Origin: Oscillospiraceae bacterium
GTDB taxonomy: Bacteria > Bacillota > Clostridia > Oscillospirales > Oscillospiraceae
Length of the DNA stretch: 41,860 bases
NCBI GenBank assembly: GCA_017465625.1
Contig: JAFTVV010000025.1
Location: 1 to 41,860, forward strand
Reading direction: 5' to 3'
Made by a program: the position numbers and the translations under genes. The notes under the pieces are model-generated. The model was not told where the DNA came from and searched no databases. It was given only the letters and a program-made list of their open reading frames with translations. How positions within the stretch are numbered: the first letter of the stretch is position 1; every line of letters begins with the position of its first letter. Below are positions 1 to 41,860 of this stretch, piece after piece.

Positions 1-370
1 GGCCGTAAACGATCTGCAGGAACAGGTCCCGCATAGCGGTGTTGATGGCGTCACATACCAGGTCGGTATTCAGGGCCTCCAACAGGGTCTTTCCGATGAG
101 AATTTCGGAAGCCATAGCGGCAGAGTGGGTCATGCCGGAGCAGCCCAGAGTCTCAACCAGAGCCTCCTCAATGATGCCCTCCTTCACGTTCAGGGTCAGC
201 TTGCAGCAGCCCTGCTGGGGAGCGCACCAGCCAATGCCGTGGGTAAAACCACTGACATCCTTAATCTCCTTGACCTGCACCCACTTGCCCTCTTCGGGAA
301 TGGGAGCGGGGCCGTGATAGGCACCCTTGGCCACAGGACACATGTGCTGTACTTCAGTACTGTAAATCAT
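1..370 (-). CDS. IscU/NifU-like iron-sulfur scaffold protein, 3' part cut by window edge
   Basis: I translated this by hand from the ATG at 370; 123 codons are visible and the frame stays open to base 1. The protein starts MIYSTEVQHMCPVAKGAYHG and contains GIGWCAPQQGCCKLTLNV and VETLGCSGMTHSAAMASEIL. These Cys-containing segments match the IscU/NifU-N-like scaffold proteins that, in Clostridia, usually sit beside a gene for a GGGtGRT protein. The role is presumed Fe-S cluster assembly or delivery in the cytoplasm; the biochemistry of this subfamily is poorly known to me. The start is supported by an AAAGGA Shine-Dalgarno sequence just upstream. The partner gene would lie outside the left edge. 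Transcription comes from the perfect sigma-A promoter at 427-455. Family assignment is fairly secure, function less so. Confidence 0.85.
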   Translation of the reverse strand, partial: MIYSTEVQHMCPVAKGAYHGPAPIPEEGKWVQVKEIKDVSGFTHGIGWCAPQQGCCKLTLNVKEGIIEEALVETLGCSGMTHSAAMASEILIGKTLLEALNTDLVCDAINTAMRDLFLQIVYG

Positions 371-409
371 GGCAATTATCCTTTCTTTCAAAAGCGGTTT
401 TCCGCCTTT

Positions 410-430
410 TAATATTTTCCGAAAATATTA
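410..430. promoter_or_regulatory. 21-bp perfect palindrome overlapping the -10 box and start region
   Basis: The arms TAATATTTTC (410-419) and GAAAATATTA (421-430) are exact inverted repeats around a single central C. The palindrome overlaps the -10 hexamer (427-432) and covers the expected transcription start of the Fe-S scaffold gene, which is where a repressor would sit. A second, imperfect hairpin (391-409) lies in the leader. Operator function is inference; no regulator gene is visible nearby. Confidence 0.55.
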
Positions 431-455
431 TACAGACTTCCCCCCGAAATGTCAA
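427..455 (-). promoter_or_regulatory. Perfect-consensus sigma-A promoter for the Fe-S scaffold gene
   Basis: On the minus strand the sequence reads TTGACA (455-450), a 17-base spacer, then TATAAT (432-427). Both hexamers are full consensus with optimal spacing, about 57 bases upstream of the ATG at 370. This implies a strong promoter, plausibly restrained by the overlapping palindrome. Confidence 0.85.
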
Positions 456-527
456 TTCATTTTGCCCCCGGGACAGAAATTTCGTCCCCTGAAAATTCTG
501 CTTTATTTTATTTTCTGTTTATATCCG

Positions 528-556
528 TTGATTTTTTTGCCGGGATATGGTAAAAT
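528..556 (+). promoter_or_regulatory. Sigma-A-type promoter for the nahK-ROK-nagA operon
   Basis: TTGATT (528-533), a 17-base spacer and TAAAAT (551-556) sit 52 bases before the nahK ATG. The expected start near 563 falls at a small inverted repeat (ATACT...AGTAT, about 564-580) that could be an operator, but the arms are only 5 bp. Confidence 0.65.
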
Positions 557-608
557 GCGTATGATACTATGCGGAAGTATGGCATCTATTATATATTGAG
601 GTGAATGA

Positions 609-1691
609 ATGATGAGTATTGAAAAAGCAGCATTTGCTTTTCAGACAGATTCTCTCCCCATTTCCTGCCAGGCATTCGGCAGCGGCCATATCAACAATAC
701 CTTTCGTGTTGTTACGGAAAAAGGTACAAAATACGTTTTGCAGCGCATCAACCGCTACGTCTTTAAAAACCCCATCCGAATGATGAATAACACCTGCGCC
801 ATTACAGACTATTTGCGGACACGCATCGAAGATCCCCGTATGACCTTGCAGTTTATTCCCTCGAAGGACGGAAAATTCTACCACAAAACACCGGACGGTG
901 AATTTTGGAGAATGTCCTATCTCGTTGGCGGCTTTACACTGGATGCACCGGAAAGCGATGAGGACTTTTACCAAAGTGCTCTGGCCTTCGGACGTTTTCA
1001 GGAGCTTTTATCCAACTTCCCTGCCGACTCTCTTTATGAGGTCATTCCCAATTTCCACAACACCCAGGACCGGTATGCACAGTTTAAAGAATCTGTGGAG
1101 CTGGACTGTGTAGGTCGTGTTGCAGAGACTGCCAAGGACATTGCATTCCTGATGGAACGGGAACAAACCGGCTGTATCCTGCAAAAAATGCTGGATGCCG
1201 GCATTCTGCCGTTACGGGTCACCCACAACGACACCAAGCTGAACAACGTCCTGTTGGATTCTGAAACCCGTAAAAGCTTATGTGTATTGGACTTAGACAC
1301 GGTGATGGCCGGCTCCAGTCTGTACGACTACGGTGATGCCATCCGTTACGGTGCCGCCACTGCCGCTGAGGATGAGCAGGACACTTCCAAAATGCATTTG
1401 GATCTGCACCTGTTTGAGGTGTTTACCCGTGGGTATCTGGAAGCCGCCCCGGCACTGACCAATATGGAGGTTGCTATGCTTCCTCTGGGCGCACTGGTAA
1501 TGACCCTGGAGCTGGCAGTGCGGTTTTTGAAGGACTATTTGGACGGCGACCTGTATTTCAGTAAAATTGCATATCCCGAGCACAATTTGGTGCGTGCACG
1601 CAGTCAGATGGCGCTTGTTGCAGATATGGAAAAGAAGTGGACACAAATGAATTTGATCGTAGCAAAGGTCGCAAACGAACTGCGGCACTGA
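609..1691 (+). CDS. nahK: N-acetylhexosamine 1-kinase (NahK-type phosphotransferase)
   Basis: This 360-residue cytoplasmic protein matches the length and layout of bifidobacterial NahK, an APH-fold kinase that phosphorylates the anomeric C1 of GlcNAc or GalNAc with ATP. Visible are a Gly-rich N-terminal stretch (FGSGHINNTFRVV, about 23-35), the catalytic loop THNDTKLNNVLLD (205-217, with H206, D208, N213) and the Mg-binding VLDLDTV segment (D228, D230). The start is one of two adjacent ATGs after a GAGGTG ribosome binding site; 612 is the alternative. It is followed 13 bases later by a ROK gene and then nagA, which fits amino-sugar salvage. No lacto-N-biose phosphorylase or transporter lies beside it, so the sugar source is not shown. 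Related enzymes of the wider APH family could have other substrates. Confidence 0.8.
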   Translation: MMSIEKAAFAFQTDSLPISCQAFGSGHINNTFRVVTEKGTKYVLQRINRYVFKNPIRMMNNTCAITDYLRTRIEDPRMTLQFIPSKDGKFYHKTPDGEFWRMSYLVGGFTLDAPESDEDFYQSALAFGRFQELLSNFPADSLYEVIPNFHNTQDRYAQFKESVELDCVGRVAETAKDIAFLMEREQTGCILQKMLDAGILPLRVTHNDTKLNNVLLDSETRKSLCVLDLDTVMAGSSLYDYGDAIRYGAATAAEDEQDTSKMHLDLHLFEVFTRGYLEAAPALTNMEVAMLPLGALVMTLELAVRFLKDYLDGDLYFSKIAYPEHNLVRARSQMALVADMEKKWTQMNLIVAKVANELRH

Positions 1692-1704
1692 GAGAGGAGC
1701 ATTT

Positions 1705-3087
1705 ATGAACTACTTAGGCATTGATTTTAACATCAAACATATTCCTTCCTTAGACGAAGGCTTTATTCCCTTCGGCATCTGGGCAGAAGCATACCGCAAG
1801 GGCGCTTCCACCCCCATTGCCATTGCCGTTGAACGCAACGACGGTCACGTTTCCGTGCGTCATACCTTTATTCACGGCACTGCAGAATTTTCCGATGCTG
1901 ACTATCGCTATGTAGAGCGCTATGTCAAGTTCCTGCTGTGGTCCATTGGCGGCTTCAAGGTCAGCATCTGCGGTGCATCCGACATTGCCAAGAAGCTGCA
2001 AAAAGCTTATTCTGCTGATGGCGAACGGGCATTTGACTACGATTTCTTCCAGAAGCTCTACGAGCGTCCTCTGGAGATCGTGGATCTGCCTTTAGATGCC
2101 TGCCCTGCCGACAATGAATGTCCTCAGCCTATCGGCGGTCATTTGGACGGCTGCCGCATCGGCTTTGACGCAGGTGGATCTGACCGGAAGGTTTCCGCTG
2201 TGATTGACGGTGAATGTGTCTACTCCGAAGAGGTTGTATGGCATCCCAAGAAGAACCCTGACCCCAACTACCAGTATGAGGGCATTCTGGATTCCTTCCG
2301 CACCGCCGCATCCAAGATGCCCAGAGTGGATGCCATCGGTGTTTCCTCTGCCGGTGTGTTCATCGGCAATGCACCGATGATCTCCAGCATCTTCTACTGC
2401 GTGCCACGTGAGCGTTGGGACGAGGTCAAAACCGTGTTCGACCGTGCCGCTGCAGAGATCGGTGACGTGCCCATCGTAGTTGCCAACGACGGTGACGTTT
2501 CCGCGCTGGCCGGTGCAATGGGTATGAATGTTGGCTCGATTATGGGTATGGCGATGGGTACCAGCGAAGCTGTAGGCTATGTAGATAAGGACAAGAATGT
2601 CCTTGGCTGGATTAACGAATTGGCCTTTGCTCCTGTAGACCTGAACGAAGATGCAATGCAGGACGAGTGGTCTACCGACTTTGGTGTGGGCTGTAAGTAT
2701 TTCTCTCAGGACGCAGTCAATAAGCTTGCGCCCCGTGCAGGCATTGAACTGGACGAGAGCCTGACTCCTGCTGAAAAGCTGAAGGTGGTGCAGGCACTGA
2801 TGGAACAGGATGACCCCAGAGCTGCCGCCGTTTACAAGGATATCGGCATCTATCTGGCATACACCGTTGTGCAGTACTGCCAGTTCTATGACATTCACCA
2901 CCTGATGCTGTTGGGTCGTGTCATGTCCGGCAAGGGCGGCGATCTGATTCTCTCCACCTGCAAGGCCGTGCTGGCTGACGAGTTCCCTGCACTGGCAGAA
3001 AAGGTCAATGTAATGCTGCCTGACGAAAAGACCCGTCGTGTGGGTCAGAGTGCCGCCGCCGCAAGCTTGCCTGAGATTCGCAAATAA
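1705..3087 (+). CDS. ROK-family sugar kinase-like protein with N-terminal extension
   Basis: This 460-residue protein has a ROK/ASKHA domain from about residue 150: RIGFDAGGSDRK resembles the DxGG phosphate-1 loop and VANDGDVSALAG the catalytic Asp region of ROK kinases, with MAMGTSEAVGY as the phosphate-2-like segment. The usual ROK zinc motif (CxCGxxGC) is absent; the equivalent region reads FGVGCKYFS. The first 150 residues (beginning MNYLGIDFNIK) are extra compared with typical ROK kinases of about 300 residues. Position between nahK and nagA suggests it makes or handles HexNAc-6-phosphate, which NagA needs, but a sensor role cannot be excluded. The ribosome binding site is GAGAGGAG, and gaps are 13 and 12 bases to its neighbours, so translation is probably coupled within one operon. 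Confidence 0.75.
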   Translation: MNYLGIDFNIKHIPSLDEGFIPFGIWAEAYRKGASTPIAIAVERNDGHVSVRHTFIHGTAEFSDADYRYVERYVKFLLWSIGGFKVSICGASDIAKKLQKAYSADGERAFDYDFFQKLYERPLEIVDLPLDACPADNECPQPIGGHLDGCRIGFDAGGSDRKVSAVIDGECVYSEEVVWHPKKNPDPNYQYEGILDSFRTAASKMPRVDAIGVSSAGVFIGNAPMISSIFYCVPRERWDEVKTVFDRAAAEIGDVPIVVANDGDVSALAGAMGMNVGSIMGMAMGTSEAVGYVDKDKNVLGWINELAFAPVDLNEDAMQDEWSTDFGVGCKYFSQDAVNKLAPRAGIELDESLTPAEKLKVVQALMEQDDPRAAAVYKDIGIYLAYTVVQYCQFYDIHHLMLLGRVMSGKGGDLILSTCKAVLADEFPALAEKVNVMLPDEKTRRVGQSAAAASLPEIRK

Positions 3088-3099
3088 GGAGCATACAAT

Positions 3100-4230
3100 A
3101 TGTTTTACAAAAACGCAAAAATTTACTGTGCTGATTTTCAGTTTCACTGCGGCGCATTTGAAGTAAAAGACGACGGCACTTTCGGTGCAATTCTGCCCGA
3201 AAACGTGCCTGCCGATGCGGTAGACCTGAACGGTGCGACCGTCATCCCCGGTTTGGTGGATGTACATAACCACGGCAATTCCGGTGCGGATTTTTCCGAC
3301 GGTGACTATGAGGGACTGCTGAAAATGGCTCGCTATCTGGCAAAAGAGGGCGTCACCTCCTTTGCCCCCGCCTCTATGACACTGCCCTACGAGGTACTGG
3401 AAAACGCCTTCGCCACCGCCAAAAAACTGCACAACGACCGTCCTGCAGACTGCGCAAGACTGATGGGTATTCAAATGGAAGGTCCGTATTTTTCCGAAAA
3501 GAAAAAGGGTGCGCAGAACGGTGCATATCTGAAGAATCCCGATTTTGACGGCTTTAAGAAGCTGTATGACGACTGCGACGGTCTGGTACGCATTGTAGAC
3601 ATTGCGCCGGAGCTTCCCGGCTCTATCGAATTTGTAGAGCAGGCAAGCAAGCTTTGCACCGTGTCCGTTGCCCACACCGATTCCGATTACGACCACGCAC
3701 AGCAGGCCTTCTCTGCCGGTGCGACACACCTTACCCACCTGTTCAACGCCATGCCTGCCATCAACCACCGCAATCCCGGTGTGATTCCTGCCGCTGTGGA
3801 AAACAAAAACGTCCGCGCAGAACTGATTTGCGACGGCATGCACATCCACCCTGCTGTGGTCAGAATGGCCTTCACCATGTTCGGTGCGGACAGAATGGTG
3901 ATTGTGTCCGATGCGCTTCGCTGCTGTGGTATGCCGGACGGTGAGTACGAGCTGGGCGGTCAGCAGGTATTTCTGAAGGGCGGCATTGCCCGTCTGGCCG
4001 ACGGCACCATTGCCGGCTCTGCCACCAATCTGTTTGAGTGTATGCGCCGTGCCATCTCCTTCGGTATCCCCCAGGAGGACGCCATCCGCGCCTCCTCCTA
4101 CAACCCTGCCTGTGCATTAAATGCCCAGCAGGAAATTGGTTCTATTGAATTCGGCAAGAAGGCAGACTTTGTGGTCTGCAACGCCGATTACAGTGAAAAA
4201 ACCGCCTACATCGGCGGCATTCAAATCTAA
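3100..4230 (+). CDS. nagA: N-acetylglucosamine-6-phosphate deacetylase
   Basis: This 376-residue amidohydrolase hydrolyses GlcNAc-6-P to glucosamine-6-P and acetate in the cytoplasm. The sequence carries the metal/catalytic signature set: DVHNHG (H56, H58), QMEGPYF (E127), VAHTDSD (H192), THLFNAM (H213) and VSDA with catalytic D271. The length fits the family. The start follows AAGGAGCATACAAT, 12 bases after the ROK stop. As third gene of the operon it indicates that the pathway feeds glycolysis through HexNAc-6-P. No nagB is in the window. A bidirectional hairpin terminator follows immediately. Confidence 0.93.
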   Translation: MFYKNAKIYCADFQFHCGAFEVKDDGTFGAILPENVPADAVDLNGATVIPGLVDVHNHGNSGADFSDGDYEGLLKMARYLAKEGVTSFAPASMTLPYEVLENAFATAKKLHNDRPADCARLMGIQMEGPYFSEKKKGAQNGAYLKNPDFDGFKKLYDDCDGLVRIVDIAPELPGSIEFVEQASKLCTVSVAHTDSDYDHAQQAFSAGATHLTHLFNAMPAINHRNPGVIPAAVENKNVRAELICDGMHIHPAVVRMAFTMFGADRMVIVSDALRCCGMPDGEYELGGQQVFLKGGIARLADGTIAGSATNLFECMRRAISFGIPQEDAIRASSYNPACALNAQQEIGSIEFGKKADFVVCNADYSEKTAYIGGIQI

Positions 4231-4234
4231 AATC

Positions 4235-4276
4235 AGGGCGCTGTACCGGAAACGGGAGTTTCCAATACAGCGCCCT
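4235..4276. terminator. Hairpin terminator between convergent nagA and murA
   Basis: The 11-base arms AGGGCGCTGTA (4235-4245) and TACAGCGCCCT (4266-4276) pair perfectly, with an inner GGAAAC/GTTTCC extension. It lies between two convergent genes and can serve both. The T-tracts on either side are weak (TTAAATTAT on plus, TGATTTTAG on minus). Confidence 0.75.
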
Positions 4277-4301
4277 TAAATTATATCTGATGGTGTGCAT
4301 C

Positions 4302-5567
4302 TCAATCTTCGATGCGCTTGATCTTCGCGCCCAATGCGGTAAATTTCTCAATAATGCGCTCGTATCCGCGCTCCACATAACCGATGTTTTCCACATAGGT
4401 CGTGCCCTCAGCCGCCAAGCCTGCAATCACCAGTGCTGCACCGGCACGCAGATCCCGTGCCCGTACCGTTGCGCCGCTCAGCTTCGGATGCCCGTTGACC
4501 ACGGCTGTTTTGCCGTTAATCATAATGTCCGCGCCCATACTGGTCAGCTCGGAGCAATAGCCGAAAAAGCGAGTCTCATAAACGCTTTCCGTCAAACGAC
4601 TGCCGCCGGATGCCAGCGCCATACACACGCAAATCTGCGCCTGCATATCCGTGGGGAAGCCGGGATAGGGACGGGTCTTTACCGTTGTGCCACGCAGACG
4701 GCCTTCGCTGATAATCCGAATGGAATCATCGTAATTGTAGATTTTTGCGCCCATTTCCTGCAATTTGGAGGTGATACACTCCATGTGCTTGGGAATGACG
4801 TTCTGCACCAACACATTGCCACCGGTGGCGGCCACTGCCGCGATATAGGTGCCGGCCTCGATCTGATCGGGAATGATGGCGTAGCTTCCGCCTTTCAGTT
4901 TTTCCACGCCGCGGATCTTCACCGTATCCGTACCTGCACCGGAGATGTTGGCACCCATGGTATTGAGGAAGTTGGCCAGATCCACAATGTGGGGCTCTTT
5001 GGCCGCATTTTCAATCACGGTTGTACCCGGAAGCAGACAGGCAGCCATAATGATATTCATCGTTGCGCCTACACTGACCACGTCCAGGCTGACACGGTTG
5101 CCGTGCAGACCATCCGGACCGGGGGAAAGCTTTACATATTCCTCCGTCTCCTCCACATCCGCACCTAAGGCCATAAAGCCCTTAATATGCTGGTCGATGG
5201 GACGGGAGGCAAAATTACAGCCGCCGGGCAGTGCCACCTTGGCCTTGCCGAACCGGCTGAGGAGCGCGCCCATTAAATAGTAGCTGGCACGCATCTTTTT
5301 AACCAATTCCGGGTTGGGGGTGGTGCAGGTCACCTCTGTGCAGTCAATTTCCACCACGCCAACTTCCGGCTGGGAAACCTCTGCGCCCAAATCCCGAAGA
5401 ATATCCAGCAGAATCCGCACGTCGGAAATATCCGGCACGTTCTCCACCCGACACTTCCCTGCTACCAAAACCGCCGCAGGCAGAATTGCCACCGCCGCGT
5501 TCTTGGCGCCGCTGATGGTCACTGTGCCCACCAGGGGATTGCCGCCTATAATTTCATATTTCGCCAA
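4302..5567 (-). CDS. murA: UDP-N-acetylglucosamine 1-carboxyvinyltransferase
   Basis: First committed step of peptidoglycan synthesis: transfers enolpyruvate from PEP to UDP-GlcNAc in the cytoplasm. The N-terminal GGNPLVG and ISGAKNAA, the active-site loop PGGCNFASRPIDQHI with the fosfomycin-target Cys (C117) and the C-terminal RAGAALVIAGLAA are typical. I prefer the TTG start at 5567 because AAGGAG lies 8 bases upstream of it; the in-frame GTG at 5576 overlaps that Shine-Dalgarno sequence and is too close. With the TTG start the protein is 421 residues and begins MAKYEIIGGNPL, the usual MurA spacing. A near-consensus promoter lies at 5623-5651. Clostridia often carry two MurA copies; nothing here tells which this is. 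Confidence 0.93.
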   Translation of the reverse strand: MAKYEIIGGNPLVGTVTISGAKNAAVAILPAAVLVAGKCRVENVPDISDVRILLDILRDLGAEVSQPEVGVVEIDCTEVTCTTPNPELVKKMRASYYLMGALLSRFGKAKVALPGGCNFASRPIDQHIKGFMALGADVEETEEYVKLSPGPDGLHGNRVSLDVVSVGATMNIIMAACLLPGTTVIENAAKEPHIVDLANFLNTMGANISGAGTDTVKIRGVEKLKGGSYAIIPDQIEAGTYIAAVAATGGNVLVQNVIPKHMECITSKLQEMGAKIYNYDDSIRIISEGRLRGTTVKTRPYPGFPTDMQAQICVCMALASGGSRLTESVYETRFFGYCSELTSMGADIMINGKTAVVNGHPKLSGATVRARDLRAGAALVIAGLAAEGTTYVENIGYVERGYERIIEKFTALGAKIKRIED

Positions 5568-5622
5568 GGGTTTCACTCCTTGTTAAATTCAAATATCAAC
5601 ATATCTATAGAGATACACGGGT

Positions 5623-5651
5623 ATTATACCATAGGAACAGAATTATGTAAA
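5623..5651 (-). promoter_or_regulatory. Sigma-A promoter for murA
   Basis: Minus strand TTTACA (5651-5646), 17-base spacer, TATAAT (5628-5623). The leader to the TTG start is about 50 bases. Confidence 0.8.
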
Positions 5652-5668
5652 GTACTTATTTCTTGCAT

Positions 5669-6958
5669 TTACCGCCGTAAACCCTTAGGATAGTGGTTTT
5701 TCAGTACTTTTTGGTCGCCTTTTCCCCAGCCGAGACTAAAGCCGTCCACTCGGACAAGGCACCATCCGCTGATGCTGCAGGGCACAGTTTCTCCGTGCAT
5801 ATAGGCGGCAATTTCCTTGGAATCTGCAGAAAAATCCTTGGTATTTTTGGCTTCTTTCAGCCAAAGCGCCAGCGCGTGAGCCGGCTCAAAACGGTCTTTT
5901 TTCAGCTCCCCTAACTCCAATCCGGGTCGCAGAACCTTAACGCCCCGTAAATCCGGGGTTTCCTCCGGCACGCAGTATAGGCTTGTGCCAAAGGTGATAT
6001 AGTGCCCCTTTGGGGGCGTAATGCCCATCTGACGGGCAAAATCCAGCCACAGACGGGGGGCTTTTTCCGAGGGCGCAAGGTTTACATAACATTCTTCCTC
6101 GCCCTGTTTTTCCAGTACAGCGGCAAAGTGCCCCTCCCCCAACAGCTTATGGGGCCACATACGAAAAGTGCCTTTTTCGCCTTTTGCAAACCAAGGCGCA
6201 CCCATCTCCACCGGGGTAAACTCCGGATGGTTTTCCAAAAACCACTCGATTACCTGTTCATTCTCCTCCGGTGCGAAGGTACAGGTGGAATACACCAGCC
6301 GTCCGCCCTGCTTTAAAAGCTTAGCGGCAGAATGGAGAATTTCCTTCTGACGGGCGGCGCACATCTGCACCGTCTCCACGCTCCAATCGGTCACTGCCGC
6401 CTCTTCCTTGCGGAACATTCCCTCACCGGAGCAAGGGGCATCCACCAGTACCCGATCAAAATAGCCTTGATACTTTTCTGCCAGACGAGCAGGATGCTCG
6501 TTGGTTACCAGTGCATTTGCCACACCCATCCGTTCAATGTTGCGGCTTAAAATTTTTGCCCGTTTGGGGTTGATTTCGTTGCACAGCAGGAAGCCTTCCC
6601 CACCCATACGGCCTGCAATTTGGGTGGTTTTTCCTCCGGGTGCGGCGCACAAATCGCACACCCTCTCCCCTTTTTGTGGTGCAAGCAATGCCACCGGTGC
6701 CATAGCACTGGCCTCCTGTAAATAGTATACGCCGGCCTCGTGGAATGGGTGCAAACCGGGACGGGACGCCCCATCATAATAATAGCCATACTCTTCCCAA
6801 GGCACGCGTGCCTGTACAAAGGGCAGGTCAGGCGCATCGCCTTTCAGCGGATTAAAACGCAGTGCCACTGCGCGAGGCCGTTCCAGGCTTTCCATAAATG
6901 CGCCGTATTCACTTCCAAGCTGTTGCTCCATACGGGTCAAAAAATCCTGTGGCAGCAT
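5669..6958 (-). CDS. RsmF/RsmB-type 16S rRNA (cytosine-C5) methyltransferase
   Basis: This 429-residue NOL1/NOP2/Sun-family enzyme uses S-adenosylmethionine to methylate C5 of a cytosine in rRNA. Motifs seen are CAAPGGKTTQIAG (SAM binding), DAPCSGEGMFRKE (motif IV with one catalytic Cys) and VYSTCTFAPEENE (motif VI with the second Cys). The C-terminal about 130 residues, from GHYITFGTSLYCVP to the end, match the RsmF-type PUA-like extension, so RsmF is favoured over RsmB. The start at 6958 follows GGAGG at 8 bases; a longer frame upstream runs into the tpiA terminator and is not credible. It lies downstream of tpiA in the same direction. Confidence 0.88.
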   Translation of the reverse strand: MLPQDFLTRMEQQLGSEYGAFMESLERPRAVALRFNPLKGDAPDLPFVQARVPWEEYGYYYDGASRPGLHPFHEAGVYYLQEASAMAPVALLAPQKGERVCDLCAAPGGKTTQIAGRMGGEGFLLCNEINPKRAKILSRNIERMGVANALVTNEHPARLAEKYQGYFDRVLVDAPCSGEGMFRKEEAAVTDWSVETVQMCAARQKEILHSAAKLLKQGGRLVYSTCTFAPEENEQVIEWFLENHPEFTPVEMGAPWFAKGEKGTFRMWPHKLLGEGHFAAVLEKQGEEECYVNLAPSEKAPRLWLDFARQMGITPPKGHYITFGTSLYCVPEETPDLRGVKVLRPGLELGELKKDRFEPAHALALWLKEAKNTKDFSADSKEIAAYMHGETVPCSISGWCLVRVDGFSLGWGKGDQKVLKNHYPKGLRR

Positions 6959-6986
6959 TGTGTTTTCCTCCGTTAAAAGCGAAATT

Positions 6987-7018
6987 GGGAGCTGTTGCAA
7001 AATATCGCAACAGCTCCC
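6987..7018 (-). terminator. Terminator after tpiA
   Basis: Perfect 12-bp stem GGGAGCTGTTGC (6987-6998) with GCAACAGCTCCC (7007-7018) and an 8-base loop, 24 bases after the tpiA stop. On the minus strand it is followed by AATTTCGCTTTT, a broken T-tract, so read-through into the methyltransferase gene is possible. Confidence 0.7.
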
Positions 7019-7041
7019 TTGCATTATCTTATTCCTGCGGA

Positions 7042-7818
7042 TTACACAGTGGGCTGATTGGCAGCTTCGATAATCTGCACGAACTTTTCGGGCACCAGGG
7101 AAGCGCCGCCGATCAAGCCGCCATCGATGTCGGGCTGAGCCAACAGCTCGAAAGCGTTCTTCTCGTTCATAGAACCACCGTACAGGATGGAGATGGCGCG
7201 GGCGTTCTTGGAGCTGTACAGCTTACGAACAACGGTACGGATGTGCTCGCACACTTCCTGTGCCTGCTCAGGAGAAGCGGTACGGCCTGTGCCGATTGCC
7301 CAGATGGGCTCGTAGGCAATAACCACCTTGCGGATCTTGTCTTCGGGCACGCCCTTCAGACCCAGCTTGATCTGCATTGCAATCCACTCGGCAGTGATGT
7401 CTGCCTCACGCTGCTCCAGGCTCTCGCCACAGCACATAATGGGGGTCAGACCGGCTTCCAAAGCGGCCAGCACCTTTGCATTGACATCTGCATCGGTTTC
7501 GCCCATTGCACGGCGCTCGGAGTGACCGATGATCACATACTTGCAGCCGGCATCTACCAGCATATTGGTGGCAATCTCACCGGTGTATGCACCGCTGGCA
7601 TTGGCATTGCAGTTCTCTGCACCGATGCCTACACGGGTCTCACGCATAGCGCGCACAGCAGCAGGAATGCAAACTGCGGGTACGCACAGAGCGATATCAC
7701 ACCAGCGGCCCTTGGGCAGGATGCCCTTCAGGGCAGTCATAAATTCCTTGGTTTCGCTGGGGGTCTTGTTCATTTTCCAGTTACCTGCGATAACTGTCTT
7801 GCGATACTTTCTGTTCAT
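7042..7818 (-). CDS. tpiA: Triose-phosphate isomerase
   Basis: Glycolytic interconversion of dihydroxyacetone phosphate and glyceraldehyde-3-phosphate. All catalytic elements are present: GNWKMN with K15, IIGHSERR with H99, AYEPIWAIGTG with E170, and phosphate-binding LYGGSM and GGASL. The protein is 258 residues, the normal size. The start at 7818 (MNRKYRKTV) follows GAGGAG at a suitable distance; the longer open frame upstream has no homology. It lies 78 bases downstream of pgk in the same direction, a common glycolytic pair. Confidence 0.96.
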   Translation of the reverse strand: MNRKYRKTVIAGNWKMNKTPSETKEFMTALKGILPKGRWCDIALCVPAVCIPAAVRAMRETRVGIGAENCNANASGAYTGEIATNMLVDAGCKYVIIGHSERRAMGETDADVNAKVLAALEAGLTPIMCCGESLEQREADITAEWIAMQIKLGLKGVPEDKIRKVVIAYEPIWAIGTGRTASPEQAQEVCEHIRTVVRKLYSSKNARAISILYGGSMNEKNAFELLAQPDIDGGLIGGASLVPEKFVQIIEAANQPTV

Positions 7819-7896
7819 AATTCTTCTCTCCTCATTTGTGGAAATTCTGGTTTTATATGTACGGGGTGACAGAGCCACCCCGTTGCTCATACATTT

Positions 7897-9096
7897 TTAC
7901 TGATCCTGCAGGCAAGCGATGCCGGGCAGCTCCAAGCCCTCCAGGAATTCCAAAGAAGCGCCGCCGCCGGTGGAAATATGGGTAATCTTATCTGCAAAGC
8001 CCAGCTGCTCGCAGGCAGCTGCACTGTCGCCACCGCCAACGATGGTCACTGCATCGGAATCAGCCAATGCCTGTGCCACAGCCTTGGTACCGGCAGACAG
8101 AACAGGGTTTTCAAACACGCCCATGGGGCCGTTCCAAACAACAGTCTTAGCGGCCTTGGCAGCAGCGGCAAACTCCTCACGAGCCTTTTCACCGATATCC
8201 AGACCCATCTTGCCCTCGGGAATGGCAGTGGAATCTACGGTGGCAACTGCAATCTCAGCGTCGATGGGGTTGGGGAAGCCGTCTGCAACAACGGTATCCA
8301 CAGGCAGCAGCAGCTTCACGCCCTTATCCTGTGCCTTCTGCAGCATTTCCTTGCAGTAGTCCAGCTTCTCGTTGTCTACCAGGGAAGAGCCTACGGAGTA
8401 GCCCTGTGCAGCCAGGAAGGTAAATGCCATACCGCCGCCGATGATCAGGGTGTCTACCTTTTCCAGCAGGTTGTTGATTACGTTCAGCTTGTCGGAAACC
8501 TTTGCGCCACCCAAAATGGCAACGAAGGGGCGGTCGGGGTTGGCCAGTGCCTTACCCATCACACCGACTTCCTTCTGCACCAGGTAACCGCAAACAGCAG
8601 GCAGATAGTCTGCCACACCGGCGGTGGAAGAGTGGGCACGGTGTGCAGTGCCGAATGCATCGTTGACAAAGATATCGGCCATAGAAGCCAGATCCTTGGA
8701 CAGCTCGGGGTCATTCTTGGTCTCGCCCTTGATGTAACGGGTGTTCTCCAGCAGCATCACGTCGCCATCGTTCAAATCTGCGGCCTTTTCCTTGGCATCC
8801 TCACCGGCCACGTCTGCAGCCATGATGACCTGCTTGCCCAACAGCTCGCTCAGGCGGTCGGCAACAATCTTCAGGCTCAGCTCCGGCTTCCATTCACCCT
8901 TGGGCTTGCCCATGTGGGAGCACAGAATGACCTTTGCACCGTGCTTCACCAAATACTCAATGGTGGGCATAGCGGCCACAATGCGCTTGTCGGAAGTAAT
9001 CTTGCCGTCCTTGGTGGGGACATTGAAATCGCAACGGCACAGCACGCGCTTGCCGGCTACGTCGATGTCTTCAATAGACTTCTTGTTGTAGTTCAT
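7897..9096 (-). CDS. pgk: Phosphoglycerate kinase
   Basis: ATP-generating step of glycolysis (1,3-bisphosphoglycerate + ADP). At 399 residues it has full length, with RCDFNVP near the N-terminus, [24 protein letters not shown], the [10 protein letters not shown] segment and the nucleotide-binding [14 protein letters not shown] near the C-terminus. The start at 9096 follows GGAGG at 8 bases; extra in-frame codons upstream overlap trmL and are not needed. It starts only 28 bases after trmL, so the two are probably cotranscribed from the promoter at 9638-9666, and tpiA follows. Confidence 0.96.
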
Positions 9097-9124
9097 AATG
9101 ATTCCTCCATTATATATTCGGGTA

Positions 9125-9607
9125 TTACACCCGCATTTTACCATAATCCTGCAAACCGGAAAATCCGGTCTGCCGCAACGCTTCATACACCGTGATGGCA
9201 ACAGCATTGCTCAAATTCAAGCTCCGTGCCTCCTCACGCATAGGCAGGCGCACACAGCTTTCCCGATGGGCCTCCAAAAAATCCTCCGGCAGCCCTTTGG
9301 TCTCTTTTCCGAAAAACAGGTAGCTGTCTTCCGTAAATTGCGCCTCGGTATAGCAACGGGGCGCTTTGGTGGTCAGGCACCACATATTCTTCACATCATT
9401 GCAGGCGAAGAATTCGTCAAGATTTTCATAATCCCGCACTTCCACCAAATTCCAATAATCCAGTCCTGCGCGCTTGACCGCCTTTTCGGAAATGTCGAAG
9501 CCCAAGGGGCGAATCAGGTGAAGTCTGCTGCCGGTTGCGGCGCAGGTACGGGCAATATTGCCGCAGTTTTGAGGGATCTCCGGTTCAACCAGTACAATGT
9601 TTAACAT
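9125..9607 (-). CDS. trmL: tRNA (cytidine(34)-2'-O)-methyltransferase
   Basis: This 160-residue SPOUT-class (trefoil-knot) methyltransferase modifies the wobble base of tRNA-Leu isoacceptors in characterised members. It shows [20 protein letters not shown] at the N-terminus, [10 protein letters not shown] (SAM-knot region) and [11 protein letters not shown] near the C-terminus, the hallmark of the TrmL group. The start follows AAAGGAGGGAGAAA. It is first in a minus-strand set with pgk and tpiA and is divergent from aspS. Confidence 0.92.
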
Positions 9608-9637
9608 TTTCTCCCTCCTTTTTTCGCAAGCCTAATT

Positions 9638-9666
9638 ATTGTATGATAAAACTTCCGTAAAATCAA
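9638..9666 (-). promoter_or_regulatory. Sigma-A promoter for trmL-pgk(-tpiA)
   Basis: Minus strand TTGATT (9666-9661), 17-base spacer, TACAAT (9643-9638), 31 bases before the trmL ATG. Confidence 0.7.
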
Positions 9667-9789
9667 CCCAAAAATAATCGTAATCGAAACTTTTTTATAC
9701 TTTTAACATAAATCTGTCCTATATTTTGCGTTTTTTCTCTTTTCGGGGCAGTTTTTTATTGCAACTCACCGATTGCTGTGCCGTTTCCC

Positions 9790-9818
9790 TTGACTTTTCC
9801 TCATATTTGTGCGAAAAT
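9790..9818 (+). promoter_or_regulatory. Possible promoter for aspS
   Basis: TTGACT (9790-9795), 17-base spacer, GAAAAT (9813-9818, a weak -10). The leader is about 30 bases, too short for a T-box riboswitch, which would otherwise be expected for a Firmicutes tRNA synthetase gene. Confidence 0.45.
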
Positions 9819-9855
9819 ATGCCCGTTATCATAATAAAAAAGAAGGTATATACCA

Positions 9856-11634
9856 ATGCTGCAATCCAGAACACATCACTGCGGTCAGCTGCGCCTGTGC
9901 GACGTCGGTCAGACCGTCACCATTAACGGTTGGATGGAAAACGTCCGTGAGGTGGGTGCAAACTTTGCATTCATCGTTTTGCGGGACTTCTACGGCACGA
10001 CCCAGGTCGTGGTGGAAAACGAAGAAATGATGTCTGTTATTAAGGGCATCAACAAAGAGTCTACCATCTCCGTCACCGGCACTGTACGGGAAAGAGAGAG
10101 CAAAAATCCCAAGCAGGCTACCGGTGAGATCGAAGTTGTCCCCCAGTCCATCACTGTGCTGGGCAAATGCCGTCACAACCAGCTTCCCTTTGAAATCAAC
10201 AAATCCAAGGACGCTGACGAAAATGTTCGTCTGAAGTACCGTTACCTGGATTTGCGTAATCCTGAGGTCAAAAAGAACATTATTTTGCGCTGTCAGGTGG
10301 TTGCCGAGCTGCGCCGCTTGATGACCGAAAAGGGCTTTTTGGAAATCACCACCCCCATTCTCACCGCCTCCTCTCCCGAGGGTGCCCGTGACTATCTGGT
10401 GCCTGCCCGTAATCACCCCGGCAAGTTCTACGCGCTGCCGCAAGCGCCCCAGCAGTTTAAGCAGCTGCTGATGACCTCCGGTTTCGACCGCTACTTCCAA
10501 ATCGCACCCTGCTTCCGTGACGAGGATGCCCGTGCAGACCGCACCCCCGGTGAGTTTTATCAGCTGGATATGGAGATGGCCTTCGCCACCCAAAACGATG
10601 TGCTGACCACTCTGGAAGAGGTGCTGGTGCCTGTATTTGAGAAGTTCGGCAAGTACAGCCGCATTTCCCAGGCTCCTTTCCGCCACATTCCCTATAACGA
10701 AGCAATGGAACGCTACGGCTCCGACAAGCCGGACCTGCGTATTGATTTGGAGATTCAGGATGTCACCGCCGCCGTTGCCGGCAGCGAATTTGGTCCTTTC
10801 CAAAATGCAACCGTCAAGGCCGTCACTGTGCACGACTTTGATCAGGGACGCAAGTGGATCGACAAGCTGCTTGCCGACGTAGAAGTACAGACCGGCAACA
10901 AGGCCTGCTGGATTCGTGTGGACGAAAACGGTGAGCTGACCGGCGGTGTTTCCAAGTTCCTGACCGGGCAGAAGGATGCACTGACTGCCGCTTTGGGCTT
11001 GAAGCCCGGCAGCTTCGTCTGTATGGCCGCCGGCAAGAAATCTGCCGCCCAGAAGACCGCCGGCGTGATCCGCACCCTGATGGGCAAGCGCATCCCCGGT
11101 CACTTCGACGAAGAGCAATATGCAATGTGCTGGATCGTGGACTTCCCCATGTATGAAATGGGCGAGGAATCCGGTCAGCTGGAATTCTGCCACAACCCCT
11201 TCTCTATGCCTCAGGGCGGTATGCAGACTTTGCTGGATGCCGAGGGCAACACCGAAAAGCTGCTGGCCATTAATGCCGATCAGTACGATCTGGTGGTCAA
11301 CGGCTACGAAAGCGCCTCCGGTGCAGTGCGCAACCACGATCCCGAAATTATGGTCAAGGCCTTCCAAATGGTCGGCTTGGGTGAAGAGGACGTCAAGGCC
11401 AAATTCCCCGCAATGTACAACGCCTTCACCTATGGCGCACCTCCCCACGCAGGTGCAGCCCCCGGTGTGGACCGTCTGGTGATGCTGCTCACCGGTGAGG
11501 AATCCATCCGCGAGGTCATCACCTTCCCCATGAACAAAACCGCACAGGACCTGATGATGGATGCCCCCACCACCGTTTCTCAGAAGCAGTTGGACGATGT
11601 GCACATTCTCATCAACGAAGAGCATCTGAAATAA
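9856..11634 (+). CDS. aspS: Aspartyl-tRNA synthetase
   Basis: This 592-residue class II synthetase charges tRNA-Asp. It has an N-terminal OB-fold anticodon-binding domain (TINGWMENVREVG...), motif 2 (FRDEDARADRTPGEFYQLDMEM), the inserted bacterial GAD domain in the middle, and motif 3 (GAAPGVDRLVMLL) near the C-terminus, so it is the bacterial long type. Length is normal. Whether it is discriminating or also charges tRNA-Asn cannot be judged here. The start follows AGAAGG. A perfect 17-bp terminator begins directly after the stop. Confidence 0.95.
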   Translation: MLQSRTHHCGQLRLCDVGQTVTINGWMENVREVGANFAFIVLRDFYGTTQVVVENEEMMSVIKGINKESTISVTGTVRERESKNPKQATGEIEVVPQSITVLGKCRHNQLPFEINKSKDADENVRLKYRYLDLRNPEVKKNIILRCQVVAELRRLMTEKGFLEITTPILTASSPEGARDYLVPARNHPGKFYALPQAPQQFKQLLMTSGFDRYFQIAPCFRDEDARADRTPGEFYQLDMEMAFATQNDVLTTLEEVLVPVFEKFGKYSRISQAPFRHIPYNEAMERYGSDKPDLRIDLEIQDVTAAVAGSEFGPFQNATVKAVTVHDFDQGRKWIDKLLADVEVQTGNKACWIRVDENGELTGGVSKFLTGQKDALTAALGLKPGSFVCMAAGKKSAAQKTAGVIRTLMGKRIPGHFDEEQYAMCWIVDFPMYEMGEESGQLEFCHNPFSMPQGGMQTLLDAEGNTEKLLAINADQYDLVVNGYESASGAVRNHDPEIMVKAFQMVGLGEEDVKAKFPAMYNAFTYGAPPHAGAAPGVDRLVMLLTGEESIREVITFPMNKTAQDLMMDAPTTVSQKQLDDVHILINEEHLK

Positions 11635-11672
11635 GCAAAATCCCGAAACGCTGATGCGTTTCGGGATTTTGC
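11635..11672. terminator. Bidirectional terminator between aspS and the AI-2E-type gene
   Basis: The arms GCAAAATCCCGAAACGC (11635-11651) and GCGTTTCGGGATTTTGC (11656-11672) pair perfectly over 17 bp with a TGAT tetraloop. The A/T-rich stem base gives U-tracts in both directions. It touches the stop codons of both convergent genes. Confidence 0.9.
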
Positions 11673-12925
11673 TATCTTTTCTTGTTTTTTCTGCGCTTAA
11701 AGTAGTGATGCTGTTGGTGTTCTCCGGGTTTTTTCACGGGCATCTTTTCCGGCAGTTCCATAGGATGAGGCTCCAGCTTCTCTTCCCGTACCGGACGTTT
11801 CTTCAGCCGCTTGCGCACCCATCCACGGATCAGGGTATAGACCACAGAGGTCACAGGGATCATCAGGAACATACCCACAACACCCATCAGTTCACCGCCC
11901 AATGCCACCGCAATCAGCACCCACATACCGGAAAGACCGATCGACGTGCCTACCACACGGGGATAGATGATGTTGTTTTCGATCTGCTGCAGCACCACGA
12001 ACATGACCACAAACCAAACCGCCTGCATGGGACTTGCAACAAAAATCAAAAATGCACCGATGATACAGCCCACCCATGCACCAACCACCGGAATAAATGC
12101 GGTGATGGCCACCAATACACTGATCAGCGGAATGTAGGGCATTTCAAAAATTGCCATGGATACGGCAAACATCATGCCCAGAATACAAACCTCCAGGCAC
12201 TGACCGGAGAGGAAATTGGAGAAGGTGGAGTTGGTCAGCCGAAAAACACGGACGATCTTATCGCTCACGTGCTCCGGAAATACAGCGTAGACAATTCTGC
12301 GCCCTTGCCGCGCCAGATTTTCCTTTTGGAACAGGGCATAAATAGAGAACGCAATGGCAATAAAGGCCTTCATAAAGCCGCTGGTAATACTGCTGATCGC
12401 CGCAATCGCCCTGCCCAGCAGCTCTGTCAGTCCATTGCCCAACCAGTCAGCCGCCGTTTTTGTAATCGAAGACCAGTCAAAGCCTTCAAAGCCTGTGTTC
12501 TCCGAAAGCCATTGGGTAACCTCCGGATTTTCGTTGAGCCACTTATTGATGCTGTTGCCGGTGTTGATGGCAAACGTCTCTAATTTGGGGATCAGCAGCT
12601 GAACCGTCTCAGAAACCTGGGGAATCAGCAGCATAATCACCACTGCCAGTACCATCAAAATCAGCAGCACCGCAATGAGCATCGCCACGACCCGGCGCAG
12701 ACGTTCTTTTTTAATCCATTTTAAGCGCCGTTCAAAGGCACGCATCGGTACATTAATAATAAACGCCAGCATCGAGCCGATGATAAACGGAGAGAGTATG
12801 TTGGTGACGGTGTTTATAATGTGAGCCACATGTTGGGTCTGATTGAGTACCCAGTACAGCAGAATAAGACCCACGACCGCAAAACCTACATTGCGTATCG
12901 TGCGTTTTTCAACGCGAATATCCAT
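11672..12925 (-). CDS. AI-2E family (YtvI/PerM-like) membrane transporter
   Basis: This 417-residue integral membrane protein has N-terminal hydrophobic pairs (VGFAVVGLILLYWVL; ILSPFIIGSMLAFIINVPM; VVAMLIAVLLILMVLAVVIMLLIP), a soluble middle, and a C-terminal group of membrane helices including LISVLVAITAFIPVVGAWVG, the signature of the AI-2E/PerM family. Substrates in this family are diverse (autoinducer-2, ions), so I give no specific substrate. The cytoplasmic C-terminus is basic. The start follows GGAGGTGA; codons upstream in frame fall in the promoter region and are rejected. Confidence 0.85.
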   Translation of the reverse strand: MDIRVEKRTIRNVGFAVVGLILLYWVLNQTQHVAHIINTVTNILSPFIIGSMLAFIINVPMRAFERRLKWIKKERLRRVVAMLIAVLLILMVLAVVIMLLIPQVSETVQLLIPKLETFAINTGNSINKWLNENPEVTQWLSENTGFEGFDWSSITKTAADWLGNGLTELLGRAIAAISSITSGFMKAFIAIAFSIYALFQKENLARQGRRIVYAVFPEHVSDKIVRVFRLTNSTFSNFLSGQCLEVCILGMMFAVSMAIFEMPYIPLISVLVAITAFIPVVGAWVGCIIGAFLIFVASPMQAVWFVVMFVVLQQIENNIIYPRVVGTSIGLSGMWVLIAVALGGELMGVVGMFLMIPVTSVVYTLIRGWVRKRLKKRPVREEKLEPHPMELPEKMPVKKPGEHQQHHYFKRRKNKKR

Positions 12926-12955
12926 CAGCTCACCTCCGTTTTCCTCTTTGCTTCT

Positions 12956-12985
12956 ATTATATGCGATGGGTAATGGGAAAATCAA
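12956..12985 (-). promoter_or_regulatory. Sigma-A promoter for the AI-2E-type gene
   Basis: Minus strand TTGATT (12985-12980), 18-base spacer, TATAAT (12961-12956), placed in the 61-base gap after the threonine aldolase stop. Confidence 0.7.
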
Positions 12986-12986
12986 G

Positions 12987-14027
12987 TTATTTTGTGTGTT
13001 TCATTAACAATTGACACAGAAAATTTACATCTTCTTCTGTGGTCGCCCAGCTTGTGCAGAAGCGCACCGCCCGATGGTGCTCATCCACCCAATCCATCGG
13101 ACTGAAGGTCACTTCACCGGAAATGCTGTCCAGCAATGCCGCAGGCAGAATTGGGAACACCTGATTGGTTTTTCCGGGTATGTACAGCTTATAACCCAGT
13201 TCCTCCAGTGTTTGACGCAGCTTATCCGCCTGTTTATTTGCATTGCGGGTAATTTCAAAATACAGATCGTTTTCAAACAGCCCTTCAAACTGCAACCCCA
13301 AAAGCCAGCCCTTGGCCAGCATACCACCGTGCTGTTTGATCACGTAGCGAAAATCCTCCTGCAGAGCAGGATTGGAAATCACAACCGCTTCTCCAAACAG
13401 TGCGCCGCACTTGGTCAGCCCAATGTAAAACACGTCTGTCAGCCGTGCCAGATCCTCCAGCGTTACATCACAATCCTTGGCGGTCAGGGCGTAGCCCAAA
13501 CGCGCACCGTCTGCAAACAGGTACAGCCCGTACTTTTTGCAGGCCGCAGAAAGCTCCTTAAGCTCCTGCAGATTATAGGTCGTGCCCCACTCCGTAGACT
13601 GGGAGATATAAACCATTTTCGGCTGAACGGTATGCTCCTTATCCCCGTCAGACAGATGGTTTTCCATATATGCCATTACCTGTGCAGCGTTGATTTTTCC
13701 ATCTGTTGCCGGCAGAGTCAGCACCTTATGGCCGGTGGCCTCCACTGCACCGGTTTCATGAACGTTGATATGGCCGGAATCGGCACTGAGCACCCCCTGA
13801 TGGGCACGCAATGCGCCGTCAATAACGGTCATATTGGCCTGCGTGCCGCCCACCAAGAAATGAACCGCAAGACTTTGATTGTTACATAGCGCACGCACAC
13901 GCTCTGCCGCCTTGCGGCAAATCTCATCGGTGCCGTAGCCGGGCATAGATATTTTCTCTGCATCCTGCATTTTCTTCAGCACTGCAGGGTGGCACATTGC
14001 ATTGTAGTCGTTATGAAAATAGCGCAT
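12987..14027 (-). CDS. ltaE: Low-specificity L-threonine aldolase
   Basis: This 346-residue PLP enzyme of fold type I cleaves threonine to glycine and acetaldehyde. It shows FHNDYNAMCHPAVL at the N-terminus, GYGTDE (substrate loop), the cofactor-contacting FADGARLG (D173, R176) and the Schiff-base lysine K206 in YIGLTKCGALFGE. The length is normal for the family. The start follows GGAGG, and a near-perfect promoter lies just upstream. A related beta-elimination lyase is a remote alternative. Confidence 0.88.
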   Translation of the reverse strand: MRYFHNDYNAMCHPAVLKKMQDAEKISMPGYGTDEICRKAAERVRALCNNQSLAVHFLVGGTQANMTVIDGALRAHQGVLSADSGHINVHETGAVEATGHKVLTLPATDGKINAAQVMAYMENHLSDGDKEHTVQPKMVYISQSTEWGTTYNLQELKELSAACKKYGLYLFADGARLGYALTAKDCDVTLEDLARLTDVFYIGLTKCGALFGEAVVISNPALQEDFRYVIKQHGGMLAKGWLLGLQFEGLFENDLYFEITRNANKQADKLRQTLEELGYKLYIPGKTNQVFPILPAALLDSISGEVTFSPMDWVDEHHRAVRFCTSWATTEEDVNFLCQLLMKHTK

Positions 14028-14056
14028 ATTGATTCCTCCGAAAAAAGCTTAATCCC

Positions 14057-14085
14057 ATTGTACTTTGAACTTTATCCGGTGTCAA
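14057..14085 (-). promoter_or_regulatory. Sigma-A promoter for ltaE
   Basis: Minus strand TTGACA (14085-14080), 17-base spacer, TACAAT (14062-14057), 30 bases before the ATG. Confidence 0.8.
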
Positions 14086-14148
14086 GCAGTTATACACGCC
14101 CTGCTCTGCGCATAGATTTTCTTAGGACACAGCATCGGAGGGAAAAAT

Positions 14149-14412
14149 ATGGAATACAGTATGGAGCAGCGCGCCTGCGAATTGGCTGTGTACATTATTG
14201 AAACAGGTGCAACCGTCCGCGCCTGCGCAAAGAAATTCGGAATTTCCAAATCCACCGTACACAAAGACCTGTCTCAACGGCTGAAGCAATATAATAAAAC
14301 TTTATACCTGCAGGCTCGTGCTGTTCTGGAGCAGAACAAGGCAGAACGGCACATTCGTGGAGGTATGGCAACCAAACAAAAATATATGCAGAAGCAAAAA
14401 GATCCCCTCTGA
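14149..14412 (+). CDS. spoIIID: Sporulation transcription factor SpoIIID
   Basis: This 87-residue DNA-binding protein acts in the mother cell during endospore formation, downstream of sigma-E. The helix-turn-helix ATVRACAKKFGISKSTVHKD (about 23-42) and the basic C-terminal segment match SpoIIID. The start follows CGGAGGG. CATAGATT at 14111-14118 resembles a sigma-E -10 box (CATACAAT), with a weak -35 upstream, which is what the family's regulation would predict, but the match is loose. Its presence marks the host as a spore former. The stop codon lies in the loop of the following hairpin. Confidence 0.93.
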   Translation: MEYSMEQRACELAVYIIETGATVRACAKKFGISKSTVHKDLSQRLKQYNKTLYLQARAVLEQNKAERHIRGGMATKQKYMQKQKDPL

Positions 14413-14424
14413 CGAGGGGGTCTT
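14399..14424. terminator. Terminator shared by spoIIID and the convergent small gene
   Basis: The arms AAGATCCCCTC (14399-14409) and GAGGGGGTCTT (14414-14424) form an 11-bp stem with one G-T pair and a 4-base loop. On the minus strand it is followed directly by TTTTTGCTTC, a proper T-tract, seven bases after the stop of the 32-residue gene. On the plus strand the T-tract is poor. Confidence 0.75.
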
Positions 14425-14431
14425 GCCGGTT

Positions 14432-14530
14432 TTACAAATCATCCGCGTCCTGAATGGGTTTTTCGCAGGGATTTTGTGGTCTGCCGGTATAGCTTCCGTT
14501 GGGGTCTGTAATGATTTTTTCTTTTTTCAT
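14432..14530 (-). CDS. Small conserved-looking protein, 32 residues, function unknown
   Basis: ATG at 14530 to TAA at 14432 encodes MKKEKIITDPNGSYTGRPQN followed by PCEKPIQDADDL. A full AAGGAGGTG Shine-Dalgarno sequence lies 5-6 bases before the ATG, and a hairpin with a T-tract follows the stop, so it has the marks of a translated, independently terminated gene. The product is hydrophilic with basic N-terminal and acidic C-terminal ends, no membrane segment and one Cys. It looks like a compact short protein rather than a broken one. I do not recognise a function. A longer frame through the same bases (to 14630) is in another register and lacks these signals. Confidence 0.7.
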   Translation of the reverse strand: MKKEKIITDPNGSYTGRPQNPCEKPIQDADDL

Positions 14531-14543
14531 CGTGCCACCTCCT

Positions 14544-14565
14544 TATGGCAGAGTACTCTGCCATA
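14544..14565. promoter_or_regulatory. 22-bp perfect palindrome between the small gene and rlmH
   Basis: TATGGCAGAGT (14544-14554) and ACTCTGCCATA (14555-14565) are exact inverted repeats with no spacer. The site touches the Shine-Dalgarno sequence of the minus-strand small gene on one side and lies one base from the proposed -35 of rlmH on the other. It may be a dimeric operator for both units or a leader hairpin in the small gene's mRNA. Confidence 0.5.
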
Positions 14566-14566
14566 C

Positions 14567-14595
14567 TTGCATTATGCCCGAATGTGGGGTATACT
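14567..14595 (+). promoter_or_regulatory. Promoter for rlmH
   Basis: TTGCAT (14567-14572), 17-base spacer, TATACT (14590-14595), 21 bases before the rlmH ATG. Confidence 0.55.
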
Positions 14596-14616
14596 ATAAA
14601 AAAGAGGTGGCTTGCA

Positions 14617-15099
14617 ATGTTCGATATCACCCTGATCTGTATGGGTAAATTAAAGGAAAAATTTTACTTATCCGCTGCCGCGGAGTATGAAAAGCGGCTC
14701 AAGGCTTACTGCAGCTTCAAGCTGATTGAGCTGCCGGAATACAGACTTTCGGAAAACCCCTCTGCCGGCGAAATTGCCGCAGGTCTTGAAAAAGAAGCAG
14801 AGGTCATTTTTACAAAAATCCCAAAGGGTGCCTGGTTTTGCGTGCTGACACCTGAGGGAAAGCTGCGCTCCTCTGAGGAGCTGGCGCAGACCCTGAAGGA
14901 GGTCAAGCTCTCCGGCAAAGGCAGTGTCTGTTTTCTCATCGGCTCTTCCTTTGGAATGTCACCACGGGTAAAGGCGATGGCAGATTATAAGCTGTCTATG
15001 AGTCCCATGACCTTTCCCCACCATTTGGCACGGGTGATGGTGCTGGAGCAAATCTACCGTGCAGAGGCCATCCAGGCCGGCAGTAAATACCATACGTAA
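14617..15099 (+). CDS. rlmH: 23S rRNA (pseudouridine1915-N3)-methyltransferase
   Basis: This 160-residue SPOUT methyltransferase modifies helix 69 of 23S rRNA. The C-terminal knot region FLIGSSFGMSPRVKAMADYK, SMSPMTFPHHLARVMVLEQI and the end SKYHT match RlmH closely, and the family is about 159 residues long. The start at 14617 (MFDITLICMGK) follows GAGGTG; codons upstream in frame overlap the promoter and palindrome. The gene is followed by a strong hairpin terminator. Confidence 0.95.
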   Translation: MFDITLICMGKLKEKFYLSAAAEYEKRLKAYCSFKLIELPEYRLSENPSAGEIAAGLEKEAEVIFTKIPKGAWFCVLTPEGKLRSSEELAQTLKEVKLSGKGSVCFLIGSSFGMSPRVKAMADYKLSMSPMTFPHHLARVMVLEQIYRAEAIQAGSKYHT

Positions 15100-15136
15100 A
15101 AGGCTTGTTGCAACATCGCAACAAGCCCTTATTTTT
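15100..15136. terminator. Terminator between convergent rlmH and rsmE
   Basis: GGCTTGTTGC (15102-15111) pairs with GCAACAAGCC (15118-15127), 6-base loop, followed on plus by CTTATTTTTT. On the minus strand it follows the rsmE stop and ends in TTTTA, so it can act both ways. Confidence 0.85.
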
Positions 15137-15867
15137 TAAAATTCGCCTGCGGCATACATCACTGCCGACAGTGCACACAGCGGCGCTGTTTCGCACCGCA
15201 AGATGCGACTGCCCAGGGTGCAGATTTTGAAGCCTGCATTTTTTGCCTGCTCCACTTCCTTTTCCTCCAAGCCGCCTTCCGGCCCGGTGAGCAAGGAAAC
15301 AGACTGGAACGGCTGTTCCTCCAACGCCATACGCAAGGTGGTTGCCCGTTCATTTTCGTAGAACAAAATCGGCAGGTCTGTTTGCGCTCCATCCTGCAAT
15401 GCTTCCTGATAGCTTTTCAGTACCCGTACCCGGGGCACACGTCCCCGCCCGGACTGCTCTGCCGCAGAGGCGGCAATTTTTTGCCACCGTTCCAGCTTCT
15501 TCTGCAGGCTCTTTTCATCCGGCTTGGAAACGCATCTGCTGGATGGAAACGCCACTATTTCATAAGCGCCCAACTCAGTTGCCTTTTGAATCACGTGCTC
15601 CAGCTTATCTGCCTTGGGAAAAGCCATATAGACCCGCACCCTGACGGATGCCTCCGTTTGGCTCTCCTGCCGGGAAAGCACCACCAGGCTGATTTGCCCG
15701 GGGCTGACATCACTGACCGTGCAAATACATTCTCTGCCTGCTCCGTCACATACCAATACCTGCTCTCCGTTTTTCAGGCGCAGTACTTTTGCGTGGTCTG
15801 CGTTTTCACCGGTCAGCACCAAAAAATCCCCGTCTAACTCCCGGGATGTTACAAAAAATCTGGTCAT
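15136..15867 (-). CDS. rsmE: 16S rRNA (uracil1498-N3)-methyltransferase
   Basis: This 243-residue SPOUT-family enzyme methylates U1498 of 16S rRNA. MTRFFVTSREL at the N-terminus leads a PUA-like domain; the knot domain carries KATELGAYEIVAF, LLTGPEGGLEEKEVEQA and LGSRILRCETAPL, the RsmE signature. I chose the ATG at 15867, since the family begins just before the RFF motif; its Shine-Dalgarno sequence (GGGGGA) is unusual. A TTG at 15891 with AAGGA upstream is the alternative start. Confidence 0.93.
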   Translation of the reverse strand: MTRFFVTSRELDGDFLVLTGENADHAKVLRLKNGEQVLVCDGAGRECICTVSDVSPGQISLVVLSRQESQTEASVRVRVYMAFPKADKLEHVIQKATELGAYEIVAFPSSRCVSKPDEKSLQKKLERWQKIAASAAEQSGRGRVPRVRVLKSYQEALQDGAQTDLPILFYENERATTLRMALEEQPFQSVSLLTGPEGGLEEKEVEQAKNAGFKICTLGSRILRCETAPLCALSAVMYAAGEF

Positions 15868-15917
15868 TTGAATCCCCCGTAACCACCGCAAGCAATCCTT
15901 ACGGCTCTTTACACGTC

Positions 15918-15946
15918 ATTATACCACCAAGCTTTGCACTTTGCAA
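15918..15946 (-). promoter_or_regulatory. Promoter for rsmE
   Basis: Minus strand TTGCAA (15946-15941), 17-base spacer, TATAAT (15923-15918), about 50 bases before the ATG at 15867. Confidence 0.65.
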
Positions 15947-16006
15947 ATACAATTCAGTATGGATGAAGAAGCCGCTTCCTCGTAGGCAACTCTTCCTGCC
16001 GTAAAA

Positions 16007-16130
16007 ACCGTAGGGGCACCCGTCCTCGGGTGCCCGAAATGTATGGACTGCGGTCACCCCGGGAGGGGTGACCCTGCGACATTGACAAAAAACGTGCGAC
16101 AGAACCCGTAGGGGCAGATATCATCTGCCC
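16007..16130. repeat. Three tandem intergenic hairpins, two of a CGTAGGGGCA-type repeat family
   Basis: Hairpin A pairs GGGCACCCG (16014-16022) with CGGGTGCCC (16027-16035). Hairpin B pairs GGTCACCCC (16052-16060) with GGGGTGACC (16065-16073). Hairpin C pairs GGGCAGAT (16112-16119) with ATCTGCCC (16123-16130). A and C both start with CGTAGGGGCA. A similar element with GTAGGGGCGACCT occurs at 37475-37533. This resembles a dispersed REP-like palindromic family; mobility is inference. Confidence 0.65.
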
Positions 16131-16247
16131 GCAATGATTTTAATCCGTCGGCAACGCCGACACACTTCTCTTCTCTATTCACTGATGCAATAAACGGCGG
16201 GTGGATGATATCCGCTCTGTCTTCACAATATCTTATCTAACGCAAAG

Positions 16248-16526
16248 CTAATCCATCTCTCTCCAAATATTCAGTATTTCATTTTCTGTCATATTCTTTT
16301 TGCTTGTAGTGTCTACTGACTGAACTTGAGTTTCTTTTTTATATGTTTTTGCGCGTTCATTGATTCGCTTAAGATCACATAACAGCTCCTCTTGCTCATG
16401 GCTTTTATATACATGGAAGGTTATATGCTTTGAGCCCGAACCGGATATGACATGATCATGTTTATTGCATACATCGACAAGCTCGCGGGAGTAGGGTTGC
16501 GTGACGCGGTACGTTATATTTTTGAT
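16248..16526 (-). pseudogene. Start-less reading frame of about 92 codons, likely gene relic
   Basis: On the minus strand a frame runs from just after a TAA (16527-16529) to TAG at 16248. It reads as sensible protein, for example TYRVTQPYSRELVDVCNKHD, then SGSGSKHITFHVYKSHEQEE and LLCDLKRINERAK, with a hydrophilic, partly helical C-terminal end. It has no ATG, GTG or TTG in its first three quarters and no Shine-Dalgarno sequence; an ATA sits where an ATG would give the product MTYRVTQ. I do not recognise the family. A decayed mobile-element or orphan gene is the simplest reading. Confidence 0.5.
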
Positions 16527-16579
16527 TTACTACCAATTTACTACTTTTTATGAACTATCAAGCGTTCCGATATGATGCA

Positions 16580-16628
16580 AAAAATAAAAATCAGTCCTGC
16601 CGGGGATAACCTCAGCAGGACTGATTTT
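16580..16628 (-). terminator. Rho-independent terminator of the glycan locus
   Basis: Perfect 14-bp stem between AAAATCAGTCCTGC (16587-16600) and GCAGGACTGATTTT (16615-16628), with a 14-base loop, followed on the minus strand by TTTTTATTTTTT. It lies about 136 bases after the stop of the last gene in the locus. Confidence 0.85.
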
Positions 16629-16674
16629 GTTTATCTGCCATTTTGTCCTAAACCGGTTTTGCGGCAGATAAACA
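16628..16674 (-). other. Second hairpin preceding the terminator
   Basis: TGTTTATCTGCC (16628-16639) pairs perfectly with GGCAGATAAACA (16663-16674) around a 23-base loop. It abuts the terminator stem and could stabilise the mRNA 3' end or be a second termination or pausing element. Confidence 0.55.
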
Positions 16675-16763
16675 CAATTACCTTGTTGCTTACAATGTGC
16701 TCCCGATGCCCCCTGGGCGGGGTACACCAAAAGGGTATTTGCACATAAATTTGTTTTCTCATT

Positions 16764-18905
16764 TCAAAGAGCCTTTTGTAATACCGATTCGCAGTACTTA
16801 AGGTTCATGATTTTTTCTTTGAGATCCTGCATGGTATAGAAATAGTGATTACTGGACTCATAGCCGATTCTGGAATCCATACATCTGAGCTTCATCAAAT
16901 CAAACACGGTTTGCAGCTCCTCTTCTATGATGCGAAGCATCCCATCAGTATCTCTGTCATCTCGCAGCCGGTTAAACCGGATATGGTGATAGGCACTTTC
17001 ATACTGGCACAAGACCACTTTTGCCATCAGAATCATTTCATCCAGCTGATCATCCACACCTTGATACCGGGAAAGTTCACACAAGCCTTTTTCCCAAAGT
17101 GTAATCAGCTGACGGTATTCTTCTTCATAAACAGATACAGGATAGATGCCCGCCCATTTTTGAACATCGTCATAGGGATAGCCGACCATACTTGCCTCAT
17201 ATCCGGTAGGCTTCAGGAAGAATGGTGCCATAGGACCGAAATTCTGCGGTCCAAAATAAAGTGTATCCAAATAAAACGGATAATGAGAAAAAGCTTCAGA
17301 CAGCATGAACTGCGCCTCATATACACCCTTTGCAACCGTTTCTCCCAGCCAATCTGTAAGGAAAGCCAACAAGTCGCCTTTGTCTTCCATCAGCCAGGCT
17401 GCAAGCCGCAGATTGGGGCTGGGGCATCCGCCAAGTGTCCAGCTCATTTGCAGATTTTCGATCCCTTGCGCCTTCAAGTTTTCAATGTGTCCGGCAACCT
17501 TCTCCAGTACCGGAATATAAGGAACAACCGCCATTTCCCAGGTGTTATTGATCTGCACCTTGGCAGACAGCGGCATTTTCTGCTTCCGGGCAGCCCGCCA
17601 CAGTTTTTTTGCCTTATCTCCGGGGCCGCAAAGGGACATGGTGTAATCCAAAACGCTGCCCTTTACCCCACCAATTTGAAACTGCATCGCTTCTTCACTG
17701 GTGCATTGCAGGATTTGTCCTTCGGTGAGCAACGGAATTACTTTTTCCGCCCACTCGTCTTTCCATCCCCACGCCCAAACAACGGCTTTTGCATTAGGAT
17801 TGGCATCGTGAGCGCCCTTTGCCATCAAATTATTGACCTCTGCCACAACCTCCCACGGCTTCCTTTTGCGGCATCGCGGGCAAGTCATCTCGCCCTCCAA
17901 ACGGGAGTAGCAATTGGTCAGGTTCTCTGACATGGTGATGGTGAAAAAGCCTGCCAGCTCCGGAACCATCTCAAATAATTTTCTGACACCGTGATAAAGG
18001 TAATCCTGAACCTCTTTTGTGGAAGTACACATTGCGTAATAGTCTCCCTCGGCTTCACCACGCAAATAAGGGTATTTTTCAAAGAACGACTCCGGCATAG
18101 AGCGCGGCTCGTTTAAATACGGATAAATACCGATACCATACTTCTTTGCTTTGGCAACCAGTTTGCGCAATGACTGAATCCGCTTTTCCCAGCCTTTTGA
18201 GAGTGCGGTATCAAAGGGAAATTCCACAAGCTGATACAAAACCAGCTGCATCCAAATACCGTTGATTCCAACCTGTGCATACTGCCGGAGTATCTGCTCC
18301 GGTAAGGGATCCAGGCTCTCATCCAGCAGAACATCGCCGTATAACGCAAAATAAGGGTAAATCATCCGAAGATTATTTCCCTCAGCCTTAGAAACAACCT
18401 TCTCTGCTACAGGCTTTTGGTATTCTTCTACAAATAAAAAGGCATTATCCTTGTAAGAGCCAAAGGCTTCTTTGCACAGCGACGCGATCTTTCTTGTGCG
18501 AGCCAGCTGTTCTTCCGTTAAAGGCGCATAAACCGATTTTTCTACCTGCGGTTTTTCATTTCCCAACTTAACCCACATAAAGTCATCTTCTTTTAAGATG
18601 AAAGCCAATTCATCTGCAGACAGATTGAGAAGGGTCATGATTTGCTCATAGGTACAGATATGCCAATTGTCACGAATCGTGGTTAAATAGCCCCGTTTTT
18701 CCCACATGGGATTTAACGGCTCGTTTTCATCCAGACCCATCTGCCTTACTGCGCAGTATATATTCGCACACGAAGTTTCCAAAGCAGCGGCAATTCTATT
18801 AACCGGAATATATCCCCAGTTTCTCCAAATAACATTCTGCCATACAGTAGGGAAATATTCATAAGATACAGCCTTTTTATTCGACACTTGCGGTAAGGCA
18901 GACAT
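16764..18905 (-). CDS. Predicted glycosidase-like protein, distantly DUF4838/GH20-like
   Basis: A 713-residue protein without signal peptide, so probably cytoplasmic. Residues 33-58 and 86-108 look like two helix-turn-helix-like units (IPVNRIAAALETSCANIY; TYEQIMTLLNLSADELAF). From about 180 the pattern of short strands and conserved acids suggests a TIM barrel: YPYFALYGD, GIYPYLNEPRSM, FFTITMSENLTNC (candidate acid E327), TCPRC (C342, C345) followed by EVVAEVNNL, and VVWAWGW. The CxxC-then-Asn-helix arrangement is also seen in the DUF4838 protein at the other end of the locus. The ATG at 18905 is chosen because GAGGAG lies 8 bases upstream; the GTG at 18911 is too close. No CAZy family can be assigned by eye. 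Last gene of the operon, 64 bases after the ASRT gene. Confidence 0.6.
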   Translation of the reverse strand: MSALPQVSNKKAVSYEYFPTVWQNVIWRNWGYIPVNRIAAALETSCANIYCAVRQMGLDENEPLNPMWEKRGYLTTIRDNWHICTYEQIMTLLNLSADELAFILKEDDFMWVKLGNEKPQVEKSVYAPLTEEQLARTRKIASLCKEAFGSYKDNAFLFVEEYQKPVAEKVVSKAEGNNLRMIYPYFALYGDVLLDESLDPLPEQILRQYAQVGINGIWMQLVLYQLVEFPFDTALSKGWEKRIQSLRKLVAKAKKYGIGIYPYLNEPRSMPESFFEKYPYLRGEAEGDYYAMCTSTKEVQDYLYHGVRKLFEMVPELAGFFTITMSENLTNCYSRLEGEMTCPRCRKRKPWEVVAEVNNLMAKGAHDANPNAKAVVWAWGWKDEWAEKVIPLLTEGQILQCTSEEAMQFQIGGVKGSVLDYTMSLCGPGDKAKKLWRAARKQKMPLSAKVQINNTWEMAVVPYIPVLEKVAGHIENLKAQGIENLQMSWTLGGCPSPNLRLAAWLMEDKGDLLAFLTDWLGETVAKGVYEAQFMLSEAFSHYPFYLDTLYFGPQNFGPMAPFFLKPTGYEASMVGYPYDDVQKWAGIYPVSVYEEEYRQLITLWEKGLCELSRYQGVDDQLDEMILMAKVVLCQYESAYHHIRFNRLRDDRDTDGMLRIIEEELQTVFDLMKLRCMDSRIGYESSNHYFYTMQDLKEKIMNLKYCESVLQKAL

Positions 18906-18969
18906 AAGCACTTCTCCTCTGCAAAAATTCTGCTATTGCCAATATATTGAACACTTTTGCCGTAACAGA

Positions 18970-19332
18970 TCAGAAGCCGTAACCTGCAGGGCTGTAATAA
19001 GCCATATTTGTCTGACGAACATCCAATCTGCCGAAGCAGGCAACCACAGGAACATCCGAGATCACATGGATGGCATACTGACCATAGGGGATCTGGTAGC
19101 CCTCCTTGCCGATGGGCTTATCCAGCCGCAGGCATGTGGTGCGCTCTGCGTTCAGGTCAATGGTAATATTGTCATAGGGAGGCTTGTCCTCAAACAGAAT
19201 CTTGATACGAATCTTCGCATCATCCTTAGAAACATTGGTGATCATCAACGCCTCGTGGCCGGGGAAATCCGGATTGTCGCCCTTGGGAGGCAGGTCGCCG
19301 TCGCAAAATACCCAGTTCTTTTTACCGTACAT
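18970..19332 (-). CDS. Anabaena sensory rhodopsin transducer (ASRT) family protein
   Basis: A 120-residue all-beta protein. The layout MYGKKNWVFCDGDLPPKG, PGHEALMITNVSKDDAKIRI, ILFEDKPPYDN, RTTCLRLDKP, IPYGQYAIHVISDVPVV and RLDVRQTNMAYYS follows ASRT segment by segment, including the closing RLDxRQ motif. ASRT is known from cyanobacteria as the soluble partner of a rhodopsin, but the wider family has been proposed to bind small molecules, possibly carbohydrates. No rhodopsin gene is present; neighbours are glycosidases, an M24 and an M81 protein, so a ligand-binding or subunit role in sugar metabolism is more likely. It starts 13 bases after the M24 stop. There is no signal peptide. Confidence 0.8.
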   Translation of the reverse strand: MYGKKNWVFCDGDLPPKGDNPDFPGHEALMITNVSKDDAKIRIKILFEDKPPYDNITIDLNAERTTCLRLDKPIGKEGYQIPYGQYAIHVISDVPVVACFGRLDVRQTNMAYYSPAGYGF

Positions 19333-19345
19333 ATTCCTTCTCCTC

Positions 19346-20524
19346 TCAATGCTTTTCTACATAGTCAAACAGTTCTTTTTCAAATTCGGGGCAGAGGGGC
19401 TCTGCACCGTTTTCGGTGATGACATAGCAGGTTTCCACACGAAGACCGTTTAAAGTGGGATGACCGAAGAAGGAAACGTCCACATTCACGATCATATTCT
19501 TTTCCAGAACATCGTCGCTGTTGGGGCCGAAGAAAGGAGCTTCTGCCTCCATCAGACCCATAGTGTGGGCAAAGGGGCAAACGATGTACTTCAAATAGCC
19601 GCCCTTATCATAGAGCTTTCTGCCTTCGGCGTCGATCTGACGGCCGGAGTTGCCGATCTTCAGCATACTCTTTGTAACCTGCATAACCTCGATCATATCG
19701 GTCAGGCACTTCTTCTGCTCGGGAGTGTACTCACCGCTGACAGGAATGGTGTGACCAAAGGTGCCGGCGTAACCGTTGATACGGGGCGCAATGCCCAGCA
19801 TAACCATTTCGCCGTTTTCCATAACTTTATCGGTTGCGGTAGGAACAACCGCATTGGAACGGACACCGCTGCCTACGATGGTCTGATAAGCAAAGCTGTT
19901 GGCGCCACTGGCACGGCAAACTGCTTCACCTGCGGCAGCAACTTCATATTCCTTAGCACCGGCCTTAACCTTTTCAGCCATTGCCTTATAGGCATCATAG
20001 CAAAGCATCGTTGCCTTTCTTGCCTGCTCTACTTCCCAGTCACTCTTAACATAACGGAACTTCAGGTAATCATCGGTCAGGTCAATGATCTCACAGCCGG
20101 AAAAACCGTTAACCAGATCCTGATGCACGGCATAGGGCATATCGGTCGTGCCGACCAGGCCTACCTTCTTTACGGGGAACTTCTGATTCAGCTCTGCGAA
20201 CAGTTCGGGGAAGCCGATGATCGTTGCCAGAGGATACTCTTCATCCGGTACCATAAATACCTTGAAGCAACGGGTATCGCTGATGGCAGAAGACTGCTTT
20301 GCAAAGGGCTCGCTCTCAGGTCCGCCCAGCAGCATTGTAGTGCCATCTCTGCCCACAAGGACAGCACCCTTTTCAAACTGACCGCACCAGCCGGTCAAGT
20401 ACCAGCCGTTGGCCACATTCAGCTCATCGAAATAGATAACGGCAATATCCGTATCCTTCTCATTCAAGAGCTTAACCACCTTATCGATTCTGTTTTGTGT
20501 TTCCTGTTTGTTAAAATATGCCAT
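19346..20524 (-). CDS. M24-family (pita-bread fold) protein, creatinase-like, atypical metal site
   Basis: A 392-residue cytoplasmic protein with the N-terminal creatinase domain (about 1-160) and the C-terminal M24 domain (about 165-385). In aminopeptidase P or prolidase the metal is held by Asp, Asp, His, Glu, Glu. Here the two Asp positions read G244 and T255 (in GIAPRINGYAGTFGHTIPV), His is kept (H320 in FAHTMG), the first Glu is D349 (NVDVSF) and the second is E364 (RVETCYV). Creatinase, a non-metal member of the fold, also lacks the Asp pair, so hydrolysis of a C-N bond without metal, or a non-catalytic role, are both possible. The gene lies 18 bases after the M81 gene and 13 before the ASRT gene. 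Xaa-Pro peptidase is the name it might receive automatically, but the site argues against that. Confidence 0.8.
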   Translation of the reverse strand: MAYFNKQETQNRIDKVVKLLNEKDTDIAVIYFDELNVANGWYLTGWCGQFEKGAVLVGRDGTTMLLGGPESEPFAKQSSAISDTRCFKVFMVPDEEYPLATIIGFPELFAELNQKFPVKKVGLVGTTDMPYAVHQDLVNGFSGCEIIDLTDDYLKFRYVKSDWEVEQARKATMLCYDAYKAMAEKVKAGAKEYEVAAAGEAVCRASGANSFAYQTIVGSGVRSNAVVPTATDKVMENGEMVMLGIAPRINGYAGTFGHTIPVSGEYTPEQKKCLTDMIEVMQVTKSMLKIGNSGRQIDAEGRKLYDKGGYLKYIVCPFAHTMGLMEAEAPFFGPNSDDVLEKNMIVNVDVSFFGHPTLNGLRVETCYVITENGAEPLCPEFEKELFDYVEKH

Positions 20525-20542
20525 AATAATTTCTCCTCATTT

Positions 20543-21937
20543 TTATTGTGCAATCCACTCAAAGTCTTCAAGCGGATACATTGGACGCTCAATACGCTGC
20601 AGATTCAGGCGGCTCAGTTCCACACAGCTTGTGCCGTCAGACAGCGCAAACAGCTCCCGATCTGCATAGGGCTTCAGTTCTTCAAACAAATACCCTAACT
20701 TCACAACCACAATTTCATAAACCAAAAGATCAACATTTGCTTTGTCGAAATTGCCCTTTTCAATAAACGCGCTGCGTTTTTCTGTAAACACCGCATCTAC
20801 ATTACCGAAAGAAATCGTCAGACTTCTGCCGATAATCTCTTTTGCCCAACCTAAGATTTCTCCGTGAGCCTTGATCGTTCCGTGGCAGCCCAGCTTTTCG
20901 ATATTCACATTTTCACCGTCTTTTTTGTTCCACAGTGTTTCCACGATTTCCAAATCCGTAATACCGGCAACGCAAGTTTTCTTGCTGGGTTTTACATTCA
21001 AAAACAGCCTCAGGATATCTTCGGATGTGCCCTCAGCTCCGGCCGTGGTATTATCGCCGCTGTCTGTGATGAAAATGCGTTTTTCCTCACCGGCTATGGC
21101 CCGGCGAACACATTCCTCAGGCAGTTCTGCCTCGATCCGGAACCTGTATTCCTTTCTGGTATTCCAAAGCTTGTTCGCAAGATCCTTTGCGATCTGCCGG
21201 GCAGTATGGGGATCGGCGGCGCTGACAACTGCAGAAGCACTGGTGTTCGGCGCATCGATCCAACAATGACCAAAGAATAGATTAGCGCCGAAGATCTCTT
21301 CTCTTTCCTCCAAAAGCGCTGTTTCTGCTTCTAAAGAGTGTAGCGGCTCCTGTCGGGTGAGCATGGTATCGCCTTTTACAAGCATGGGGATCTTCTGCAC
21401 ATAGGTATACGGTTTCATACCATTTTGCAAGCAATAGGTCAGCGCAGTTGCCGCACGCACCTGGCTTTCCGGCTGATCCGTGTGAGGGGCTGTTTTATAG
21501 CCGCAAATAATATCCACATACTGCCCCAGCTCATTGGTAATGTTGGCGTGCAGATCCATGGTAAACGCAATCAAACAGTCCCGACTGACAATCTGACGGA
21601 TTTCCTTGACAAGCTGAAGCTCACCACTGCCGATTCCATCCACTTCCATACTGCCGTGAACATAGATATAGATGCCGTCTGCATCCGGATTCGCACGCAC
21701 GGTATCCATAATCTGCTCTTTATAGTATTCATAAATATGCCGCTCTACCGTGGCAGAGGGCAGCGCATTGGCATAAATGGAAGGTACGATTTCAAAACCG
21801 GCATCTTCAAATATGTCTTTTACAACCAGTTTTTTAAAGATATCCCATCCTGCAAAGTACTCAAAGTCACTTTTCTGCGGATGAAGATTTGCCTTGCTGT
21901 TGGATTCGCACTGAAACGATGCAACAATCACCTTCAT
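20543..21937 (-). CDS. M81-family (MlrC-like) metallopeptidase
   Basis: A 464-residue protein with the DUF1485/MlrC layout: GIYIYVHGSMEVDGIGSGE, then FTMDLHANITNELG (D128, H130) and GYKTAPHTDQPESQ (H152) as likely zinc ligands, and TDSGDNTTAGAEGTSEDILR where family members have the DNPGGG-type loop. MlrC of sphingomonads opens linear microcystin products, but most family members have unknown substrates, probably amide or peptide-like bonds. There is no signal peptide, so it is cytoplasmic. The start follows AAGGAGG at 8 bases. A possible extended -10 promoter lies just upstream, so this gene may open a sub-operon of M81, M24, ASRT and the unassigned glycosidase. Confidence 0.85.
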   Translation of the reverse strand: MKVIVASFQCESNSKANLHPQKSDFEYFAGWDIFKKLVVKDIFEDAGFEIVPSIYANALPSATVERHIYEYYKEQIMDTVRANPDADGIYIYVHGSMEVDGIGSGELQLVKEIRQIVSRDCLIAFTMDLHANITNELGQYVDIICGYKTAPHTDQPESQVRAATALTYCLQNGMKPYTYVQKIPMLVKGDTMLTRQEPLHSLEAETALLEEREEIFGANLFFGHCWIDAPNTSASAVVSAADPHTARQIAKDLANKLWNTRKEYRFRIEAELPEECVRRAIAGEEKRIFITDSGDNTTAGAEGTSEDILRLFLNVKPSKKTCVAGITDLEIVETLWNKKDGENVNIEKLGCHGTIKAHGEILGWAKEIIGRSLTISFGNVDAVFTEKRSAFIEKGNFDKANVDLLVYEIVVVKLGYLFEELKPYADRELFALSDGTSCVELSRLNLQRIERPMYPLEDFEWIAQ

Positions 21938-21979
21938 TATATACGCCTCCTTTTATCATCATCTTAGCAAATCGTCATT

Positions 21980-21988
21980 TTTATAACA
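21980..21988 (-). promoter_or_regulatory. Possible extended -10 promoter for the M81-M24-ASRT sub-operon
   Basis: Minus strand TGTTATAAA (21988-21980) fits TGnTATAAT with one mismatch and leaves a leader of about 36 bases. There is no good -35. It lies in the widest gap (165 bases) of the enzyme part of the locus. Confidence 0.35.
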
Positions 21989-22102
21989 AGGTACAAAACA
22001 GCACAGAAATGGTAAAAAATAAAAGCCTGTAAATATTTTAGGAATTTTTCCCATTTTCTTGATTTGTGCTTTTTTTCGCAAGCTTTAGGCTGTGTATATG
22101 AT

Positions 22103-24799
22103 CTAAAACCCAAATTCCACGAAGCAATAGTTTTCATTCCAGTCCTGCTCCGTTGCACCGTTCCAAACGCAGGGCTCTTTAAAAAAATGACGGGGGCAAA
22201 CGCCGGGGCTCTCTCCCTGGGGCAAATGGTGCGGTCCTAACAGATTTCTCAAATTATTGATGAGTGTGTAGCGAACTGTCGTCCGGCCTTTTTGTCCAAA
22301 GGGTGCAAGTGGCAGCCGGTCATTCGTTAGCAATGTCTGCTCCTTGCCGGCAATTTCCACCTTGATCACATTGACGCCCTTGCGTTTAAAGCAAAGCACA
22401 GGATTCTCCCCCTGAATATCCAAGCTGCCTTCCAGGCATAGCTTTCCGCAGAAGAAAGGATATCCCTGCTGCTCCAGATTTTCAGCAGACAGTGTCTTTT
22501 CCGGTTTTTGCAGTGTGAATTCACCCTGATACCGAACGGCACTGCGTTCCAGAGGTGTCCAAATACCGGACGTTCCTACACTGAAATCACCCAGCAGATA
22601 GATCGCCTCGATCTCCATATCGTATGCCAGCTTATTTAGTTCGCTTTCAAATATTTGCGCTTTTCTTCTGTTTTCATAAAATTCTGCAGTCTGGCTAAAT
22701 TCGCAATCCATACAAATCCGGTTTTCACCAACAGTCATATACCCGCTGATGTCCAGTTTTTGAATGGTATAATCCAAAAATTGACCGGAAATTTTTTGCT
22801 CTACAGGAACACCGTTAATCGTAATCCGGAACTTTTCCGGTGTTTCGCAGGCAAGATACATTTTATCCGGTACATAATCCGCCTGAACAACATATTCCTG
22901 ATGAATTTGCACAGAGCGTTCCAGGCTGTTGGCACGCTCTGCAATATTCAGCACATAGCCGCTTTTCTCCTGCAAAACGCCGTCAAAATAGTAGTCGCAG
23001 TGATCCAAGGTCAGGCAATTCTCTGCAGAGCCCACGATCCGCAGATCGCCCTCGGGGCGCAAAAAGCTTGCAGGCAGCTCCTCCCCCGTTACCGGGGCAA
23101 TATGATCTTCCACCAGCAGCAAGCTTCCCCAGGGTTCAAATTCGTGAGTGCCGGAAAAAGGCTGCAGTTCGCCGGTGTAAATGTCGATTTTCTTTCCCTT
23201 AACCGCAAAATTTGCCTGTTTCCTTTCGGGTGAGGTGTTTACGAAATAGTGAACGACACGATCTTCCAAATACCGCTTTGTATAGGTGATTTGAGGGTTA
23301 TCCACAATCCCATTGGCGGATAATTCCTCTGCCGTTACCATACGGCCACCAGCCTGAGTGAACGCTTGCAACAGTTCCTTGGTTGACTCCAGCAACACTT
23401 GGCAACCGGGATCGATCACATACTGATAGCTGCAATTACCAATCACCAGTCTTCCGTTTTCTATTTTTCCGTAGCGCTGCATCAGCGTTTCATCGCCAAA
23501 GTGGAAGCTGATATGCTTGGTCTCCAAAAGGTTCATAATTTCATACAGTCGATCGTTCAGTTCCCATATTTCCTTTTTGGAACTGCCGTCAAAAAGCGAC
23601 CAAACTGTAGTTTGGGGATGGAGCAGCAGTACCTCCACCGGATTTTCTCCCTCTTGCAGAAGCATGCCCACTCTGGACATCGCGTCTGTAAAACGGCGGT
23701 ACTCCTCCCACCAGGGCTGCTGAACATACATCGCCGGGGGATAATCCCGCTTCCGAATACCCCGGATAGAATAACCCTGCAAGTGCTGGCACAGCATATT
23801 AACACCGCGAACCATTTGCCATTCGTAAATGCCTTTCAGCTCTGCAAAGCTTACATTATGTCCGCACATCGCAAAGGTCTCGGAAAGCACAGCTTTCTTT
23901 CCCAACTGCTGTGCTGCAGAGGTTAACTGAAGTATGGTTGTGGTGTTCCAAATATCTCTGCCCAACCAGTCCATGCCGGGAATATGAAAATATTCATAGC
24001 TGGGCATACAGGCGCCGTGGGTCGTGATTTGAGTCTCCAAATGATCCTCACTGGTCAGATGTCCTGTCAGTTTCAAGCCCCGCTGATCACACCACAGATA
24101 GATCTGCTTCATATAAGACTCTGTGAACAGCTCCGTTACCATCTTCCAGAACTTGACTCTGGTATTCTGATAGTCCCCTACCGGCAGGAACAACTGTTCC
24201 AGACATTCCAGGATATTTTCGCCATACCGCTCGTTATAGGCTTCTTCAAAGACAAAACTCCAGGGGATTCCGTTCCGGGAAATTTGGGGCTCATCGGTGA
24301 AAAAACCTTCAATGCGATTGCCGTATTTCTCATAATAGGGTGCATAGGACACCTCAATAAACTTAGCAATCACTTTTTTATCCAAAGTATCCACATAAAA
24401 TGGATTGACATCGTAATAAAACCAGTGCTTGCCGCATTGGCAGATTGCGGTTTCCGGATGGCTGGGGGCGTCCTCCATTCGCAGATACTTCTGCTGGTAC
24501 GCTACTCCCAGACCGTTGACTACGCCGTCTCCAAAGCCACTGGGCCAGCCGTTTTCGTCGTATGCCCAGGCACGCATTCCCGTTTCTTCAGCTTTTTCCA
24601 CGGCAGCCGTCACATTATCAAACCACTCCTGCCCCATATAGGCAGTTTGCAGGCCGCCACGGGCGTGCATAAAGAATCCGCCCAAGCCAGCCTCATCCAT
24701 CTGCCCGATTTGCGCCCGGGTCTGTTCTGTTTTCAGCTTTTCATTCCAACTCCAAAAAGGAATCGGGCGATATTGTACGGGAACATTTTTGAAATCCAT
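22103..24799 (-). CDS. GH106-like glycoside hydrolase (alpha-L-rhamnosidase-related)
   Basis: An 898-residue protein without signal peptide. The N-terminal part carries PIPFWSWNEKLKTEQTRAQI, GLGGFFMHARGGLQT and AWAYDENGWPSGFGDG, typical of the GH106-related group, and later FFTDEPQIS and AVLSETFAMCGHN, which hold the likely catalytic acids. The C-terminal third is beta-rich and probably carries accessory jelly-roll domains. GH106 enzymes of known function remove alpha-L-rhamnose, but many related sequences are uncharacterised, so specificity is open. The ATG at 24799 follows AGGAAG; the longer frame adds nine unlikely residues. It lies 39 bases after the beta-mannosidase. Confidence 0.8.
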   Translation of the reverse strand: MDFKNVPVQYRPIPFWSWNEKLKTEQTRAQIGQMDEAGLGGFFMHARGGLQTAYMGQEWFDNVTAAVEKAEETGMRAWAYDENGWPSGFGDGVVNGLGVAYQQKYLRMEDAPSHPETAICQCGKHWFYYDVNPFYVDTLDKKVIAKFIEVSYAPYYEKYGNRIEGFFTDEPQISRNGIPWSFVFEEAYNERYGENILECLEQLFLPVGDYQNTRVKFWKMVTELFTESYMKQIYLWCDQRGLKLTGHLTSEDHLETQITTHGACMPSYEYFHIPGMDWLGRDIWNTTTILQLTSAAQQLGKKAVLSETFAMCGHNVSFAELKGIYEWQMVRGVNMLCQHLQGYSIRGIRKRDYPPAMYVQQPWWEEYRRFTDAMSRVGMLLQEGENPVEVLLLHPQTTVWSLFDGSSKKEIWELNDRLYEIMNLLETKHISFHFGDETLMQRYGKIENGRLVIGNCSYQYVIDPGCQVLLESTKELLQAFTQAGGRMVTAEELSANGIVDNPQITYTKRYLEDRVVHYFVNTSPERKQANFAVKGKKIDIYTGELQPFSGTHEFEPWGSLLLVEDHIAPVTGEELPASFLRPEGDLRIVGSAENCLTLDHCDYYFDGVLQEKSGYVLNIAERANSLERSVQIHQEYVVQADYVPDKMYLACETPEKFRITINGVPVEQKISGQFLDYTIQKLDISGYMTVGENRICMDCEFSQTAEFYENRRKAQIFESELNKLAYDMEIEAIYLLGDFSVGTSGIWTPLERSAVRYQGEFTLQKPEKTLSAENLEQQGYPFFCGKLCLEGSLDIQGENPVLCFKRKGVNVIKVEIAGKEQTLLTNDRLPLAPFGQKGRTTVRYTLINNLRNLLGPHHLPQGESPGVCPRHFFKEPCVWNGATEQDWNENYCFVEFGF

Positions 24800-24838
24800 A
24801 CCGGTCTTCCTTTCCAAAATCTGCAAAAGCCTGTCGGT

Positions 24839-27253
24839 TTAGTCCCTGCCAATGTTGTAAACAGATTGAACAGTCAGTTGATTTGCCAGCTCTGCGGCGT
24901 TATGGCTTGTCTTCGCAAACAGCGTTACAGGGGCGGTACTTGTCACATCCACATAGTTATCCGAGAGCACCACATCAGTCTCTTTAAAATCAATCTCCAC
25001 ATATTTTGCAAAAGCACTTGCAGATACTGTAATCTCCACGCCATCGTCACGATCCATGATCTCTACCCGGATATTGGGCTCTTTCCACGCAAAGTCCTTG
25101 GGGAGTGTAAACAGAAGCGTTTGACGCATCAGGAAATTTCCTGCATCGTCATACAGATCCGCGTAGAAATAACAATCCTCGGGGGCTGTCATTGCTTGAT
25201 CCGATACACTTCCCACGTCCACAGAGGATAGATCATCCACCGTATACTGTAGCTCTGCTTCCTCAAGAACCGTAAAGTCACTGCGGCACAAATAAGTTTT
25301 TACCTTGCCGGAAACTGTCTGCATGGTCTCGTTGGCGATGTTCACCTTGATTTGTCCATTCTCGTGGAAAAGGGCGCAAGCCACGGGGGCATAGAATTTC
25401 TTTGCGGCATAGTGCAGTGCCTTGTATCTGCCAAAATAATCCAGGCTGGACCAGGAAGCCACTGGCCAGCAGTCATTGAGCTGCCAATACACAGAACCCA
25501 TGCAGCAGCCCCGAATTCTTCTGAAATATTCCACGCCGTACTTGATGGCATCTGCCTGCAAAATTTGCGAGGTGTAGACCAAAGACGGGAAACTCACGGG
25601 GTAAGGATAGTTGGCACGAATATAAAAATCCGTATTCTTCGTGCCCAACGTGCATTTCTGATGGTTGCGCATCACCTCGCTGAACAGATCCATATCCTTT
25701 TCTTCAGCAAAAGTGCGAATGGTCTTCATAGGGGGCAATGCCTCAAATCCAAATTCCGAGCAGAAGCGGAACTTATGCTTGCGGTATTCTGTAAACGGCT
25801 TTTCTCCGTTCCAGACCTCCCAGAAATGCTGGTCACCCCGGGAAGGATCGTCAGGATCGTCAAAATTTCCGCCGTTGGAGGGAGAAGAAGGCCAATAGAA
25901 TACATCCGGTGCTACCCGACTGCAGATCTTCGGCAGGATATCTTCGTAAAACTCTAAGTAATGCTCTTTTACCAACGGACCGTCGCATATCAAATTGCCC
26001 TTGCCGTCACCCCAATGCAAAATGGCGGATTCCATCTCATTGTTGCCGCACACCAAGCCCAGACAGGCACGGTGACGGAAACGGCGAAGCTGCTGCTCAC
26101 ATTCCAGACAAAGCGTTTCTTTAAATTCTTCGCTCAGGTAGATGTTACAGCAGGCAATCATAAAATCCTGCCACACAATCAGTCCGTAACGGTCGCACAA
26201 ATCAAAGAAAAATTCCTCTGGATAGTATGCGCCGCCCCATACCCGCAGGCAGTTAAAGTTGGCATCGATACAGCTTTTTATCAGCTTTTCCGTTTTTTCC
26301 TCTGTGATACGGCTTAAAATATTGTCCTGAGGCACATAGTTGGCACCCATGGCAAAAATCTTGACGCCGTTGACCACAAAACAGAATTCCTCACCGTATT
26401 GATCCGGTGTTCTGCTGATGGTCAGGGTTCTCAGGCCGATTTGCTTGGTTTGACGGTCAATGACCTCATCCTGATAGACCAGCTCCACCTCTACGGCATA
26501 CAGATTTTGCTCGCCGTAGCCATTGGGCCACCACAGCTTGGGGTTCTCAATTTGAATCTCCCCGTGGCCGTTTTCCAGCAGATAGCGCTTTCCATCTACT
26601 ACGGCATACTGACGGCACTGGGGATTGCTATGCTTTGTCTGCACATTCAGCGTCAGCGTTACGTTGCCATTTTCGTGCTTTTGCCGAATCTCCACATCCT
26701 CCAGCCGATCTACATCATAGCTTCGCAGCCATACCGGTCGAAAAATGCCCATATCCGGCAGCTTGGGACCCCAGTCCCAACCGGACATATAGAGCGCTTT
26801 ACGCAGCTGCGCGGCGCCCTGGAGGGTATCCGCATTGGTGTACACGTGCCTCTGCTCCTCCATTTTGCGGAAATACGCATTGGGCGATGCGAAATCCAGC
26901 CGGATCGTATTGGTACCCGGCTTCAACCGATCCTTCACATCGTATACAAAGGTTCTGTGCATATTTTTTACGCGATCGAGCTTTTCGCCGTTCAAGAAAA
27001 TATCGCAAATGGTATCCAGTCCCTCAAAGACCAGCTCCATAAAGCTATGCTTCTCAAATACCTGAAAAGCGGCAAAAAAGCTGCAGGGTTCCTCACAAAG
27101 TGCCGTGGCCTTATGCTCATTCAGGCCGTAAAAAGGATCCTCCATCAGCTTATTATCCAGTAAAACACCGTACAAAGAGCAAGGGGCATCACAGGGGATG
27201 TCCCGATGCTCTTTATAAGTCATTTTCCATTGTTTGATCTCTAAATGGGTCAT
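24839..27253 (-). CDS. Beta-mannosidase, glycoside hydrolase family 2
   Basis: An 804-residue GH2 enzyme with N-terminal sugar-binding domain, Ig-like domain and TIM barrel in the expected order. [20 protein letters not shown] (about 157-176) is characteristic of beta-mannosidases, the acid/base is E406 in VCGNNEMES and the nucleophile E500 in [12 protein letters not shown]. It should release beta-linked mannose from the non-reducing end, for example from mannobiose, mannooligosaccharides or Man-beta-1,4-GlcNAc of N-glycan cores. There is no signal peptide, so it acts on imported oligosaccharides. The start follows AGAGG at 8 bases. It sits 42 bases after the FAD oxidoreductase gene and 39 before the GH106-like gene. 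Confidence 0.93.
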
Positions 27254-27295
27254 CTTTCATACCTCTCTCCCATTTTCTTTGGGGTATTCAATCGA

Positions 27296-28528
27296 TTACG
27301 TCTTCGGTACCACGATTTGGTTCGGCACCTGCCGCACAGACACATTGTTTTGCACTGCGTAGGCCGCTGCCTTTCCTGCGGCTTCGCCCATGGCACAGCA
27401 GTTGCCGGTCACACGGTAAGAAGCCATGGCAATATGACTGCCGGAAATGCACCGTCCTGCCACCAACACATTGTGAAGGTCTTTGGGCAGCATAGCCCGA
27501 TAAGGGATCTGATAAGGCTTTACATCCCGATTATGCTGCTCGGTGCTATTAGGAACATGGATGTCCACATTAAAGGTGGCAGTACACACCCCATCCGGGA
27601 ACTGCGTGCCGTTTAGCAGATCATCCTCTGTGATGTAGTACTCCCCGATTACCCGCCGGGATTCCCGCACACCCAACTGGGCAGCCGATGCGATCAGGCT
27701 TAGGTTTTTAAAATCCTCATCAAAGCCCTTGAGTGCTTCAAATACATCGATCATTTGGCGGCGGCCTTCAACAATTGCCATAGTACGCTTTTGGGCATTC
27801 AATGCCGCACCACCGTCCATATGTGTCAGCTGTACGGTTGCATAGTCACTGTTGGGAATGGGAATCATATAGGGCATTTTGAAGGGAGAATGCTTGCCAA
27901 GTCCCTGCTTGGCATAGGCTTCTTCCAGCACCTGATACATCACAAAACCGTCTTTGTATTTTTCGGGGATGCCGCCCACCAGGAACATCAGGGTCATAGA
28001 CTGGCAATTACCGTTTTCATCGCCCATCACCCACTGGGCACCCGCATCTGATGCCAAATGGGCATCGCCGGTGGCATCAATGATAATCGTGCCTTTGTAG
28101 TAGGTTTCGCCCTCTACGTTGCGGACAAAGACACCCTCAACCGTTCCGTCTTTCACCTGAACGCCGGCGTATTTTGTTTCATAAAGCAGAGTAACACCGG
28201 CAGAAAGTGCCTTTTCCTCCAGGAAATGTTTCATATACTCCTGGATATAGCTGATTTGCCAAAATCCACCCCAGGCGTTTTTGGCAGTCAGGTCATCCAC
28301 CAGCTCTTTCATAATGCCGGTTTTATTATGGGCATCAAACAAAGGGCTAAGTAAACCTGATGTCCACATACCGCCAAGACAGTTTTCCTGTTCAATCAGC
28401 AGCACCTTGCTTCCGGCTCTGCCGGCCGCAATTGCCGCCGCACTGCCGGAAGGGCCGCCGCCTACAACGATTACATCATAGCTTGCGCCCACTGTTACAT
28501 TTTTCGTAATCGTTAACGCATTACCCAT
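27296..28528 (-). CDS. FAD-dependent oxidoreductase (FAD_oxidored family)
   Basis: A 410-residue protein with a Rossmann FAD-binding site near the N-terminus (YDVIVVGGGPSGSAAAIAAG, then LLIEQENCLGGMWTSGLL), an IIDATGDAHLAS segment in the middle, and the C-terminal LVAGRCISGSHIAMASYRVT / MGEAAGKAAAYA pattern of PF12831. Substrates of this family are mostly unknown; many members lie in polysaccharide-utilisation loci, so oxidation of a sugar or uronate is plausible but not shown. The start follows GGAGG. It lies 12 bases after the phosphoesterase lipoprotein gene, so it is in the same transcript, although the product itself is cytoplasmic. Confidence 0.85.
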   Translation of the reverse strand: MGNALTITKNVTVGASYDVIVVGGGPSGSAAAIAAGRAGSKVLLIEQENCLGGMWTSGLLSPLFDAHNKTGIMKELVDDLTAKNAWGGFWQISYIQEYMKHFLEEKALSAGVTLLYETKYAGVQVKDGTVEGVFVRNVEGETYYKGTIIIDATGDAHLASDAGAQWVMGDENGNCQSMTLMFLVGGIPEKYKDGFVMYQVLEEAYAKQGLGKHSPFKMPYMIPIPNSDYATVQLTHMDGGAALNAQKRTMAIVEGRRQMIDVFEALKGFDEDFKNLSLIASAAQLGVRESRRVIGEYYITEDDLLNGTQFPDGVCTATFNVDIHVPNSTEQHNRDVKPYQIPYRAMLPKDLHNVLVAGRCISGSHIAMASYRVTGNCCAMGEAAGKAAAYAVQNNVSVRQVPNQIVVPKT

Positions 28529-28540
28529 AGTGTCCTCCTA

Positions 28541-30094
28541 TTATTTGTTGTAGTAAACGTGCTCTACTTCAAACAGGTCTTTGCTTACGGTGATCTTTGT
28601 ACCGCCCAATTCCGATTCTAAATATCGGTCAAAGGTTCCTGCCTTCAGACCAAAGGTCAGACGAATGCCGTCATAGAGAATGCTGACACTGTTTTTATGG
28701 GAATGGCCGCAGAATACCCCTTCAAAATTGTACTTTTTCAAGATGTTCCACAAGCCGTATTCCGAATGGATTCCCTTAAAGGCTTCCCCTTTTGTGCCAA
28801 AATCGCCATTTTGGGCAGTTACATCCTCTCCAATGGTATACAGCTCGCTATTGCTCATACCCTGATCCGACTGATACCCCGATTCATAGGCGCCCTCAGC
28901 AAACTGAGAGATGGGAATATGGAACGCCAGCAGCTTGCCCACCGTTCCACCGGTGGCTGCATCAATATTTTTGCAGCTTTCTTCCAGCCATTCAACCTGA
29001 TCTGCGCCAAAGCCAATCCCGGTCTTGATCTTCTCGCCTGCATTATAAGTCAGCGGCTGACCCGCTTCATTCAGCGCACCGTAGCCATCGGCGAATGCAT
29101 TGGAACAGCCGTTGGAGTCCATCATAAACACCGTTTCAATGAGCTGTCCATCCTGCACGATGCCAATGCTGTAATTGCCGTTGCCTGTCAGGTCATTTCG
29201 CTTGAATAGACAGTTTTCTGCCTGCTCCAGCTGCTCACACTGCCAGGTTACACCCATCATAGATTCGTTGTCGTGATTGCCGAAAACCGGCGCCCAGGGA
29301 ATGTCAAAGCTCTCCATATAGGCAATGAGTCCCTGAAAAACCTTACCGCTGTCATCGAACTCGCCATAAATAAGATCTCCGGTCATGAGGATCAGATCCG
29401 GTTTTGTCTTTTTGACCGCATCTTCGATATAACGGTAGCAATTTGTATACTTTTCCTGCTCTGTCAGGGGATTTTTGTTTCCCAAACGCTCCATGGTGCG
29501 TGCCTGACCGGCATCAATGATCTGGGTATCGGTCAGCTGCAGGATTACCACATCCCGTCCGCTCTCCACCTCCAGAACAAAGTCCACAAGCTGGGAAATA
29601 TCCTTTTCCCCGGAGATCCACCGGGCGGTCAGGGTTTCCACATAGGTGTATTCCCAAACACCCTTTTTGCTGATATATAAACCGTCACTATACCATCCGT
29701 CAAATACGCAGCCTTCCTTTTCCACCCGGGGCAGCTCGTAGTCAGATTTGTATTCGATCACAAAGGTATCATTTTCCACCGGCAGAGAGGATTCTGTAAC
29801 CGTTCCGCCGCTTAGCTCCAGGCGGACATGATACTGCATCGGCTGCATAATGGCCGTTACCACTGTGTCCTCGGTGACAGCAGAAAAGTCCGTCCGGTCC
29901 CATACTACGGTTTGGTAGCCCTTGACCTGTACGGGGCTGGGAGTATCCGTCAGTTCCGCTCCTTTGGGGATGGTTTTCACCACATCCACATAGCCCTCCT
30001 GCCGGAAGGTAACGGAAACAGTCTGCCCTGGCTGCCCGGTGCAGCCTGCCAAGCACAAAACTGCCGCCAGCAGCAAGCAAATCAGTCTTTTCAT
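28541..30094 (-). CDS. Lipoprotein with calcineurin-like metallophosphoesterase domain
   Basis: A 517-residue exported lipoprotein: signal peptide MKRLICLLLAAVLCLAGC with lipobox Cys at 18, so anchored outside the membrane. Residues about 20-155 form a beta-rich region ending in an InlB/Flg_new-like repeat (CVFDGWYSDG). The phosphoesterase domain shows the ordered motifs LQLTDTQI, MTGDLIYGEFD, VFGNHDNES, AFHIPI and CGHSH. It would remove phosphate (mono- or diester) from an extracellular substrate, possibly a phosphorylated glycan. The ATG at 30094 with GAGGAG at 7 bases is preferred over a start 15 bases upstream. It begins 15 bases after the permease gene. Confidence 0.88.
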   Translation of the reverse strand: MKRLICLLLAAVLCLAGCTGQPGQTVSVTFRQEGYVDVVKTIPKGAELTDTPSPVQVKGYQTVVWDRTDFSAVTEDTVVTAIMQPMQYHVRLELSGGTVTESSLPVENDTFVIEYKSDYELPRVEKEGCVFDGWYSDGLYISKKGVWEYTYVETLTARWISGEKDISQLVDFVLEVESGRDVVILQLTDTQIIDAGQARTMERLGNKNPLTEQEKYTNCYRYIEDAVKKTKPDLILMTGDLIYGEFDDSGKVFQGLIAYMESFDIPWAPVFGNHDNESMMGVTWQCEQLEQAENCLFKRNDLTGNGNYSIGIVQDGQLIETVFMMDSNGCSNAFADGYGALNEAGQPLTYNAGEKIKTGIGFGADQVEWLEESCKNIDAATGGTVGKLLAFHIPISQFAEGAYESGYQSDQGMSNSELYTIGEDVTAQNGDFGTKGEAFKGIHSEYGLWNILKKYNFEGVFCGHSHKNSVSILYDGIRLTFGLKAGTFDRYLESELGGTKITVSKDLFEVEHVYYNK

Positions 30095-30109
30095 TGGATA
30101 TCTCCTCAA

Positions 30110-31009
30110 TTATCCTTTAATACCGCCCACAGTCAGGTTGCCCAGCAGACGCTTGTGGAAGCAGGCGAACAGCACCAGCGTAGGAAGCAGCATAAAGATC
30201 GCGGCAGTCATACGCATCGGAACGGTAGAAAGCTCATTGATCGTAACATAGGACATCCGATACATACCCAGCGCAAGGGTAGGATAGGAGGGTAAGTACA
30301 CCAGCGGTGTCTGATAATCGTTCCAGAAGGTGATAAAGTTTATCAGCATAACGGTGAAGAAGGTGTTTTTTGCCATCGGCATAATAATCTTCAGCATCAC
30401 TGTCCAGTTGCCTGCACCGTCGATACGGGCAGCCTCGGTATAAGTCACCGGTATTGTCCGGAACATATTGTAAAATACCAGGAAATAGATACCTAAGAAG
30501 TGTGCCTTCATCAGCCACAATCCCCATATTTTATCGTAAATTCCTAAAGACATAGCCGTACTGATTTCAGCAGGCAGGCTGCCTACAATGGGCAGTGCCA
30601 TCACAATAATGACGACAGAGTAAATCACCTTGGAGAATTTATATGGATACCGGGCGCACAGATATGCCGTCACGCAGGGCACCAATGTACCAAAGAAGGA
30701 ACACCCTACACTATACAGCATAGAGTATACAAGCATCTGCATCAAATTTACATATTCGGTAGCTCCTGTCTGCGTGGATACCGGAACATAAAATTCATTG
30801 TAGATCGTGGAGAAATTCCAGGTCCATTTCTTCGGTAAACCAATAATGTTTAACCGGAATTCCCGCTGGGTTTTAAAGGCTGTAATAAACGCCCAAAGCA
30901 GCGGCAGAAACAGACAAACAGCATAAATCACAAGACCGATCAGTACGGCTACCCTAAAGAACGACCATTGATTGCTTTGACGGAGTGTTTTCCTGTTTTT
31001 CAAACTCAT
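30110..31009 (-). CDS. CUT1 sugar ABC transporter permease (MalG/UgpE-like)
   Basis: A 299-residue protein with six predicted membrane helices and the ABC-permease EAA loop (YTEAARIDGAGNWTVMLKIIMP), which contacts the ATPase. The C-terminus ends LLGNLTVGGIKG, typical of the MalG side of CUT1 oligosaccharide importers. The start at 31009 follows GAGGTG. It lies 10 bases after its partner permease, so the two are translated together. No ATPase gene is in the window; CUT1 systems in Firmicutes commonly share one encoded elsewhere (MsmK type). Confidence 0.92.
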   Translation of the reverse strand: MSLKNRKTLRQSNQWSFFRVAVLIGLVIYAVCLFLPLLWAFITAFKTQREFRLNIIGLPKKWTWNFSTIYNEFYVPVSTQTGATEYVNLMQMLVYSMLYSVGCSFFGTLVPCVTAYLCARYPYKFSKVIYSVVIIVMALPIVGSLPAEISTAMSLGIYDKIWGLWLMKAHFLGIYFLVFYNMFRTIPVTYTEAARIDGAGNWTVMLKIIMPMAKNTFFTVMLINFITFWNDYQTPLVYLPSYPTLALGMYRMSYVTINELSTVPMRMTAAIFMLLPTLVLFACFHKRLLGNLTVGGIKG

Positions 31010-31019
31010 ATTCAGCACC

Positions 31020-31937
31020 TCAATCCTCACTGGGGCCGTGTTTCTCCAGCAGATGCTTTACAAGCATCGTCACCGGCACTACGACCACGGTCATCAGAAC
31101 GCCCATTGCGGAGAGTATGGGGTATTCCGCAACGGATTTTGCTCCCTGCGTTTTAACATACAGGTAATAGCCATAGGTTTGCACGCCATCCGGCGCGTTT
31201 TCACCGAAGAAAGAGAACAGATTGAAATGGTTTGTAAAGATGGTTGCCACACCTGCAACCATAAAGGTCATTAAAGTGGGGAACACCATCGGCAGGGTCA
31301 CATGCCAAAACTCCTGGAATGCCGTTGCTCCGTCAATCTGTGCCGCACCGGCCAGCTCGTCGGAGATGCCGCTCATGGAGTTGGAATACATCAAGACCGA
31401 GGTACCAAAGCCGATCAGCACATTATAAAACACTAAGAAGGCGTAGCAGGTATCGGAATTGACCATCAGGCCTTCCATCTTGATACCGAAAAACTGGGAG
31501 AAAACCCCAGGAACAGCTCTTTCCACAAAGAACTGGTAAATCGTTGCCAAAACAATGGCAGAGATGATGGAAGGGATAAACAGAATCACGCGAAAAAAGC
31601 CGTGAAGCGGCATTTTTTTATAAATGTAGTAAGAGAAAAACAGTGCCAGAGGAATGCCGATGCCGTGGGTCAGCAGATACGACAGGAGAGATACGCTGAG
31701 AATACTCAGCATCTGCGGATTCTCGGTCATCATTTGGAACGCATTGCGGATGTTGTCCATCGTCCACGTGGTGGTGTGATTGGCGACATCAATTTTTTGG
31801 AAGGCCATCATAATAGATCTGGCATTCACACCAATATAAAACACCAAAAACTGAACAACCGGGAATGCCATTAAAAGAATGTAAAATCCCAAATCCCTGC
31901 GTTTCTGATGGGTGCGTCGGTTTGGTATTCTATTCAT
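31020..31937 (-). CDS. CUT1 sugar ABC transporter permease (MalF/UgpA-like)
   Basis: A 305-residue protein with six predicted membrane helices; the EAA-type loop reads ELAGAAQIDGATAFQEFWHV. The first helix (LGFYILLMAFPVVQFLVFYIG) follows a basic N-terminus. It pairs with the MalG-like permease to form the channel for an imported oligosaccharide. The start at 31937 follows GGAGG at 9 bases; upstream in-frame codons overlap a possible operator. No solute-binding protein precedes it; the preceding gene is the giant lipoprotein instead. Confidence 0.92.
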   Translation of the reverse strand: MNRIPNRRTHQKRRDLGFYILLMAFPVVQFLVFYIGVNARSIMMAFQKIDVANHTTTWTMDNIRNAFQMMTENPQMLSILSVSLLSYLLTHGIGIPLALFFSYYIYKKMPLHGFFRVILFIPSIISAIVLATIYQFFVERAVPGVFSQFFGIKMEGLMVNSDTCYAFLVFYNVLIGFGTSVLMYSNSMSGISDELAGAAQIDGATAFQEFWHVTLPMVFPTLMTFMVAGVATIFTNHFNLFSFFGENAPDGVQTYGYYLYVKTQGAKSVAEYPILSAMGVLMTVVVVPVTMLVKHLLEKHGPSED

Positions 31938-31963
31938 AAATATGTGCCTCCTGCAATTCTTTA

Positions 31964-31979
31964 TGTTATCCGCAAACAA
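31964..31979. promoter_or_regulatory. LacI-family-operator-like site upstream of the permeases
   Basis: On the minus strand TTGTTTGCGGATAACA closely resembles the lac operator half-region TTGTGAGCGGATAACA, differing at two of 16 positions. It lies 27 bases before the permease start, within a 239-base gap. TTGACA on minus (32049-32044) is a possible -35 upstream, but no good -10 follows. Operator function is inference; no LacI-type gene is visible. Confidence 0.35.
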
Positions 31980-32176
31980 AAAATCAGTCGCACACTTTCA
32001 TCACAGTAAACACGATGATGAACAAATCCGGGATGCCGTGGTGTGTCAATGCGGTTTCTTGTATGCTTAAAGCGATCCATAATAGCCAAAGATGAGGGGG
32101 GCGGCAAACACGCACAACCCCTCCTCACATTTTTTATGATTACGGAACGTTGATGCTATGATTTTCTGAAAGGTAT

Positions 32177-35100
32177 TTACTGATCGGCCAGCTTTTTGGG
32201 TACGGGATAGCCGTCTACAATTGTCCAGAAGTCGTTTTCAAAGGTGGAAAGATCGGGTGCTTTCGCCTTTAAATCGTCACGGCTTAAGTAGCAGTCAGCC
32301 TGCATTGTGCTGTAGTGCGCGCCCATTCCTTGCTGGTAGAAGTTATCTGCACCCACAACGAGGAAGTTGTTTACATTTTGACTGCCGTAAATCTGACCGA
32401 ATGCATAGCCCCAGCCCTTGGGATTATTTAACGGCTCCTTGTATTCCAGAACCACATTCCTGATGGGGATATTCCAGTATCCGATATTGAACAGGACGCT
32501 GGTGCTGTGATACCAGTGGTTTTGCGTGCCGTCTGCCGCGCCTGCCTGCATATTCTCAATATCAAACTGAATATACACATTTTCCAATGTGCCCTGTCCC
32601 TTCATTCCCAAAAATCCCCCGTAGCCCTTGACGGTGGCATCCACAAAGGAGATGTTCTTCAGTGTGCCGGGTAGTTCCAAACCGTTGCCGTTTGTGGCGA
32701 AGAGCTCGCCGAAGAAGCCACCGGTGGCATCTGTAGCAGAGGTCTTGGAGCAGAAATTGAAAATGGTATAGCCGCAGCCGTCAAAAGTACCGGTAAAGGG
32801 AATGGTTGCATTGTTGGAATAGGTATATCCGGCAAAATCGATGTCATTACCCAGCACAAAATAGCCGTCAGGGGTCTTTTTCATTGCATCAGGGAATGCC
32901 TGCAGATCTTCAGCCGTGCGAATAACCTTGGTGCACATAACGGTTTTTGCCCGCACGATCAAGGTGTTGGTGGTACTCTTGAAGATCAGGCTTGCAGTGT
33001 TCTCGCCCACCAAATCCTGAACCGTTGCCATATCCAGTGTGACGATGCCGTCATTGTAGTCTGCAATCGTGAAGACCTTGCCTCCGATTTTGGCAGACTG
33101 CAGAGACATCCCTGCAACCAGGCTCTTTTCCTCACCAAAGTCAACAGTAAATGTATCGCCCGTGGAATCTATAAAGGTAACTGCGCTCAGGTCAACCGTC
33201 TCCTCCTTGGCAGGAGGAACATAATCCACCAGCTTTTTAGGCACAGGATAGCCGTCTACAACGGTCCAGAAGTCGTTTTCAAAGGTGGAAAGATCGGGTG
33301 CTTTTGCCTTTAGATCGTCACGGCTTAAGTAGCAGTCAGCCTGCATTGTGCTGTAGTGCGCGCCCATTCCTTGCTGGTAGAAGTGATCTGCACCCACAAT
33401 GAGGAAGTTGTTTACGTTATAACCGCCGTAAATCTGACCGAATGCATAGCCCCAGCCCTTGGGATTATTTAACGGTTCCTTGTATTCCAGAACCACATTC
33501 TTGATGGGGATATTCCAGTATCCGATATTGAACAGGACGCTGGTGCTGTGATACCAGTGGTTTTGCGTGCCGTCTGCCGCACCTGCCTGCATATTCTCAA
33601 TATCAAACTGAATATACACATTTTCCAATGTGCCCTGTCCCATCATTCCCAAAAATCCGCCGTAGCCCTTGACGGTAGCTCCCACAAAGGAGATGTTTTT
33701 CAGTGTGCCGGGCAGCTCTACACCGTTGCCGTTTGTAGCGAAGAGCTGGCCGAAGAAACCGCCGGTGGCATCTGTAGCAGAGGTCTTGGAGCAGAAATTG
33801 AAAATGGTATAGCCGCGGCCGTCAAAAGTGCCGGTAAAGGGAACAGTTGCGTTGTTGGAATAGGTATATCCGGCATAATCAATGTGGTTATCCAGAGCAT
33901 AGTATCCATTCGGATGCTTTTTCATCACTGTGGGGAACATACTCAGCTCGTCCGCATCACTAATGAGCATTGTGCAGACAGCGATCTTTGCGTGAACGGT
34001 AATCTTTTTGCTGCCCTTTTCAAAAGTCAGGATAACCGTCTTCTCTCCTGCCATTTCGCTGACTGTTCCGCAGTCCAGTGTGAGGATGCCGTCAGCGTAG
34101 GATCCGGTGGTAAATTTCTTACCCTCTACGGATGCATCTGTGAGCTTCGCACCCTCTACCAGCGCCTTCTGCTCGCCAAAATCAACCGTGAAGGTGGCTT
34201 CGCCGGCTGCGGTATCCACATAGGTCATACCTGCAAGCTCCACAGGCTCGCCAAAGGGCTTATCCAGATTTATATCAACCAGTCTGTTGGGAATGGGGAA
34301 GCCATCCACAACCGTCCAGAAGCCGTTTCCATCCCACGCGGTCAAATTGTTCTTTGCGGCAACGAAGTCCGCGCGGTTTGCGTAACAGCCCACAGAACCG
34401 GCTTGCGCGGAGGTGGTGCCCAGCAGACCGTAGTACCGGTCTGCGCCTACAACATAGAACTTATCAAATTCACCAACGTTATCAGGGAAGCCTACGGCAT
34501 AGCCCCAACCGTTATTATTGGTCAAGGGTTCTTTGTATTCCACGATCACCTTATCGGCTGTCAGATACCATTTACCCTTATTGAACAGAATACTGGTGCT
34601 GTTGTACCAGGGGTTGGGATCGTTTACATCGGCGACCAGATCCTCGATCGTACAGTACACAAACACATTTTCCAGTGTACCACTGCCGTTCATCGCCAGG
34701 AAAGCACCCTTGCCCCACACGGTAGCACCCACAAAGGAGATGTTTCTCAGGGTTGCGGAGTGCTGCGGCGCACCCTCTAAGCCAAAGTTCATACCAAAGA
34801 AGCCGTGGAGGGCATCGCTGGCACCGGTCTTGGTGCGCAGGTTGTAAATGGTGTAGCCCCGACCGTCAAAAATACCGGTAAAGGACACATCATTATTATT
34901 GGTATAAGTATAGCCGGTATAGTCGATATCGTCACCTAAAATATAGTAACCGGAAGGATATTTCTGCATAATTTCCGGGAAGCGCTGCAGATCCTCTGCG
35001 CTGCAAATGGCCATATCGCTGGCAAAAATATTGATCTTCACCAGTGCCAGATCGTTATCCTTTGCAAAGTTTGCAAAAATCTGACCATCTTCAACCATAT

Positions 35101-37408
35101 CGCCTAAGGTTGCGGTATCCAGTGTTAATATCCCGTCGGCATAGGTGACGGAGGAGAAGCTCTTGCCGTCCACAGAAGCAGACTGGATCAGGAAGCCCTC
35201 CAGCTCCTCAGCAAAGCAGGACAGGTCTATACGAAAGGTCTCTGCGGTCCGTTTGCTCACCAGTACCTGCTCATCAAGCATCATCTGCTTTGCATAATCC
35301 ACCTTAATGCTGAGCTTCACGGCATTACGATGGTTGAATACGGAGCGTACAGTAATATCCAGCACAGAATCATCGGGAATTTCGTCAGGAATAATGATTA
35401 AATTTTCTTCAACTTTTACGCCGAGTTTTCTGGTCGCTGCGGACAGCAACACTTCATCTAAAAAGCCCAGATTTTCCATGGCAACGGTTGTACCGGACAA
35501 TGTCTCGGCAGCCGCTGTGACTGTGGGCATATAGCTTGCGTGGATGTTGCGGCCTCTGGGATAGGCAACAGCTCCAATGGTCGCCCAGAACGTATTGCCC
35601 CAGCCGCCCATACTTCTGCCGCTTTGAATGAAATCCCTGTACGTGGGATACGCGCCGTATCGATCTGCACCGGACTGGCTATCCACCAGCTGGTGATAGA
35701 CATGATCTGCACCGATGATATACAGGCCGCTGAATTTTCCATACTCACCCAAATTGGTCAGCGCATAGCCGGTTTCGCCTACATTTACCATCGGAATATT
35801 GTGCTCTATCAATACCTGCTTTGTTTCCAGAGAACCGTACATATAAGAGAACAAAACAGTGGTGCTGCTGTGACCGCCACCTGTCTTCAGGTCGGTCAAA
35901 GAGACATTGATGTAAACATTTTCCATCAGACCGCCGCCTATTTGCGCAATCATCGCACCGGTTCCGGAATGGTTGGCGTTGATAAAGGCAATATCCTTTA
36001 TTGTAGCCTCATTCACCCCCGGTGCGCCGAATGTTTCGCCAAACAAGCCACGACCGAAACGATTTTCGCTGGAGGTAGTAAAATTATAGATTGCGTGTCC
36101 GCGGCCGTCAAAAGTGCCTAAGAACGGCTCAGTGACATTGGAGGAATAGGTGCCGCCGCATTGGATGTCATTGCCCAAAATGTAATAGCCATTGGGGTAG
36201 CTTGCCGCATACCGGGGGAAACTGTTCAGCTCCGATTCGGAATTGATGACAAAGGTCGCCATCGTACCCTCTGTGACAAACTCCGCCTTTTCCGCAATCA
36301 CAGACAGCTCCACAGGCTTGCCAATGGAAGGCAGCAGCTCATCCTTCAGGTAGAGCGCTCCGTCCTTGATCTCCTTCAGAACGCTTTCTCCGTTGAACAG
36401 AACATCGGTCACCTCACCGGCACCGGCGAAACGAGAAGCGCTAAGTACATATCCGGTAGCCTGCTCCACATCCACATTCTTTTTCTCTACCATGCTTCGG
36501 TAAATCACCGCATTGATGGCAATATCCGCATGGTCATACTGTCCTACAATACGGGCTGTACCGGCACTGACACCGACGATTCTGCCATCTTCACTGACGG
36601 TGGCAATATCCTGATCCAAGCTGATCCAGGTGATCGTGGGATCTTCTACCTTCACGCCCTTATTGTACACCGTGACAACGGGGATGATCTCGGTAATATC
36701 CTTGTCGGTTTTGAACAGGCCCAGCTCTGCTTTGTATGCAAACGCGGACTTCTCCAAATTGGCAATATCAAAGGTAATGTCCAAATTGGTCACCTTGATG
36801 TTTATGCTCTGTGCCAGGACCATACCACGGTAGGTGGTGCTGACCGTATAAGCAGTTTTGCCATAGGAAAGAGCCGTGATTTCCGCACCCCGCTCATTGG
36901 GGGTCAGGGAAACTCTTTCCTCCTGAGCATCGTCACACAGTTCCCAGTTGAAGGTAAGATGCTCTGTGACCATCTCGCCGTTATACCGTACTCCCACTTC
37001 TACCGTATAGGACTCATTCAGGCCCAAAGCGATATCCGGTGTGTTCACCACCAAAACAGGGGCTACATAAGAGTTGACGACCTGAACGCTGCAGGAGGCT
37101 GAAGCTTTTCCTACCGTGACTGTAACAACGGTTGTACCCTCCTGCACTGCTGTGACTGTGCCGTTATCCACCGTGGCAACAGAAGGGTCTTCCACCGTCC
37201 AAACAGGTGTCTCCTGAGAGCCGGTCACCTCTGCGGTTAATACAAAGGTTTCATAAACATCTAAATGTATGCTGGACTTGCTTAAGGAGATCGTGACATT
37301 GGCGTCACCCTGCTGTTTACAAGCAGCCAAAGAAATTGCCATTGCCGCGATCAGCATTACACACAGTGCTACAGTGCGCCAATTTCTCTTGGAAATCCGG
37401 TTCTTCAT
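32177..37408 (-). CDS. Giant surface lipoprotein with Big_2-like and GLUG-like repeat modules
   Basis: A 1743-residue lipoprotein: signal peptide with lipobox LAAC (Cys 30). Residues about 36-112, 120-208 and 240-310 are Big_2-like Ig domains (WTVEDPSVATVDNGTVTAV; ITWISLDQDIATVSEDGRIV). Four repeat modules follow, each with an Ig-like strand region, a YPNGYYILGNDI-type line and a GTFDGRGHAIYNF-type line (near 435, 848, 1198 and 1545), then NISFVGA, GTLENVY, NGWGYA, FYVVGAD and FWTVVDGFPVP lines. FDGxGxxI motifs are typical of GLUG/M26-type beta-solenoid repeats. Modules 3 and 4 are nearly identical. There is no LPxTG motif and no catalytic domain I recognise; glycan binding at the cell surface is the likely job. 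The ATG at 37408 follows AAAGGAGG; the longer frame to 37453 would put residues before the signal peptide. Confidence 0.85.
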   Translation of the reverse strand: MKNRISKRNWRTVALCVMLIAAMAISLAACKQQGDANVTISLSKSSIHLDVYETFVLTAEVTGSQETPVWTVEDPSVATVDNGTVTAVQEGTTVVTVTVGKASASCSVQVVNSYVAPVLVVNTPDIALGLNESYTVEVGVRYNGEMVTEHLTFNWELCDDAQEERVSLTPNERGAEITALSYGKTAYTVSTTYRGMVLAQSINIKVTNLDITFDIANLEKSAFAYKAELGLFKTDKDITEIIPVVTVYNKGVKVEDPTITWISLDQDIATVSEDGRIVGVSAGTARIVGQYDHADIAINAVIYRSMVEKKNVDVEQATGYVLSASRFAGAGEVTDVLFNGESVLKEIKDGALYLKDELLPSIGKPVELSVIAEKAEFVTEGTMATFVINSESELNSFPRYAASYPNGYYILGNDIQCGGTYSSNVTEPFLGTFDGRGHAIYNFTTSSENRFGRGLFGETFGAPGVNEATIKDIAFINANHSGTGAMIAQIGGGLMENVYINVSLTDLKTGGGHSSTTVLFSYMYGSLETKQVLIEHNIPMVNVGETGYALTNLGEYGKFSGLYIIGADHVYHQLVDSQSGADRYGAYPTYRDFIQSGRSMGGWGNTFWATIGAVAYPRGRNIHASYMPTVTAAAETLSGTTVAMENLGFLDEVLLSAATRKLGVKVEENLIIIPDEIPDDSVLDITVRSVFNHRNAVKLSIKVDYAKQMMLDEQVLVSKRTAETFRIDLSCFAEELEGFLIQSASVDGKSFSSVTYADGILTLDTATLGDMVEDGQIFANFAKDNDLALVKINIFASDMAICSAEDLQRFPEIMQKYPSGYYILGDDIDYTGYTYTNNNDVSFTGIFDGRGYTIYNLRTKTGASDALHGFFGMNFGLEGAPQHSATLRNISFVGATVWGKGAFLAMNGSGTLENVFVYCTIEDLVADVNDPNPWYNSTSILFNKGKWYLTADKVIVEYKEPLTNNNGWGYAVGFPDNVGEFDKFYVVGADRYYGLLGTTSAQAGSVGCYANRADFVAAKNNLTAWDGNGFWTVVDGFPIPNRLVDINLDKPFGEPVELAGMTYVDTAAGEATFTVDFGEQKALVEGAKLTDASVEGKKFTTGSYADGILTLDCGTVSEMAGEKTVILTFEKGSKKITVHAKIAVCTMLISDADELSMFPTVMKKHPNGYYALDNHIDYAGYTYSNNATVPFTGTFDGRGYTIFNFCSKTSATDATGGFFGQLFATNGNGVELPGTLKNISFVGATVKGYGGFLGMMGQGTLENVYIQFDIENMQAGAADGTQNHWYHSTSVLFNIGYWNIPIKNVVLEYKEPLNNPKGWGYAFGQIYGGYNVNNFLIVGADHFYQQGMGAHYSTMQADCYLSRDDLKAKAPDLSTFENDFWTVVDGYPVPKKLVDYVPPAKEETVDLSAVTFIDSTGDTFTVDFGEEKSLVAGMSLQSAKIGGKVFTIADYNDGIVTLDMATVQDLVGENTASLIFKSTTNTLIVRAKTVMCTKVIRTAEDLQAFPDAMKKTPDGYFVLGNDIDFAGYTYSNNATIPFTGTFDGCGYTIFNFCSKTSATDATGGFFGELFATNGNGLELPGTLKNISFVDATVKGYGGFLGMKGQGTLENVYIQFDIENMQAGAADGTQNHWYHSTSVLFNIGYWNIPIRNVVLEYKEPLNNPKGWGYAFGQIYGSQNVNNFLVVGADNFYQQGMGAHYSTMQADCYLSRDDLKAKAPDLSTFENDFWTIVDGYPVPKKLADQ
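32197..33867 (-). repeat. Two tandem near-identical copies, period 1041 bases, inside the lipoprotein gene
   Basis: Bases about 32197-32826 and 33238-33867 match almost base for base at an offset of 1041 (347 codons), for example around TCCAGAAGTCGTTTTCAAAG at 32224 and 33265. Outside this span the copies diverge. The in-frame period and low divergence indicate a recent duplication or gene conversion. Confidence 0.85.
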
Positions 37409-37474
37409 TTCCAGTATTCCTCCTTTAATTTCAGAAAGTTCCTTTTTGAGCATTTTGCTGCGCTCTTCTTGTTT

Positions 37475-37533
37475 GTAGGGGCGACCTCTGGCTACACGCC
37501 GTGTTTATCGGAATAACCACAGGTCGCACCTAC
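37475..37533. repeat. Intergenic inverted repeat of the GTAGGGGC type
   Basis: The arms GTAGGGGCGACCTCTGG (37475-37491) and CCACAGGTCGCACCTAC (37517-37533) are complementary with two mismatches. It belongs with the hairpins at 16007-16130 and lies between the two giant repeat-protein genes. Confidence 0.6.
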
Positions 37534-37545
37534 TGTTGGGGGGGT

Positions 37546-37571
37546 AGCCCCGGCGGCGAACCGCCGGGGCT
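37546..37571 (-). terminator. GC-rich hairpin after the DUF4838 gene
   Basis: AGCCCCGGCGG (37546-37556) pairs perfectly with CCGCCGGGGCT (37561-37571) around CGAA. It follows the stop at 37600 on the minus strand, but a C-run, not a T-run, comes after it, so it may attenuate or protect mRNA ends rather than fully terminate. Confidence 0.5.
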
Positions 37572-37599
37572 TTATGCTTATCAAATGGTTTGTGCTTAA

Positions 37600-39840
37600 T
37601 TAGCTCCACAGATCTGCGACATTGTCAAATTCGGTAGCCTTTACGATACCCAGCGCGGCGCAGTCTTCCTTGAAGGAGGACTTCATCGCTGCCAGCTCGC
37701 CGGCGGAATATGTGTTGCCGTAGAACTCAATGAGCATATAGCGAATAAAGATGCCTTCTGCCCGGATGTGCTTGAGTGCCTTGGCATCGCCTGCGGCATC
37801 CGTTTCAGCCTTCTCTACCAGGCTCAGCCAGCTGACCAGCATATCCTTGGGCCAGTATGCTGCACTGGCCAATGCGTCACTGTTGCCGGAGTTGATCTGA
37901 CCAGTGTACTGACCGGACAATCCGTTCATCCAAGCCTGCAGCTCCTCAAACAGCTGCTGCATCTCGTTGCCGCCCTTGCCGTAGTAATTTGCAAAGAAGC
38001 TATTGACTGCTCTCTGATAGCCGCCATCGTTCATTGCATTTACATTCTGACCGGCAACACTGTTCAGGTAAACCTTCAGTGCGGTAAAGCCTGTAGCATA
38101 CGCCTGGTTATGCTGACCCTGGATCATCACGATATCTGCATCACACTCGTAAGCAAAACGCAGGTTTTCCACGCTGGTGGTCCAGGAATCGTGGGGGATC
38201 ATATAGTGCCTGAAGTTGGTCTCATACAGCCAGTAGTACAGGTGATCGCTGAGGGTTGCCCAGTTGCGCATATTGGTTGCTACAGCAGCGTTCTGGGACT
38301 CATAGAAGCTATGGGTATAGGATGCGCCAATGGGTGCATAGATCACGCCCAGATTCTCATGGAAGTGAATCTCGCTCAGATTCTTAGAAGGTGCGTCCTC
38401 GTATGCGTTGTAGGCCATCAAATAGAGGGTAAACTCACGCTTTGCGGTGCCGGCGGCATCTGCCTGTGCCTGCAGTCTTTCCTGAATCTCTGCACTCAGC
38501 AAATTCATAAACTCAACAACCGCGCCGTTGTCGGAGCCGTACTTTTCACGGTCAGCATCACATGCGTTACAGTCACAGCAGTCTTGGTTATCCATAATGG
38601 AGAACTGACCCATGGTGATCGCTGCATTTTCTGCCTTATTCAGCTCATTGAGGATCTGTGTGGCGGCTTCATCTACCATTGCCGCAAGCTCATCTGCGTC
38701 GCCCTGTGCATTGTAGCAAAGCTGCGAGGGAGTCTGGAACAATCCACGCTTGGAGTACCACTTGCTGTGGCCCTGGCCACCTAACCATGTGGAGATGCCG
38801 TAAGTGTCGTAAGGCAGGTAGAGCATAGAAGTATGGTTATCCGCGCCGTCCTTCTGCAGGAACTGGTGAGAGAAGTGGGTGTAGCCCAGGAGGTAACGGC
38901 CGGAGAGCTCGCCGGGTGTCTCGTAGTAGCCGCGCCAGTTGCCCATTATATGGTTGGGGATATCGGGCTTTTCGATGATCACCATATCCGGCATGGTTTC
39001 GCCGGTCTTGGTAAATACAACGGTGTCTACGCCGTAGACTTCCATACCTACCACATGCTTCAGGAATGCAAGCACTGCATTCTGCGCGCCAGTTTCCTTA
39101 CCGGTCATAATAAATACGTTGTCATTGCTGGTGACAATGTAGTAGCCGGCAGTGCCCAAATCGGTCTCGGGCATGCTAAGCCCTGCGGCTGCGAAAGCGT
39201 CGGTGTCGTTGATCACGATGTGCTTGCCGCTGCCGGAGTAGGCTCCGGTAGACAGCGTCACGCCGGTGGCGTTCTTCACAATACCGATCAGGTAGGTGGC
39301 GGCAAGCTGGCTCTGGGCATCGGAAGCTGCCACAACCTTATAATCAGAGCTTCCACCGCTTACAAACTTGCGGGTTGCGGAACGCACGGTCACATCGTGG
39401 ACTGTACCGGCGGCATAGCCGTCGTTATAGTCGTTAAATACGACCTGAGATGCGGGAACAGGGGTCTTGGTAGCAGGATCTTCAGCCCAGAAGCCGGAAG
39501 TATACCAGACACTGAAGTCTGTGCCGGCGTTGCCGAAGGCAGTACGGTCAGCATAGCAAGCCGTATTGGTAGCCTGCTCGGAGTAGGGGCCGATCTGACC
39601 ATAGTACTGGTCTGCGCCTACAACATAGAAGTTATCAAATTCGCCAACATTGTCGGGGAAGCCTACAGCATAGCCCCAACCGTTATTGTCGGTCAAAGGT
39701 TCTGCGTACTCCACGATGACCTTATCGGCTGTCAGATACCATTTGCCCTTGTTGAACAGAACGCTTGTGCTGTTGTACCAGGGGTTGGCATCGTTTACAT
39801 CGGCAACCAGATCCTTAACGGTACAGTTCATGTACACATT
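37600..39840 (-). CDS. Giant repeat protein, C-terminal part with DUF4838-like domain (after frameshift)
   Basis: About 745 residues in frame downstream of the frameshift. The first 130 complete a repeat module (VYMNCTVKDLVADVNDANPW, NGWGYAVGFPDNVGEFDNFY). Next comes an alpha/beta domain like the N-terminal domain of GH20/GH67 enzymes (HIVINDTDAF; GYYIVTSNDNVFIMTG; AVLAFLKHVVGMEVYG), then the DUF4838 region: MGQFSIMDNQDCCDCNACDA with the Cys cluster, AVVEFMNLLSAEIQERL and FTLYLMAYNAYEDAP. DUF4838 is regarded as a glycosidase-like domain of unknown specificity. An in-frame ATG exists at 39831 and the open frame extends to 39888, but bases upstream of the frameshift read in the wrong register. 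Independent translation is doubtful, as no Shine-Dalgarno sequence is evident. Confidence 0.75.
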   Translation of the reverse strand, partial: NVYMNCTVKDLVADVNDANPWYNSTSVLFNKGKWYLTADKVIVEYAEPLTDNNGWGYAVGFPDNVGEFDNFYVVGADQYYGQIGPYSEQATNTACYADRTAFGNAGTDFSVWYTSGFWAEDPATKTPVPASQVVFNDYNDGYAAGTVHDVTVRSATRKFVSGGSSDYKVVAASDAQSQLAATYLIGIVKNATGVTLSTGAYSGSGKHIVINDTDAFAAAGLSMPETDLGTAGYYIVTSNDNVFIMTGKETGAQNAVLAFLKHVVGMEVYGVDTVVFTKTGETMPDMVIIEKPDIPNHIMGNWRGYYETPGELSGRYLLGYTHFSHQFLQKDGADNHTSMLYLPYDTYGISTWLGGQGHSKWYSKRGLFQTPSQLCYNAQGDADELAAMVDEAATQILNELNKAENAAITMGQFSIMDNQDCCDCNACDADREKYGSDNGAVVEFMNLLSAEIQERLQAQADAAGTAKREFTLYLMAYNAYEDAPSKNLSEIHFHENLGVIYAPIGASYTHSFYESQNAAVATNMRNWATLSDHLYYWLYETNFRHYMIPHDSWTTSVENLRFAYECDADIVMIQGQHNQAYATGFTALKVYLNSVAGQNVNAMNDGGYQRAVNSFFANYYGKGGNEMQQLFEELQAWMNGLSGQYTGQINSGNSDALASAAYWPKDMLVSWLSLVEKAETDAAGDAKALKHIRAEGIFIRYMLIEFYGNTYSAGELAAMKSSFKEDCAALGIVKATEFDNVADLWS

Positions 39841-41860
39841 TCCAGTGTGCCGCTGCCGTTCATTGCCAGGAAAGCGCCCTTGCCCCAAACAACAGCATCC
39901 ACGAAGGAGATGTTCTTCAGGGTTGCGGAGTGCTGCGGCACACCCTCTTCACCAAAGTTCTTGCCGAAGAAGCCGTGGAGGGTATCGTTGGCACTGGCCT
40001 TGGCGCACAGATTATAAATGGTGTAGCCCTGGCCGTCGAAGATACCGGTGAAGTTGCCTTCGAAGCTATTGCTATAGGAAACCCCATCCATATCAATGTC
40101 GTTCGTCAGCACATAGTAGCCGGAGGGATTTGCTGCCATCAGGGTGGGGAAGTTCTGAAGCTCAGCGGCAGTGGAGATCTCCACCACATTCCGCTTTGTA
40201 ACAGTAGCCTTCACATACAGCACCTTGGTATTGGAAGCAAAGATCAAGGTAACGGTCTTGCTGTCACCGATGTTCATTTCGCCCAAGGTAGCAGCATCCA
40301 AAGTAACCTTTGCGGCAGTGTAGTTGCAGGAGATAGAGGCAAAGCTCCGGGCATCGACTCTGGCATCGTTCAGGGTTGCGCCGGTGCGGTTTGCTACGGG
40401 GATCTCACTGAAGTCGATCACGAAGGAGTCACCGGAGCCAACATAGCAGTCGGCTGTCAGCTCAATTTTCTCCTCGGGCATCGGAGCGTTTTCATAAATC
40501 GTGCCGACCAGGCGTGTGGGTACGGGGAAGCCGTCCACAACGGTCCAGAAGCCGTTGCCGTCCCAGGCAGATACATCTGCATCAAAGGCAGCACGGTCAG
40601 CGAAAGCCTCAAATGTGCCGGTGATCTGGACGTTATTTGCCACAACATTGTCTGCGCCAATGACATACAGACCGTTATAGGTACCGGCCGCATTGCCAAG
40701 GACGTAAACAGGGTTTGCAGCACCAACAGCAGATACGGTGTGCTCTACAACAACATTGTTGATCTTTGCTGTGACCATTGTGTAAGTACCAAACAGGTTG
40801 TTGTATTCGCCAGCGTGATTGTAGGGATTCTGATTGACACGGATGTAAACATTCTCCATCGTGCCTTGCATATTGTGGGCAATGATCGGGCCCATCTTTT
40901 CGTTGTAAACATTTACAAAGGAGACATTCTTGATTACGCCTTCAGAGGTAAGTGTATCGCCAACAAGGCCCATGAATGCGCTCTCCCAAAGCTTGGTTGC
41001 AAAGTCATAAATGACATAGCCCTGTCCATCGAAGGTACCGGCAAAATGGGTTGCATAGGTGTTGCAATCGTAAGTGCCGGAGAACTGGATATCGTTACCC
41101 AGGACAAATACGCCGCTGGGATTTGCGTTCATTGCCGCAGGCATAGCCTTCAGCTCATCCGCATCGTTGATGATCACATCACAGGGGACAACCGTAACGT
41201 TCACAGAAAGAACTTTGCTCTCGTTCTCGAAGACCAGCACCAGCTGGGCATCGCCGGTCAGGGTTGCCAGTGCATCGCCGGTCAGGGTCAGCTTGCCGCT
41301 ACTGTAAGCGGCAGTGATGGCCTCACCGTTGAGGGTTGCGGACTTCAGTGTGGTATTGGCAACCACAGACTGCTGTGCGCCAAAGTCATACTCGGCAACG
41401 GTTGCGCCCTTTTCTGCGTAGACAGGATTCTTCAGGTCAGCAGTTGCTTTGTAAACAGGGGATTTAGCATAATCGGTACCCACCAGATTGTTGGGTACGG
41501 GGAAACCGTCCACGATGGTCCAGAAGCTGCTGTCAAAGGCAGTCAGGCCCAGTGCAGCCTGCTTAAACGCCACGCGGTCTGCATAGCAGCCGGCTTCCAG
41601 CGTTGCGTAGTTGGGCTCGACGCCCTGTCCGTAGTAGTTGTCTGCGCCAACAACATAGAAATTGCTTTCGCTGTTACTGCCGTAGATCTGGCCCAGTGCG
41701 TAACCCCAGCCGTTATTGTCCGTCAGGGCTTCATTATATTCCACGATCACGTTCTTCAGTTCCACATCCCAGTAGGCAACGTTAAACAGAACGCTGGTGC
41801 TGTTGTACCAGGGGTTGGGATCTTCCACGTGGGCAAACAGATCCTGAATATTCACACGGA
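39828..41860 (-). CDS. Giant repeat protein, N-terminal/middle part, 5' end outside window, frameshifted
   Basis: The frame is open at the right edge; about 675 residues are visible before it ends shortly after GSGTLE with two wrong residues and a stop. It holds two complete repeat modules and part of a third of the same type as the giant lipoprotein: FAGTFDGQGYVIYDF, FTGIFDGQGYTIYNL, FWTVVDGFPVPTRLVG, with Ig-like strands between them. No catalytic motif is seen in this part. A single missing A at 39839-39841 separates it from the DUF4838-like part; joined, the protein would exceed 1400 residues. A signal peptide cannot be judged because the 5' end is missing. Confidence 0.75.
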   Translation of the reverse strand, partial: RVNIQDLFAHVEDPNPWYNSTSVLFNVAYWDVELKNVIVEYNEALTDNNGWGYALGQIYGSNSESNFYVVGADNYYGQGVEPNYATLEAGCYADRVAFKQAALGLTAFDSSFWTIVDGFPVPNNLVGTDYAKSPVYKATADLKNPVYAEKGATVAEYDFGAQQSVVANTTLKSATLNGEAITAAYSSGKLTLTGDALATLTGDAQLVLVFENESKVLSVNVTVVPCDVIINDADELKAMPAAMNANPSGVFVLGNDIQFSGTYDCNTYATHFAGTFDGQGYVIYDFATKLWESAFMGLVGDTLTSEGVIKNVSFVNVYNEKMGPIIAHNMQGTMENVYIRVNQNPYNHAGEYNNLFGTYTMVTAKINNVVVEHTVSAVGAANPVYVLGNAAGTYNGLYVIGADNVVANNVQITGTFEAFADRAAFDADVSAWDGNGFWTVVDGFPVPTRLVGTIYENAPMPEEKIELTADCYVGSGDSFVIDFSEIPVANRTGATLNDARVDARSFASISCNYTAAKVTLDAATLGEMNIGDSKTVTLIFASNTKVLYVKATVTKRNVVEISTAAELQNFPTLMAANPSGYYVLTNDIDMDGVSYSNSFEGNFTGIFDGQGYTIYNLCAKASANDTLHGFFGKNFGEEGVPQHSATLKNISFVDAVVWGKGAFLAMNGSGTLEMCT
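39839..39841 (-). other. One-base deletion (frameshift) in the giant repeat protein
   Basis: The paralogous modules read ACACATTTTCCAGTGT on the plus strand (for example near 34663-34678), coding GTLENV. Here the run is three T instead of four (39839-39841), turning GAA AAT GTG into GAA ATG TGT and meeting a stop two codons later. Homology continues without loss in the next frame. Confidence 0.9.

Follow-up and report, generated by a model that had tools for sequence, protein, structure and literature searches.

Sugar sensing inside cells by ASRT proteins was predicted from operon context by De Souza, Iyer and Aravind (2009; PMC2739507), who found the family next to a sugar isomerase, aldolase and kinase, a monosaccharide ABC transporter and another type of FAD oxidoreductase, as well as an inactive zincin-like metallopeptidase beside a secreted actinobacterial family; the main text of that study names no M81 or M24 neighbour. 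The locus described here is like those operons in that its ASRT protein is stand-alone, intracellular, encoded in a sugar operon and a predicted small-molecule sensor. It differs from them in its M81 and M24 partners, and in the predicted ligand cysteine, which is replaced by Met in 62 of 65 aligned proteins. We know of no established ligand or enzyme partner for ASRT and, going by titles and the starts of abstracts, we found no open-access paper on the M81-M24-ASRT trio, nor anything useful for it in the literature on creatininase and inosose.

Two further families provide a point of comparison. Creatinase is a metal-free hydrolase on the pita-bread fold, the fold of the M24 family. The M24 protein of our locus is like creatinase in its fold, as judged by sequence (the PDB creatinases 1chm and 7yto are among its weaker hits), in its missing metal aspartates, and in the creatininase-family neighbours of related M24+ASRT operons; it is unlike creatinase in its sugar-operon setting, and its best PDB matches are prolidases. 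The M81 protein, in turn, keeps the four zinc-ligand positions of MlrC, but scores far below the NCBIfam MlrC cut-off (61.5 versus 999) and stands in sugar operons. As for the locus as a whole, it resembles Gram-positive polysaccharide utilisation loci (PULs) in gathering permeases, intracellular glycosidases, surface proteins and AraC regulators in one cluster, whereas neither the M81-M24-ASRT module nor the FAD oxidoreductase is, to our knowledge, a usual part of such loci.

Layout of a composite locus

The window, that is the whole stretch of DNA analysed (41,860 nucleotides from an Oscillospiraceae bacterium), lies on contig C27 of a 1.70-Mb metagenome bin with a completeness of 80%. An earlier note, made from the sequence of the window, had described a co-directional run of genes, and this is confirmed: the genes are real, co-directional and closely packed, with 13 ORFs on the minus strand from 41858 down to 16764. 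The intergenic gaps from the first permease to orf715 range from -11 to 58 bp, with the exception of 165 bp before M81, whilst the giant Big_2 protein gene is flanked by gaps of 146 and 197 bp. Nearly all of the note's gene labels were confirmed by Pfam and solved-structure searches. From the contig end downwards, the features are:

39828..41858, minus strand: ORF with GLUG/M26-type repeats, truncated at the contig end and belonging to a secreted repeat/DUF4838 protein (Peptidase_M26_N 28.8 bits, cut-off 27.7)
37600..39888, minus strand: DUF4838-containing ORF, remainder of the frameshift-split gene (PF16126, E 1.5e-26)
32177..37453, minus strand: 1758-aa surface lipoprotein with Big_2 and GLUG-like repeats (PF02368, E 3.1e-11; lipobox-like LAAC by eye)
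31020..31979, minus strand: CUT1-type ABC permease, MalF-like (PF00528; NCBIfam MalF under cut-off)
30110..31030, minus strand: CUT1-type ABC permease, MalG/GlcU-like (PF00528; NCBIfam under cut-off)
28541..30109, minus strand: calcineurin-like phosphoesterase (Metallophos) lipoprotein (PF00149, E 1.7e-12; lipobox-like LAGC by eye)
27296..28528, minus strand: FAD-dependent oxidoreductase, FAD_oxidored (PF12831, E 1.9e-101)
24839..27253, minus strand: GH2 beta-mannosidase-type enzyme, without a signal peptide by eye (Pfam GH2 and mannosidase-type Ig domains; PDB matches)
22103..24826, minus strand: GH106-like protein (PF17132 35.5 bits, cut-off 29)
20543..21937, minus strand: M81 (MlrC-like) protein, module core (PF07364, E 6.4e-72)
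19346..20524, minus strand: M24 (creatinase/prolidase fold) protein lacking both metal aspartates, module core (PF00557, E 3.5e-32)
18970..19332, minus strand: ASRT protein, predicted to bind a small molecule, module core (PF07100, E 2.6e-26)
16764..18911, minus strand: orf715, a 715-aa predicted cytoplasmic glycosidase, distant GH20b/DUF4838 relative (hhalign probability 90%)

The same locus is found in a near relative, the MAG RGIG8730 from water deer colon (genome G295, locus L080), in the same gene order and with a DNA identity of about 91-96% in the main blocks. It is collinear throughout, except that the relative is without the GH106-like gene between GH2 and M81 (window 21964-24844), a 76% homologue of which lies on another G295 contig. 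Judging by the reading frames, the first two ORFs of the locus are one frameshift-split gene: a single 1946-aa open frame spans the region of both in G295, and the ORF at 37600-39888 is 95% identical to part of it. At 39828-39888, the site of the frameshift, sequencing error and real decay would give the same picture; the gene is intact in G295. Its start, read on the neighbouring contig, looks by eye like an ordinary signal peptide, whereas lipobox-like N-termini were seen by eye in the Big_2 giant and the phosphoesterase.

Cut by the contig end of the window, the locus continues on G000:C11, which mirrors the G295 contig upstream of the split gene. Encoded on that stretch are a DUF4838 protein of 651 aa, a surface protein of 980 aa and a 572-aa lipoprotein that is solute-binding-like by eye but has no match to Pfam at 1e-3. 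A GH2 protein, a pair of AraC-type regulators (a PocR domain is present in one of them) and a GHL6 glycosidase in divergent orientation are also encoded there. With permeases and glycosidases in the window and the two AraC-type regulators upstream, the assignment of this region to glycan utilisation is borne out, as is the unusual enzyme set that the note had remarked upon. No transporter ATPase or Pfam-confirmed binding protein was seen.

In the window, rsmE adjoins the locus (15136-16764), whilst in G295 it lies on a different contig, C20, with another neighbour. The locus thus seems to sit at different chromosomal places in two close relatives, a reading that holds if the bins were assembled rightly. 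The flank of rsmE appears to be a variable site. Misbinning of the contig was considered and rejected, since a phosphoglycerate kinase encoded in the left half of the window is 86-87% identical to those of two genus mates, compared with 61-67% in most matches (73-75% in partial ones) to the other nine genomes compared; the contig therefore belongs to its bin. At the thresholds used, and among 295 genomes of the order, neither ASRT, nor M81, nor M24 of the window type was found in the other members of the genus (two) or of the family.

Neither RNA families at gathering scores nor tRNAs were found in the window, and promoter and terminator scans of it gave scores near those of shuffles. Between the gene for the DUF4838 protein and that for the Big_2 giant, a strong hairpin (37546-37571) suggests that the genes upstream of the giant may form a separate transcript.

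The glycosidases vary in how closely they can be placed. By its domain set and nearest characterised relatives, the GH2 protein can be classed as beta-mannosidase-type, its best solved relatives being beta-mannosidases (6byc/6bye, E 1.8e-136; 2je8, E about 1e-135). The PF17132 match of the GH106-like protein spans profile positions 315-542 of 743 only, and the solved relatives of the FAD oxidoreductase match a short N-terminal stretch only. For orf715, Pfam and NCBIfam searches returned no match, solved-structure searches no convincing one, and comparison with the window's DUF4838 protein no likeness; it resembles the family alignment A4 of GH20b/DUF4838-type glycosidases (hhalign probability 90%). 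The locus is a composite. A constant M81-M24-ASRT part is joined to a variable part concerned with uptake and glycosidic cleavage, which comprises the surface repeat proteins, DUF4838 proteins, CUT1 permeases, GH2, GH106-like protein and FAD oxidoreductase.

Recurrence of the M81, M24 and ASRT genes

Using a query alignment (A1) of six M24 proteins, that of the window plus five encoded beside ASRT genes in the order, we searched GTDB-representative contigs and retrieved 107 relatives, the best 80 of which correspond to 80 loci, many of them cut by contig ends. Near M24, ASRT was present in 66 and M81 in 61 of these 80 loci (best 80 of 107), on the opposite strand in none, and the three genes were contiguous in 37. 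Of the 62 loci flanked by 3 kb or more of sequence on each side, 43 had the trio on a single strand within 3 kb. Seven of the 80 had neither M81 nor ASRT in the DNA retrieved around M24, including all five Lentisphaerota. Four loci match a query row almost exactly; with query sources removed and the set dereplicated at 90% M24 identity, 44 loci were left, of which 34 have ASRT and 29 have M81, and all three genes stand together in 20 of 32.

The earlier note had proposed a search for FAD_oxidored together with these three genes. Co-occurrence held for M81, M24 and ASRT but not for FAD_oxidored, which is near M24 in only 3 of the 80 loci (best 80 of 107), within the DNA retrieved, and was rejected as part of the module core. 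The corresponding counts for GH2 (3/80) and the phosphoesterase (1/80) mean that what the trio acts on is not defined by mannosidase plus phosphoesterase, and a mannose glycopeptide or phosphoglycan, which the note had put forward as one candidate substrate, is not supported as a theme common to the trio loci.

Of the 295 genomes sampled from the order, 10 carry M24 of the window type (two with contig-end fragments only), 16 carry M81 and 54 carry ASRT. M81 is present in 8 of the 10 M24-positive genomes versus 8 of the 285 others (p 4e-10), and ASRT in 9 versus 45 (p 1e-6), the ASRT figure being partly built in because A1 was chosen from ASRT neighbours. As six of the ten M24-positive genomes had given query rows, the test was rerun without them, giving 3/4 versus 8/285 for M81 (p 2e-4) and 3/4 versus 45/285 for ASRT (p 0.015), an ASRT signal that is weak once the query genomes are removed. 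In the eight genomes with a full-length M24, ASRT lies within about 1.5 kb in seven and M81 in six; in the four non-query genomes, ASRT is near M24 in one and M81 in two. Starting instead from ASRT, 18 of 38 loci from the order, chosen for spread and so non-random, have an M24 gene nearby. In the M24 tree, two Kiritimatiellota rows fall inside Bacillota, but several deep branches are weak or long and we base no conclusion about transfer between phyla on this placement. The M81-M24-ASRT set is conserved across Clostridia and present in several other phyla.

Active-site residues and operon settings

The pita-bread domain of the M24 protein is confirmed (PF00557, E 3.5e-32). When it is aligned with Pyrococcus furiosus prolidase (1pv9), the metal aspartates fall on Gly244 and Thr255, whose spacing of 11 equals that of the metal aspartates D246 and D257 given for E. 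coli PepQ in an excerpt of PMC4213023. Neither aspartate is kept in any of 109 aligned rows (85 of the window type, the window included, and 24 others, duplicates included); a positive control, the Paenibacillus homologue annotated as Xaa-Pro peptidase, keeps both. His320 and Glu364 are kept wherever a row has the residue, whilst the other Glu position is mostly Asp (Asp349). With both aspartates gone in 109 of 109 rows, the M24 protein is probably no metallopeptidase and its annotation as such is probably wrong; the peptidase-like role suggested earlier for it is thus doubtful.

In M81, E11, D128, H130 and H152 are present in 61 of 61 sequences, and the spacing of 128, 130 and 152 is that of D167, H169 and H191, which are among the MlrC zinc ligands in an excerpt of PMC9982164; E11 was placed by motif only. 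The ASRT signature SHEshChhN is represented by His26 and Asn33 in 65 of 65 proteins, the ligand-contact Cys position being occupied by Met (62), Ile (2) or Thr (1).

The settings of the trio are those of sugar operons. Faecalicatena and other Clostridia have the order LacI, CUT2 ATPase, permease and binding protein, M81, GH20b/DUF4838 glycosidase, RhaM-family gene, M24 and ASRT; Christensenella has the same compact operon without the RhaM-family gene; and many ruminant-gut Clostridia have a divergent AraC gene followed by M81, M24 and ASRT, with varying glycosidases before or after. The types of glycosidase in the best 80 of 107 loci are orf715 (13), GHL6 (9), GH20b (7) and GH2 (3), with one member each of the GHL6 and GH20b types tested by Pfam. 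A flank census of 62 loci, with 8 near-duplicate loci set aside, drew on co-directional ORFs of 140 to 1000 aa lying within 5.5 kb; starting from the nearest, it covered 115 of the 283 that qualified. Peripla_BP_4 (10), BPD_transp_2 (8) and Peripla_BP_1 (8) led the count, and the 25 of 111 families listed include no binding protein of the Opp/Dpp type. We take M81-M24-ASRT to be a portable metabolic module that follows different glycosidases and monosaccharide-type transporters. Since the glycosidases beside it differ from locus to locus, it should act on some small product that several glycans share.

In related M24+ASRT pairs with a distant M24, the place of M81 is taken by a gene of the creatininase or phosphotriesterase family. 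The former was identified by Pfam in L060 and by N-terminal motif, by eye, in L055, L059, L062, L065 and L066; the latter by Pfam in L063 and L064 and by eye in L061 and L071. The creatininase-family neighbours of these sister versions would fit a C-N or ring-opening chemistry. A polysaccharide-deacetylase-family gene accompanies the pair in L057 (distant M24) and L126 (window-type M24). In the alphaproteobacterial locus L158, window-type M24 and ASRT stand beside proline-racemase and D-amino-acid-oxidase-type genes, which point towards amino-acid-like substrates.

Several other contexts were met along the way. Plasmid records yielded distant homologues only of M24 and ASRT, and the metal-keeping Paenibacillus M24 from such a record stands beside proline-racemase genes. 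Two spirochaete bins and one Clostridia bin (L153, L155 and L136) have at least three M24 paralogues on one locus with ASRT; CUT2-type transporter genes are also present in L136 and L153, and M81 was not found in any of the three. ASRT recurs in a different context in Sinorhizobium meliloti (L169) and Natrononativus (L172), where a gene of FAD-binding or arabinono-lactone-oxidase type lies between two ASRT genes. Another ASRT type adjoins rhamnose isomerase- and rhamnulokinase-like genes, by eye, in L048.

Possible roles of the module

How might these two parts work together? Starting from a conserved set of adjacent genes, the metal ligands missing from M24 in the alignments, the kept M81 site and the sugar-operon setting, we give about an even chance to a two-layer glycan-utilisation cluster in which M81-M24-ASRT serves as a small-product metabolic module. 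In the first, lineage-specific layer, secreted repeat/DUF4838 proteins would bind or trim the glycan at the surface, the CUT1 transporter would import its fragments, and the cytoplasmic beta-mannosidase, GH106-like and GH20/DUF4838-like enzymes would cut them. The second layer would handle, in a so far undescribed step, one small sugar-derived product that many different glycosidases release. Here, M81 would be a zinc hydrolase, whilst M24, with its pita-bread fold, would work without metal in the manner of creatinase and would probably cleave a C-N bond, or one like it, beside the sugar; creatinase, a metal-free member of the fold, is the nearest model for an M24 without its metal site. Perhaps ASRT binds the small molecule, either as sensor or as partner. 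We infer that the three proteins belong to a single pathway, and the order of its steps, its chemistry, its ligand and its inducibility are all to be read as part of that proposal.

Tentatively, we could go further and speculate on an undescribed catabolic pathway with M81-M24-ASRT at its core. Two peptidase folds, of which one has lost its metal site, would degrade a sugar derivative of nitrogen-bearing or lactone type that many glycans share; ASRT would be the dedicated ligand-binding partner, and creatininase- or phosphotriesterase-family enzymes would stand in for M81 in the sister versions. This more specific picture we regard as possible, though on balance not probable.

A mannoside locus (from C11 to GH2) and an M81-M24-ASRT-orf715 cassette could also be two unrelated units lying side by side, with no metabolic link between them. 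Indeed, nearly all other loci have the cassette but no mannoside part, the GH106-like gene lies between both parts in the window and not in L080, and the 165-bp gap falls just before M81. However, L080 keeps both parts together in the same order, with 81 bp between GH2 and M81, and they stay joined there even though its locus sits on a contig other than that of rsmE; we consider such a chance association unlikely.

To a similar degree, we find it improbable that the module serves L-rhamnose or another 6-deoxy or L-sugar, with ASRT and RhaM-family genes marking rhamnose-type operons and GH106-like enzymes releasing the rhamnose. A RhaM-family (L-rhamnose-mutarotase) gene is present in 17 of the 80 loci (best 80 of 107), always on the same strand, which suggests a free reducing sugar; GH106-like genes lie near M24/ASRT in the window, L142 and L078, and the sugar isomerase, aldolase and kinase found with ASRT by De Souza et al. 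(PMC2739507) would agree with such a role. On the other hand, a RhaM-family gene was found neither in the other 63 of the 80 loci nor in the window genome (80% complete), and L-rhamnose isomerase occurs in 12 of 14 genomes examined, those of the window and L080 included, which leaves no obvious need; rhamnose need not, therefore, be the sugar of the module. Nor are M81 and M24 known to have a role in rhamnose use, which counts against this reading.

Weaker still, and in our view quite doubtful, is the idea that M81 and M24 are genuine peptidases trimming the peptide or amide part of an imported glycopeptide, such as a mannose-bearing N- or O-glycopeptide, an idea akin to that of the earlier note. 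In its favour are the peptidase names of both families, the zinc-ligand positions retained in M81, the beta-mannosidase of the locus and one relative (L158) beside proline-racemase-type genes. Against it, the metal aspartates of M24 are absent in 109 of 109 rows, the adjoining transporters are mostly monosaccharide-type, the 25 of 111 families listed include no binding protein of peptide type, and GH2 homologues are in only 3 of the 80 loci (best 80 of 107).

Under the two-layer reading, with M81-M24-ASRT as a module for a small product, the trio gives ASRT concrete candidate enzyme partners and a testable pathway. Perhaps the lesson extends to annotation as well: in gut bacteria, a gene labelled as an Xaa-Pro or M81 peptidase may in fact encode an enzyme of a sugar pathway.
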